Source of the DNA: Piezodorus guildinii
Taxonomy: Eukaryota > Arthropoda > Insecta > Hemiptera > Pentatomidae
Length of the DNA: 64,000 nt
Assembly (NCBI GenBank): GCA_023052935.1
Contig: CM041292.1
Span: 33,834,386-33,898,385, forward strand
Direction: 5' to 3'
Within the stretch, counting starts at the first letter, position 1, and every line of letters starts with the position of its first letter. The position numbers and the translations under genes are program-made. Positions 1 through 64,000 of the stretch are shown here, in pieces. A model generated the notes under the pieces. The model searched no databases, was not told where the DNA came from, and worked only from the letters and a program-made list of their open reading frames with translations.

Positions 1-1595
1 TGCAAAATGAATGTATTTCCGGTGACAACTCGAATGATAAATATCGTTGAACAATAACATTTATCCTTGGATTTGCTACTTATGCTTCCGATAATCGATT
101 ATATATATATAATATATATATATTTATATTTTTTTTTTTTTTTTTTTTTTTCATTTCTATGTTCTACTTTTACTTATTATTGAAAAGACAGCCTTGCCAT
201 GATAGCATGTGGTATTCAGCAACGTCATTTCCTGTTCTTGTTTCACCCTTTAATTCAGGTAAGGAGCTCCTTCAGTTAGCTCTTTTCAGCCAACTCCTAT
301 TAAACAATGTCAGTTTTAGCTTTATGGATATCAAAAAAAGGGTAATGTCTGTTATAGTTATTATGGAAGGCAAAAAAAAAAAAAAAAAAAAGGGTACGTT
401 TGTGTTGGTTGACGGTTGTTGTGAGTTACGTTGTTTACATATTGTGCGGCTACTGTCATTAATCTGAGTATTTTTTCTTTATTTTTTGTATGCGATAAGG
501 GGACTATTCATTCAATATTAAATTTTCAGTAAGTTTCAACACATAAAGACGGTCTATTTTCAAATTAAAAATTCTAAGTAGTTTTCAGCATCTCAAACGC
601 CATAGTCATCTGAATCAATTTCCAAAGTTTTACAGGTTGATTACAATTTAGTATAATCTGCCATGGCCAATGTCTCAGAAATTTCAGTATGATATTCAAA
701 TTAATATAATATTCCTAAAAATCGACTTCTTTCATTAAAATGTTTACCAAAATTTTTTTTATAAATAATTTAAAAATTGATCTAAACTGAAAAATAAACG
801 TTTAAACTATAATATTCTATGAAAAATAAAACTTGTTATTTTGTTAAGGCGTAGCCGTTATATTTAGATTGAAATGGAAAGTACGTCGAAAAGAAAAAAC
901 GAATTCGAGACAGATAAGATGAAATGAAGAAGCATAGACTTTCTGTCCGAAAGGTCGGGATCTTGCGGTGAAATTTTCTTTTTTCTAGGTCGAACCTTCT
1001 CACGGATCAAATATATTAAATTACGTGAAGGTATTTGTTGTTGTCAATTTTAAGAATGAAGAGTTCGGGTTTTCGATTCAAAAATATGATACAGGGTTCA
1101 TTTCCAATTGACAATATGGGTTTATTAAGTCGTATATGGTCGTAATTTATATCACATATTTTCTTATATATGTTTTGTTTTTAGTATTAGCGCATGATAT
1201 TCGATAAAGTCGACCAGATTTAGGTTTTCTTAATTATATTTAAAAACAAAATTAAAATAACTATATATTGTTTTTAATTAACACATTTATTTCGCGATAT
1301 ACGTGTCTCAATGGCATATTATCTTAGTAGACACTGGATCTCAATTGAAACAAAAAAAATCATATGACCTATAGCCCGATTATCGACAGTTTAAGAGAAA
1401 AATAAAATTTCGAGATTTTTGCTGTTATCCGTGTTCTTCATTTATCAGAAAAAAATTCAAAATTTGATATTCGTACCTAACCGATCGAACTATGTCATAT
1501 AAAGTTTATGGTTTCTCTTGATGTCTAATAGCTGCTCCCCATAATATGACAATACATTTGTAAGTTTTCTTATTGGTGATTTTTTTTTTTAAATA
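1..1595. other. AT-rich non-coding stretch
   Basis: I see no gene here. It holds a short (TA)n run near 104-124, a T-run at 129-151 and an A-run near 371-390. The small open frames read straight through these homopolymers and have no recognisable protein character. Around 1430-1570 there is weak similarity to 8560-8680 (a shared 'caatatgac' context). Confidence 0.5.
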
Positions 1596-1790
1596 CTAGC
1601 CGACTAGCACCCTTGATTGCCCAAGAAAGGCATGGTTTTTGCACCATTTTAAAGTTTACCAAATGAACAAGTGTTTCTGAGATCCAGGAAATTCAAAACC
1701 TAACCACAGAAGCATAATAGCTCCTTGAAATGAACGAATATTCTTAGAAGAGTGAGAGTGAGAAAATACTTTATTTATTAAGTAGTGCTG
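1596..1790 (+). repeat. Diverged copy of 9700-9875
   Basis: The phrases 'acccttgattgcccaag', 'aaaacctaaccacagaag', 'ataatagctcc' and 'atattcttagaa' recur in the same order at 9720-9875. This is the left part of an old duplication; the right part is 3695-4010 versus 10350-10650. The copy at 9.7 kb is interrupted by a LINE insertion at 9875. Confidence 0.55.
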
Positions 1791-1994
1791 CCCAACTATC
1801 TTCAGTTGCTCACAACACAGCATGCTACAACTTCTTCAGATTTTTTTAAAAATTAAAATATTAAAAATAGGATTAAAGAATTAAATATATTTTAAATTAC
1901 TAAATTATTTATTTTTTTCCAATTTATTTTTATTATTAATTTTTTTTAAATTCTCTTAAAATAAAAACAATAAAATATTTGCACAATAATATCA

Positions 1995-2240
1995 ACATAC
2001 TAAAAACGATGCAAATTATTACACAATGGTCTTTATTTCCAAATAACAATATTAGGATATAACTGTTTATATGGCTGTTGATAGGCAATTAAGTAATATG
2101 AAAAGAACTAATTTTTGGTATTTATTTATTAGGAGATTTTTTTTTTATTCGTTATTCGGATTCTACGCCTATTCTATTTTTTGGTCGGTTACAAAGGTTC
2201 ATCATTGAAAAGAATAAACCATAAACATTTATACAGGACT
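1995..2240 (+). repeat. Interspersed repeat family D, copy
   Basis: Begins around 'ttattacacaatggt' followed by 'tttccaaataacaatatta' and ends with 'ggtcggttacaaaggttc'. The same order of phrases occurs at 31460-31870, and pieces occur at 3460-3510, 46570-46640, 49880-49990 (plus strand) and 15885-15960 (minus strand). No coding capacity is seen. The class is unknown. Confidence 0.55.
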
Positions 2241-2284
2241 GCAATACTATTTCATTTTGTTTTCTTTCGATTTTCATTCAAATA

Positions 2285-2313
2285 TTGGGTTGATGCAAAA
2301 TTAATGCAGGTTT
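2285..2313 (+). repeat. Left terminal inverted repeat of mariner 1
   Basis: 29 bp, perfect reverse complement of 3155-3183, immediately next to a target TA. Confidence 0.93.
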
Positions 2314-2473
2314 CCTCTATTGCAATATCTTAATTCCAATCGTGTAAACAAAGCTAATCCTAACATTGATCATTATTATACCAAAACAAACCTTATCTAA
2401 TACCCTCTCTTTCACCATGAATTTGTTTAGTAAAATCGTTTTGTTCAGTGTGTTCAAAGGTCTTGAATCGAAA

Positions 2474-3073
2474 ATGTCAAAGTGCGATTTTCGTCAAATT
2501 TATTTTTACGAATTTAAATTAGGGCGCAGCGCTGCGCAAACGGCTCGTAATATTAATGAAGTGTGGGGTCAGGGGGCTATTAATGAGTGCACGGTGCAGC
2601 GTTGGTTCCAGAAGTTTCGCAGAGGAGATTTCGACCTCGAAGACAAGGAAGGTCGGGGCCGTCATCTTGCTCTGGACAACGACCAGCTGAGGTCAAAAGT
2701 GGAAGAAGACCCAACCAAAACCACAAGAGAAATGGCGGCGGAACTCGGAACTCAAAAATTGCAACGTCTTTGCCCAGCATTGATGAATCGGAAGGGGCCG
2801 ATCCTGCTCCACGATAACGCCAGACCACACGTTGCACAACCAACGCTTCGACGACTGCACGAGTTGGGCTACGAAGTTCTCCAACATCCGCCTTATTCAC
2901 CTGACCTCTCTCCTACAGACTTCCACTTTTTCAGGCATCTGGACAACTTTTTGAGGGAGAAAAATTTTCAAAACCAGGACGACATTGAAAATTCTTTTTG
3001 TCATTTCATTGAGTCCAGGGATTCGGATTTTTTTTCTGGTGGAATAAGAAAGCTTGTTGAACGTTGGCAATAG
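2474..3073 (+). pseudogene. Mariner transposase, cecropia/Hsmar1-like, with core deletion
   Basis: Encodes 199 residues from the Met at 2474; the open frame extends upstream to 2366, but the family starts at this Met (MSKCDFRQIYFYEFKLG). The N-terminal helix-turn-helix half is followed, at about 2745-2755, by an in-frame join straight to TQKLQRLCPALMNRKGP. The family is about 345 residues, so about 140 are lost, including the first catalytic Asp. The second Asp (LLHDNARPH) and third Asp (SPTDFHFF) remain, with 34 residues between them as in DD34D mariners. A TAG at 3071-3073 interrupts the usual C-terminus; downstream codons still read CIDSDGNYFD in frame. The product could perhaps bind the terminal repeats but cannot catalyse. 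Confidence 0.9.
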
Positions 3074-3154
3074 TGCATTGATTCAGATGGAAATTATTTT
3101 GATTCAATATATATGGTTAAAGTAATGATATGGCGCATTTACAATACCTACTAA

Positions 3155-3183
3155 AAACCTGCATTAATTTTGCATCAACCCAA
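3155..3183 (-). repeat. Right terminal inverted repeat of mariner 1
   Basis: 29 bp, perfect inverted copy of 2285-2313; target TA follows at 3184-3185. Confidence 0.93.
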
Positions 3184-3185
3184 TA

Positions 3186-4930
3186 ATTGAAAAACTATTT
3201 CCTGATTCCAGAACACCTTATACTTTTTCTTTATCCGCGATAATAACAGAGTTATCAGGTAATCACATCTCATATAAGTCGTGGCTTGACCATATAAAAT
3301 GATTTTTTAATTTTTTTTTTTTTTTTTTTGCACTTAGTTCATCGCGTTGTATTGATCTCCAACATCTTTTTGATTTTTCTCTATCTTCAATAATAACAGA
3401 TTTTAGGTGTAATTACATCTATTATAATTTGTTATTTAAATATACTTATGATCTATTTTTTTTTGGTCGATTACAAAGGTTCATTATTGCAAATAATAAA
3501 TCAAAATATATTCATGTACACATGCCTCCTACCGGACACTGTGCATGTGATGGTAGATGATACCTAGGGAGTCCAATATTATATTTTTTGCCATCTTCGC
3601 AACGTCCCTAATGTCCCAGACCGAGATTCTCTTTGAAGCTCCTCGTCGAGTTCGGCACTATACCACGATGTCCGAACCAAAGTCCCTTCACGTAGAAATC
3701 TTTATATTTAATTTTGTGCATGTCTTTGTGCGACAATTACTTTCTTATTTTGAGGGTTTGTCTCAGGTATTTCTTCTTTCATTTGGTACTGCTATTTTTA
3801 GGTGTACCAATGTGCGTTCCCATCAAATAGACATATTTGCGTTTTTCTGATGAAAACCAAGAACAACAGTAAAAAGATTAACATTTGATTTTCTTCCTTA
3901 ATCTTTGAGAATATTAACTTTTTTGTTCTACTTAAGGTTTAGAATTTGCTCTTACAATATGACAAGACATTTAAGGCACACCCATTGTATCTTAAAATCG
4001 AAACTTTTACCAACTTCCCTATTTTATGTTAAAATTTACTTTTGATAAATTAATGTGTGATGAAGAATGTTACATGAATTATGCTCACGTTAATAATAAT
4101 TCTCTACATACTTTTAAACCCAAGGACGTAGAAAGAAAACGTTTTAATTTGACGTTTGAAAGTATTTTGAACCCTAATATATAGTATGTTTTCATAATAT
4201 ATTACAAACACTTTGATGCTCTTTAAATCGTGTGATTTTGTAAGAATGTACTACATCAATTTTTTTTAGATTAGATTTGACTTAGCTTCAGGTCTTCTTT
4301 AATGGTATAGTGTTACTCACTGAACACACAAATTACACTTTGAGGTTTGTGTTATTAAGGTTTTTTATTAACTTCGCTATTATATGGCTCTTTTTATTTG
4401 AGTTGGTGGAACTAAGATTCGACTTAGTCAAATTTAATAGATAAGGTGATCTGGTAAAGTAATGTATTTAAATAAAACTAATTCTCACACTATTAAGTTC
4501 GTACTGCCAACGGCAGTTCACGAGTAACTGATGTGGATGATTCCCCATTTTTCCGTTTTATCTGATGGGCTCTAGGAGCTTGGACAAATAAACTATAACA
4601 TAGTGAAATTAATTAATTGTATGCCTTGTATTTAAAAACATTACATCAATATGTTTTTTTGCAACAAAGCGTTCGTTTTGTAACTCAAGTCATCTTTAGA
4701 ACTGAGAAAAAATAACATATTAGTATTTGAGTAGATTTTTGACATGAATGTTCTTTTTTGCGCAAATCAAAGACTGACATTAATTACAGTATCAATGATT
4801 CTGTATTACGAGTTTACCTAATAATTTATAATTATTAGAAATATTTTGGACTTTAAATCATGCATTTTTAAGTTTGTATTTTTATCTAAGGTGTAGATTC
4901 TTTTAGGTGAAGGTCAAATTTTTATAAATA
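3186..4930. other. AT-rich stretch with repeat pieces, no gene
   Basis: Contains a T-run at 3308-3329, a loose tandem echo ('ataataacagagttatcagg' near 3240, a diverged copy near 3390), a short family D piece near 3465-3500, and 3695-4010, which is a diverged copy of 10350-10650. The 97-codon open frame at 3557-3850 has no recognisable domain and overlaps the repeat, so I do not call it a gene. Confidence 0.5.
3695..4010 (+). repeat. Diverged copy of 10350-10650
   Basis: 'acttactttcttattttgag', 'gtttttctgatgaaaac' and 'caatatgacaagacattta' occur here in the same order as at 10380-10625. Together with 1596-1790 this indicates an old duplication. Different mobile elements later entered each copy. 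Confidence 0.6.
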
Positions 4931-4933
4931 AAA

Positions 4934-5130
4934 TTGGAGGCTGATGTCTACTTCACCACTATTTTATTGAAAAAAAATATTCGCACTACGTTTCGGCTAC
5001 AGAATATAACAATATTTTGTACTTTTAGATCTAAGTTGTTCCACTGCACCTGAAGATGGCATTGTAGCCGAAACGTAGTGCGAATATTTTTTTTCAATAA
5101 AATAGTGGTGAAGTAGACATCAGCCTCCAA
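4934..5130. repeat. Perfect 67-bp inverted repeat around a hammerhead-like motif
   Basis: The left arm 4934-5000 and right arm 5064-5130 are exact reverse complements over 67 bp, including an 8-base A/T run, with a 63-bp spacer. The right arm carries the 3' half of a hammerhead-like motif (hairpin 3' strand, GAAACGUA, outer stem). The 5' half lies only in the spacer, so the left arm has an inverted partial copy. Partial inverted terminal copies next to a hammerhead are known from Penelope-like elements, but no reverse transcriptase or GIY-YIG gene is seen here. Confidence 0.9.
5046..5081 (+). ncRNA. Hammerhead-like ribozyme motif a (intact core)
   Basis: Outer stem GCAC (5046-5049) pairs with GUGC (5078-5081). 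Core strand CUGAAGA+U (5050-5057); position 7 of a hammerhead is variable, so this core is intact. Inner hairpin GGC/GCC (5058-5069), then GAAACGUA (5070-5077), which supplies GAA, a two-pair helix III (A-U, C-G) and A at the cleavage position. Helix III has no loop, so activity would need pairing of two copies. Inferred from pattern only. Confidence 0.6.
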
Positions 5131-5361
5131 TTGTATTTTTATTTTAATACGCTTGAAAAACAAATGTTTCACTGTAAAGAACTTTTGATTCTTGACGAAG
5201 AAAAACGAATGATTTCACGTACACGGACCTTTAATATTATCACTAATTAATCACCTTCAATTACATACAGCATCCTCCGTCTAACCCTTTTCCGTTTTCA
5301 TCTCAATTTACTAAAGACCTATCCTCTACTCGATCCTTTGATGCTTGACAGATCTCAGTAA

Positions 5362-5403
5362 TGCCACGATGATGGCTTACAAGTTTGAGCCGAAACGTCG
5401 GCA
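5362..5403 (+). ncRNA. Hammerhead-like motif b (degraded core)
   Basis: Outer stem UGCC/GGCA (5362-5365, 5400-5403). The core strand is ACGAUGA+U instead of CUGAUGA. Inner stem GGCUU/GAGCC (5374-5391), then GAAACGUC. It belongs to the same subfamily as motif f at 30664-30705: the flanks share 'caagtttgagccgaaacg' and 'cgattatttc'. Two core changes make activity unlikely. Confidence 0.5.
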
Positions 5404-5409
5404 AAATTA

Positions 5410-5985
5410 AAAATTTTTTAAATGAAATCCCGATTATTTCATGCTATGATAATTTAAATAGTCATCAAATTGAAACAAAAATACATTCTCAACAAAAGCT
5501 AAAAATAAAAAACCCGGTAACCCCATCACGAGAAGAAGATTGTTGATAAGCAAATAAATAAATAAATAAGAAATCCTTTCTCGCCTTCCTCTGCACGATA
5601 GAAGACTATTTTATTAATCATAAGAATTTCAACCTCACATAGTAATTCAATTAATTAATATGATTGGCCGAAATTCAAAACTAGCGAATTGAAGATAAAA
5701 GACGGAATTAATTATTAAAGCTATGTTCAATCATAACATATAATTGTTAGTTTAATATTACATTACTTTAAAATTAAATTTTTTTTTTCATTCTTATTGT
5801 TTCTCGTTTCTAATGACTATGTTCTTTTTATATACTACTCATGTTCTTTACTATGTTTTTAATATATTACCGTCAAATATCACTTCAAAATTGTTCATAT
5901 TTAAACAATTTTAATGTTTACATATATTATTTCATCATGTTTTCATTTGCTTAGTCTCTCTTTATATATTCTTATTGAAATATTA
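5410..5985. other. AT-rich non-coding stretch
   Basis: No gene seen. Flanking sequence of motif b continues to about 5460; after that it is unstructured AT-rich DNA. Confidence 0.4.
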
Positions 5986-5996
5986 TCATCTTATTT

Positions 5997-6315
5997 TTTT
6001 TTTACTTCCATACTGTATAACTATCATCTTATCAATTATTTTTATAACGGTCATGCATACTTTATGACTGTCATCTTATTATCATTTTACATTTAATTTT
6101 ATGTTTGTTCCCATATTATATTACTGTAACCATATCATTATTATACCAGACGCATTATTAAGTCTATAGTTATATTGGTTGTTATCCTGTTTCTTTTAGT
6201 CTTGATGAAGTCCCTCAATGTAGGCCGAAACGTCGGCACATACTGAAAATATCTCCAAGTTTAAATGTGTGTTTCTTCTAATTCTTTAATGACCCCACCA
6301 ACAACCATCTTCCTC
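5997..6315 (+). mobile_element. ~319-bp non-coding element with hammerhead-like motif, copy 1
   Basis: Homologous over its whole length to 8711-9026 on the other strand; shared phrases include 'acttccatact', 'cattattaagtctata', 'ttttagtc' and the 3' end 'aaccatcttcctc'. It is flanked by a 9-bp direct repeat ATCTTATTT (5988-5996 and 6316-6324). It carries motif c at about two thirds of its length. No open frame, no tRNA-like promoter and no terminal inverted repeat are visible. Target duplications of unequal length suggest insertion by target-primed reverse transcription. Confidence 0.65.
6198..6238 (+). ncRNA. Hammerhead-like motif c
   Basis: Stem AGUC/GGCA (6198-6201, 6235-6238; three pairs with a wobble). 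Core strand UUGAUGA+A (first base changed). Hairpin 6210-6226 with three of four pairs. Then GAAACGUC (6227-6234). Confidence 0.5.
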
Positions 6316-6324
6316 ATCTTATTT

Positions 6325-7183
6325 CTTAACGGTCAACTAAACTACATCATTATAAAGCTATGTTCGTGTTATAATATAATGGAATGAGTTAGGACGTTAG
6401 ATAGGAATTTTAAGAATCTTCAAATAACATGTTAAATACTAATAAGATTTGGAAGATTGCATATATACATCAACAAGACGAAATCAGAACGTGCTAAGCC
6501 ACAAAGGATTGTCCTAGTGACATTGCGTATCTTAAACGTTTGTCAACAATCCATTTGTCGGTAAGTGTAACGTTCAGGACTGCGGTTTCAACTCTTATTG
6601 AAGGCATCGAAAGAGAATTACTTAATGTGGTTCAGTGATGCATTCCCTTTCGATGCATGCTATTTATGATTCAAAGCTATGCCGTAATGTAAGATAATTC
6701 CAACAGTACATGAATTTATTCATTGGCGGTTATGTATGTTGGTTTATTCGTTTTAGCAGCATTACGTATTACAATTAGAAGAGGAAACTATTAGCTATCT
6801 ATTATAACTAGAGTGAGAAGTCTACGTTCATAGCGGAGCGTTGTAATTATACTTTCATATTCTACGGGTAATCATTCTGACTCCAGTGTGCAGTAGCGAA
6901 TTCTAAATGACCGAGAGATATAGTGGAATAGTTCTTAGGAATAAATATAGCTCTTGGGTTCACTGCTAATGCCGTCCTTCGGAGGGGGCGTAAAATGGTT
7001 AAAGATCCCTATTCTAAATAAATCTGGATAGGTAGAATATAGGACTTCCGCTGTATCATTGACCGATTAGCTACAGTAGTAGAAAGTGAAGTTTATAAAC
7101 GTTTTAACGAATAAACCATGATGTTTTAAATAATATAAAATTAGTTAAGAAGCTTAATTGTAGTCTGTATTAAAATTAATTTA
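6325..7183. other. Mostly featureless, with a SINE-C fragment at 6955-7080
   Basis: No gene. At 6960-7080 'gccgtccttcggaggggg', 'aaagatccctattcta', 'tctggataggtagaa' and 'gaccgattagc' match the body and tail of SINE family C (compare 26439-26727, minus strand). The tRNA-like head is absent, so this is a headless relic on the plus strand. Confidence 0.5.
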
Positions 7184-7185
7184 TA

Positions 7186-8072
7186 TTGGGTTGTGTCACA
7201 TGAAATGTCCGTTTTCAAGGTAAAGGATTTTTATTAAAAATACGATATAAAAACATGATAATTTTAGTCGAAGTATTTACCTTCTTTTTTTACACATTTT
7301 TCCCAACGTGACAACAACTTTTTTATCCCCGAACTGAAAAACTCTGTGCTTTGAAGTGAAAAAAAAATCTGAAAACGCACTTTTCACTTGATCATCATTT
7401 TCAAAAAGTTTTCCTTTGCCGAAGTTGTCTAAATTCCTGAACAGGTGGTAATCTGTTGAAGACAAGTCGGGAGAATATGGTGGGTGCGGAAGAACTTCGT
7501 AGCCCAGTTTTTTCAATTTTTGCTCGGTATGTTTTGAAACATGGGGTCTTGCTTCCGCTCAGTGAGATCATGAGGTACCCATGTACCGAGCTTTTTTACT
7601 TTCCCAATACACCTTAAATGTCTGGAAACGGTAGATGCACTTGCATTTAGTTGTGCTGATAGTCCTTTAACTGTTTGGTAGGGGTTTCCTTCTTCTACAT
7701 GTTTGAGGATATCGTTGTCTATTACGGACGGAGGTCTTTCTCGGGACAAGTTTTCCAAGTCGGTATCCCCAGCAAACCAACGGCGAATGGTCCGTTCATT
7801 AACACTCCCTTCCCCAAACGCCTTGCAAATATTTCTAGCGGCCTCAGCTGCTGAATGTTCGAGTTTAAACTCGTACAAAAATATTATTTGAAAATCGCGT
7901 GTTTCCATGTTCATATTTGGAGGTATACTAAAAAGTGGATAATTTATGGTAGAGGACTAGTAACTGTTTAGTTTAAATATGTAAACATTCGGAAGAAAAC
8001 AACAGAGACCTGCAAAATCCTTTATGTATTTCAGAAACTATAAAAACGGACATTTCATGTGAAACAACCCAA
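7186..8072 (-). mobile_element. Mariner-like DNA transposon 2, internally deleted
   Basis: An 887-bp element with 30-bp terminal inverted repeats (7186-7215 and 8043-8072) that differ at one base (TTGGGTTGTG on one side, TTGGGTTGTT on the other). TA flanks both ends (7184-7185, 8073-8074). Its repeats and transposase differ from those of mariner 1, so it is a different family. It is about 0.4 kb shorter than a full mariner. Confidence 0.92.
7277..7914 (-). pseudogene. Mariner transposase with core deletion and frameshift
   Basis: The N-terminal half (7914 down to about 7550) is open: METRDFQIIFLYEFKLEHS, then the helix-turn-helix and the linker IGKVKKLGTWVPHDLTERK. At about 7549-7553 it joins, out of frame, to ARPHVSKHTEQKLKKLGYEV. 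The central domain with the first Asp, and the second Asp that sits just before ARPH, are therefore gone. The third Asp survives in SPDLSSTDYHLF. The C-terminal part ends at 7277. The gene is inactive. Mariner 1 lost an overlapping region independently. Confidence 0.88.
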
Positions 8073-8074
8073 TA

Positions 8075-8694
8075 ATTATTTAATTTTGGCAAGTTGGACG
8101 CAGAATAAACCTTTAGACTCCTAATTAAAAAATAATTAAGTTAAAAAAATAATATCATAAACGTTTTTTACTTTATTACATTTGTTTATTTTAAATATTT
8201 TTTTGTTTTTCTTGTCCTATCTTTTTATTTATTTTTATTAAAACTCTAATACTGTTTGTCATTAAGTTGTGCATTCTCACTTTTTTGTTTTATAATTTCG
8301 TGCTGAAGATGTGGGATTTTAAATACAGCGCTATATAATGGATTAACTTTATAAAGTAATTATTTATGTAAAGGAGATTCCTAAAATATTACTAATATAT
8401 TGCAACGTGTCATTTTGATTTATCAGTACGCTGTATAAAGGAGAAAAACATTAGTTGGGCAGCACTGCTTTGTCTTTTGTTGATAATCAAATAAACCTTT
8501 TCTATTTGATTTTTTCCAATAAAAAAAAAAAAAAAGTTTTCGATACTTAACGGCAATTTTCCTCCTGAACCGTTGAGAATCGGACTATGGTTCCTATGAT
8601 ATTTTTTTTTCCTCTTCATGTCCAGCATAGGTTTCTTCAATATGACCAGAAATTTATAAGACACATATTAACCCATTCGAGATCCATTGCACAC
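8075..8694. other. AT-rich non-coding stretch
   Basis: No gene. 'agttgggcagcactgc' near 8453 is an inverted match to 'gtagtgctgcccaact' near 1783. The 84-codon minus-strand frame at 8410-8664 runs through an A-run and has no domain. Confidence 0.4.
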
Positions 8695-8710
8695 CGTTTG
8701 TAAAATAGAT

Positions 8711-9026
8711 GAGGAAGATGGTTGGGGTGCGGTCATAAATTAGAAACACACATTGAAAATAAGTGCTATTTTAATTACGTGCCGACGTTTCGGCTTTCAA
8801 TGTGGGCCTTCATCAGGGCTAAAAGAAACAAGATAACAACCAATGTAATATATAGACTTAATAATGCGTTAGGTATATAATAATAATATGACAGTAATAT
8901 AATATGGGAACATAAATAAAATTAAATGTAATATGATAATGAAATGACAGTTATAAAGTATGGAAATAAATAAAATTAAGATGATAGTTATAAAGTATGG
9001 AAGTAAACAGAATTGAGATGATAAAA
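8711..9026 (-). mobile_element. ~316-bp non-coding element with hammerhead-like motif, copy 2
   Basis: Minus-strand copy of 5997-6315. It is bounded by a 16-bp direct repeat CGTTTGTAAAATAGAT at 8695-8710 and 9027-9042, which fixes both ends to the base and shows recent insertion. The element contains motif d with an intact core. Its 3' end (plus-strand 8711) reads 'aaccatcttcctc' on the minus strand, as in copy 1. There is no poly(A) tail or open frame. Confidence 0.8.
8780..8820 (-). ncRNA. Hammerhead-like ribozyme motif d (intact core)
   Basis: On the minus strand: outer stem GCC/GGC, core CUGAUGA plus an extra A, inner stem GGC/GCC with an 11-nt loop, then GAAACGUC. All invariant hammerhead core bases (C3 to A9, G12-A13-A14, A-U next to the cleavage base C) are present. 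It lies inside the element at 8711-9026. Confidence 0.65.
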
Positions 9027-9042
9027 CGTTTGTAAAATAGAT

Positions 9043-9868
9043 TTCCGAGGCAATAAAACAGCCTGCACACCATTAATTCTGAGTAAAATAGTCATCGAAA
9101 TAAGAATTTTCTGGAACTAATGAAATCTCTCATGTACAGGAAAACAAAATTTGACATTGGTTTTACTATGTACCAGAAAATCTAAAAATTATCTGTAGCC
9201 TTTCTACCATGAAAAATACTCATGCAGCGAAGGCTTAAGATAATAAGTTTCATTCAGGCTGTATGAATAGAAGGCGATACACAGGCTATGTAGGCTTAAG
9301 ATAATAAGTTTTTCTTTTCTCTGACACATCTTTATCCGTGGATAATTAAGACATTTTCTTTGAATTATATTTTGTTGTTTATTACTAAAAGCAAAATAAC
9401 GATCTTATATTATCTAACTATTTTTGGAATAAATGTTTTAACATTTTTTAATGATGCATTTTCATTTTACCCTACATTGCCCACATGGTGTTCAATCTAC
9501 TCCTCGCAATAAAAATTTTCCGAGAGAAGAGATGCACACCCGGTGTGCAACGATACTATTTATGGGAATTAACTCACAAATTGGGTGATTTCCACAGTAA
9601 ACATGTTTTTTTTTATTAAACTATACAAAGAAAAAAATATTGCTCATGAGGACGGTGCTTGCCCATCTCGAATGGGCTAAAAACAAATGTTCTTTTCAGT
9701 CCTTCCTAGTTTAATTCTTGCATTCTCGCATCCTTGATTAGCTTATGAAGGCAGGCTTGTTCAGCACAATTTTAAAGGTAATAAAATGAAAAAGTTTGTC
9801 TAAGATTTGGAAAATTTAAAACCTAACGACAGAAGAATAATAGGACCCTGAAATTTAGGAATACTCTT
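9043..9868. other. AT-rich stretch; right part is a diverged copy of 1596-1745
   Basis: No gene. 9700-9868 matches 1596-1745 ('cccttgatta', 'aaaacctaacgacagaag', 'aatactcttagaa'). Confidence 0.45.
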
Positions 9869-9874
9869 AGAAAT

Positions 9875-10343
9875 TTTTTTTTTTTAAAATTATTTTATTG
9901 GTATTTACAACTGTAATAACAAAAATACATCAAGTAAATGTGATGTGTTATATAATACAATGACATGATATACATGTAGAAAAGCTTCCCATTGGAAGCA
10001 CTCTAAAAATATTCTAAACTAGAAGGGCAATTGCCTTTCAGGCGCCTCGCAGGATTATCAGGAATTGAAGAGCCAGAAAGGATTGAAACTAGTGGGTTAG
10101 AGTGGGAATGGAGTTTGTCATGAAAGGATTGATACCTGGTCCGGGAGCGTTGAGGATTTTACGAAGCATTTTGGATTGTAAGGATTGGATGCGGGAAGAA
10201 TTTGATGGTTTAGTAGAGCCCCAAAGCTCCAATCCGTAAGTCCAGATTGGTCTTATAATAGTGGTGTAGATGAGCCTTTTGTAGTTCAGAGGAAGGTTTG
10301 ACCGTTTGTCTAGTAAGTGATGAAGCAGCCTAAAGCGGCGAGC
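9875..10343 (-). mobile_element. Jockey-type LINE J1, 5'-truncated 3' end
   Basis: The minus strand reads the end of ORF2 (compare 51498-52653: 'ggattatcaggaatt', 'gaaactagtgggtt', 'ttgtaaggattgga', 'tttagtagagcccc'), then the 3' UTR and a T-run at 9875-9886 that represents the poly(A) tail. The coding part corresponds to the C-terminal ~110 residues after the reverse transcriptase palm. It contains deletions, including the segment between 'ttgatacctgg' and 'gagcgttgagg'. Candidate target duplication AGAAAT at 9869-9874 and 10344-10349. Confidence 0.8.
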
Positions 10344-11335
10344 AGAAATATTATAATTTAATTTTCTTCATGACGTTGTGTAACACTTACTTTCTTATTT
10401 TGAGGGTTTGAAAAATGCTGTAAAATGTTCCCTTCTATCATAGAGCACCACTTGTATTTCTGTGCGAGCACATCAAGTTGATTTATATGAGTTTTTCTGA
10501 TGAAAACTATGAATAACAAAAAGATTTGATTTTTGCCCTAACCGTTGATAATTGGACTCTATTTCTTTTAAATTAGTTTGCTCAACTTAAGTATCTGATC
10601 TCACAATATGACGAGACATTTATGAGACACCTTGAATATTTTATATTAATAAAAACTTCATCCTTTACTTTATTCCATCCAACGGGCAAGGGTATACGCA
10701 AAATCTTCGTTAGGGTGAAACAATTAATGAGAACATATATATTATTATTTTTTCTAAACACAGTCATTGCACATATAAATATGAAAATTAATTAGAATTA
10801 AAAATATTTTCTAACCAAATCTCTTAATTCTCATTTTATTTATTAAAAAAAATCTAACCAAACCTCTTAAAGCTCATTTTATTTATTTAAAAAAATCTTT
10901 TATTTTATTTATCTTAATAATTATTAGAATTAGAACTGTCCCCGTCTGCTTTTCGCTTCCTACGCCGAGGTGTATTCCAAAAATAGGTTAAGAAATAATT
11001 GAAACTTCCAATTTTCGAAAGGACAATGTCCTGAAGAGTTTTTAAACAAGTGCTAAAAGTGCTTTAGTAAAGAACAGGTTTCGCCGACGAAGCCGGGGAA
11101 AGTATTGTACTTAAAGTGGTGGGGACTTCTTCCTCAGTTGTTGGGGACTGTTCTTATATCTGAGTACTGGTTACTGGTCCTCGGCGGGGCGAACTTTCTT
11201 CATAGAGTTCCTAATTGTCATTGCACTCTAACAATTAAGAGGAAGTCATTCCAAACTAATATTACGCAATGTTTCCGTTACATAACGTATCACATTTCTT
11301 GCAATCTATGAGGACAAGAGCGAAAACTCTGCACA
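10344..11335. other. Repeat-derived and unexplained DNA
   Basis: 10350-10650 is the diverged copy of 3695-4010. 10812-10910 is a short tandem repeat. 10930-11250 is GC-richer ('ccgacgaagccgggg', 'tcctcggcggggcg') without a convincing open frame; I cannot assign it. Confidence 0.4.
10812..10910. repeat. Tandem repeat, ~50-bp unit, two copies
   Basis: 'tctaaccaaatctcttaatt' plus 'ctcattttatttatt' recurs as 'tctaaccaaacctcttaaag' plus 'ctcattttatttattt'. Confidence 0.7.
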
Positions 11336-11339
11336 ACTT

Positions 11340-12500
11340 TATTTTTACTCTCAGTTACCTCTATATAAAATATATAGTTAGGGAAAGTATTGCGATCGTA
11401 AAAATGTCAGAATTTCAGTTTTCAACGGATCCGCTGAGTCCAAATATCCAAGTCCAACAAAAAGGCCTGTGTGTCCGTATGTGGTAAGTCCAGTACAAAA
11501 ACAAAGAGGTGTACGAAATTGAAATTTCATATTTAAGAAAACTATACAGCCGAGATGTTACAGCAACTGTTTCATAAATATCCGCGTACCAGAAAAACCA
11601 CTTTATACCTTGCATTTTACACCTTTTCTCGATTTCCTCCAAAACGGCTTCAACGTTTCAGCTTTTATTTCATATAGGTATCATTCTGGTTGAAATAGTC
11701 TGACAAGACTTAAATACCGATAGTTCAAATTTTTGTCCTTTAAAGTATGTTTAATTTGTAAATTCGTATATAATATTTGATATATTTTTGTTATTTATAA
11801 TTTGAAACGGGTGAATATACAAGGTGAACGATTTGTATATCCATCTAAAGAAGAAAAGACCTAAACTATTTTTTAATAATTTTTTTTTTTAACAGCAAGA
11901 TGGATTTATAATATACCGTTTGAAGGCTAAAGATTATTGAAATAATAATATCTTATAAACAAAAATGTAAAATGTTATGGAAAAGCGATGGAAAGCGCTA
12001 GAGATGGAAGTGATGAAAAGCGGATGTAACTAATTGATTATTGTAAATAACAGTTTTATATTTTTTTGTCTTTTGGTCCAAAGAGAGATGAGGCCACTGG
12101 GGAATTTAGAAAGTTGCACAACGCGGAATTGCGGAACTTGTATCCTGTGAATATAATTGAGTTGATAGCATCGCGGAGGCTCTAATGGGCGAGTAAAGTT
12201 GTTGGGCTCAATGAGGAGCGGATTCCGAGAAATTTGGTATTCGCTGATCCGATTGGTAGGCGTTAGAAAGGTAAGCCGAAGCGTCGATGGGAGAATTGCA
12301 TTAAGGCTGATCTCGTGGGCTTTGGCTTGAACGGTGAACATTGGACGAGTCTGTGTAGGCGGAATTTGGTGGTATCGGCATCGAACCTTCGGGTTCGCTA
12401 AGCCTATTATTATCATTATCATATATTTTTGTCTAACTAATATTTTTCAACGAAACTCAACTGAATATATATATATTTTTTTAACTCTATTTTCCACGAC
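11340..12500 (+). repeat. Repeat family C, copy 1, interrupted by an insertion
   Basis: Starts with the family's inverted-repeat end (seen here as 'tactctcagttac' ... 'gttagggaaagtattgcgat') and continues with 'gagtccaaatatccaagtcc'. The body follows the order seen in other copies (a 'gtctgac' segment, 'aaagtatgttta', 'aaggctaaag'). It resumes after the insertion at 12072-12425 with 'caacgaaactcaactga'. No protein is encoded. Confidence 0.6.
12072..12425 (+). mobile_element. ~354-bp insertion within repeat C, class unknown
   Basis: GC-richer than its surroundings and flanked by a direct repeat TTTTTGTCT (12063-12071 and 12426-12434), the sign of a target duplication. It ends in 'tattattatcattatca', a simple-repeat tail like those of some non-LTR retrotransposons. 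The 130-codon minus-strand frame across it has no recognisable motif, so I do not call it a gene. It could be the 3' UTR of an unseen LINE or a SINE. Confidence 0.5.
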
Positions 12501-15500
12501 AGATTGACTTTCAACATGAACCCACCCGCCAAAATCCTTTAATCCACCATCAACCGTACCACCCACACCGACGGCCTTTAAGGCGGGGACCTAGAGATTC
12601 CCCAATTTAACCTTTCGTAATGGAACATATTTGCCCACTGCAGATCATAAATTGTGAAATTTTGTAAGAATATTCAAAATATGTTTATTAAAAATAAAAA
12701 ACAGAACTATTTGGCTTATCGTGGATTCAGCTGGATGCCAGAATTAGAAATAGAATGTCCTCTAATTTTACAATCCGACTATATAGTTTGTGAACATGAA
12801 TTTTTTATCTGTAAATATTATCAAGCAACAATATTTAGGTAGTTGTGGTGTAAAGAAAACGAAATTCAGATTATTTCTGTATTTTGATTTCCTTTTTTTA
12901 TATATTGACATTTTTTAATCTCCTAAAAAGGTTCTCTGCTGAATATTGAAATTAGAAATTTGGGATATTTTTATTTATTTTTTTTTTTAAATAAGCTCTA
13001 CAGTGACTTATAAGATTATTAGAAAGAATTAATTTCAAAATGTCAAAACTATTTAGGTATTTTATATATATTTTTTTTAGCTGTGTCCTTGATATTTTTG
13101 ATTCTATAAGAAACCGTTATTTAGAATTGAAAGTCAATATCCTAACTTACAAATATGAGGACATGAGATTGCAACTAAACTGCATGAAGTTTCAAGTGAT
13201 GGGGAAATAGGTTTTGCCCTTTTAGATTCTCTCGCAATTTTTCTTAATTAAATGAAATGAGTGTCAATGATATCATATTATTCATTAATTTTTAGGCAAT
13301 ATAGCGGTGTCGTATATGATTGTGTTGATGTTATGGTTAAATTTAAAAAAAGTACTATGCATAAGTTTTACTTCGTGTGCTTTCGGAAAAAATCTAGTTT
13401 ACTTGTGATTTATTGGTACTAAACATCTTTATGTATTAGTATTACAACATACCTAAAAATAGTTAATATTAAGGCAAAATCTTTACTTTGGATTTAAACT
13501 AACAATATCTTCTTTAATAAGGAAGCGTAATACTGTTTTGCAAAAGATTTGGCAAAATTATTGTATTTATATTGGTTCAATAATATTTCCAAATTTATTA
13601 TAAATTATTAAAAAAAAGTTTTATGCTATAAAATGATCTTCCTCTGTTCAATGTTAATTATTCTTAGTTGACGAAATGTCCCCGAATAAAAATTATTTTT
13701 CATTCACTCATTCATTAAATATGCTGTAAAAGCTAAAATCAAATACATTAAAATTCCTTCACTGTAAAATTGCGCTGTTCATCGCCAGTGATATTTCTTA
13801 TAAAATCGGAACTAAGCTGAATACTACATTTATTTTAAGAATTAGCACCTAAATCACTTTCTCCTCTGAGCATTATCATAGATCAAATCAAAGCTGAGTA
13901 GCAATTTTTTACATCCATAACTAGGTCATTCATGAGCTTGGGAAATAAACAAATACAATCTTTTGAAGCCTGAATGATGTTAAAAGAACGAAAAGATTAA
14001 TGCTATTTTTTTTTTAATTGTAAGACATTTTGATCGATAAATAAACAACAATTTAAACCTCTTTCTCAAAAAGTTGAGTTTCATGATTCAAGAAATGGAT
14101 TTAAAAAAGTCCTAATTTGAAAAAAAACAACTACTAAATACATAAGTGAATAGGAAGACATTTTAATGGAACCGCCAAATGTATTCAATCAATGACGTTT
14201 TGTAAATATGAGTGTGATGAGTAGACCCGTCTAGTTGAGCATAGGGGCAACTATTCACGTACGGATAGGCAGTCGGAAAGAAAGAGTTATGGGAGGGATA
14301 ATCATCACACGATCGCTAGTGGCGGGTAGATGAGCGAGTGTAGCGCTCGTGTGTTTTTTTTTATTTTGTGACCAAAAAGTAAAAACGTCGTTCATCACCA
14401 GTCTATTAGTCAATTTGTTTCTGTTTTTAATCAGGTGCGTGTTTATCTTTCAGATAATTATTGTACTTTTCTTATGTGGAGTTGTTTTGGGTATAATTCT
14501 TATGTTTTTTATTTATTATCTCGCTTTTATTTAGAAATTCCGGGTTGGGGTTTGTTGATCTATAGGAACACTACAAGATGTTCTTAATTGCAACAGTAAC
14601 AAAGATCATTAAGTTCCAAAGATCTAATTTATATTTTTTTAAGATATAAGCTTTATGAGTAATAATATAAACATTCATGTGCGATTTTAAATAGCAAGAG
14701 TGAATCTAATGTTGAAGTTAATCAGAAAATACGTCAATGTTGTATTGATTCTAGATTTGGTAAATTATTCAAAGAAAATTACTATAAGTTTTGTCGTTCT
14801 GTCACTAAACACGATCAATAAAGAGCTGATTGTTAAACACATATTTTACTTTATTTCTAGTATAAATTAAATCCATGGTCGGTCAGACATTCTTAGTGCT
14901 CAACGTGCCCTTGCTCAACTTACCTCACCTATGGGGTACATCGAGTAAACATGACTTCCTAGATTTAAATAGATGTAGCTCTCAAAATTCGACTTCTTAC
15001 AAAGAAAATGACTATGGACACTTTTGCTAAGGAATATATTGCGAATCTATCAAGCAGCTTAAAAACTTATTGAGACTTATCATTGAAGACCTAAATTCGT
15101 TCAAGTGAAAAATTGCTCAACAAGTCCGGCCATAACCTCCCAACATTCTTATTAAAAAATGATATATGATTTTAATCTAATGTTTTAGTGATTTAATTTA
15201 AATTAAAGAGTTCCGAAGAGTGTGAGAGAATAACCTTCCATCAGAACTGAGTGTAAGTGTATATCAGTGATATATTTGAGGTACTACATGGTAATTCTAC
15301 TCGGGTAACGCCTGTTACATGATCGCTTCCTTCAGTGCATGTGTTATACAATTGTTCCAAATCCAGCTATGGGAAACAATATCGGGTAATGACATGACCT
15401 CCCCGCAAATATGATCAACACGAACTCGCGAGTTGGAAACCTAAGATACGGGATCTTCGTGCTACAGATTATTCTAGCTCACCACAGAGCCAGAGCATTC

Positions 15501-16235
15501 TAATATCTCTTCAAATCCATCCGTCTCTTCAACCGGTAATCAAATAATGATAATAAACGTGGTATGCTGTCCGCAGCTTTTCTCTGAAACTCCTAGATCT
15601 GATATTCGGTACAAAAATACTAGGGCTTCCAAGGATAATCGTAACACGTAGACGATATCAGCGGATTCGTTTTAAAATGGCGGCCAATTAAAAATTATAT
15701 AATTCAATAACTCAGTTATTTTTTAAGGTAGAGAAAAATATGTATAGACTTTTAGAATCAGTGTAGCGCGATAAACAAAAAATAAAAATATAGAGCTATA
15801 GGGGATTGAATTTATTGAATTTTGGGGATAAGCCATTTTATATCATTTTCCTTTGAATTATTTATTCCTTTCCATATTAGTTAATTGCTGATAAAAATCT
15901 ATATAAACAGTCATATCTTAATATAGTTATTTGGAAATAATAAACCATTGTGTAACAATTTTCAGCGTTTTTCGAAGATATGATCGTCTATACAAACTTA
16001 CATAGTTGGCACATTAAAATTAATCTTTGCGTTACGACTATTTCTTTTGAAGACAACTGATGATATAGCTTGATTTTATGTTAGCTTTTATATCAATTTT
16101 TATTGATATATAATAATTTTTTTCAACATAAACAATATTAATAATGCATGGAGAACATTCATTCATACAATTTAAAAAAAAAACATGATAAAGTCAAATT
16201 ACTTTAACATAAATAATAAAATAAATAAATAAATA
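12500..16235. other. Long non-coding stretch, no recognised gene
   Basis: Mostly AT-rich. Patches with more balanced composition lie at 12500-12640, 14190-14345 ('gatgagcgagtgtagcgctc') and 15290-15560; I could not attach a protein or RNA to any of them. 15885-15960 is an inverted piece of family D ('gttatttggaaataataaac'). Open frames of 60-62 codons here have no domain character. Confidence 0.45.
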
Positions 16236-16237
16236 TG

Positions 16238-16239
<2 letters not shown>

Positions 16240-16277
<38 letters not shown>
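16240..16277. repeat. (AC)n microsatellite followed by (AT)n
   Basis: Uninterrupted AC repeat at 16240-16277, then ATATAT to about 16300. Confidence 0.95.
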
Positions 16278-16282
<5 letters not shown>

Positions 16283-16356
16283 TATATATATATATATAAT
16301 AAAAAAATATATAAATGAAATTTTAAATAACAAAATTAGCAATTCAACAAACACCT

Positions 16357-16852
16357 ACCTTCCACTTATTTACAACAGGCTCATCTATATCACCATCATA
16401 AGAGGCCTATCTGGACTTACGGAGTTGAGCTTTAGGGACTACGAAACCATCAAATTCTTCCCGTATTCAATCCTTACAATCCAAAATCCTTCGAAAAATC
16501 CTCAATGCTCCTTACTTTGTCATAAATAAACTCATCCATAAAGACCTTAAAATCCCATATGTTTCTGATTTGGCACGAACCAGGTATCGATCCTTCCATG
16601 ACAAACTCAACTCCCAATCTAATCCTCTAGTTTCAATCCTTGCTTCCTATTCAATTCCTGACAATCCTCCGAGGCGTCTGAAAAGAAGGCCTCGAGACCT
16701 TCTAGTTTAGTTACTTAGTGGAGTGATGCCAATGGGCATTTTCCCATCATGTTTTTTTCATGTATTTTATCATTACCAACATATTTACTTGTATTACAAA
16801 ATAAAGTTGTAAATTTCAATAAAAATATTTAAAAAAAATAATAATAATAAAT
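16357..16852 (+). mobile_element. LINE J1, 5'-truncated copy with target duplication
   Basis: The plus strand encodes the decayed C-terminal part of ORF2 ('cttccacttatttacaacag' through 'ctcgagaccttctagtttag'), followed by a 3' UTR with 'catatttacttgtattac' and 'gttgtaaatttcaataaa' and an A-rich tail. It is flanked by AAACACCT at 16349-16356 and 16853-16860. The reading frame is broken ('gagctttagggac' where relatives have 'gagctntggggc'). Best relatives in the window: 51498-52653 and 56330-56913. Confidence 0.85.
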
Positions 16853-17004
16853 AAACACCTAATGGTCAGTCCATTCGAAATCGTCCAGACCTTGCTGCTC
16901 AGTATTTTTGTTTTTCATTATTTGTTTACCAGTTATAAGAATAATAAGTTACCGTGAATAAAAAAAAAAAAAATAATAATAATGGCAATTAATTTGTGCA
17001 AATA

Positions 17005-17235
17005 CAGAGCAAGTTGACCGTTCTTATGGTCCTGGCTTCGAGTCCTGGTTCAGGCATAATAAACATTTTGATATATCAGCCTAGTGACCAACGTAGGTTA
17101 TTCAGACCCCCTGGGACACAACTCTATTAAGAGGGTACCAAAATTGGAGGAAAAATCGTTGCCTTTGAAACTCAACGAATCTCTTTGCACTGAACCCAAG
17201 ACTCTTCATATGTTGTAGGAGTACCGTTTCATTTT
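17005..17235 (+). mobile_element. SINE family B, degraded copy
   Basis: A B-box-like 'gcttcgagtcctgg' near 17036, then the family body 'aagagggtaccaaaattgg', 'caacgaatctctttgcac' and 'tgaacccaagactct', ending 'gttgtaggagtacc'. Compare the better copy at 48533-48860. Confidence 0.65.
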
Positions 17236-17239
17236 TCAA

Positions 17240-17820
17240 GATTCAACATTATTTGATTATTCCGGATTTTAATTTTATAAGTTTTTTTAATATTAAACTA
17301 CTATTTTTTTTTTTTAGTTAACTAGCTGATTTAATGATCAGCTTGGTAGACAGGTGTTTATTTATAGGCTCCTTAAGAGTTCTTTTAAGGACCGGCGTGC
17401 ATTAAATTCAGCAAGTGCAGGACCAGAAATCGTGACATAGAAAAAAAGCCTGTTAAGCCCATGACGTCTTCCTCCTTTCGAGTAGATCGCTGGGAAAACG
17501 CGAGATTGAAAGTGGAGTTACGATCCTGCGGAGGTGTAACCATTTGCAATAGCTGTGTTATAACGGCCCCCTCTGGCTCGTTTTATTTAAACAGTGTATT
17601 TAGTCTTCTCTTATCAGAGAAAGTTGTAAATTTCCATCCTATAAGGGAAGGTTTCATCTTTAATTCCTAAAATATATCCTGAGGAATATTAAATTTATTA
17701 GTCATTTTTTCCCTGAGAATATTATGCTATTTCACTAGTTCGAAGCTCAGCAAGAAGAAGCGAGAGTGTATTTTACGTCCGTTTGAGAAGACTGGGGTCC
17801 ATAATAAAAAAAACAAAAAA
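17240..17820. other. No recognised gene
   Basis: A moderately GC-rich patch at 17350-17620 contains a 69-codon open frame (17461-17670) with no recognisable domain. I do not call it a gene. Confidence 0.4.
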
Positions 17821-17824
17821 ACTC

Positions 17825-17986
17825 GTACCTCTGCAACTAATGAAGTCTTGGGTTCAGTACATTCTGGCTGGATGTGCCTCAGAATTGTCTTTCTAAACAA
17901 AGCAGTATGAATAATTGTCCTGCCTCAGCCAGTGTTTAAATCTGTAGTCGAGTACACTATCCATTAGACCACGCCGCTCCTTAATG
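17825..17986 (-). mobile_element. SINE family B, internally deleted copy
   Basis: The minus strand begins with the tRNA-like head 'ggagcggcgtggtctaatgg' (A-box region), has a mutated B box, and ends 'gaacccaagacttcattag' ... 'gcagaggtacgag' followed by T-rich DNA. About half the body is missing compared with 48533-48860. Confidence 0.75.
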
Positions 17987-17989
17987 TTT

Positions 17990-19310
17990 TTTTTTTATAG
18001 CACTAAAATAATTAACAACCTTACTACATTTCCTTTTATCAGTCTTGCTTTTCAAACCAGATGCATTTGCCTTGAAATCGGGTCTCTAAGTAATAAAAAA
18101 AATAAAAAACGCTCCCATCTATACAGTTCTTTAAAAATTAATTTTTTGTTAGTTTATTTAACTTCATATCCATTAATAAGGATCTCCAATCCATAGGCTA
18201 GATGGAAATAACGAAGAAGGACTAATAAAATATTCCTCATTTAATTTGCCGAAAACAAATTTTATTTATAAGAAACGAGCAATAACCATTAGCTTTAGAT
18301 TAGCCGATATCTTCGTAACAATTCTCCAAAAGAATATGAATGTGATTAAATACTTTTGAGTGCGTTCAAATAACTTCAATTTGTGTGATGATAGACACAT
18401 GAAGGTATAACACTTACCAAGATAATGTAAGACCGAGAATATATTTTGTTTTAAACAAACGAGTAATCAACTTGTTGGTTTATAAACGTATCGATAGCTT
18501 ATGTCCCAGAAGGGATTTTTTTTCCATGAGTAATAGGCAACTGACGACACTGTTAGCTAAATGGCGTTGAAGTTTAATTATTATAAATTATTGTCCTAAT
18601 ATGTGATGATATTTCAAAGTAGTCATCGTTATTTCTAACGATTAATGTTTTCTGTTATAAATTCAATCGTTTTGCGTAATCTTTATGTTATTTTTATTAA
18701 TTAGTGGAATAATTTTTCTGTTAGGAATTTAAATAATGACATTTTGATTTCGAACGACATAGTACGACTAATAAAATCGTTTTGGATAGTGTTTCGAAAC
18801 CGCAGCCTAAAGAAATCCTTGATATATCGCGTCTATTTTGATCCAATCTATGTGCATTGCTAAGTCAACCTTGAACGTGCAAAGAAAGTTGACAGGTTTT
18901 ATCCATTGACATGCAGAAAGGAAGAATTAGCGGCTATTTCATGTCTTGGCTAAGATGAGTTAGAGGCAGGACAATGTAGTCCCATGGGACCCATTGTAAG
19001 GAAGTGGACAACAAAGGGAACGGAACCATATAAAAAAACAGATCGATCTAATTGTTGCCGAGATTACACCATTCGCTCACACAAAGGGGTCTTGTACCGT
19101 TAATTAGTGATGTAATTCACCTGCACTTTTCTAAACTAGTCCTTAATCATGCTTCACTCTTTTAAATTTTATAATGAATTTGTTTGACTTTGAACTGCAA
19201 AATAGGTATTTTGTAAATTTTAATGTATTTCTAGGATAGAAGGTGTACAACTGATAATTATATGGAAGATAAAAGTGCTGCATTCTTATTTAGGATAGCA
19301 AGTAAGCACA
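17990..19310. other. No recognised gene
   Basis: AT-rich DNA. 18780-19100 is more balanced in composition but has no continuous open frame or motif that I recognise. Confidence 0.4.
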
Positions 19311-19592
19311 TAAAAAAAAAAAAGTACCTTTACAACCCATGAAGGACTTTAGGTTCATTGCATATATTGAAAACTGTTTCCAACAACCGTGTAGTTCAGA
19401 TCAGGATCAGCTATCAGTTGCTCCTACCGATTTTGGGCACCCACTTCATTGAGGTAGGTTGTGCTCCAGAGGGTCTACCTACACCATGGCTGTCTTAGAC
19501 TAAAACAACAGAATGATTATTCTGCCTTAGCCGGGGTTCGAACCCAAGACCCAAGAAAAATTGGTAAATCACTCTTCATCTAGACCATGCAA
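19311..19592 (-). mobile_element. SINE family B, near full length
   Basis: The minus strand shows a head 'gcatggtctagatgaag', a good B box GGTTCGAACCC, the body with 'gaagtgggtgcccaaaatcgg', and the tail 'catgggttgtaaaggtac' followed by oligo(T). The head is tRNA-derived. An oligo(T) rather than oligo(A) 3' end is shared by the family. Confidence 0.8.
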
Positions 19593-19746
19593 GAATAAAA
19601 TTATTTAAACACAAATAACCTAGACAAATCCAACTTTTAATTTTTATTAATAAAATAATTATTGAACCTGGAGTATATATGACAGTAAATTTAGTCAGGA
19701 GAGCAGTGAAAAATCACTCTAATAATAAAAAAATAATTTATTTCTG

Positions 19747-19787
19747 TGCCGACGTTACAGCCTAAATTTTAGACTTTCACCAGGGCT
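19747..19787 (-). ncRNA. Hammerhead-like motif e (core changed, strong hairpin)
   Basis: On the minus strand: outer stem GCC/GGC, core CUGGUGA+A (A6 changed to G), an eight-pair inner stem AGUCUAAA/UUUAGGCU, then GUAACGUC. The following sequence ('ttttcttag' upstream on the minus strand; 'acagttatagaatatgg' on plus) resembles the 317-bp element, so this is a diverged member, roughly 19700-19880. Probably inactive. Confidence 0.5.
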
Positions 19788-19799
19788 AAGAAAAATAAA

Positions 19800-20415
19800 A
19801 TTACAACCATAATTAGAAAATAAAATAAATTAACAGTGTGATAATAAGAAAACAGTTATAGAATATGGAAAAAAAAAAAAAAAACAGTTTCCAGCCATTT
19901 CACATCATGAGAATATATATAGTACAAAAATATAATATAAAAAAAAATATCTAGAAAAAAAAACAAAGAATATTTGGTGATTGTATCTTTATGAATAAAA
20001 TAATTTTTAATGACAACTTATTTTTTGTAAAGCATAAACATTTCATATAAGATGACTTTTGGTATGAAAACATTTAAAAATTAAATTACCGAACCCACAA
20101 AAATAAATAAACGTTTTGAAAATTTGGTATATAATAGCATATATTTGTATACATATTTAAAACAATAAGGTTGAAATGTGTGGTGAAAAGAAAAGTGTGA
20201 AAATAATTCTTAACAATAAGAAAATACATACTTGACAAGGTAAGGGAATCTTAATAATATATTTTGTTTCCTTTTAAGCTAAACAACTAACTTAATCATA
20301 TACACATCTTATGATGTGTGCCCAACTGTTATTATTTTTTCATTTTTTATTTAATTTTCTAAGTATAGCAGTCATCTTTCAAATCGGTTCTTGGATTTCA
20401 TGCTTTTTCAGTTTG
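19800..20415. other. AT-rich non-coding stretch
   Basis: No gene seen. Contains an A-run at 19869-19884. Confidence 0.4.
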
Positions 20416-20674
20416 AATTCTCTTCAGTGCAATCTTGAAAACATCACCAGACTTCAGGATAACAACAGCAGTAAATATTGGAGCAAACAACAGTAAGTTT
20501 TGTTACAATTTACGGTGTAAAGTGAATGCTGGGTAACCTCTTCACATCAGCTGATTGCCAATAGCTCGGCAAGGCCGGGATTGGTTTTCTTTTCTTTAGT
20601 TATTGTTTTATTACCAACATCTAGTTATTTTCTTATTATCTTCTTCACATGAAATGCGATATTTTCACCAAGTG

Positions 20675-21973
20675 ATGTCCTCCAAAGCATCAACTAAAAG
20701 ATCTAGATCTAGTGGTTCAATCACGTCTCCCATAAAACAAAGACCCCGCCGTGATACTAATAAAAAAATAAATCAACAAGCAACCCCTTCAGGTTCTAAT
20801 ACAGAATCTGAACCACAGCCTGGCACATCGTCACAGGGGATGATTGACGAATCTCCGTTTTTCACCCCAAATCCTTTTCAAATCCTACATAATGAAAAAG
20901 AAAACATGGAATCTGCTCCTACACCCAGTGAACCACGGCCTCCACCGATATTTGTAAAAAATATTAAAAATTTCCAGTTGTTATGTGCGCAATTAAACAA
21001 GATTACCGAATCCACCAGCTACTACTGTATGAGTAGAATCAATGACACCAAAATATCACCGGCCACCGCCGAGGCATATAAAAAAATTGTGAAATACCTA
21101 ACTGAAACTAAAGCGGATTTTCACACTTATCAGCTACGGCAAGAGAGAGCTCTTAGAGTTGTGATCAGAAATCTACACCCTTCAACACCAGTTGACGCTA
21201 TCAAAGAAGAACTCATGGAGATGGGTTACAAAGTGCGACAAGTCACTAATGTCATAAAAGATAGAGTTCAACTGCCTCTATTCTTCGCTGACTTGGAACC
21301 ATTAGCAGGAGTAGAAAAAATTTATGATCTAAAAAGACTGTATTATACAAGTGTAAGAGTCGAAAAACCTTATACAAAGAGAGAAATTGTTCAGTGTTAC
21401 AATTGTCAGGCGTATGGTCATACCAAAAGTTACTGTCACCACATACCACGCTGCGTGAAATGCGGTGAACAGCACAAGTCTGTGGAATGTACAAAACCGA
21501 AGTCAACACCCGCTGTATGTGCTCATTGCCTCAAGGACCACCCGGCCAACTACAAAGGATGCCAAATCTATAAGGAACTAAGGACCAGGTATCAAAAACC
21601 CCAAGTACTGGATGAAACAACAAGACAGGCTAGAACTAGAAGAGAACCCTCAAAATTAATCGATGCCAATGTATCATTTGCCTACTTACTTGGAGGTGGG
21701 AACCAATGTACTGAAGCCGAGGCCCTGCCGGAACTACAAAATGTACCTCAATATCCTCAATCCATTCCACAAATACCTCTTCCTCAAAACGTAATCAGTC
21801 CTAAAAATCCTCATCCACAACAAATCTCTCATATTCCCCCTCCTTCAAATGCCACAGATCTTACCAGTTTGATGACATCCTTCATTTCCGAAATCAAATC
21901 CCTTGTCATGCCCCTAATAACAATCCTCACGAATCTTGTATCAAATCTTATTCCTAACTTAAAAAATCCATAA
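20675..21973 (+). CDS. LINE ORF1 protein (Gag-like, PRE_C2HC plus zinc knuckles)
   Basis: RNA-binding nucleoprotein of a Jockey-type retrotransposon; such proteins package the element RNA. I chose the Met at 20675 (MSSKASTKRSRS), giving 432 residues; an upstream in-frame Met at 20603 would add 24 atypical residues. The basic, Ser/Pro-rich N-terminus is followed by a region like the PRE_C2HC domain (RVVIRNLHPSTPVDAIKEEL). Three zinc knuckles follow, starting at residue 241 of this start: CX2CX4HX4C (CYNCQAYGHTKSYC), CX2CX3HX4C (CVKCGEQHKSVEC) and CX2CX3HX6C (CAHCLKDHPANYKGC). The tail is Pro-rich, then hydrophobic (SLVMPLITILTNLVSNLIP). The stop codon abuts the ORF2 start as TAAATG, suggesting termination-reinitiation. 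The frame is intact. Confidence 0.9.
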   Translation: MSSKASTKRSRSSGSITSPIKQRPRRDTNKKINQQATPSGSNTESEPQPGTSSQGMIDESPFFTPNPFQILHNEKENMESAPTPSEPRPPPIFVKNIKNFQLLCAQLNKITESTSYYCMSRINDTKISPATAEAYKKIVKYLTETKADFHTYQLRQERALRVVIRNLHPSTPVDAIKEELMEMGYKVRQVTNVIKDRVQLPLFFADLEPLAGVEKIYDLKRLYYTSVRVEKPYTKREIVQCYNCQAYGHTKSYCHHIPRCVKCGEQHKSVECTKPKSTPAVCAHCLKDHPANYKGCQIYKELRTRYQKPQVLDETTRQARTRREPSKLIDANVSFAYLLGGGNQCTEAEALPELQNVPQYPQSIPQIPLPQNVISPKNPHPQQISHIPPPSNATDLTSLMTSFISEIKSLVMPLITILTNLVSNLIPNLKNP

Positions 21974-24418
21974 ATGACCTCACCTAACTCCTTATCTATT
22001 CTCCTATGGAATGCGAATGGTGTTAGAACTCACACTGACGAACTTACAGCCTTACTCCAAGACAAAAAAGTTGACGTTGCACTCATTACTGAATCTAGAC
22101 TAACCACTAAACAGTACTTCAAAATACCTGAATACACAACATACCGGACAAACCATCCAGACGGCAAAGCGCATGCCGGTACTGCTGTCATTGTCAACCG
22201 ATCCCTCTCCCATCACTTACACCCACTTCCCGCCCACGATTTCCTACAAGCCACCTCTATTATAATCAAGACCTTTTCCTTTCCGCTAGTCATCGCATCA
22301 GCATACTGCCCTCCTAAAAATTCTATTTCTATTATCCAATTTGGTTCCTTCCTCAACTCATTGGGGAATCACTTTATTCTGGGTGCAGACTTAAACGCGA
22401 AGCACCAACAATGGGGTTGCAGAACCACAAATACTCGTGGACGGACATTGCAGTCTGCACTCAACTCCAGACGCCTTAATCTCCTACCTCCCGATTCTCC
22501 TACCTACTGGCCAACAGATCCTAACCGTAATCCAGACATCCTCGACTTCTTCATCCACAGCGGATTAGGCTCCCTGAACTATTCCGTAACTCGCCTTGAT
22601 GAACTATCCTCTGATCATAGTCCATTAATCCTAAATGTATCCATGACTCCTATTCCGAAACCTTTCCCACCGCCATTCATCAGAGGCCCCATCAACTGGA
22701 ACATCTTCCGCGAAATCCTCACCAATGATATCGACCTCAGAGTAACTCTCAAAACCCCTTCTGACCTTGATGATGCCGTATATTCCTTTACAACCTTGAT
22801 TCAACAAGCTGCCTGGACTGCCTCCTTTCCTAAACAATCCCAAATTATTCCTTACAAATGCCATTTACCACAACACCTGACGGACCTCATCAACACCAAA
22901 CGCCGAGCCAGAACATTATGGCAACGCACCCGCCACCCAGAAGATCGTCGCTCTTATAACTTTTATTGTAGAAAATTAAAGCGGGAGTTGGCGACCTTTC
23001 GTTCCCAATCCTAAAATTCCTACCTCTCCTCTCTCCCGACTCGTGACAATTCCCTGTGGAATGTCACGAAGAGAATCCTGAATACTCACACGATTTCCCA
23101 TCCTCTCCTGCGCGGTGATAGTTCCTGGGCTGCTTCTGACAAGGATAAGGCCCAGGAATTTGCACAGCACCTTTCCAAAGTTTTCACTCCTCATCCTGAG
23201 TTGAATCCAAACCATACTTCAACAGTTGAACAGTTCCTTACTTCGCCAATACCACTCTCCTTACCTCCTAAAGCAGTTAATCCCTCTGAGGTCAAATATC
23301 TTCTTAAAAAGCTTCCTCTCCGTAAATCCCCTGGATATGATCTCCTCACGCCTCAGATCTTAAGACAACTTCCACAGAAAGCCATTACATTCCTTACATA
23401 TCTTTATAACAGTATCCTACGCACTACCTATTTTCCTCTCTTATGGAAACATTCAACTATCATCCTTTTCCTGAAACCAGGCAAACCTTCCAACAGCACG
23501 TCATCTTACAGACCTATTAGCCTACTTCCGATCCTCTCAAAAATTTTCGAAAAGCTCCTACTAAAACGAATCCTAGATAAATTTAAAAATTTTCCTTCCC
23601 ATCAGTTTGGATTTCGTTCTCAACATTCCACAGTTCAGCAAGGACTCCGAGTTGTGGATCACATTTCCTCTGCCCTTGAGTGCAAGGAGTATTGTTCGGG
23701 TGCCTTTCTGGATATAGCTCAAGCTTTTGACCGGGTGTGGCACCCGGGATTGCTCTTTAAGCTCAAAACCCATTTACCTCAATCCTTATACCTAATCCTC
23801 CAATCCTATTTATCAAACCGCTCCTTCCGAGTTCGCTGTGGTTCCGAATTTTCCAAACATTATACTGTTGAGGCCGGTGTTCCTCAAGGCAGCGTCCTGT
23901 CCAACAGTTAAATTCAATTCCATACCGCTTCCTTCCTCAGACACAGTCCGGTACCTTGGCTTTTTACTAGACAAAAGACTGACGTGGAACCCACATACGA
24001 GACTTAAAAGGATAGAACTCAACCGCAGATTCGGCCGGTTATACAAATTACTAAACAGAAAATCTCATCTTACAGTCGACAACAAATTACTAATATATAA
24101 GACAGTACTGAAACCTATATGGACCTACGGACTTGAACTATGGGGACAACTAAACATTCTAACATCAAACGTATCCAATCCTTCCAATCCAAAGTCCTCC
24201 GAACAATAGTTAATGCTCCTTATTACGTTACCAACTGTACCCTACACCATGACCTTAATATTCCATTTATTTTAGACCTGGTACCATCCAAATTCTCCAA
24301 ATTCCATCAGAACCTTCTTCATCATCCTAATCCTCTTGCTCAATCGCTTTCCAGCTTCACCCATCTCTACAATCCTCCTCGAAGATTGAAACGGCAGTGG
24401 CCCCGCGACGTTTTGTAA
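21974..24418 (+). pseudogene. LINE ORF2 (endonuclease-reverse transcriptase), broken
   Basis: Would nick the target DNA and copy the element RNA. Endonuclease motifs are complete: WNANG (residue 12), ITESRL (Glu40), LGADLNAKH, ILDFF and SSDHSP (Asp214, His215). Lesions: (1) a single in-frame TAA at 23012-23014, after which the same frame runs on to 23911; (2) an internal deletion at about 23895-23905, joining GVPQGSVL directly to SCPTVKF and removing the YADD catalytic box, with shared 'tcctg' at the join suggesting microhomology; (3) a one-base deletion near 24140 (ELWG to TTKHSNIK). The palm motifs GAFLDIAQAFDRVW and YRPISLLPILSKIFEKLL remain. The C-terminus ends at PPRRLKRQWPRDVL. Relatives at 51498-52653 keep the YSDD version of the deleted box. 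Not functional. Confidence 0.9.
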
Positions 24419-24882
24419 ACATTTATCTGGAGTTCTGTCACTGGTCAGATCCTCCACTCATGTACTGTATGTTTGTGGCTATTCCGTCTGGCTCGGCCTC
24501 CACTGGCTTACACCAGTGAAGCGCTGAGTGAGAGGCGCTGGGATCTCTTGGATTCGGCTTCTCCTCCCACTTGTGGAGGGAGCAGCCGAGTCTAGGGTCC
24601 CTTTGGCTGATTGTATATATTGTATATAGTTAAGTTTGCTTGTATGATTTTTATTAATTTCCCAACTTGTATTTATCTCTACTACATGTTGTTGTTTTGA
24701 TTTGTTTCTTGTTTTTTTTTTGTATATATTTGAATTTATTTATTTCCGATTTTATGTAATTTGACTTTATCATTATTGGCTGTATATATTGTATGAATGT
24801 GTACTACATCTCTATTACTACTGTTCATTATGCAACAAATTGTAATATTTCTCAATAAAAAAAAAAAAAAAAAAAAAAAAAA
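24419..24882 (+). other. 3' UTR and poly(A) tail of LINE L1
   Basis: Includes 'gtgagaggcgctgggatc' and a 'tgtatatattgtatatag' stretch and ends in 'caataaaa' plus about 26 A. A minus-strand homologue of this UTR lies at about 37720-37975. Confidence 0.8.
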
Positions 24883-24886
24883 TTCT

Positions 24887-25630
24887 AAATTCCTTACCTA
24901 AGATTTTTTTCAACCGTTATCTTTCTTTGTTATCGCACTTTTTTATAATATTTTAATAGAAGAAGGTTGATAAAGAATAATAACATGTTCTATGTTGTAT
25001 CAGTCAGTGTGTGAATACCTTTGGAGCAGAACAGAGAGAATACAGTGTGTTACCATGCGAATATCATTATCGTTTACCTTACTATTTATAAAGTATCACT
25101 GAAATTTGTAGGTTATACTATTACATTCTTGTTCGTTTGTCACCCTCTAGATAAAATATACCAATTAATTCCACAACCAACCAAGAAACTAACCCTAAAG
25201 TTCAAGTTCTGTGGATCAGTTCGCCTTCGGCATAGTGTAAGGAAATCATTAGGACAAACTCGATAGCCCTAACATATGTACTGTACGTTTAACAATCACT
25301 CTATTATCAGAAGAAGTTTCTATTTACAACCATCAAAACTCAACTACTAATTTTCATTATTATTCTCTTAAACAGTTTAGATCATCATGAAGTGAAAGGT
25401 TATTTTTTTGTGGATAAAAGTTAAATAGCGTGCCATATTACAGATTTTGGAAGAAACCCTTTCACCGTAGGAGAATAAAGTAAAAAAAGAAATTCTAAGG
25501 AAAAAAAAAATAGAAAGAAGGAATAGAAAAATTGGTAATTGGATCTGACTGTCTTTGGATTTATATGAATGAAACCATTTCTATGAACAAACCAACCTTT
25601 TATGCCGTATTGAAAACATATTTTTTATAT
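24887..25630. other. No recognised gene
   Basis: AT-rich, non-coding. The 81-codon frame at 25021-25266 has no recognisable domain. Confidence 0.4.
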
Positions 25631-25634
25631 ATTT

Positions 25635-26320
25635 TACTTTTACTTATCTATTTATGAAATATATAGTAAGAGAAGCTATCGATTTTTTATCGAATTTTTG
25701 AAACCGAGTTTTAGGGTGACTTGAATCCTTAGAGCATCATTTTCTCAAAATAAGCTCCATCGATTTCGATCAAACTCGCTATATCGATGTAGAATCTAAC
25801 GGGATTTGATATAATGCAATTCTTTTTTTTTTTTTTAATAGTCTGAGAGGGGATGGCGAATTTTTGAATTTTCATACTCCAAAGTATCTTTTTAGATTCG
25901 AAAAAATAACTATTATATCTTATTACCATTGATAAAACTGGTAAATATATAATTTGATACCTACATACATATATATATATATATTTATTTTATTTTTTTT
26001 TTATCTAAACACAATACTAACATAGATGTATAATAAACCGTTGGGAAGATGAGGATTCTAGAAAAAGAAAACATTATCTTACTATCATAGTTGTAGACGG
26101 TAATATAAAGGTATGAACACATACGGCTTCAACTTAAGTGATTATTGTATATAAAAAATATATATTGTTATGTTATTTAATTTAAAGCATATGTTTCCAA
26201 AGAAACTGAATATATTTCGTTGACTTTTTTTTTAACTTTAACTTTATTTAAAGGTTCTGAAATTGATTTTAAAACAGAGGTAAGTGAAAGCGCGTGTGTT
26301 GAGCGCACAAGATTTTTTAT
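25635..26320 (+). repeat. Repeat family C, copy 2
   Basis: Starts at the degraded end 'atatatagtaagagaagcta', runs through 'gatcaaactcgctatatcga' and ends with 'gaggtaagtgaaag' ... 'tgagcgcacaagatttttta'. It is shorter than copies at 53.5 and 57.4 kb because the segment with the (GT)n microsatellite is absent. Confidence 0.7.
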
Positions 26321-26438
26321 AGGAAAAATTCTGTATCTTCATATATTTCAATGCAATACAGAGGGATTTAAACCTGAGGACATTAAAATCAATATGACAA
26401 TAAATGTTGATATTTTCATATTATTATGTATTATATTT

Positions 26439-26727
26439 GTTTGTTTATTTATTTAACGTCACTTTATGCTACCATGGCTAATCGGACGATGCTACAGAGG
26501 GAGCCCTAAATATTGCCTATCCAGGTTTTAAAAGGATAGGGATCTTTAACGAGTACCTGACATCGCACAGGTTCGGGACCACTTCTTAACGTCCCCTTCG
26601 AAGGACGGCCTAACTAAGGATTTTTTACTCCCATTAAAAAATCCTAGGACTACCTGCGGGTTTGAACCCCTGGCCTTTGGCATAGGAGGCTATTATGCTA
26701 ACCAACGAGCTACAAGTGATCCCATTT
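26439..26727 (-). mobile_element. SINE family C with target duplication
   Basis: On the minus strand: a tRNA-like head 'tagctcgttggttagca' (A box) and 'ggttcaaaccc' (B box), the body 'aagatccctatccttttaaa' and 'cgtccgattagccatgg', and a (TAAA)-like tail. It is flanked by ATTATATTT (26430-26438 and 26728-26736). Relatives: 6955-7080, 59455-59630, 60545-60755. Confidence 0.85.
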
Positions 26728-26739
26728 ATTATATTTATT

Positions 26740-27146
26740 TCGCAGAATAATCGGAAATAGTTTGTTCCTTCAATGGATGTATGATACAAATCAGTATCTA
26801 CTTGCGAGATTGTTGTCGTGCACTGTTTTTTGTCGGTCAGCCCAACGTAATTGCTTACAGAGTTAATTTAGGTTTTCCAGACCGGGACGCTTTTGTTCAA
26901 GCAAGTTATTTATCTTTTTTTAGGACTGTGTTGGCCTATTTTTGTTTCAACTTTTTGTTTGTCCAAGGTTAACTGAGAATCATTATGAATCTCCTTCAAA
27001 CGCATATTATAAAAAGGAGCATGTAACGACCAGAAGACATTACATTAAACTAATAAGTTTTTAACTAACGACTACATTTAGCTAAACTGGAGATATAATT
27101 TTGATGTACTACAAAATTAAACCGTGAAAAAAGGTAACAAATACAA

Positions 27147-27204
<58 letters not shown>

Positions 27205-27345
27205 TAGAGAAGTCTAGGAGTATTAGTACTGTTAGATGTTTGTTGTAGGGTTGAACTATTTTTTTTTTTTATATATATTTTTTTTTTTATTAATTTACAT
27301 TCTCGGCAAGATATAAATTCTATATTAGGTCATATCTAATTTTAT
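26740..27345. other. No gene; contains an (AT)n microsatellite
   Basis: AT-rich DNA with (AT)n at 27149-27204. The 63-codon frame at 26781-26972 has no recognisable domain. Confidence 0.45.
27149..27204. repeat. (AT)n microsatellite
   Basis: Almost pure AT dinucleotide repeat. Confidence 0.95.
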
Positions 27346-27359
27346 TCTTAGGAATCTAG

Positions 27360-27503
27360 ACACTATTTAACGAGGACCGGACTCCACCACCCTGGGTAGA
27401 TCAGTTCACAACAACCCTAACCAATTTTATGAACACTATCACAAATCAAATAACCCAACTTATTCAGACAGTCGTTTCTCTCTTCACCAACAAACATGCG
27501 TAA
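27360..27503 (+). pseudogene. C-terminal remnant of LINE L2 ORF1
   Basis: Forty-seven codons open from 27360 to TAA at 27501-27503, reading TLFNEDRTPPPWVDQFTTTL and then a hydrophobic tail NQITQLIQTVVSLF. The tail resembles the Leu/Ile-rich end of the L1 ORF1 protein (SLVMPLITILTNLVSNLIP). It overlaps the ORF2 start by 8 bases (ATGCGTAA). The rest of ORF1, including the zinc knuckles, was lost by 5' truncation. Confidence 0.75.
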
Positions 27504-30117
27504 TCAGCATACCATCATAAATTTCAACGCCAACGGATTTTTAAAACGCAAAGAGGAAATCGAAGTGTTATTATCTTTAACTCGCCCGTCTATCGCGGTC
27601 TTCACCGATACAAAATTAGTACCAGAAGTACAAATTTGTGGTTACTCGACAATCTCCGATGATAGTCAGGACCCGCATGGAGGAGTACTAATAGCAGTTC
27701 GGAAGGGAATAGTATGGAAGAAAGTATCTCCGTTAACCTCAGTAATTGACAAAACCATTCATCATGTCACTGTTCAAATACGTTTAGGACAACCAATATT
27801 TATTACAGGAATGTACAGACGTCCACGTAGTTCGCTGGTGGAATTTAATCGAATAATGGTGGAATGTAGTAAGAAAAGCAATCACTGGATTATCGGAGAT
27901 TTAAATGCTCGCCATTCGCAATGGCATAATAACAAAAGCAATAAAGCGGGCCAATTCATTCTCAAATCAGCTTTTACTGTGATCCACCCTTCCTCTCCTA
28001 CTTTTAGGCATTCAGCTAACCCTTCACCGACCTCAACCATCGACCTGATCCTGACACGACAACCTCACAAAATCACTGCATGTGAAGCTCTTGACTTCAT
28101 TTCGTCAGACCACCGTCCGGTATATTATGAATTAATGGGTAAAATGGAGAAGCCAAAACCGACAAACTACAGTTACCGACAGGCAGATTGGGATATGTAC
28201 CGGAACATAGTCCAGAACCAACTCGGTTGCGTTCCAAAATTGACCACAAAGGAAGACGTTGATTCGTACATAATTGATTTCACTAATAAGGTAGTAAACG
28301 CTGCAAATGCCGCAATTCCGAAATACGCACCAGTTCCTCCTTTCTTACAATCACCCCCCGATCACATTCTGCAACTCATTGCGCTACGCAACAAATGGAA
28401 GAACAAGTGGTATCGTACTAAAAACCCTGGTATAAAGAGCACGGTCAACGCGCTGACATCACAAATTCGCAGGCTGATGAAAATATGGAAATCGAGTTTG
28501 TGGCAGGATAAACTTAATGCAACACATGGGGATCATAGGAAGTTTTGGAAACTTTTACGCACATCAACAAAAAAGGTGTCTTCAGTAAGGATCCATGATG
28601 GTGATAATATCATGCATACAGATAAGCAAGCGGACATACTCGCTGAATATTACGAGAAAAGCTTTCAAAACCAAGCTTCATACGATCTGCCCCATGAAGA
28701 GTTCCCTCACCAGCAAAACTTTATGTTTGTATCACCTAAAAAACTTAAAACGATCCTTCGCAGAACAAAGGGTAATAAGGCACCAGGAAATGATGGGATT
28801 CAAACAATCTTATTAAAACAATTACCGAAGAAAGGTATCATTCACTTGGCAAATCTTTACAACTCCTGCTTCCGTTTAAGATATTATCCAGATACATGGA
28901 AAAAGGCCATTCTCATACCTTTGCTGAAGCCAGCAAAAAATGGAGACAAACCAGAACATTACCGCCCGGTATGTTTGCTGCCACATTTAGGAAAAATTTT
29001 CGAAAAAGTAATTATCAACTACTTAAGAGATTTCTGCACGGATCACGACATTATTCCTCCCGAGCAAACAGGGTTCCAATGTCAGTTAAGTACTGAGCAT
29101 CCACTGATAAGGCTACAAGCGGACGTTACAAGAAACCTAAGAAATAATCTGGCCACAGCAATGATTTCTATGGATTGTTCTAAAGCCTTCGACTCTGTGT
29201 CGCATGGATCGCTATGTCAACAACTCATGACCTTAGACTGTCCGGAGCAACTTTTCTCAATCATAAAGTCATTCCTTATGAAGAGGGATGTCTCGGTCAA
29301 GGTGGGAAACAGTTTATCCAAGCCCATAATAGTGAATCGTGGGGTTCCCCAAGGTGCCGTCCTCTCTCCAATTTTATTTAACTTGTACACGGCTCGCGTA
29401 GTAGGAGAAAACTACGATCATTGCAAAGTAATGGCGTACGCTGATGACATTGCCATTTATAGTTCAAGTACTAACTCATCCAAGGCAATGGCGTATGCTG
29501 AAACCACTGCAAACAAAATAGTGGAAAAGCTCCGATTTTTAAATATAATCGCAAATCCTGAGAAAACGGATGGTATAATTTTTTCTTTCCAAAAAAATAA
29601 AAAGAAATTACCTAAAAAGTTTACGATAGAAAATGTAAAGAAATCCATTTCCAGGACAATATTATACCTAGGAATCAAATTTGACCGACACTTGACTTTT
29701 GCAGGTCACTTTAGAAAAAAACTAAATCATGTTAGAAACAAGTCGTACAGACTAGCCCATCTCCTCACCTCGCCACACTTAAGTTTGCGACTGAAAATCA
29801 TTATTTACAGCAGCTTCATCCGGCCAGCTCTGCTGTACGGTGCTCCTATGTTTCCTCATATCACACAGCACACAGCGAAGAAATTACAGCAATTTCAAAA
29901 TGGGGTGGTCAAAAAAATATGCAGAAGCACTTCACTCTGGAGGGAAAAAACTCTCAATGTTCATATAATTTTGAACATCCCAACTGTGCAATAGTTTATG
30001 AAGCGACGCCAGGTTAAGTTTTTTGAGACTATAAAACAAATTGCGAATCCGCTAGTTTCTAGCTTAATACCTCCACCAGCCCCGAAACGGTGGCAAAATG
30101 CTGTTTTATCTGAGTAA
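27496..30117 (+). pseudogene. LINE L2 ORF2, endonuclease-reverse transcriptase, one late stop
   Basis: Open for 832 codons (27496-29994), then TAG at 29992-29994, after which the same frame continues with FMKRRQVKFFETIKQIANPL to TAA at 30115-30117. The original protein was about 873 residues. Endonuclease: NFNANG (11-14), FTDTKL (Asp38 where the family has the metal-binding Glu), GDLNARH, SSDHRP. Reverse transcriptase: YRPVCLLPHLGKIFEKV, SMDCSKAFDSVSHGS (Asp560), GVPQGAVLSPILFNLY, MAYADDIAIYSS (Asp650, Asp651), YLGIKFDRHLTF. The catalytic Asp residues of the polymerase are all present. Only the last ~41 residues are cut off, so reverse transcriptase activity might persist; the Glu-to-Asp change may weaken the endonuclease. 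Translation probably depends on reinitiation at the overlapping ORF1 stop. Confidence 0.92.
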
Positions 30118-30477
30118 GTTATTATAGAATAAGATAGGCTTTAGAGGTAATTTTAAGGACACCAAACAGCCAGAAGCGAGCCCCGTCACAGATATACTTC
30201 ATTTTGAAAATAATTTTAAAACATTTAAGAACTCCGTAATTCCTTAAAATGTATGCAAGTTACAGAAAAAGGAATAATTTAGTAACGAAAACGATTAATT
30301 AAGAATTTTAAATTAAGGGGATAAGGAAAAAAAAAAAAAAAAAAAATCTTAGTCCCAGCATAAAGTGTTTTTTATCCTCTTGATTAAAAAATACAAAAAT
30401 TAATTTTGATAAACCTAAATATATTTGAATTACATCATATTTTTTTATCCTAAACTATCAATTGAATAAAATGAAAT

Positions 30478-30508
30478 AACGTTTCGACCATTTTTAGAAC
30501 ACCTCAAG
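30478..30508 (-). ncRNA. Possible degraded hammerhead-like motif l
   Basis: On the minus strand: CUUGAGGU, a weak hairpin (GUUC/GGUC, three pairs), then GAAACGUU. The outer stem is poor. It is listed because the 8-nt/8-nt spacing and the H-type base after GU fit the pattern. Confidence 0.3.
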
Positions 30509-30663
30509 ACATAGCAGTTAGATACAGATGTATACTTAATTGTCATCAATAAATTCAAATAAAAATTAATTAATATATACTAATTTGAGGATGTATAGTC
30601 GACTGTTAAAATTATCGTAGGTAGAAATAATCGGGAGTCAGTCGTATTTGAATATTTTAATTT

Positions 30664-30705
30664 TGCCAACGTTTCGGCTCAAACTTGTGAACCATCATAA
30701 GGGCA
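30664..30705 (-). ncRNA. Hammerhead-like motif f
   Basis: On the minus strand: outer stem UGCC/GGCA (four pairs), core CUUAUGA+U (G5 changed to U), inner stem GGUUC/GAGCC (five pairs with one wobble), then GAAACGUU. Same subfamily as motif b. The first 8-nt strand differs at two bases from an active core, so it is probably inactive. Confidence 0.5.
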
Positions 30706-31283
30706 TCACTGAGCCATGTCCAAGCATAAACTGCTTTATGACTTCCGATTATTTCCAACTACAAAAGTAATGTTTATATACATCTATTTTTGGTTGACAT
30801 GACATTGGAAAATTAGAATGTTTTAATTGAAAAAATAAATAAGTATTTTCTTGATATACTTAGATAGACATAACGTTAACAGATTTTCCTAAGAAGATAG
30901 TATATATTAATTCATTAATGCCCTTTTAATTAGATGATATATTTTAGTCATGCTTTTGTACATCTAATTGAGACATTGATTTCCAAAAGGTACTTAAGAA
31001 TATTTTTCACAAAAGTGACTAAGAGTTTGCTTCATACATGCATTTAAATAGCAGTATAAATGTCGAAACAATTTTAAAATAGCAGATATAATTAGTTTAC
31101 AGATAAGAATTACAATACAAAAATACACCGGATGGCGGTCAGTTAATAATTATTCCCGCCACCCTGACTAATTCCTTTCAGTGAAACTATTTTAGTTTAT
31201 GTGATAGTGAAATAGAAAAACTTCTTTAGCAATCATTGACGAAATGATTTTTATATAAATTTCATTTATAAATAAAGAAATCA

Positions 31284-31285
<2 letters not shown>

Positions 31286-31335
<50 letters not shown>
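31286..31335. repeat. (TA)n microsatellite
   Basis: Pure TA repeat inside the segment that separates blocks A1 and B1. Confidence 0.95.
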
Positions 31336-31337
<2 letters not shown>

Positions 31338-31454
31338 CCAATATATTGTGCAATATATAAATATATATAATCTGAAGAAAAGAAATATTATAATCTGAGG
31401 GAAAGAAATACCTCGAAACGTCATTAAAGTATTATTTATGTTAATATAAATAAA

Positions 31455-31870
31455 AAAAAAATCTGCATATTATTACACAATGGTTTATTATTTCCAAATA
31501 ATAATATTAGGGTATAACTGTTTATATGACTATCGGTAGGCAATTAAGTAATATGAAAAGCACTAATTCAAAGCATCATATCATAACACTACCACTGTTT
31601 TCAAAACGCAATGTCTAAGCTAGTTGTAAACCAAATTCAATGATTCTTTTTTCGTTTGGTTCAAAATTTAGTTCTCTATTAAATGGCACTAAAAGCAAAA
31701 AAATGTTGTATTTATTCATTTTTTATTAGGAGAAACGGATTTTTTATTCGTTATTCGGATTCTACGCATCTTGAAACGTAAGCTCTCAAATTTTGAGCAG
31801 GGGTAATTTTTTTGTTGTTTTTTTTCGTCTATTACAAATGTTGATTATTGAAAATAATGAACCAAAAGAG
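31455..31870 (+). repeat. Family D copy, longest in the window
   Basis: 'ttattacacaatggtttatt', 'gcaattaagtaatatgaaaa', 'cgttattcggattctacg' and 'gtaagctctcaaattttgag', followed by a T-run and 'cgtctattacaaatgttg', in the same order as 1995-2240. The class is unknown. Confidence 0.55.
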
Positions 31871-33259
31871 AAGAGAAAGTTCCAATTATTTCATTCATAA
31901 TTAAATTTACTCTTCTATAATAATAATTGACATTATAATATAGTTTAATATATAAGAATATACAATAAAATAGGAATTACGTTAAAAGGGATATTATTCT
32001 TAATTTTGAAGTGAATATTAGTTTAGTGAAAACTCATTTTTTAACTAAATATCTGAAGCGGAAGTTGTATAACTGTTTACGAAATCTCCACCAACTTCGA
32101 ATTTAATAAGACTTCGAATCTTTTATAGACGGCGAGTTACATGATGTTTGTTTTATGAAATATAAATTGGGCTTGATGGGCACTGCTTTCTGACGTCCGA
32201 TTATTTCCAACTACAAAAGTAATGTTTATATACATCTATATTTGGTTGACATGACATTGGAAAATTAAAATGTTTTAATTTAAAAAAAAAATAAGTATTT
32301 TCTTGATATACTTAGATAGACATAACGTAAACAGATTTTCCTAAGAAGATAGTATATATTAATTCATTAATGTCCATTTAATTAAATGATATATTTTAGT
32401 CTTGCCTTTGTACTTCTAATTGAGACATTGATTTCCAAAAGGTACTTAAGGATATTTTTCAGAAAAGTGACTAAGAGTTTGCTTCATACATGTATTTAAA
32501 TATCAGTATAAATGTTGAAACAATTTTATAATAGCAGATATAATTAGTTGACCGATAAGAATTACTATACAAAAATAGACCGGATGGCGGTCAGTTTTTT
32601 TTTTGTTTTTTTTCGTCCATTACAAAGGTTGATTATTGAAAATAATGAACCAAAAGAGAAGATAAAGTTTATTCCAATTATTCCATTCATAATTAAATTT
32701 ACTCTTCTATAATAATAATTGACATCATAATATAGTTTAATATATAAGAATATACAATAAAATAGGAATTTCGTTAAAAGGGATATTATTCTTAATTTTG
32801 AAGTGAATATTAGTTTAGTGAAAACTCATTTTTTAACTAAATATCTGAAGCGGGAGTTATATAACTGTTTACGAAATCTCCATCAACTTCGAATTTAATA
32901 AGACTTCGAATCTTTTATAGACTGCGAGTTACATGATGTTTGTTTTATGAAATATAAATTGGGCTTGATGGACACTGTTATCTGACGCTTCTGAAGATGA
33001 AGTGTGTAATGAAGACCTCATGACAGCCCATTACCAGAGGAAATTTAGAAGGGAGTATGTGACTTTCTTACCCAACGATGACAGATAAAGTGTTGTACCT
33101 ACTTGTGTTATAACTTGTACCCTGTGTATTGCAAGTATATGATTATATAACTGATCTTATAGTATGTGTGATTTTTTTTTCTTTCATGCTGGTTTGCAAG
33201 AAGATCCATCTCACGTTAATGGTGATTCGAAGCAACAAATTATATAATCAGTAGTTGGT

Positions 33260-33415
33260 GAATGAATGTAGGTATAATAAGACTCCAAAATACATCTTTG
33301 GGGACCCTAAAACGTGTATTTCCGTTAAAAATTGGAATCTGAAAATGTTCACGATCGCAATACTTTCACTTACCATATATTTCATATATAAGTTAGTGAA
33401 AGTAAAAATGTGCTG
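33260..33415 (-). repeat. Repeat family C, end fragment (copy 3a)
   Basis: The minus strand shows the family's start: 'actttcactaac' ... 'gtaagtgaaagtattgcgat', 'attggaa' context, then 'ggtccccaaag'-like sequence. The small plus-strand frame 33255-33458 is a chance frame across it. Confidence 0.65.
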
Positions 33416-33546
33416 TGCGAATTATTTAACGTTAAATTTGATGACTTACATTGATTAAAATTCAGAAAATATAAAACTAATAAAATAGATTTTGATAAAC
33501 ACTATTCATTTTATATATAGTAATATAACTATAGAACCTATTGCAT

Positions 33547-33830
33547 TTTTTTTTCGGTTGGCGCGACAGGCCTTGGAGGCCCTTGACCGCGCGGTATGGT
33601 TTATATTTCACACCGCGATACTCGATGACATTTTATAGGGTAGGGTCATCACTCCCTACGCCTATTTTGTGGGTAGCTATCAATTAGCTGCCGGGTCCCA
33701 CATACCCGGGGAAGATTGTGAGTGAATCTCCATTTATTTGTTTGCTTGAAAAATTGCTCCTGGGACTGGGATTCGAACTCACAACTTTAGCGTGGCAGGA
33801 TAGCGCCAACTCTGCCACGGGCTCCCCTCT
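33547..33830 (-). mobile_element. SINE family A with target duplication
   Basis: On the minus strand: a tRNA-like head with A box 'gtggcagagttggcgc' and B box 'gttcgaatccc', the body 'agggagtgatgaccctaccc', and the 3' end 'ccaaggcctgtcgcgccaac' plus oligo(A). It is flanked by TATTGCAT at 33539-33546 and 33831-33838. The second copy is at 54434-54731 on the plus strand. Confidence 0.9.
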
Positions 33831-33894
33831 TATTGCATAAAACATTTATATAAGTCTGTGTGGTCTTATTATTCATAATAACTTCGATAGCTGT

Positions 33895-34680
33895 TTTATT
33901 TCATTACAAATTTCATATTTAATAAAAATACAAGCTCAAAATATCATAGCAAATTTTCTATCGAAATCGGTGAATTTTGAACCTTTCACGATTTTCTTAA
34001 AAACGGCTCCAATTATTTTGGTTGAAATCGCTATACCGATGCAAAATGGGCTTTAATATTATGTATGTTCCATTCTGATTGAAATAGTCTGACATGGCTG
34101 AAATGACAATATTTTAAAATTTCATTCTCTTAGGTACCTTTAATTTTGTAGATTAAAAAAAACAAAAAAAAAATTTGTTAGCATTTATTAAAAACGGGTA
34201 AATATGTAAGTTAAACGAATCCGGTATCCAAATAAGGTAATGAAGAGCAAAAAAATATTTGTATGCAATGTTTGTGTTTTTGAACATAATAAAACTAATA
34301 TGGATGTATAATATACCATTGGAAAGCTAAAGATTTTAAAACATAAACCATGAATTTGTAAAAAGTAACAGAAAGTGATGAGAAGCCGATAAATCAAACT
34401 GGTTTTTGCAGATAATAACATAATAGACTATTTAGTAAAGCACTTGTTTATATCGAAGTATAATTTAATTAATTCGTTTACCTTATTACATTTATTTACC
34501 TATATATTCCATTCCAAGTTGCATCGTAAAATGTAAGTGTAAGCCCAGGGCCTACTCGGCATATCGCGCCACTAGAAGAAGAAGAATTCCATTCCTATAT
34601 ATTTTGAAAATTCTTAAATTAATCTTAAGAACGGAGGTATGTGAAAGTCGTGTGTTGCGCGCACCAGATTTTTTATAATC
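33895..34680 (+). repeat. Repeat family C, copy 3b, without its start
   Basis: Follows the family order from the 'atcggtgaattttgaac' region and 'aaatagtctgacatggctg' to the 3' end 'gaggtatgtgaaagtcgtgt' plus 'gcgcgcaccagatttttta'. A short SINE-A tail relic ('gggcctactcggcatatcgc') sits near 34539. Confidence 0.65.
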
Positions 34681-34684
34681 ATAT

Positions 34685-35290
34685 TGTATTCAAGGGATAA
34701 GTATTTTATAAGAAAAAGAATGATTTTATTTAGAATGATACTTTATAATATAATACAATGTATTCCTTAAAATCAAATAACCTAGTGGTATTAGGTTGGC
34801 GTTTGATTAAATGTCGAATCTATGCTTTGTAGATCAAAGTTTTTGGGGACATAGTGAAGAAATACTGGTTATGTGGCAACTTTTTTGGGTTAAATGAGAA
34901 GATTTCAAAAGCAAGAATCGTGTTTCTATATTGAGCCTTTCCAAATACTTCATAATTATGTTTTCTAGGATTAATTAGATTTAAGTGAGGTAATAATTAA
35001 TAATTATATGTATAGGTATGTCGTAATGCAACTTCTATAAAATCATGACTAGAAATTAGTAATACCCTTTTATACATTGCTAATTCTTTAAGATAATGTT
35101 ATTTAAAAGAATTCATATAATAATATATGTTGCATATTAAGATAATTATGTTAAAGGGAAGTTAATGCAATAACAACTATTATTGTAATATCAAAGATAA
35201 AATTTCAATTTTTTTAAAATGTTAATTTGATTTTTTGAAGAGAATAGTTCTATTTGTTTTTCTTAAAAAAATACGAAAAATAAAATTACA
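34685..35290. other. AT-rich non-coding stretch
   Basis: No gene or recognised repeat. Confidence 0.4.
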
Positions 35291-35356
35291 AGAAGGAATT
35301 AGTCCGAGTGGTGGTCATTAAAAGAAACAATTAAATAATTTTAACTTTTAATTGTC

Positions 35357-35397
35357 TGCTAACGTTTCGACCCCCATAATGGGTTATCATCAGGGCG
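35357..35397 (-). ncRNA. Hammerhead-like ribozyme motif g (intact core)
   Basis: On the minus strand: core CUGAUGA+U, inner stem ACCC/GGGG-type (four pairs with a small shift), then GAAACGUU. The outer stem GCC/AGC keeps two pairs. All invariant core bases are present. Confidence 0.55.
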
Positions 35398-35510
35398 AAT
35401 CATAGGCCGAAACTGGTAACAATTATTAAGAATAAAATAATTTTTGTAAATTATACATTAAAATAAAATTTGTAAATAAAATATATTTTTGCTAGTTTCC
35501 GCCTACGATT

Positions 35511-35551
35511 CGTCGTGATGATGACTAACAATGGGGGTCGAAACGTTGGCA
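35511..35551 (+). ncRNA. Hammerhead-like motif h
   Basis: Outer stem CGUC/GGCA (three pairs), core GUGAUGA+U (first base changed), inner stem GACU/GGUC, then GAAACGUU. Partner of motif g in opposite orientation. Confidence 0.5.
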
Positions 35552-35799
35552 GACAATAAATATTTTATTATATATTAAAATTTATGTTTCAATAGACAAC
35601 TACTGTCGGTCTAGTACACTCTATTAGATAGTAATTGTGTAAATGTACCTCATTAAAAATTTATGAATGTCGCCGTCAGAATAGATAAATCTAAACTTTT
35701 TTTTTTTTGTATGTTGTTGACTAATAATCTCTTGAAAGGGAAGAGGTGTACTTTAGAGTGTTAAATTGGGTCCTCTCCAACAGGACAAAAAACAAAAAA

Positions 35800-36715
35800 T
35801 AACGATTCCTGCTTATCACATTTTAATCAGTCTGCTGGTGTTCCTCAAGGCAGTATCCTGGAATCCATTCTTTACACAGTCTATCCACATGATATCTCAA
35901 TCCATCCTAACACTTTCCTTTCTACCTATGCTGAGGACACCTGCGGGTTATCAGTTCATAAAGATATATTTATTGCCTCTCATACTCTTCAAGCGCACAT
36001 CAAAGACCTAGAAGTATGGTGCGAGAATAAAAAATAAATTCCAATCAATTATCCTTTACCCTTCGTTGTAAACCTATGACTTCTTGCTCTACAGTATCCT
36101 TTAATAACACTTAACTAGTTTCTGTTTAGCTGATCAAATATATAAGACTCTATCTAGACAAACATCTAACAACATCGAATCCTCATAAAAGACCAAAAGG
36201 ACAAGAAACCGCTCGACGTTATTGACTACTTTGACACTTACTGGACAAACGGTCAAACCTTCCTCTTAACTACAAAATGCTTATATACATGACTATTATA
36301 AGAGCTATCTGGACTTAAGGAATTAAGCTGTGGGGCTCTACCAAACCATCGAATTCCTCTCCTACGCAATCCTTACAATCCAAAATCCTTCGTAAGATTC
36401 CCAACGCTACTTACTTTGTAACCGATAAACTATCACGGATTCACGAAGACCTTATGTTACTGTCCTTCCATGAAAAATACTATTTCTACTCTACACCCAC
36501 TAGTTTCTATCCTAGCTACCTCTTCGATCTCTGATAATCATCCGAGGCGTATGAAAAGAAGATTGCCTCGAGACCTTCTTGTTTAGATTTACTACTAGAT
36601 AGTTCCTCTTCATGTATTTTATCATTAACCATCATGTTTACTTGTTGCATTATAATATACAGTTGAAAATATAATAAGTAATATATAATATATAATATTT
36701 TTTTAATAATGTTGG
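35800..36715 (+). pseudogene. LINE J1 ORF2 3' half, heavily decayed
   Basis: Reverse transcriptase fragment in several frames: SAGVPQGSIL-like, 'NTFLSTYAEDTC' (YADD changed to YAED), 'AHIKDLEVWCEN', then the C-terminal region up to 'cctcgagaccttcttgttta'. It has multiple stops and frameshifts. The 3' UTR has 'catgtttacttgttgcat' and an AT-rich tail near 36700. Catalysis would be impossible. Confidence 0.8.
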
Positions 36716-36839
36716 ATTTTGACCTTTTACCATTTTAAAGCGCATAGATTTGCTAATACTCTGGTGGGGTTGACTCTATTTTTTTTCGTTTGTCATGTAA
36801 CTAAAATCAGTTAAACATAAAAAATGTTTATCTTTATTT

Positions 36840-37160
36840 ATTATAATCTACACCTGTCACTTTTCCGGGACAATAAGCAGATGCGCTGTATATGTATTGT
36901 AAGAGCTGTCACCTGCCAGGCATGAGGGAGCGGCACCTCCTCCTAACGTGAAAGTCCTAAGTTTTAAACAAGGAGATCCCTCATCAAGCTCCTTTTCAGC
37001 CTTCTTATGGTGAGTTCCGGCATATCCGTTTTCGCCATGTTTTGAATGAGTGTGTTGTAATGTCCGTAACGTTTGTTATGGAATCTCTTGTATGAAGTAT
37101 GAATGTAGTCTTGAACAGTAGGTATATGTAGGTCTGTATGTAAAGTTTTGTTACTCACTT
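36840..37160 (-). pseudogene. LINE ORF2 C-terminus, third Jockey-like family
   Basis: The minus strand from 37158 to 36964 reads NKTLHTDLHIPTVQDYIHTS, continues to IRRLKRSLMRDLLV and stops. The pattern 'LHxDLxIPxV...RRLKRxxxRDLL' is the typical end of Jockey-type ORF2 and resembles but does not equal L1, L2 or J1. The 3' UTR continues to about 36840. The 5' side is truncated at about 37160. It lies tail to tail with the J1 fragment on its left. Confidence 0.75.
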
Positions 37161-37719
37161 ACCAGGGCGAGCGTTCCAAGATAAACTATCACCAAAGATA
37201 GGGCAAATTTAACTTGTAGCAATATGTTTACATTCCAATACCAAAATATCGAACGGCCGTTTTCACTAAGTCCATACGTTTCAGAGTCATTCGGAATTTA
37301 AAATTTTTTTCCATAAGGGCATCTGAATCCTATCCAATATATAATGTGTGCACTGTTTCTGACATAAAGTCTATTGAATTAATTACGATGCAACTGTTGT
37401 ATGTCATGATATTCATATAAGAGATATATAACACTGTTTTTGTATGCGTAATAAATGGTTGTCAATCGAATTTTTGTCATGTTTAATAGAACTAATTATG
37501 AATAAGTAACTGGAGCATATATTCGTTTGATGTAGTAGTTCATTTATAAAACCGGTTACTCTCAGGTGTTTATATGTCATCGGAAGCTGGGTTCGTTCAT
37601 TTAATGGGTTTGCAATACCGTGTTTCTACACATATAGGGCAAGGACATTTAGGTCAACTCCAGCGAGTATTTACGAGAAAATGAATAAAACGGCACTTCT
37701 GTTCAGACGATTTTGGTGC

Positions 37720-37975
37720 AAATGTTGCTATAATACCCCAGGCAATTAATAAATATGCATATAAAAAAACAAATAAAAATAAAAAACCAAACAACAGCCT
37801 ATAATTGAGATCAATACAAAATGAAAAATAAATTAACATCATAACTATATACAATCTGCTAAAGGAACCCCAGACTGGGCTTTTCTCTCAGCTTGTAGAG
37901 GGAAAAGTGGAACCCAACGGATCCCAGCGCCTCTCTCTCAGCCGAGTCACTGGATTTCAACATATAGCTACGAAA
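37720..37975 (-). mobile_element. LINE L1-like 3' UTR fragment
   Basis: The minus strand matches the L1 3' UTR: 'tgagagagaggcgctgggat', 'ggttcctttagcagattgta', and 'tatatagtta' followed by T-rich sequence. No coding part remains. Confidence 0.7.
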
Positions 37976-38425
37976 ATGAACCGTAAAAAATACAAATGAT
38001 GATTAAAGAATATAATAACTAAATAATTATCATGTCTACATGCATAACCTCGACTAAAATTTAAAACATAAAAATTACAAAACAATACAAATTTACGAAA
38101 CACATCTATAACATTTTTAATTCACTTATTTGCATGGAAACTGGATGTCATGATTTTTTGGAAATTGAATGGACAGGAAGTAATGGAACGACATTTAAAA
38201 GTCTGAAGGGTATTAGAATTACGGATATCAGAAGGAATAGAGTCCCTTATGGAAGAGGATCGGATTATGAAAGATCTGTTTAATTACTTTTATAAATAAT
38301 ATAAGTATATTTTTAATTTTTATCATAGTGGATATAACTAGTTGACCGTTAAGAATTACTAGAAGGGATAAGTCCGGGTGGTGGTCAGTGAATGAAACAA
38401 TTTATAGTTTGAACTACTTATTTTC

Positions 38426-38464
38426 TGCCAACGTTCGAACCCCATTGTTGGTCGCCATCAGGTG
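38426..38464 (-). ncRNA. Hammerhead-like motif i (damaged)
   Basis: On the minus strand: CUGAUGG, hairpin GACC...GGUUC, then GAACGUU (one base short). Probably inactive partner of motif j. Confidence 0.45.
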
Positions 38465-38509
38465 AAACAATGATTTATAATTTTTCGTAACAAGATTCGC
38501 CTACAATAC

Positions 38510-38548
38510 GCCCTAATGATGACCAACAATGGGAGTCGAAACGTTGGT
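38510..38548 (+). ncRNA. Hammerhead-like motif j
   Basis: Outer stem GCC/GGU, core CUAAUGA+U (G5 changed to A), inner stem GAC/GUC, then GAAACGUU. Confidence 0.5.
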
Positions 38549-38758
38549 AAAAATACATGGTTGAAACTAATAAATTGTTACATTCACCTGGACTAATTCC
38601 TCCCAGTTTTTAAGTTTTTGTTTCTGTGCCAGACACAAGACTCAGTTTTTGTACTTTACCGTTATCCTTAGAGGACTGAAAGTTTTAGAATAAAATTTAC
38701 TTTTCTTACTAACTTTCTTACGAATATTTTGTTGAAATACTTTAATATTTTTTAATAG

Positions 38759-39109
38759 ACGCCATCGATTAATATCCAAGCCTACAAAACCTTAGCCTTT
38801 CTCGAGAACGCACAAAACGTACGACGTTTTCCTTGTACACATTCTCCGCCTATTCCTAATCCCTTCGAAAAAAAGGAAAGGTATCCTGACGATGGTGTAC
38901 GACCTTGGAGAAGGAGTCTTCGGAAGACCCCGATGAAAGTGATGGTGGTAGAGGAGGGAGGTGGCGGGGCAGCCAGCGGAGTGCAGTACGTGAACAGCCG
39001 GGATATGGCCAGCAGCTACTTCATAGCGGCCCTTCTTCTAGTGGGACCTGCCTTCGGCGGAGCCATCACCAACTCTCAGGAGCTGGCGAGGTATCAGCAC
39101 ATAGCACAG
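38759..39109 (+). CDS. Candidate host coding exon with signal peptide
   Basis: One frame is open through the whole interval, from a plausible splice acceptor (T-rich then 'taatag' ending at 38758) to a splice donor 'cacag|gtaaat' at 39109/39110, in phase 0. The region is markedly GC-richer than its surroundings. Within it MASSYFIAALLLVGPAFGGA (from Met 39005) looks like a secretory signal peptide followed by ITNSQELARYQHIAQ. Translation may start there or at Met 38933 or 38942; upstream codons could be untranslated. A first coding exon of a secreted peptide or protein would fit, but I do not recognise the gene and see no second exon in the window. The acceptor may be fortuitous. Confidence 0.5.
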
Positions 39110-39114
39110 GTAAA

Positions 39115-39830
39115 TACACATCAAATACATCACTAAAAGAAAGTCATATGATTAAAAAAAAAAAAAAAAAAAAGTATTCTATTGGGTAGTAAAATAAGTT
39201 CGTTGGGTTTTTCAATATAATCCTCTCTGTGCTAATAAAATTATGTTTACTTGATAAATAATGTTTACATATTCTAAAAAAGGATCAGTTAAAGTGCTGT
39301 TCAGTTCAACCCAGATTCCTTATCTTTAAGTGGTATTTTTCTTGCTCAAAAACGAATAGAAAAAAAATTCATTTTTGTCATTTATTGATTATTTAATTTC
39401 GGAAAGGGAAACACGCTGCACAGACGGTCTCCAAAATTTATAATGCGTATGGCGATGATGCTCGGTTCAGAACTAGAAATTTTGACTTATAAGACGCAAA
39501 AGTGGCGTTCAAGGAGGACGGAATTAAAAACTCACCTGAAAGATGGCAACATCTTATAGATCAAAATGGGTCATATATAATGGATTGAAAATATTTACAA
39601 GAATCTAAAGTTTTTATTGAAATCACCAGTGAAAAACGATACGAATTTTTTAATTGAAGTGAAAAAAAAACTCCTAATAAACCTGATTAAACTGTCCTCA
39701 ACACCCATTTCAGAAAAACGGGACGTTCATTTAAATTGCACTCACTCAAAATTATTCATTATGAAAAAAACAGCTTCAAACAAGATTTTAAAGAAATTAT
39801 TAACATATAAAAATCGCGGCATAAATAAAA
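39115..39830. other. Intron-like or intergenic AT-rich DNA
   Basis: If the exon is real this is intron. It contains an A-run at 39154-39172. The 89-codon frame 39617-39886 runs into repeat C and is not a gene. Confidence 0.4.
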
Positions 39831-39832
39831 AA

Positions 39833-40741
39833 TCTGGTGCGGGCAACACACGACTTTCACTTATATTCGTTTTTAAAATCGATTAAAAAATTTCAAGTAC
39901 AGTAAGAGATGAAAATAATTAAAGAATTAATTAATGTAATTTCTATAGAAACGTGTTTTATTAAAAACTCTATTATATTATTATCTAAAATAATCAGTTA
40001 GTTTAATCGGCTTATCACTCTCTATTAACTTTTAAAAGCTTGTGTCTGAAATAATTTTTTCTGAAATCAGTAGCTTTACAACGGTATATATTACGGTTCT
40101 TTTGTTCAAAAACGAAAAATTGCGTTAAAAAATATTTTTTCTGTTTTCTCCTTTAGTTGGGTATCAAATTCATTCAATTTATATATTTACCTGTTTTTCA
40201 TTAGTTGTAACAAGATAATATAGTTATTTTTATTGAATCAACAAGAGTAAAGGTACTTTAGAAGAAGAAAATTTAAAATATCGGCATTTAAGCCCTGTCA
40301 AAATATTTTAATCAGAATAAAACCTAAATGATATTAAAGCCCATCAAATGTTACATCGATATAGCGAGCTTAATCAAAATCATCATAACCGTTTTGAGAA
40401 AATCGAAAAAACGTGCAAAATGCATGGTATAAAGTGGCTCTTCTGGTAAGATCATTTTGATTAAAAAGGTTTTGTAACGTCCCAGGCATATATTGGTCTT
40501 AAATATGAAATTTCAGTTTCATAGGACTTACCGTTTCCGCCCAGGAGTTACACACACACACACCACACACACACACACTCACACTCACACACACACACAC
40601 ACACACATACAGACCTTTTTGCGGGACCTGGTTATTTGGACTCAGGGGACCGTAAAATGTGTATTTCCGTTGAAAACTGGAATTCGAAAATTTTCACGAT
40701 CGCAATACTTTCCCTTACTATATATAGTAAGTGAAAGTAAA
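39833..40741 (-). repeat. Repeat family C, copy 4
   Basis: The minus strand starts with the hairpin end 'actttcacttactatatata' and 'gtaagggaaagtattgcgat', has the (GT)n stretch in the family's usual place (40550-40607), passes 'gatatagcgagc'-type sequence (plus-strand 40350-40380), and ends 'aagtgaaagtcgtgtgttgc' near 39845. No coding capacity; the 93-codon frame 40493-40774 is a CA-repeat artefact. Confidence 0.75.
40550..40607. repeat. (CA)n microsatellite within repeat C
   Basis: Interrupted CA repeat at the same relative position as the (GT)n in copy 6 (near 57567). Confidence 0.9.
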
Positions 40742-40744
40742 ATC

Positions 40745-41654
40745 GGATGTCCAATGCTTGTTACACAAATTTAATAAAGAAATATTTTAAAAAAAACGTC
40801 TGAATAATAATAATAATTACAGAAGATAGGAAATAATCGAGTTAGGAAATAATGAGAAATTAAATAATATTTTAGAAAATTTATTTATTGATTTAAAATA
40901 TGAAATTGAGTAAGATTTCAATTTTTTTTATTATCATACTTTCACTAAGCTAAGTAGGCAGATGAGGAAGCGAAATCTTCATTAATCAATTTTATTTTCA
41001 GTAGTTAAACTGCTAATAGTATTGAATTTTTAAAAATAATTTAATATCATTAGCCGAAAGAGATCTTTGAATCATTAAATATAATTATTTATGTATGAAA
41101 AAAGTTCTGACTTTCGAAGAGGCATATCTGAAGTTTTTTTTTTTTTTTTTCTAATCACCAACAGTTTCGGAAAGTGATTTCTATGTACTTTGATTACTAA
41201 AATTTTCCATTTAGTGTATTTTTAGCTGAATATATTGCAGCTCATCGCCCAAATAATAACACTCTTTAATTATTAAGTTCTCCTTGTAAAGTATTTGTTT
41301 TGGTTTAGAAAATATTTGGCTACATCAATTATTGATAATTTAATTTTGTTCCTCTAGTTATGATCATTAATTAACTAATGTTAATTCACTAATGTTAATT
41401 TAACTAATGCACTAAGGTTAGTTAATTTAATGTTGCATTTAAGGTAATTGCCTATTCCTCCAATAGATACACTAAGACTGATCAAGGACATACCATTGGT
41501 TATCCTACATTTCGTTATATACGATCATAATTGGATCAAAATATTATTTTAATTTATTCTTTACAATGGCCATGCAATAATTTTTTTTATTTATTATTTT
41601 TATACGAAACATTTAGCTCTCTTCTATCCAATTTTAATTTGCTTTAGGTTTTTT

Positions 41655-41700
<46 letters not shown>

Positions 41701-43245
41701 TAGATAGATAGATAGATATATTCATATAATTTAATGTATGTCATGTAATACATTTTAGATCAGGAAAAATAAAATTTGTTTGCAATTTTTGTTTTAATAT
41801 ATTTACGCTTATTTTTTACTGTATATTTTTTATATTCTTGAATTCTTCACGCTAGTTGAACTTTTAAACATTATTGCTATCCCTTTCTTAAATCTTGTAA
41901 CAATCATGATTTTATAGCAGTTCCAAAATAAGTGAAGTGAAATCGGCCTTTTGTTTTTAACCTGATTACAGTAGCATTGGAGTAATTTATATCTGAATAG
42001 CGAACATCACCCTTAATTTTTAGTTTCTATAAAAGATCTAGCGACAAGTGTATTCTTCTCACTACTCAGTTATTCTCACGAAGAAGAGTGAAACTTGTTT
42101 CAAGACTTGAAATCCTTTTAGAAAAATTCCTCAAAGGTCACGTGAATTGAACCCGTCTCTCCAGGTTCGTAAGCAACGACACCGCAGAGAAATTCGCTGG
42201 TTACACAGAAACGAAAGTCATGAAAGTTGTAATAAAATAAACTAATAACAGATAAAACTTAATGATAACACTAATAATTTAATATATATATATATATATA
42301 TATTTTTTATTTTTTTATGTTCTTATAAGTAAAAGATGGAGTATAAAAAATAATTGCAATAAGTTAGGAAAGGGCATCGTCAATTATTTTGGCACACTGT
42401 TTTAAAAATAATTTATTTTTCGTTCTTTAAAATTGATTCACAAATAGTAATTATTAAAAACCATTAATGTGTCAATTAAAAATATAATATTTTGTGTCAA
42501 GTATAATTTTTCGATGTTTTGAAATCCCTCGTCTTAAAGATGCACCAAAGTAATTTATACATTTCAGTTTAACAGATTAAGAATAAAAAAGAAAAAAACA
42601 AAAAAAAAAATCCTATTTCTCTTTTTTTTTCTAAATATATCTTAGTAATTCACCATTGGTATAAATAATTAAACAATGTAATTACACTTCAGTCTATGGA
42701 TTCATATATCATATCGGATCAAGAGTTTTTCAGACTTTTATACAGATATAATTTTAATTTTAATTGAAGTTTATAAAGAATGGTTGTATACTTAAAAAAT
42801 CGTTTAACGTCTAAAAACAATGAATGTTCTATAAAGGTGTAATCTAACAGCATTTTGATAAACTTTCTTAAACCGAGTTTAAGTGAGATGGATAAGTCAA
42901 TCAAATCAATAAACGTTGATTAGAAACAGCAATTATCACTGTAAAATAAATCGTTTAATCTGCGTAATTATTTTTAATTGCATTACTTAACAGTAAATAA
43001 ACATTAATATTTATGCACATACATTTATTGTGTAACTAATTAATACACAAGTAAAAGGATTTGATAATATATACATCGATGGCTTTGATTATTTAAACAT
43101 TGTCTCTTAGAGAAAAATAATTGGTATAATTAATTACAGAGAGCAATGATATAGCTGTTTAATTAACTTTTTTACATAATATTTATTTTATTGACGTAAA
43201 TAAAAAAAAAATGTATTTATGTTTTCTTTCTTTCTCTCTTAACAG
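40745..43245. other. AT-rich non-coding stretch
   Basis: No gene recognised. It contains microsatellites at 41656-41718 and short (TA)n near 42283-42302. A balanced patch at 42110-42210 has 'tgaattgaacccg', an inverted B-box-like string, but no complete tRNA-like head. Confidence 0.45.
41656..41718. repeat. (TA)n plus (GATA)n microsatellite
   Basis: AT repeat 41661-41695, then TAGA/GATA units to about 41718. Confidence 0.95.
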
Positions 43246-43249
43246 ATTT

Positions 43250-43385
43250 AATTCTGTTTTCCCGGTTTTGAATACCGGCTGTGGCAGAATAAATATATTA
43301 TTTTAGCTTGAGGTGGCCCATGGGTACGGAGACCCCAATATGGAACAACCAGCCTTTATAAAGTGAGTATCCAAAAATTCGGAAA
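43250..43385 (+). mobile_element. SINE family B fragment
   Basis: 'cggttttgaataccgg' (degraded B box), 'gcagaataaatatatt', 'ggtacggagaccccaat' and 'ataaagtgagtatcc' match the head-body junction of 48533-48860. The 3' part is missing. Confidence 0.6.
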
Positions 43386-44844
43386 AAAAAAACCTTAATA
43401 AATTGGATGAAACCTATATAAACTCGTTTGACCAGGCATTGATTGATATTATCTGTTGCAATACAAATGCTGTTTTTTTTTTTCTCTATGGTAAATTGTA
43501 TAGATAATGTCGGTTACTTAATTAAATAATCCTAATAAAAATATGTTATTTCAAATGGTTATTGCTATTTTTTTTTGTTTAATTTATCGTTAGCTTTCAG
43601 ATATTTCTTGACTTTATTAATGATTCTATATTAAATGTAAATACTTATGAACAGGTCCTTTACACCAGTCTTTCAGCGAATTCAGATGTTTATGAGTAAT
43701 AGATGTTTTTTGTTAAATGATTTTTTAAAAGTCGAGTTCTTCTTTACTCAAGAGAGAGAGAGAGAATAATGTGTATATTAGATATATAGATGGTATATAT
43801 TTTTCGTAGATATATTTTTTGTTTATAGTGTATAATATATTTTTATAAAACAATGAATAAAGACTATAAAAGTTTTTGTATGTTTCTGTAAATATGCAAT
43901 TCCTATTTAAAGTTCAGTTTTGTTATTTTAAAGATTAAGAGCTACTGTAACCCTTGGTGTAAGTGGATTTTTTGCACCTCTGTGCGTTTCTTAAAATAAA
44001 CTCCTTGACATTTATAGGCTCCGGCGAGAGAAAAAACGATCCAGGAGTGTTGACATAATTTTTGAGAGGCATGACAAAATATCAACAATATTGTTAAAAA
44101 CAAAAAAAATACATCTAAAATTTTATTATGCATGAAGTTTTTTATTTATTTATATTTTTAAAAGTTGAAATTCTGTCTCATTGTGACCGAAAACAAATGA
44201 GCTAATTCGGTGTGATGTAAGATCATAAAGTTCCACTACATTTGCATCTCTTCAATTAGTTCAATCTATCGGTCATCCTTTAGAAACCTATTTATTTCGT
44301 TTGATTTAAGTTAATTGAAAACGGAATTTTAAAACTTATTTTTTGATATTGCTATTTTCTTTTGTGCGCCCGTCACTACTAGGCCTGTTTCGATTTTTAT
44401 TAAATTATCGATTATCTAAATCGGATTAAATTCATTATTTTAGATCAAGTATCTGTTTCACTTACTGTTCCAAATTCTTCCTATTTTCAAAAGTGAATAG
44501 TAGGTTACGAAATTTTATAACATTAAAGTTTAATTTGTGTTTGCATTTGTTCAACTTCGGAAAAGTTTATTTCAGCGTTTCATTTGAATATCAACACTAA
44601 GTGTTCACAACACTCCAACATCAGCTTTTGAATAATGCCTAGTAATGCTTCTCGTTTTTATTTTCCCCTGCTTTTATCAGTGACTGGATTTATTTTTTCT
44701 AAAAGAAAATTTATTATTTATTATCTATTTAGAAGAGTTCATTTGACAAAAATGTCAAAACATTTAACTTCTCTTCTTTCAATAATATTTTATTATCAAT
44801 AAAAAATCTTTTCTTGCCGTATCTTCAAATATATTCTTAAAAAA

Positions 44845-44925
44845 AATTCAACATCATTAACATATTTACTTGTTGTATTATAAAGTACAGTTGTAAATTT
44901 CAATAAATGATGTTATAAAAAAAAA
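44845..44925 (+). mobile_element. LINE J1 3' tail fragment
   Basis: 'catatttacttgttgtatta', 'gtacagttgtaaatttcaat' and 'aaatgatgttat' plus oligo(A) match the last ~80 bp of J1 copies. Only the tail was inserted. Confidence 0.65.
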
Positions 44926-46569
44926 ATCATTAAATTATTATTTATATTGTTTTCTTATCGACTAAATGAGATAATATATTTTATATACTTATTATATTTT
45001 ATAAGTTGAAATTTTAAATTTATTAATTAAATGATATTTTATGCATTTTACATACAATCTTCTACATCTTCACTCTTCCTTTTATTTCACTAACATATAT
45101 TTTCATTTTATCCAGTATTACTTTTGTATTACTATTTTCAACTGATGTACTTTAATCCTAACCATACTTTTCATATATTTTTATTATATTTTATTCCACT
45201 AGTACTTCCACATTTATTATTGTTTTTAAATTAATTAAATATTATTAATCACATTTTAATTTATTCATATGCATAATTATTAATTGGATTGGATTTTATT
45301 AGCAATTATCATTATTAATATATAGAAATTATTTGGGTTGCAGATGTTTGTAATTATCCAAGATGATATATTATCAAATTGAAAATTATCAAAATGCTTT
45401 AAAATTCCGTCGATTATTATAACGCAGTTGTTTGAATATTTCTTTTTCTGATGATGATGTTCAAGAAATGAAAAGTATATTTATCTATTATTCATCGTAT
45501 GTCGTTTTTTTTTTTGTTTTTTTTTTTCTGTTTTGGCACAAGTCGAACCTTACGGTAAGTAATATCATCACTCTGCCACACAAGCTGTTGCCAATTGATA
45601 AATATCTCGGAAATGCGATGTCGATGAAAGTTTCTTCAAAAGGAAATAGTAGTTTTCCTTCTCGGAATGTGACAAGCGGAATTTCGATATGCTTATGAGA
45701 TTCTTTTGTAGAAAGTTCTTCATCTTCCCTAATTGGCCATCTTATTCTTTCCCTCTTCCGGTACTTATGAATCCGTTAAGGATGAGAGATGAGGATGATA
45801 AATTTAATAATATCTTTTAAATTGTTTTAGAAACTCTTAGGATGCGTGATGGTCGAAGAACCTATTTGTTCATTATGTATATTTCATTTAAGGAGTGGGG
45901 TTGCTGTGTGACTAGGGCAATAGGTTACTAATATGCAGGTCAACTGTTTTTTATTTCGTCCGGTTGTGGTAGGAAATTTATTAAATATGTTATATAAGCT
46001 TTAAATATTCCCGTCGAATAATCAGGCTGGAGACCTTTATAGCTCACCCAGTCCTTTAAAAATTGGTACTTGAAATCAAGAATTTTTACCGAGTCACATT
46101 GAGACATCTGCACTTACAGTTTTAAGTCTTATGCTTCATTCATTATTTTTACTTTCATATATAATGCAGTCTTTTTTGTATGGATTTGAATGATATAACT
46201 GTTACCTGGTGGATTAAAGAAAAAACATTTGTGTACATATGACTTAGGTTGTATTTATGTTTTTCCCTTTTTATTATTTTATTAATTTTGAGTCTATAAT
46301 TAACCATTATATTGTATCTAATGTAGTATTATTAATCTAAAATTTCCCCAAAAAATGTAATCATGAAAATAATTTTTTGGAATTAAATGTTTTTACAACG
46401 AGTTGTACTTTATTAGAGATCAGGAAAAAACCAAACAAAAATAAAACACATATAAATCACAGTCCCACTAAGGCTGTCCCGTGTAGGATAAAGGAGTTTA
46501 CCCGCGGAAATTCAATAGAAGTACAAGAACACAATGAGAAACAGTAAATCACTGAGCTAATAAACTAAA

Positions 46570-46640
46570 AAGACTAAAAATTATTACACAATTGTTTATT
46601 ATTTTAAAATATTTATATTAGGGTGTAACGATTTATTATT
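46570..46640 (+). repeat. Family D fragment
   Basis: 'ttattacacaattgtttatt' and 'atattagggtgtaac' match 31465-31520. Confidence 0.5.
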
Positions 46641-47054
46641 ATTATATTAGCTGTGAATTAACCTATTTTATTAATTAATATTTAAGGAAAATGGTCAATT
46701 ACCACTGCTAAGTTGAAACAATGTTTTTTCTATCTCTTAACCGATTTCAAAGGAAATTTATTTATTTTGTAAAAATATTAATTGTCTTTTTGCATGAAAT
46801 TATCTATTGCTATAATTTTTTGGTTTTCACAGTGTGATTCGGCCGACAGATGTTTTTTTTTCATCATTAAGGGATTCACTCTAAATTTTGACATATCACC
46901 GATATTCACAAAGATTTGTTTGAGAATATCTAAAATTTACATCAATATTACTGACTTTCAGCCAAAAAAACTTCGACGTAGACGAATACGAATTATAGAG
47001 TAAGCTATAAATGTGAAATAATGAATGATATATGTAAAAGTATTTTCAAAAAAG

Positions 47055-47088
47055 TCTTGAGAATGGGGAAAGAACCCCAAAACGTTGA
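47055..47088 (+). ncRNA. Possible hammerhead-like motif k
   Basis: UC, UUGAGAAU, hairpin GGGG/CCCC (six-base loop), AAAACGUU, GA. It keeps the 8-nt/8-nt spacing and a non-G base after GU, with a strong inner stem, but the core bases are changed and the outer stem is two pairs. Confidence 0.35.
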
Positions 47089-47099
47089 AAAACGATGTA

Positions 47100-48520
47100 A
47101 AAAGTTAATATACTTTTAATATAATTTATACTGAAGGAAAATAGATATTGAACAAAAGGAAGTTAAGGTGTGCTCATTTAAGTGTGAAATATTAAGAAAA
47201 ACTTCCTGAAAAATTAAAAAAAGAAAAGAAAACTTTAAATTGTGTTGTTATTTGTCCTTAGATAATTTGTCATACAATGAAAATAAAATGTTACTGCAAA
47301 TTATGACTGAATGATTGGAATGTGCAGAAAAAGAACTGTTCATTTTCAGATGTAAAATTAAAATTTAATCAAATATCTGAAATTTTCATTGCTCCTTTAA
47401 GTCATAAATTTTGACAGCTATAAAATAGGGATAGATCTATTTTTTCCTAAAAAAAAAAAAAAAAAAAAAAAATTATTATTCCATGTTATCCATTTCTTAC
47501 CAGCTACGTTTTAGTTGGCGACTCGCAGTTGCTGGGGTTCGCAAACTTTCTATAAAGATGACTGGCGCCCCAAAGAGGAAGTGGTTAGACTCCCAGAGGT
47601 GACCACTAAAATCTTCAGCACTCCATCATGTTTATAGTTTCTTCTGTATATAATGCACTGCTGACTTTCAAGAAGGAATCACTCAATATATTGTAGCTAA
47701 TCACTATCACTACTTGCATACTACCTAAGTACGGGCATGTGAAGTAGAGGTATTGCATCACATCTAGAATCCATCGTGCACTGCCCTTCCTCGAAACCTT
47801 TGTACATATTTTATAAGAAAACAATCATGATATAATGCTGATGAATTGCTGGACGGTTCTTCCAATATTACTTTTCAAATATCTCCTTTATATGTAAATG
47901 GTTTTTTTTCCCTCTCTAACCTAACTATGCATATTTTGCACAATAGGAAGAGAAAGTGTGGTTATACAATTCTATTATAATTTTAGCTATTATCATAAAA
48001 AAATGTTGCAACTAGTTTTCCAATAGATATTTCCAATTTGTGGTAGTACCAGATTTGAACAGGAACATTAGAATTACATTATATTGAACTATATTTTTCC
48101 TTTCCCTCAAATAATAATATTCAGATCGGTTAATACTCCAAATAATGATGCTTAAGATAAAAAATTAAAATAAAATATGCCAAATAAAAATAAATATAAA
48201 ATTGATAAATATAGGCAAGAAGCCATTGAAAGGTTAATAGTGCATGCAGCGTATATAGCAATCCTCCTTAGAATACCTTCGGGTAATAGGACAAAATGTG
48301 ACATGTGTACATATCATATTTGTATTTGTATTTTGTGTAAATAAAACCAGAGGGGATGAAAAAAATAAAATAAAATATGCCGGGAAAGTTCCTATGATCT
48401 AATATACCTACCATAAGTTAATCACTCTACCAGTCTAGTTTGAAATGATTCAAGGCTTAAAGAGTCTTCGAATACAGTCAATAAATATGCATTTATATTT
48501 TAGATATATTTTAAGAGAGT
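47100..48520. other. AT-rich non-coding stretch
   Basis: No gene recognised. An A-run lies at 47450-47471. A balanced patch at 47500-47610 is unassigned. Confidence 0.4.
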
Positions 48521-48532
48521 TTTTTATGCATA

Positions 48533-48830
48533 TTAGGAGCGGTGTGGTCTTATGGATAGAGCACTAGTCTAATGTGCTCGGGTCCTGGGTTCGAATCCTG
48601 TAGCGGAATACTATTTATTCTGTCATTTCAGTCGGGGGGCGACCCTAGGGTATGGAGACCCTCCTGGGGCTGACCCAGCCTCTATAAAGTGGGTACCCGA
48701 ATTGGGGAGAAAAACTGGCGGCTGAGTGTGATCTCGGCCAAATCACCGCATTGCACAGCCGTTGGCCTAGAAGCAGTACGAATCTCTATATGTACTGAGC
48801 CCAAGACCCTTATGGGTTGTAGTGGTACAG

Positions 48831-48860
<30 letters not shown>
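48533..48860 (+). mobile_element. SINE family B, full length, oligo(T) tail, target duplication
   Basis: The tRNA-like head 'ggagcggtgtggtcttatgg' (A-box region; it resembles tRNA-Arg types with 'tggcctaatgga') is followed by the B box GGTTCGAATCC about 40 bases later. The body has 'cgaccctagggtatggagac', 'ggctgacccagcctctataa' and 'gtgggtacccgaattgg', then 'gagcccaagacccttatggg'. It ends in about 28 T. It is flanked by TTATGCATA (48524-48532 and 48861-48869). The small open frame 48689-48895 is not a gene. Confidence 0.9.
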
Positions 48861-48865
<5 letters not shown>

Positions 48866-48869
48866 CATA

Positions 48870-51485
48870 GGAAAAAAATTATAAAACTAAATTAAGAAAA
48901 AAATTATATTATCGTATTATGTCACTGTTATACATAATATTATAATTATTTAAACAAATATTTCTAAGACAATTGTAGTATGCTATGTTTTAAGCAACCC
49001 AATATAATTTAGCAGTATTACTTTATGAATAAAGTATTTTCTCTCTGTTTAGAGAATTTTTTGTGGTTAAAAAAAAAAAAAAGAGACATTTTTGGTTCCT
49101 TTAAAAAATTGATTTATGAATAAATAAAATAATATGCGTACCCTAAAAACATATTTTTTTAAGTATTTAAAATGTGATCAAATATTTAACAATATGAAAG
49201 CAAAATACTAGCCCCAATTATACCATTATTAGCAAAGTTTTTAATCAATATAATTACTCATTTCCCAAGATTGTGGTAGAATGTATTATTTATAAATAAA
49301 ACAATTAAAAAAAAAAATTAATTTAATATATTCATGACAAGTATATTTAAGCATATTCGGCTTTATATCCATATTTTATCTGTGTGTACTCGCTTCGGCG
49401 GTACATATACTAAAATTGGAACTGCTATTTTGTCTGTGTAGATTACGATGGAAACATGTCCAATTCTGATTGATGTTTAAAATGATTTCAAGCGACTAAA
49501 AATATTTCGGAAACCACCCGTAAATGAGAAATACGGTTAATTAGATAAATTGTTTTTAATAATTTGAGACGGTTATGTTTTTCTAAAAGCTAAAATATAT
49601 TGAGTAATTAACCCTAAGTCTATCACTTACGGTATTTTATTGCATCTTAGAATCATTAAAATATTGAGTATTATTAAAATTTGGCATTAAATAATAAAAC
49701 TTTATTCGTTTTACATGCAAATATGAGCATTGTCTTAAAACAAAGTTATATTTATTATTGTCATTTTTGAGAATATAAAAAGTCCTGTAAGTATTGTATC
49801 AGATTTGAAATAATGTATATGGATAAAGAACTATATCTAGTAAGACACCAAAACTAGTAGAAAATATAACAATTCAGCATAAATACAAATCTTAAAACGT
49901 AAGCTCTACATGTTTTTTTTTTTTTTGTTTTTTTTTTTTTGTGGTCGATTACAAATTTTTATTATTGTAAATAATAAACCAAAAAATATATAGATCAATA
50001 ATAAAAGCTTAATTCTTCTATTGACATTTTAATTAAATACAATTTACTGTTAATGATTAAACTAAAAGAGAGCTAAAAAAACAACAAAATAACAAAAAAA
50101 TTGAAATAACTTATCTGAAATATAAATTTTCAATTTTTTTCATATTTACTTATATGTTAAAGTTGTTCAAACAAAGTCGTATTACATAATTGTATTACAT
50201 TATTTTTAATAATGGTTGTATGTTCTAAATAGGTTTTCCGCGGTGAATTTTCCTCGGAAATTACTCATTACCAAGTAGGAGGTGACCATTTCGTAATGCT
50301 AGGTCGTTCAAGAACTGACATAGCGAACGGGTTGGAACGTGATCTTGCAATCCTGACAGGCCGAGCAATGAAAATACTGATTTGCCTGATCCCGCCGCGT
50401 ATAATTGTTTACGAATGCCTCGTTCTACTCCGCTTAACCGTGCTGCTACAGTTGGTTAATTTTCGCACGCATCTATTAGCTCTAGTTTATCTACGTATCT
50501 AGTTCTAGATATATTTTTAATCAGAAAAGAATAATAATATAATCAAATTATTATAAAAATTAGCTAAACCGTCCACGGATATCTGTCAATTTACATTTTT
50601 ATTTTGGAGTGCCTCCACTTACGAGGGTCATTTATTGGCAGTACATTTTCGAATTCAGGTTCAAATTTTTTTTTTTTTTTTTTTCCTCGAATTCCATTGA
50701 GGAATTTTTTTAATGGTTATCGTAGAATATAATATAATTTTATTGTTTATATTATGTTTGTATAATTTTATGGGGACCAAAATATAAAGTATAAATAATA
50801 TAATTGTTTTACAATGGTGAGAAAATAAAGAAAAATAAATATTATACAACACAAAATAGAAATATTTCATTATTAACTTGGTCCTAATAGATTCTTAATT
50901 TTGGTGATCTTCTCATATTTGTTATAAACTGTCCTCGAGGCACCACATCAAGAACAGATAGAGAATCCTAAAGCTCTTAAACCTCTCTTAAAAAAAAAAT
51001 TATAGAATATTTATCTTAGACGGAATCTTATGGTGATGTTGAATTTTTTTTTTTCTATAAGATCCTTAAAATATTTAGTTACTATCTTTCTATTTAGCGT
51101 TTCTTTATTGGCCGTTCTCTGACAGCTGACAACTGAAATTCTCTACCTCCTCATATCCACCATGTGGCGTCTCTGTTCTTAAAAGAATCCTAACTCTTTT
51201 AATACTTCCTGTAACCCTTAAACAGGCGCTCAACAAATCTATTATTTTAATTCTAGACATCAGACTTTTAATAAAGAATAATAATTGTTGATTGCCTCAA
51301 CTTTGTTTAATCGATTAATTTATTTTTTAAATTTGTTTAACACAATTTAATTTTGTGTACGATTTCATTATAAATTTTCTTTTCTTCTCTCACCGTTGTA
51401 AGTAATAATTAATTATATTCCTTTTGTCTTTTGACCGGACATATTTTATATTTTAATTATACATATATGCTATTCCTAAGGGACC
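48870..51485. other. AT-rich stretch with one unexplained GC-richer island
   Basis: No recognised gene. A family D piece lies at 49880-49990. 50225-50510 stands out in composition ('ggttttccgcggtgaatttt', 'gatcccgccgcgtataattg') and includes a 68-codon frame (50296-50502), but I recognise neither a protein nor an RNA. Confidence 0.4.
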
Positions 51486-51497
51486 TAGTGCCAGATT

Positions 51498-52653
51498 TTT
51501 CTTCTTTTTTTTAAATATTTATTTATTGAAATTTACAACTGTAATTTATATTACAAGTAAATATGCTAAAACAAAAATTACATGAGACAGACTTGTGGAG
51601 GAGCAACCCAATGGAAGCACTCCAGTAACTTTTTTTAACAAGAAGGTCTCGAGACCATCTTCTTTTCAGACACCTCGGAGGATTATCAGGAATAAAGGAG
51701 GAAGCAAAGGTTGAAACTAGTGGGTTGGAGTGGGAATGAAGTTTGTCATAAAAGGATTGATATATAGTTCGGGACAAATCAGCAACATATGGAACATTTA
51801 GGTCTTTATGGATGATTTTATTTGTGATAAAGTAAGGAGCTTTGAGGATTTTACGAAGGATTTTAGATTGTAAGGATTGGATACGGGAAGAATTCGATGG
51901 TTTAGTAGAGCCCCAAAGCTCAATTCTGTAAGTCCATATAGACCTTATGATGGTTATGTAAATGAGCCTTTTGTAGTTAAGTGGAAGGTTTGAGCGTCTG
52001 TCTAGTAAGTGTAGAAGTAATCGAAAGCGGCGAGCAGTTTCTTGTCGTTTCAGTCTTGTGTGTGGATTCCATGTGAGACGTTTGTCAAGGAGCAGTCCTA
52101 GGTAGCGGATCTGTTCAACAGGGACAAGTGGTATATTATGAAAGGATACTGTGGGACAGGATGGCATTGGCTTACGACGAAGGGTAAAGGTCATTTGGTG
52201 GGATTTGTTGTAATTTATTTTAATTCTCCAATTTTGACACCATATCTCAAGGTCTCTGATGTGTGATTGAAGAGTTTGAGGGCAACAGCTGGATCGTTAT
52301 TGACTGATAACACACAAGTGTCATCAGAATAAGTGGAAAGGAAAGTGTTAGGATTGGTTGGGATATCAGCTGTATATACTCTGTAGAGAATGGATCCTAG
52401 GATACTGCCTTGAGAAACACCAGCGGACTGAGTAAAAAGAGATAAGTAGGACCCCTTGTGATTTATTTTGAAGGATCTGTCAATGAGGTAGGACTGGATG
52501 ATAAGGAAGTATGTTGGAGGGAGAAATTTTCGGAGTTTGTATTGCAGTCCTGGATGCCAGACTCTGTCAAATGCTTGCTCTACGTCGAGAAAGGCTCCCG
52601 TGCAGTACAATTCTTCGCTCCAAAGCAGAGGAGACTGCATCCACCACACGATG
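51498..52653 (-). mobile_element. LINE J1, longest copy, 5'-truncated, with target duplication
   Basis: The minus strand carries the reverse transcriptase palm to the end of ORF2, a 3' UTR and a tail (T-run near 51505). It is flanked by an 11-bp direct repeat with one mismatch: AGTGCCAGATT (51487-51497) and AGTGCTAGATT (52654-52664). The single difference indicates some age. It is the reference copy for J1 fragments at 9875, 16357, 35800, 44845 and 56330. Confidence 0.9.
51610..52653 (-). pseudogene. LINE J1 ORF2 fragment (reverse transcriptase palm to C-terminus)
   Basis: In order on the minus strand: RVVDAVSSALE, a frameshift near 52614, TGAFLDVEQAFDRVWHPG, AGVSQGSILGSILYRVY, NTFLSTYSDDTCVLS (the YADD box with Ser), a second frameshift near 52280 (relatives read HIRDLEIWCQNW), then INYNKSHQMTFTLRRK, IRYLGLLLDKRLTWNPHT, ELWGSTKPSNSSRIQSLQS and PRCLKRRWSRDLLVKK. 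It lacks the endonuclease and finger domains through 5' truncation. It shows what the L1 element lost in its internal deletion. Not functional. Confidence 0.88.
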
Positions 52654-52669
52654 AGTGCTAGATTAAACT

Positions 52670-53455
52670 TATTTTATAGTTTCGTATTTGAATAACGCTT
52701 TAAAATTTAATGTTTACAAAATATAAACATTGACCCTACTAAAACATTATAAGATGAAATTTATCGCTCCAGGTATCTGACTACACTCTCAAAAAAAAAA
52801 ACTTTCCTTGTCTTCTCAACTTTATATAATTCTTGACCTATCAATTAATTAATCTTTAGAGATCGTAATAACAAAAAAAAACAAAAAAAAAAAAACATGT
52901 CTTCTTATTTATACTCCGCTTCCATTTTATTTAAATAAAGTAAGGACGGCCACTTTTGTCCTCAATATTATTTTGAAACTGTACTAATAACATGTAAAAA
53001 TTATTTGTCAAGATGTTATTTTAATATTAATTCATAGTGGATTTGAAAAAGAGCCCAGATCTATATTTTCTCAGAGATCCATTCGCTTTCTCCGGTAACT
53101 AAAATGCTAACCACAGGAAAAAAAAAGTAGTTTACATACTACGAAGAATTGGGTTTCTGTGAACTCAACCTTGCCCTTAAGGCCAAACGAAAGCATCGGA
53201 CTCGGCGATATTTTAAAAATTATAAAATATTATAATGCTTGAGGTTTTTAGGGAGGATGATGGTAATGAGGGCATAGAAAGGAAGGCAGCCTCACTTTCC
53301 AGGCTAAGTAAAAGTCAAATAGAATCCCGAGTGTGGGAAGTGGCTTCTTCGGTATTCTGTTATCTTACTCGGGTTTATGCTTCGGCATTTAGTGGGCGTT
53401 ATTGTGTCTGATGTTGATCCTAAGTTGGTGAGATCACCTGTGTCACCAGGGAGTT
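52670..53455. other. No recognised gene
   Basis: AT-rich DNA with A-runs near 52791 and 52875-52894. 53130-53450 is more balanced in composition but unassigned. Confidence 0.4.
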
Positions 53456-53457
53456 CT

Positions 53458-53483
53458 GTCTATTACTTTCACTTACCTATACA

Positions 53484-53565
<82 letters not shown>

Positions 53566-54305
53566 TATTACAGTATGAGAAGGTATTTAGGGTCTCCTGA
53601 GTACAACTGAAGTTTCAAATTAATAAGAAGTCTACGAAACTGAAAATTCATATTGGAGAAAAGACGCCTGAGATGTTGCAGCAAATGTTTCATTAAAATC
53701 GACGAGCCAGAAGAGCCACTTTATAATAGGCATTTTTCACCTTTTTTACGATTTTATCAATACAGCTCTAAAGTTTTATATTAAACTCTTCATGTCGAGG
53801 TATTATTTACCGAGATTTAATATCATGTAGGTTCCAATTATACTAAAATGGTCTGACAGGGCCTAAATGCCAATATTTTAAATTTTCTTCTTCTAAAGAA
53901 CCTTATATTTTGTAGAATAGAAAAAATTAAACATATCATGTTATCGGCATTTATTACAAATAAACTCTCCAAAAAAAAAAAAAAAACAGAACTAATTTCA
54001 TAGGCAACAAACGATTTTTTTTTTTTTTACAAACACAAGAATAGAGGTACGATATACCACTGGAAAGCTAAAGTTTGTTGAATTTTTTTAAGATTATGAA
54101 CCAAGCTAAGCGTAATGTAGAATGACGAAAGAGACATAAACTTAAGTGATGATTATACATGTTTTAAATTATATAAAATACACGTTTTTTTGCATCGAAA
54201 CTCAATTCAGTTCTTTAACAGTTTTTCTAATTGACTTTATCTAAAAGTTCTGTTAATTTTAAGAACGGAGGTAAGTGAAAGTCGTGTGTTGAGCTCATTA
54301 CATTT
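53458..54305 (+). repeat. Repeat family C, copy 5
   Basis: 'tattactttcacttacctat' starts the copy. The short loop of the terminal hairpin has expanded into (TA)n (53486-53561). Then come 'agggtctcctgagtacaac', 'gagccactttata' and 'aatggtctgacagggcc', and the end 'ggaggtaagtgaaagtcgtg' at 54270-54290. A second, altered end 'acggaggtatgcgacag' follows near 54378. Confidence 0.75.
53486..53561. repeat. (TA)n microsatellite in the hairpin loop of repeat C
   Basis: Pure TA repeat. The 77-codon frame over it (alternating Tyr-Ile) is an artefact. Confidence 0.95.
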
Positions 54306-54433
54306 GTTTTTCAGCACTAACTGTATTTAAAAATTCTTTGATTGAGTTTTTTTTTAATGCTTAAATTTATTTTAACAACGGAGGTATGCGACAGTTCGTT
54401 TTCCGATTGATGGATTATTATTAAAAAAAGAAG

Positions 54434-54731
54434 GGGGCCGGTGGCTGAGTGACAAGCTCGCTAGTCTCCTACACCAGAGTTGTGAGTTCGAGTCCCAGTC
54501 TCAGCGGGACTTTTATAAGAATACAATTAAATGGGGACTCACTCACAGCCCCTCCCCCGGGTAGTGAGACTCGACAGCCTACTGGTGGCAACTCGCAAAA
54601 ATAGTCGTGTAGAGTGATGACCCTACCCTAAACATTTCATCGAGAAACTATATTTTCCTAGGAGTCTATACCACGCGGCCAAGGGCCTACAAGGCCTGTC
54701 GCGCCAGCGAAAGAATAAAAAAAAAAACGTT
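54434..54731 (+). mobile_element. SINE family A, plus-strand copy
   Basis: Head 'ggggccggtggctgagtgac' (A box), B box 'gttcgagtccc', body 'gagtgatgaccctaccctaa', end 'acaaggcctgtcgcgccagc', then an A-rich tail. Same family as 33547-33830. I could not find a convincing target duplication. Confidence 0.85.
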
Positions 54732-54734
54732 GTT

Positions 54735-56320
54735 TTTGGATAGAATTTTAAATAATTTCGACCTCAAATGGTAAATTAGGTAGGTGAAAGTTGCAAGCAT
54801 TGACAATTAATGTATAGTTTTAAAAATTATAATTAATGTCATACGCTTCAAAATATATTAAAATTCTACACATTTTTATGTTATCTGGAAATATGAGTAA
54901 CATCCTAGTTAGTGTCGTCTAATAACATGCACAAATAATTAATTTTGACACAACATTAATTCAAATTCCTTTATGTTTAATTTCTTCATTGGCCATACTG
55001 CCGTGCATTTAACATTAAAGTCGATAAAGATGTAACACCATCATGTGCTGAGCAATAAAAGCATTATAGGAACATTCAAGTTAATTTTTAAATAACTGTT
55101 TACCCTATTAAAACATTACTGCTGGTTTTATGTTGGATATTAAATATTAAAAACTGACATACCCTTTTTATTTTACATTTTACCTTCAATAGTAGGTAAT
55201 TGAATCATTTGTAAGAACTGATTATTGCTAATACAAACATTTCGACATTTGGTGGAACATGCTGTAGAGACTACTTGCTGAGATTGTATAAGAGTACTAT
55301 GAATACCGGCAATGCATCTACACTCACTTAGGCTAATCAGAGGAATAGCAAACAGTCAGATACCATATTAGCAACGGATTCGTACATTTGGATTACGTGT
55401 GTAAATCACTTGATGAAGCCAAACAAGAGTTGCGTAAGCTCGCGTTGAATCGAACCCGGCTCCCCTTGCGCTCATTCCATCCCAGAGCGAGTTGATGTAA
55501 CCCACCGTGAATGAACCATTCAACAATTCCACCTGAAACAGCACAACAGGTATTCTCGCTCCAGAAAAGGTTTCTATTTAGCATAAGGCGGTTTCTGGTT
55601 TTGGGAAAAAAAGGTTGACAGAGAAAAGATCACCTTATCAACTAAACACGAGTCATAAAACAAAAAAAAATTAATTAATCTATAGAACATCCTTTCATCT
55701 CCATTATCAAGTTAGTAATCAATAATAATTATTGATATAATAATTAACATTCTTTCTACTTTTCGAGGTCATTCCTCATCTTTAGGGCCACACTTCCTTG
55801 AAGCACTAATGAAGCCAGGTCATATATATATATATAACATCTTTTTCATGAACAAATCCAAATAATCACATCAAATGTGTTATCAATCATTATTTATTTA
55901 TTTATTAGGGTTTTTCAACCACAATGGTCATCTACGCCATATTTTACAATTTCCATTCTTTCCTAATTAAAAGTTGTAATTTAAATTTTTTGAAACATTT
56001 TTGTTGATTTTAAAAATAACATTAACTTTTTATTTTGGTTTCATATCTGGAATATTTCTTCGGTTTCATTTCCTGGCAAATGATTTTGTCGTTCATTCTC
56101 ATAAGCATAGTATTCAGTGATAATATGAATGACTGTAAGAGGTACCCGACACGAGATACACTCAGAGGCTGGCTTTTCATCCATTAAATACTGATGGGTG
56201 AGACATGCCCATAACTGCATTAGTGGTTATGAAATGGTACTGAATTCATAGAACCTGTTAGGTTGAAGAAGTTTAGGTTTTCAGGTGTTGTTTTTTTTTT
56301 CTCTTTCATATTAACATTCT
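54735..56320. other. No recognised gene
   Basis: Mostly AT-rich. 55390-55570 is balanced in composition and, on the minus strand, includes 'gccgggttcgattcaacg', a B-box-like string also seen in weaker form near 42155. It could be another degraded tRNA-derived SINE, but I do not see a complete head. Confidence 0.4.
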
Positions 56321-56329
56321 TACCAGGAC

Positions 56330-56913
56330 AAACGTCTTACTTGGAACCCTTGTACAAGACTGAAAAGACAAGAAAATGCCCGACGTTTTCGACTACTTCA
56401 ACACTGGACAAACGCTCAAACCTTCCACTTAACTACAAAAGGCTCATCTAGATGACTACCATAAGACCGATATGGACTTACGGAGTAGAGATTTGGGGCT
56501 CTACTAAACCATCGAATTCTTCCCGTCTTCAATCCTTACAATCAAAAATACTCAATGCTCCTTATTTTGTCACAAATAAACTCATCCATAAAGACCTTAA
56601 CGTTCCCTATGTTGCTGACTTGGCGCGAATCAGGTACCACTTTTTTCATGAAAACTCTATTCCCACTCTAACCCACTAGTTTAAATTCTTGCTTCCTCTA
56701 CAATCCCTGATAATCCTCCGAGGTGTCTCAAAAAAATATGGTCCCGAGACGTTTTTGAGACATTAAGTTTGACATAGTTTTTGGAGAGCTGCCAATGGGT
56801 AGTATCCCCAAATGTGAATCATGACATTTGTATCTTGTATCTCATTTACTAGATGTATATCATTATACATTTGTAAATAAAAACAATACATCTATTAAAA
56901 AAAACAAAAAAAA
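56330..56913 (+). pseudogene. LINE J1 3' end, decayed
   Basis: Starts at 'gacaaacgtcttacttggaa' (relatives: DKRLTWNP) and reads through the C-terminal region in two frames (56263-56451, then 56452-56679: RPIWTYGVEIWGSTKPSNSS, LNAPYFVTNKLIHKDLNVPY). It lacks the 'cttcgaaaaatc' segment seen in other copies. It continues to 'ggtcccgagacgtttttgag', a 3' UTR and an A-rich tail to 56913. Confidence 0.82.
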
Positions 56914-57434
56914 ATATGTGGTTACATTCTCTATTCCAATGATGTATCGCGATTGCTTCATAAAGGTGTATATATGTGTGCATCAAAAAATGCATAACAT
57001 TATTTTATATAAGGTTAATTAGAGACATGAATCATAAGCATAAATGATTACCATGCTCTTGGAGATTAACATCCATTTTAAGAATCACTACATTGTAGCA
57101 AGGCATTAAAACCTCACTGATGACTAAGTGATTCTTTTGTAAGCTTTGCCACCAACTACCTCCACTAGAAAGGAATAATAATTGAGTAGTCACTCCGAAT
57201 GGTTCAAATGGTTTCTTCACGGGGCATTTTTAAGATCATTCGTCATTTGTTATTCATCATTCAACCCTTGAGTCTTTTGTAATGCATTTATAAATTCATT
57301 GATTCAAGAATTTATTTTAAAGTTAAAGCATTCTTTCAGTTATACTTTCTTAAGTGATATTGTATTTTGTTAAAAGGTTTGGTGGGCTATTAGGGTGATT
57401 TATGGTATTATATCCTTTTTTTTTTCAATTTTAC

Positions 57435-58320
57435 CTTATTACTTTCACTTACTATTGTAAGGGAAAGTATTGCGATCGAGAAAATTTTTGAATCCAGTTT
57501 TCAACGGAAATACACATTTTAGGGTCCCCTGAGTCCAAATAACCAAGTCACGCAAAAAGGTCTGTGTGTGTGTGTGTGTGTGTGAGTGGTAACTCCCGGG
57601 CTTAAACTAAAAGTCCTATGGAACTGAAATTTCATATTTAAGACAAGTATACGCCCGAGACGTTACAAAACCTTTTTCATCAAAATGAGCTTACCAGGAG
57701 AGCCACTTTATACTATGCATATTGCACCTTTGTTCGATTTTCTCAAAAACAGTTCCGACGATTTTGATTAAACTCGCTATATCAATGTAAAATTTAATAG
57801 GCTTTAACATTATGTGGGTTTCATTACAATAGTCTGACAGGGCTTAAATGCCGATATTTTGAATTTTCTTCCCCTAAAGTACCTTTAATTTTGTGGATTC
57901 TATAAAAAGAACCATATTATCTTGTTAGCATTGATAAATTTGTAAGTTGTGAAAAACAGCTAAAGGTGAACACTACAAAAATATTTTTTTAATGCAATTT
58001 TTTTTTTATTTGAACATAAGAGCAGTAATGTACATGTATAATATAACGTTGGAAAGCTTCAAATTTTAGAAAAAAATATTTTCTCATACACAAACTTTTA
58101 AAAGTTAATAGAGAGCGATGAAAATCCGTTAAAAATAAGTGATTATTTTAGATAATAATCTAATAGATTTTTTAATAAAACACATGTTTCTATAGAAATT
58201 CCATTTAATTAATTATTTAATGGTTATACTCGTTTTTATCTCTTACTGAATTTAAAATGTTTTTATCAATTCTAAAAACGGAGGTAAGTGAAAGTCGTGT
58301 GTTGCCCGCACCAGATTTTT
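57435..58320 (+). repeat. Repeat family C, copy 6 (well preserved)
   Basis: 'ttactttcacttactattgt', 'aagggaaagtattgcgatcg', then 'tagggtcccctgagtcc', a (GT)n stretch (near 57564-57583), 'gagccactttatactatgca', 'ctcgctatatcaatg', 'tgacagggcttaaatgccga', 'cgttggaaagct', and the end 'ggaggtaagtgaaagtcgtg' plus 'tgcccgcaccaga'. ACTTTCACTTAC near the start and GTAAGTGAAAGT near the end form a 12-bp inverted pair. There is no protein. The class could be a non-autonomous DNA element. Confidence 0.8.
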
Positions 58321-58324
58321 TTAA

Positions 58325-59450
58325 ATTGTTTTTCTGAAGCATAGTCGGAAAGAGAGAATGATCGACCTGCTTGTTTTTCATATTCTTTACACTTACACAT
58401 AGCAACTGTTTAAATTCGCACTTTCACAGGATATACAAATTTGAAAGTCCAAATTAATAAAACAAGTCTTGTGAAATAAAATAAGCAAGTCTTGTCTTGT
58501 CTATACCAGTGAGTGTGGTAGTCTGGCTCGAAAACAAAATTAACACAAAAAAAAGTTCATATTTAAATCTTACATTTGTAAGATGGCTATCTCTACCCAT
58601 AGGATTTCATTCGTATTTTAACCATAATCGGCCTTATCGGCAATGCCACTTTATAAAACCGATTTCTCAAAATTATACCATACCATTCTCGTTACCTCGT
58701 ATCATTAATTTTAGATAGATTTTATGATTATCAAATTGTATGACCGTTCTTAAATGCTTAATATTTAAATTTATTTCGCTTTAGTATCAGTAATTATAGT
58801 AAATTAAATAAATTAACCTTCTCCATTCGTTAGTAGTAATTGTCCAAATATAATCAAAATAACAATTTTATAATCAACTAAAGGAGGAAAAATTCCCGGG
58901 GTGAATAAAAATTACCAGAAAAATATATTACAACTATACCGTAACTCTTAAACTTCTAACGTCAAAGACTAATCAATTTATTATTTGAAATTACCGAGAT
59001 CTTAGAAATACTGCTGTTTCAACAAACTTTTCTAGAAAATATGTTCCAGTGGAAAAAGATTTATTTGAGAAATATCTGGGCAAGTTCTAAAAAATTCTAT
59101 CAGTAAAAATGTAAAAAAACCTCTTGAGATATTTTACTCCAATGGGGAAAAAAAATTGGTTGTGAAGCTAAATTTTTTATGAAGTTTCTTAGATTACTAT
59201 TTACGAGATATTACCGTTTAGATAGTCAATAAGACTGGGTTTTAGAAAACTCATCCTCTAAATTGCTGAAAAACATTTCTAAAACCTTTGGAAAACAAAT
59301 GGTTTTCTAATAACCCCAAAACTGCAAAACTCCTCATTTGAAAAGTAATAGAGTTATCTATAAAAAGGAAGCAAAATGAACTTAATCTGAACAGTTGTAG
59401 CAAAAATACAAAAATTTTAACAAACTTGTGGAATTTATAAATTTTGTCAA
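58325..59450. other. AT-rich non-coding stretch
   Basis: No gene recognised. Confidence 0.4.
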
Positions 59451-59454
59451 TTCA

Positions 59455-59630
59455 GGTTTAATTATAATAGGAATCTTTAACGAGTACCTCATATCACACA
59501 GACTTGAGTACATCCTTCTTACGTCACTTTCGATGTGCGTCATAACTAAGGATTTTTTAATCACATAAAAAAATCCTTGGGCCACCTGCTTGTTATGAAC
59601 CCTGTAATACGCAGTGTTAAGCTTTACTGA
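59455..59630 (-). mobile_element. SINE family C fragment
   Basis: The plus strand shows 'aggaatctttaacgagtacc', 'aactaaggattttttaatca' and 'ttatgaaccctgtaatac', matching the minus-strand SINE at 26439-26727 with a damaged B box. Confidence 0.65.
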
Positions 59631-59699
59631 AGTATAAATATGGTACAGTCTACCTATTGCCTATTTTTAAGACTTCAGAAGTAAAAAAAAAACGGAATT

Positions 59700-59830
59700 G
59701 GAAGATTGAATTGGCCTTTCCTGACATAAAAAGACACAATAGAATGGAAAGGATCTAGGATGATCGGAATGGGCGTTGGAAAGCCTTAGAAGCAACTTGT
59801 GGTCACGCTTTCTTTGACCGAGATAGGTGA
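59700..59830 (+). pseudogene. LINE-like ORF2 C-terminal remnant
   Basis: In one frame: DIKRHNRMERI, stop, DDRNGRWKALEATCGHAFFD, RDR, stop. The 'RxxRWKALxxATC' pattern resembles the C-terminal tails of some non-LTR retrotransposon proteins, but I cannot name the clade. A balanced-composition 3' region continues to about 60030. Confidence 0.35.
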
Positions 59831-60257
59831 AGCACCTGAGGACCTCTGGATACCACCCAGGACCCTGTTATGTAAGGACCTCTTCTCCAAGTGAACTTCC
59901 GTCCTAGGACAATGGCTCTTGAGAATCTGCCTCTTGATTGTCGGCATTAGCGGCTAGGATTCTTCCTTCCTCGTCGCTCTTGTTTATTACGTCTACGAGT
60001 ATTGTCCGCTCAAGTGATTATGGAGTCAATGAGTAGATTCTAGGTCAAAGTGAAACAAAAATAACCGCTTATATATAATATCCTGATAGTTTTTTTTTTA
60101 TTTTACCGTATTTGATTTATACGATAGTGTTCGATTGTACCGAAACCCACGTTTATATAAAATTCGTTGATGTCCAGACATCACTGACGGATCAGGTCCG
60201 ATACACATTTAAAACCAGGCTTGACTAGTATTCGTCATAAGCTCGTCCTTATTTACA

Positions 60258-60260
<3 letters not shown>

Positions 60261-60331
<71 letters not shown>
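60261..60331. repeat. (TA)n microsatellite
   Basis: Pure TA repeat. Confidence 0.95.
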
Positions 60332-60332
<1 letters not shown>

Positions 60333-60335
60333 GAT

Positions 60336-60520
60336 CATATTATAGCCAACACCAGGGCCATTCAAGCTTAGACTGAAGAACGAAGAAAGGAGCTCAGCGA
60401 GAGGATGAGGAGATTTTCGAAGGAAAAGAAGGCCAACGCATTAACTAAGCAGGTTCAACCATGCTCCTGAGTCGGGCATAACGATGCAATAATAATTATT
60501 ATTATATAAGGTCAGCTGTG
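60336..60520 (+). pseudogene. Possible LINE ORF2 C-terminus with simple-repeat tail
   Basis: The frame TEERRKELSERMRRFSKEKK, ANALTKQVQPCS, stop is strongly basic. It is followed by 'cataacgatgcaataataat' and a TAT/TTA-rich tail near 60490-60515, as at the 3' ends of LINEs that end in short repeats. Too short to classify. Confidence 0.3.
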
Positions 60521-60544
60521 ATTTAGTTACTAGCATTTTATACC

Positions 60545-60755
60545 TAAGGCCTTAGTTTCAAATTCGGCAGATAGCCCAAGGTGTTTTATAGGAGATAAAA
60601 TAATGTCCCCTTGCCCTTGCGATGACAGGAAATCGTAAAAGATCCCTATTTTAATTAAACCTGGATTGGTAAAATTTAGAACTCCAACTTTGGCATTTTC
60701 CGAAGGGTAAAATTAGTATAATGTGACGATAAATAAATGAACGAAAAATATAATA
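60545..60755 (+). mobile_element. SINE family C, degraded plus-strand copy
   Basis: 'gtttcaaattcggc' (B-box relic), 'gtaaaagatccctatttta', 'cctggattggtaaaatttag', and 'gtataatgtgacgataaataaatg' as the tail. The A-box part is barely visible. Confidence 0.55.
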
Positions 60756-60759
60756 ATGA

Positions 60760-62220
60760 TATAACATGTTTAAATATGTATTTGAAAGTATTATTGAATA
60801 GTGAATTCGAGAGTTCGAGTTTCATTTTGTGTACTTCATAAAGAAAGTTGCAAAGGTGATTTTATCGTACTAAAACATGCACAATAAAGATCCTTCTTCT
60901 AACATTCAGTTATATTTTAAAAATTAATTATATATAATTTTTTTTTTTTTATAATTTAATTTATAACCATTTATAATTAAATGAGTGCTGTAATGATGGA
61001 AGACTAGTTGACTGTAAATAAAATGTAATGAGAAGATTGTTGAAGGTGAAGTCACATAAACACTGGAATTGCATTGGAAAAAACCTAATGACTAAAGGCG
61101 ATCCAGAGCAAATCCTAAACGTAGGTCTAGAAAAAGCTCTAAACAATTATAGCAGTTAATATAAGGAGTTTTTTTTATTTTTTATTATTATATTTATCTA
61201 ACTCACTACCGAAGGTAGCAAAAAAAATATACCCTTTGAATTATAGATTTTCAGTCTTGTTATACGTTAAACAAAAAACAAAATCTTTCTCTCAGTTGTA
61301 TAATTCGTTCGATTCTCTGCTTCCTTTAATCTATAATGTATTTTATTTCATTTATTTATTTATTTTTTTTTTTTATGTTTCATGACTAATTTGAATGTGA
61401 TACGAGAAATTTGAGTACATGATGCTGTCTCCGTCTTATCTAAATCCCTCCCTATTGATGCTATAAAGTTTATAACTTACAAGGTGTACAATTATCTAGG
61501 ATAGTGTAAACTACCATAGTTTCGCATTTTGATCTTTTTTCTTAGACAATCACATTTGTTTTCCGAATCCATGTACATAGTATTGAAGCAGCTTAACGTT
61601 TCTTCATTGCCAGGATATGCTTTCAATGGCTGAATGTGAAGAAGCATTCGCTAATCCACCCCTGTCACGGATATTCTTCAAGATTACGATTGAGGTTATT
61701 TCACTAATGGAAGCTCGCCCAAGTTCCGTTCAATGAGCTAACTGCCAGTGAAAGGGGACTCGTGTAGTTACAGCATATGGGAAAACCATTATAGGATCCT
61801 GCCGTGGTACATCCATATCAATTGCAGGGGGATAGCCAATGTCATGTCGTGTTTTATGGAGAGTATGATTCATAATGTCGCGAATGGTTGGGTAGCTCAT
61901 CCAAGGACGTAAGCAGGATTTTCATAAGGTTGGGAAAAGTTCGTTGAAAATGTTTTATATTTTATCTGAACACTGTTCATCTACATTTAAATTTGAAATT
62001 TCTTATTTTATTTATATTTTTTTAAGTCCTAACAATATTCAGAAGGATACCTAAAACAAGGAATAAACGATATTTAAATCTGAAAAAAGATATATGCATT
62101 GTGAGATATCAGATCCATTCCTACACAATTCACACAACACTCTTGATGAACTGTATTAACCTCTATTCACAATAATTTTGTAATGTAAACTTTAGTCTTG
62201 TGCTTTAAGATATTAATGTA
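60760..62220. other. No firm gene; a coding-like patch at 61730-61925
   Basis: Mostly AT-rich. On the minus strand 61925 to about 61735 one frame is open for about 60 codons (including YPTIRDIMNHTLHKTRHDIG and PRQDPIMVFPYAVTTRVPFH), then a stop, after which more balanced sequence continues to about 61560. It could be a decayed exon or transposon fragment. I do not recognise it. Confidence 0.35.
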
Positions 62221-62227
62221 AAATATC

Positions 62228-63069
62228 TAATGCACGCAACACAAGACTATTACTTACCTCTGTTGTTATAATCAATTGAAGAACTAGTAAATTAGGTTAA
62301 CATTGAAAAAAAGTTCATTTAATATATTCAGTTAATTATCACTTAATTTTATGGCAAATTCGTAACTCTTTCATTACCCTCTACAACATTGTATATAAAA
62401 ATAAATTTTCTAAAATTTTTAACTTTCTAACTGTGAACAATACACTATATTACTAATGTTACGTTCAGGGAAAAAAATCCCTACAAAATTTTTGTACTTT
62501 TCTCTTTTGATTAGTTATAAAATACATTTAATTTGCATATTAGGCCGTATCTGTATCGATGATAATAATTTGTTTACATCTAAAAAATTAAAAATACATC
62601 AGAGTGAGAAAACTCAAACTTCAGTATTTAAGCATTACTACTATTTAAATCGAAATAAAAACATTCATCATATTAACGGTCATTAAGTTCAATCAATAGG
62701 TATCCATCGGCTATTAAGTCGATCAAGTGAGTTTAATCAAAATCGGTTGGGGAATTTTTGAAAAAATCGTAAAAAGGTGCAAAATGCATGGTATAATGTA
62801 GTTCGAAAGATTTTGATGTAAAAGTTGCCTTTTTATCTCAAACATACACGTTTTTAGAGTATTAACTTTCAGTTTTATACAAATTATCGTTTTTTAAACT
62901 AAACTTATGACATACAGATAAGCCTTTTCGCCGGCCTTGCTTATTTGGACTCAGAGGAACCTTAAACGTATATGGCCGGAAATAAACTTCAATTAAAACA
63001 TTTTGACGATCGCAATACTTTCCCTTACAGCATATTTCATTGTAGATACTTACATTCAGTGAAAGTAAA
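62228..63069 (-). repeat. Repeat family C, copy 7
   Basis: On the minus strand: start 'actttcactgaatgtaagta', 'gtaagggaaagtattgcgat', body in the family order ('tgcattttgcacc' type sequence near 62785), end 'cagaggtaagtaatagtctt' with 'gtgttgcgtgcat' near 62230. More diverged than copy 6. Confidence 0.7.
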
Positions 63070-63074
63070 TATAC

Positions 63075-63690
63075 GAATCTTGAAATATTAATGAAAATTC
63101 GGAATTTATCACGAAACCCATTAGAAGGAGTGTACAGCGAATCATCAACTCACAGCACGATCCTCTTCTGCACTTCATATTCTTATTTCATTCCTTTAAA
63201 CTGGATTCCTTCTTTCCAACTTTAATATCTCTTCTCACAGCACTAAAAAATATGAATTATCCTTTATTGATCGTTCCATCACCTTCTGGAATACCCTTTC
63301 ATCAAACATTCGCCATGGATTCATCATTTAAATACCTTTTATTCAATAGTATTATTATCTTTTCTCGCGTTCTTTTGTATACTATTACTACGTTTCTTAT
63401 TTTCAACTCTCCTTTAGTATAACTATTATATGATCATTAGTATAATTTATTTCTTATTTTGTTCTATGTATATATAATTACTATTAATGTTTTTATAACG
63501 TATCGAATTAGTTTATTTCAACCTAAATTAAAATAAAATGATTTTATCAATTTTAAAGTTTTTTCATTGAGTCATATTACAAAATGTCCTAATTTGGACA
63601 TTGATAATAGCGATAAAAGATAACATTCATACAATATTTACATAGTAATACAATTATAATATATAAACAATAATGAATAAAAATATATTT
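63075..63690. other. AT-rich non-coding stretch
   Basis: No gene recognised. Confidence 0.4.
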
Positions 63691-63694
63691 ATTT

Positions 63695-64000
63695 ATTATT
63701 TATTTGATTACAGTTTTAGGTGCCGTGTACAACAACAAAGGTTAGAGGCACCGTGGTCATAAACTATTTACAGAGATGGGTACAATTTATTTTTTTTCAG
63801 AAAAATGAACAAACTTTATTGATTCTTTTGGTCCATTGTTTCCTTATAACTTTGTAGAAGAGGCCATGTTCTGCTTGAACTATACAGTGGGCATTCCATC
63901 AGGATGTGTTCCACAGTTAGCTCTAAGTCACAGCGCAGGCATCTCGGCGGAGGTTTCCCTTCAAGCAGGTGCCCATGTGTCAGTCTAGTGTGTCCAATCC
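63695..64000 (-). mobile_element. 3' end of an RNase H-type LINE, cut by the window edge
   Basis: The minus strand carries the ORF2 C-terminus (63816-64000), then a ~110-bp 3' UTR and an 'aaataaataataaataaa' tail near 63680-63712. A TAA-rich rather than poly(A) tail fits I-like clades. The rest of the element lies beyond 64000. Confidence 0.75.
63816..64000 (-). CDS. LINE ORF2 C-terminus, RNase H and CCHC tail (partial)
   Basis: Sixty residues plus a stop, with the frame open to the window edge. It starts IGHTRLTHGHLLEGKPPPRC, then LRCDLELTVEHILMECPLYS. 'GHTRLTHGHLL' is the hallmark end of the RNase H domain in I/R1-group non-LTR retrotransposons, and C..C-x(8)-H-x(4)-C (Cys20, Cys23, His31, Cys36) is the metal-binding knuckle that follows it. 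It ends SYKETMDQKNQ. The Jockey-type elements L1, L2 and J1 lack this domain, so this is a different clade. No lesion is seen in the visible part; whether the full ORF is intact cannot be known here. Confidence 0.85.
   Translation of the reverse strand, partial: IGHTRLTHGHLLEGKPPPRCLRCDLELTVEHILMECPLYSSSRTWPLLQSYKETMDQKNQ

Follow-up and report, generated by a model that had tools for sequence, protein, structure and literature searches.

The 64,000-nucleotide stretch of DNA analysed here (the window) contains eleven related copies of a short motif with the layout of a minimal hammerhead ribozyme, which could be assigned to families A to E (Table 1). All are insertions without coding capacity, most of them decayed, and we predict that none has a role for the host. 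We consider it very likely (probability about 0.93) that they represent fragments from several families of Penelope-like elements (PLEs) carrying a putative minimal type I hammerhead in their pseudo-LTRs, a reading based upon comparison of sequences and in which cleavage would occur in a dimer. Carriage of the motif by PLEs had been missed by the first-pass annotation of this DNA, which listed twelve sites.

Table 1. Insertions and hammerhead-like motifs of the window, by family.
Feature	Position	Strand	Remarks
Family A insertion	4874..5142		Penelope pseudo-LTR ends in head-to-head order; arms 4923-5001, 5063-5141
Family A candidate hammerhead	5047..5080	+	core intact (CTGAAGA, GAAACGTA), extra U after A9
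Family B candidate hammerhead	5363..5402	+	decayed core ACGATGA; element match 5338-5463
Family B candidate hammerhead	30665..30704	-	decayed CTTATGA; element match 30569-30732
Family C element	5730..6354	+	80% to L101 (5730-6319); 80% to L089 (5788-6354, tail included)
Family C candidate hammerhead	6199..6237	+	core TTGATGA, C3 changed
Family C element	8695..9042	-	element about 8711-9026; 5' side shorter than in 6198 copy
Family C candidate hammerhead	8781..8819	-	core intact, extra A after A9
Family C candidate hammerhead	19748..19786	-	decayed CTGGTGA, GTAACGTC; element match 19729-19882
Family D candidate hammerhead	35358..35396	-	core strings intact, both stems (I, II) weakened; left arm, head-to-head pair
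Family D candidate hammerhead	35512..35550	+	core GTGATGA, C3 changed; right arm, same pair as 35358..35396 (palindrome 35307-35604)
Family D candidate hammerhead	38427..38464	-	decayed: CTGATGG, and GAAA short of one A; left arm, head-to-head pair
Family D candidate hammerhead	38510..38548	+	core CTAATGA; right arm, pair with 38427..38464 (palindrome 38388-38587)
Family E relic	47054..47089	+	TTGAGAA, AAAACGTT; U3 and A8 retained, change at G12; element match 47053-47233

The first-pass annotation had placed its sites correctly and had rightly recognized their common layout. Its claim of exact core strings at all sites was however too strong, since CTGANGA is exact at three of the twelve (5046+, 8780- and 35357-) and GAAACGTH at nine, with the other eight real copies having one to three core changes each; instead of about a dozen usable ribozymes, the window thus holds three sites with an intact core. 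That the sites would merely be chance matches to a loose pattern is extremely improbable, and such an origin was rejected for eleven of the twelve: seven window sites have both 3-bp stems and at most two core mismatches, whereas 60 first-order Markov shuffles gave 0.1 such sites on average and never more than 1 (35357 falls outside these seven because its stems are weak), and the pattern CTGATGA-N10-30-GAAACGTH gave 29,596 exact matches in the 1.2-Gb host genome, compared with 45 in the control. Chance does fit 30478(-), which reached only E 5.1 with a covariance model of the window motif and around which the host-genome matches span 30562-30620, i.e. the adjoining 30664 element and not 30478 itself; this site looks like a chance match. 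The model was trained on the ten sites that it found at E 7.6e-16 to 6.5e-10, matches that therefore hold by construction, and its next match had E 0.66. Of the two sites that had been called weaker, 47055 is a true relic of a separate family (71% over 182 nt, E 9e-16). The inverted arm of 5046 is a half motif at 4994(-) that was absent from the earlier list. Covariation in both stems was seen among the window sites, with 91.7% of 60 cells paired compared with 17-45% when slid, and with changes on both sides in four of six pairs. The three intact sites differ in strand or are separated by 26 kb, with no close same-strand pair of intact motifs in the window, and a tandem dimer is thus absent from it.

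The ends of two insertions could be described further. The family A insertion has a tail of about 40 nt at its left arm only (about 4883-4922), shares 97-100% identity with the ends of the pseudo-LTRs in the coding locus L103, and has 12 bp, TTGTATTTTTAT, directly repeated at 4874-4885 and 5131-5142, probably as a target duplication. The 8780 element, 86-87% identical to both arms of the coding locus L101, is bounded by an exact direct repeat of 16 bp, CGTTTGTAAAATAGAT (8695-8710 and 9027-9042), again probably a target duplication; the 3' copy of this repeat is partly tail-like, and two of the seven alignments extend into it. Both probable duplications sit in A+T-rich sequence. For the 6198 copy, an 11-bp repeat, TCATCTTATTT, was considered as a target duplication and then discarded as false, because host-genome copies (5730-6354) align across it. 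Rfam miRNA matches near 4946-5172, far under their cut-offs, reflect the palindrome of the family A copy. Inverted pseudo-LTRs placed head-to-head, an optional one-sided tail, short target duplications and partial tandems are described for Penelope of Adineta vaga and for PAc of Anolis (PMC3846280, PMC11167929), and head-to-head order is the usual Penelope form in the literature.

Coding relatives of the window copies were found elsewhere in the host genome. L103 has a 961-codon frame, in whose C-terminal half a GIY-YIG domain exceeds the Pfam cut-off, lying between two identical 315-bp direct repeats that each contain the motif (on a single strand, at a distance of 3,691 nt), together with an additional 3,479-bp inverted copy of 99.97% identity. 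L104 (family E) has RVT_1 over the cut-off, and both L099 (family D, in both of its 4,445-bp arms) and L101 (family C) have PLE-protein-like frames upstream of the motif, matched by blastp to L104 and L103 at 5e-64 and 7e-55 for L099 and at 3e-56 and 4e-40 for L101; RT and GIY-YIG in L099, and GIY-YIG in L101, scored just under the Pfam cut-offs. No Pfam family was found with the whole 928-960 aa frames of L103 and L104, and it was with halves of the frames that the two domains appeared, the two remaining halves giving no more than a weak match to something unrelated. Among 69 homologues matching a portion of the L103 frame, 58 had RVT_1 and 4 had GIY-YIG. Among the 30 GIY-YIG loci fetched (the best 30 of 103 matches, with 150 of 2,216 candidates scored), 27 contained the motif, as 31 records at 29 distinct places, compared with a mean of 0.4 and a maximum of 2 motifs in 20 runs of shuffling. 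Location in a pseudo-LTR was seen in L103 for family A, L101 for C, L099 for D and L104 for E, and no family B motif was found beside a coding PLE in the loci read. The host loci and the window copies taken together display the single ORF with RT and GIY-YIG of PLEs (domains over or just under cut-offs) and pseudo-LTRs in direct or inverted order, with optional tail and short target duplications, the latter being probable only. Within the window, tblastn at 1e-4 with 34 PLE proteins (4 host frames and 30 of the 69 homologues) found no PLE coding remnant. As in Adineta vaga Penelope and in PAc of Anolis, an ORF with RT and GIY-YIG is combined with inverted pseudo-LTRs (PMC3846280, PMC11167929). 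The hammerhead of PAc lies at the pseudo-LTR/ORF junction, as here, with the difference that the PAc ORF starts inside the hammerhead, whereas the first in-frame ATG of L103 is found 108 nt past the predicted cut (PMC11167929 for PAc).

The motif copies of the host genome were also analyzed for their mutual arrangement. For the first 100 places among the matches listed, neighbours within 500 nt were head-to-head in 13 cases, tail-to-tail in 0 and same-strand in 11, with 20, 4 and 13, respectively, within 5 kb. Same-strand pairs occurred at 3,691 nt (L103), 3,298 nt (L104) and 296 nt (L083), the latter locus being a 296-bp tandem array of intact family D motifs, seven on the minus strand followed by four on the plus strand. 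This array recalls the metazoan non-LTR retrozymes, tandem repeats of about 300 bp with type I hammerheads (PMC7229834), and some short copies could belong to a non-autonomous retrozyme-like family, spread via small circular RNAs with borrowed PLE enzymes. We find this quite improbable, as the window copies differ at their 5' ends and match pseudo-LTR ends of coding elements, so that plain PLE insertions explain them, and since published retrozymes mostly carry canonical hammerheads (PMC7229834) and not minimal ones as seen here.

Turning to the core, the type I strand order and the two-pair palindromic helix III that had been proposed were both supported, with GAAACGTH, and hence ACGU, in all of seven motif representatives. 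In these, all 49 cells formed standard pairs, compared with 14-56% in slid versions, and both sides had changed in six of seven pairs, including core pair 3-8, which extends the covariation beyond the window. CUGANGA, GAA, A15.1-U16.1 and H17, as in type I hammerheads, were all found in the host genome, a core from which family E departs at positions 3 and 8 as a pair: U3-A8 was present in all 20 distinct family E motifs of the GIY-YIG loci, and 1,862 exact motif copies of this kind were found genome-wide. Stem II does not directly adjoin A9 as in type I hammerheads; one base is inserted in all 29 distinct motifs of the 30 GIY-YIG loci, just as the first-pass annotation had it, and the pattern lacking this base (with GRC/GYC stems) gave 20 matches in the host genome and 0 in the control. 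Published alignments include insertions of one or two bases between CUGAnGA and the stems, and an extra-U pattern gave 23 exact matches in viral or prokaryote contigs, some near-identical, of which 16 were complete hammerheads by a layout test (15 of 18 matches in viral contigs and 1 of 5 in prokaryote contigs); the inserted base is therefore compatible with type I membership. The phage and bacterial hammerheads have a full helix III, unlike the window motifs, and could therefore act as monomers.

Folding and family searches contributed less. The minimum-energy folds of 8780 and 35357 alone were not hammerhead folds, that of 5046 paired the inserted U with G12, and in cofolding of dimers of the three intact copies the best structure was not a hammerhead dimer for any of them, the energy models being uninformative. 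Rfam gave no hammerhead match in the window or in 8760-8860 alone. Of the 16 loci with complete hammerheads, 13 were scanned at gathering score (L001, L002, L004-L010, L013, L017-L019), none of them giving a hammerhead match at the site, and the complete phage hammerhead of L004 gave a 16-bit off-register Hammerhead_II match against a cut-off of 37. In L002 a Hammerhead_II match lay away from the hammerhead site. The search used thus missed such hammerhead variants in the cases tried, and its negative result for the window is therefore uninformative.

We then considered whether the motif might no longer be catalytic, being conserved by common descent or because the end of the pseudo-LTR serves some other function, for instance in binding the PLE protein or as part of the region where reverse transcription starts. 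In line with this, the motifs of family A beside coding frames read CAGAAGA, with U4 changed to A, L066 being the one exception among the loci seen, next to which stands a motif identical to the 5046 copy; activity of the changed motifs is therefore doubtful, and the change is found even in a recent element with arms 99.97% identical. The Anolis PLE hammerhead, furthermore, is described as dispensable for insertion in vitro, a dead hammerhead still allowing it; that it cleaved only with protein present, and that no RNA-seq ends fell at its cut site, count against the reading favoured here (PMC11167929). Copies within one family also share ancestry. We nonetheless hold loss of catalysis to be rather unlikely, because six of the seven pairs co-vary, core pair 3-8 included, and H17 is C, A or T and rarely G (254 genome matches with G, control 7, compared with the 29,596 with H, as had been claimed), a pattern expected of a cleaving core and less so of a plain binding site. 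G at the cleavage base and absence of covariation, named beforehand as evidence against hammerheads, were thus both decided in favour of the earlier proposal, with the caveat that copies share ancestry, to which the rarity of G17 and the constancy of the insert are partly due.

In the minimal hammerhead reading that we favour, each family carries near its pseudo-LTR/ORF junction a motif built from stem I of 3-5 bp, CUGANGA, an extra U or A, stem II of at least 3 bp, GAA, a helix III of ACGU and H17. By analogy with other PLEs in print, two motifs of a tandem PLE transcript would pair via ACGU into a four-pair helix III, and the dimer would be cut after H17, possibly with assistance from the element protein, to release RNA of unit length that ends in 5'-OH and cyclic phosphate. 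More speculatively, and with the odds against it, PLE hammerheads may form a distinct subclass with an obligatory insert after A9 and a pair 3-8 free to swap as a pair; such a loosened core would work only as a dimer or with the PLE protein, which would therefore license cleavage, separating the unit-length template from tandem read-through RNA.

Cervera and de la Pena in 2014, and Lunse, Weinberg and Breaker in 2017, have reportedly treated the minimal type I hammerheads of PLEs. The presence of such hammerheads in pseudo-LTRs is in print and dimer cleavage has been proposed, and the published examples are like those found here in type I order, in having almost no helix III and in being dispersed, pseudo-LTR-borne and tandem. 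The arrangement is thus of a kind already described in animals. Set beside those examples, the base inserted after A9 in all family representatives and the U3-A8 family stand out, possibly being already contained in those papers, and the swap from C3-G8 to U3-A8 is in print elsewhere. What is added are new members, the insert shared by all family representatives, and a family of high copy number in which C3-G8 has become U3-A8, in one animal-type genome where several Penelope families with putative minimal hammerheads coexist and exact motif copies number in the tens of thousands. As family E represents a natural compensatory swap of a core pair, C3-G8, U3-A8 and mixed pairs from one and the same host could be used to test the need for a dimer or for the PLE protein.

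Eleven of the 12 hammerhead-like sites listed in the first-pass annotation share one layout, consisting of stem I, a 7-nt core, one extra base, a stem II hairpin, a GAAACGTH-like string and again stem I. Both CTGANGA and GAAACGTH are exact in only three of the 12 (5046(+), 8780(-) and 35357(-)), with one to three core changes in the eight remaining real copies, so that the claim of one shared exact motif at about a dozen sites held for the layout and was too strong for the strings. Seven sites in the window combined both 3-bp stems with no more than two core mismatches, compared to a mean of 0.1 and a maximum of 1 in 60 first-order Markov shuffles, and standard pairs filled 91.7% of 60 cells (six pairs, ten copies) versus 17-45% with slid partners. 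A covariance model built from ten sites recovered, by construction, the same ten, and otherwise gave no match below E 0.66 in the window. This model and host-genome matches exclude site 30478(-) as a copy; site 47055, which had been called weak, proved to be a real family E relic (71% over 182 nt to host locus L053, E 9e-16).

Motif copies and other elements in the window, with copies sorted into families by comparison of their flanks
Feature	Position	Strand	Basis or remarks
Family A	5046, plus half copy 4994	+, half copy -	flank comparison
Family B	5362, 30664	+, -	flank comparison
Family C	6198, 8780, 19747	+, -, -	flank comparison
Family D	35357/35511 and 38426/38510	-/+ each	two head-to-head pairs, flank comparison
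Family E	47055	+	flank comparison; relic
Mariner transposase, second remnant	2348-3073	+	
Mariner-type element	7172-8087		inverted termini, about 45 bp long (91%), broken minus-strand transposase frames (HTH_48)
Non-LTR retrotransposon frame	20600-24209	+	endonuclease and/or RVT_1; also a PRE_C2HC gag-like frame
Non-LTR retrotransposon frame	27454-29994	+	endonuclease and/or RVT_1
Non-LTR retrotransposon frame	51523-52673	-	endonuclease and/or RVT_1

Within the 1.2-Gb host assembly, of which contig 1 holds the window, the exact pattern CTGATGA-N10-30-GAAACGTH gave 14,861 + 14,735 matches against 45 for the reversed control. Its density was 1.6 per 64 kb genome-wide and 2 in the window, which is therefore typical. 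G was rare at the cleavage base, a point on which the annotation had let its own reading depend, as the same pattern with a final G gave only 254 matches genome-wide (control 7). A no-insert pattern with GRC/GYC stems gave 20, a figure that forms no strict ratio to the main count since the pattern is narrower. Among the first 100 matches listed, contig 1 throughout, neighbours within 500 nt were head-to-head in 13 cases, tail-to-tail in none and same-strand in 11, the corresponding numbers within 5 kb being 20, 4 and 13. At L083 (G000:C1:1190200-1200100), a family D motif lies in a 296-bp tandem array of seven minus-strand units followed by four plus-strand units, head-to-head.

With regards to the ribozyme features, seven representatives were aligned (A, A of L103, B, C, D, E and F). 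The stems co-vary, with 49 of 49 cells paired and six of seven pairs changed on both sides, whereas sliding left no more than 56% paired. Each representative closes with GAAACGT followed by A, C or T, helix III thus being ACGU, with two pairs alone and four between two motifs. The proposed single extra base after A9 was also present in all seven, six of them having U and the other A. The extra-base pattern CTGATGATGGC-N4-20-GCCGAAACGT had 23 exact matches, 18 in viral and 5 in prokaryote contigs and some near-identical to one another, of which 16 were complete hammerheads (4 bp or more in both helix III and stem I), giving independent support for the extra-base register; for the no-insert pattern in viral contigs this was 13 of 21. 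The complete extra-U hammerheads came from 15 viral contigs and one Paenibacillus contig (L001, L002, L004-L010, L012-L015, L017-L019), and all 13 of these 16 loci that were scanned with Rfam at gathering score lacked a hammerhead match at the site.

The initial observation was good, but did not name the carrier of the motif. When the host genome was searched for GIY-YIG domains, with 150 of 2,216 candidates scored, at least 103 matched, and 27 of the best 30 loci contained a hammerhead-like motif (31 records at 29 distinct places, L065 and L082 overlapping), compared to a mean of 0.4 and a maximum of 2 motifs in 20 shuffled sets of these loci. Locus L103 has a 961-codon frame, with the GIY-YIG match in its C-terminal half, between identical 315-bp direct repeats carrying one motif each, 3,691 nt apart, together with an inverted copy (3,479 bp at 99.97%); this is the layout of a complete Penelope-like element. 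Homologues of the frame (query residues 400-900) had RVT_1 in 58 of 69 and GIY-YIG in 4 of 69. Frames also lie upstream of the motif at L099 (family D), where each arm of a 4,445-bp palindrome has one, with RT and GIY-YIG slightly below Pfam cut-offs, and at L101 (family C), with GIY-YIG slightly below cut-off. As judged from sequence comparison, these two frames clearly match Penelope-like proteins (blastp 5e-64 and 3e-56 to the L104 frame, 1e-85 and 3e-83 to the best homologue), and L104 (family E) has RVT_1 above the Pfam cut-off. For family B no adjoining coding frame was found, and 18 of 20 loci of one set, including all those of family B, lacked a Penelope-like coding match, as did the window by tblastn with 34 such proteins (four frames from the host, the other 30 taken from the 69 homologues; threshold 1e-4). 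A duplication within 30730-32987 (30730-31144 = 32182-32596, 94%; 31807-32195 = 32595-32987, 95%) starts at the 5' end of family B copy 30664(-).

Copy A, the family A insertion, is 97-100% identical to the L103 repeat end and consists of two head-to-head arms, the left one alone having a tail of about 40 nt, with TTGTATTTTTAT at both 4874-4885 and 5131-5142. It thereby resembles Penelope as described in PMC3846280, with adjacent inverted pseudo-LTRs, most commonly head-to-head, an optional 31-bp tail on one inverted pseudo-LTR and duplications of 8-10 bp. The head-to-head form would follow from reverse transcription primed by both target strands, in keeping with an Anolis enzyme reported to cleave and extend both (PMC11167929), or from self-priming, the view favoured in PMC3846280. 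A perfect 16-bp repeat bounds the 8780 copy. Spanning 5730-6354, the 6198 copy is the longer of the two, and an 11-bp repeat considered as its target duplication was rejected, being internal to the element. Some short copies might belong to a retrozyme-like non-autonomous family, which we consider improbable, as the window copies differ in their 5' ends and match pseudo-LTR ends of coding elements.

Under the Penelope-like reading, transcription would pass through tandem units, as reported for the Anolis element (PMC11167929), whereupon two motifs on the same or on two RNAs may pair via ACGU; dimer cleavage of Penelope-like hammerheads is cited in PMC7761336. Cutting after H17 is predicted to give unit-length RNAs of 3,691 nt (L103) and 3,298 nt (L104). 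Two lines count against so simple a mechanism. For the Anolis hammerhead, PMC11167929 reports insertion in vitro without it, a protein requirement for cleavage and no RNA-seq ends, and family A copies with coding frames (L059, L060, L062, L063, L064 and L103) have CAGAAGA, with U4 changed to A. L066, the sole coding-frame locus seen without that change, and window copy 5046 have CTGAAGA. The window contains no closely spaced pair of intact motifs on the same strand, and its copies are therefore fossils with regards to dimer cleavage.

The family E motif, GTC-TTGAAAA-T-GGGGAAACAACCCC-GAAACGTC-GAC, agrees with the hammerhead core save at positions 3 and 8, the two partners of one pair in the known structure. 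The joint change to U3-A8 was shared by all 20 distinct motifs that family E has at the GIY-YIG loci (L053-L082, L104), and the motif with a four-pair GGGG/CCCC stem II had 1,862 exact genome matches (control 0). Covariation of C3-G8 to U3-A8, with activity in vitro, was already reported for several natural hammerheads (PMC3088659), and the swap is thus not new. This kind of hammerhead is already known and the copies studied here are further members; the probable addition is a high-copy retrotransposon family built on U3-A8.
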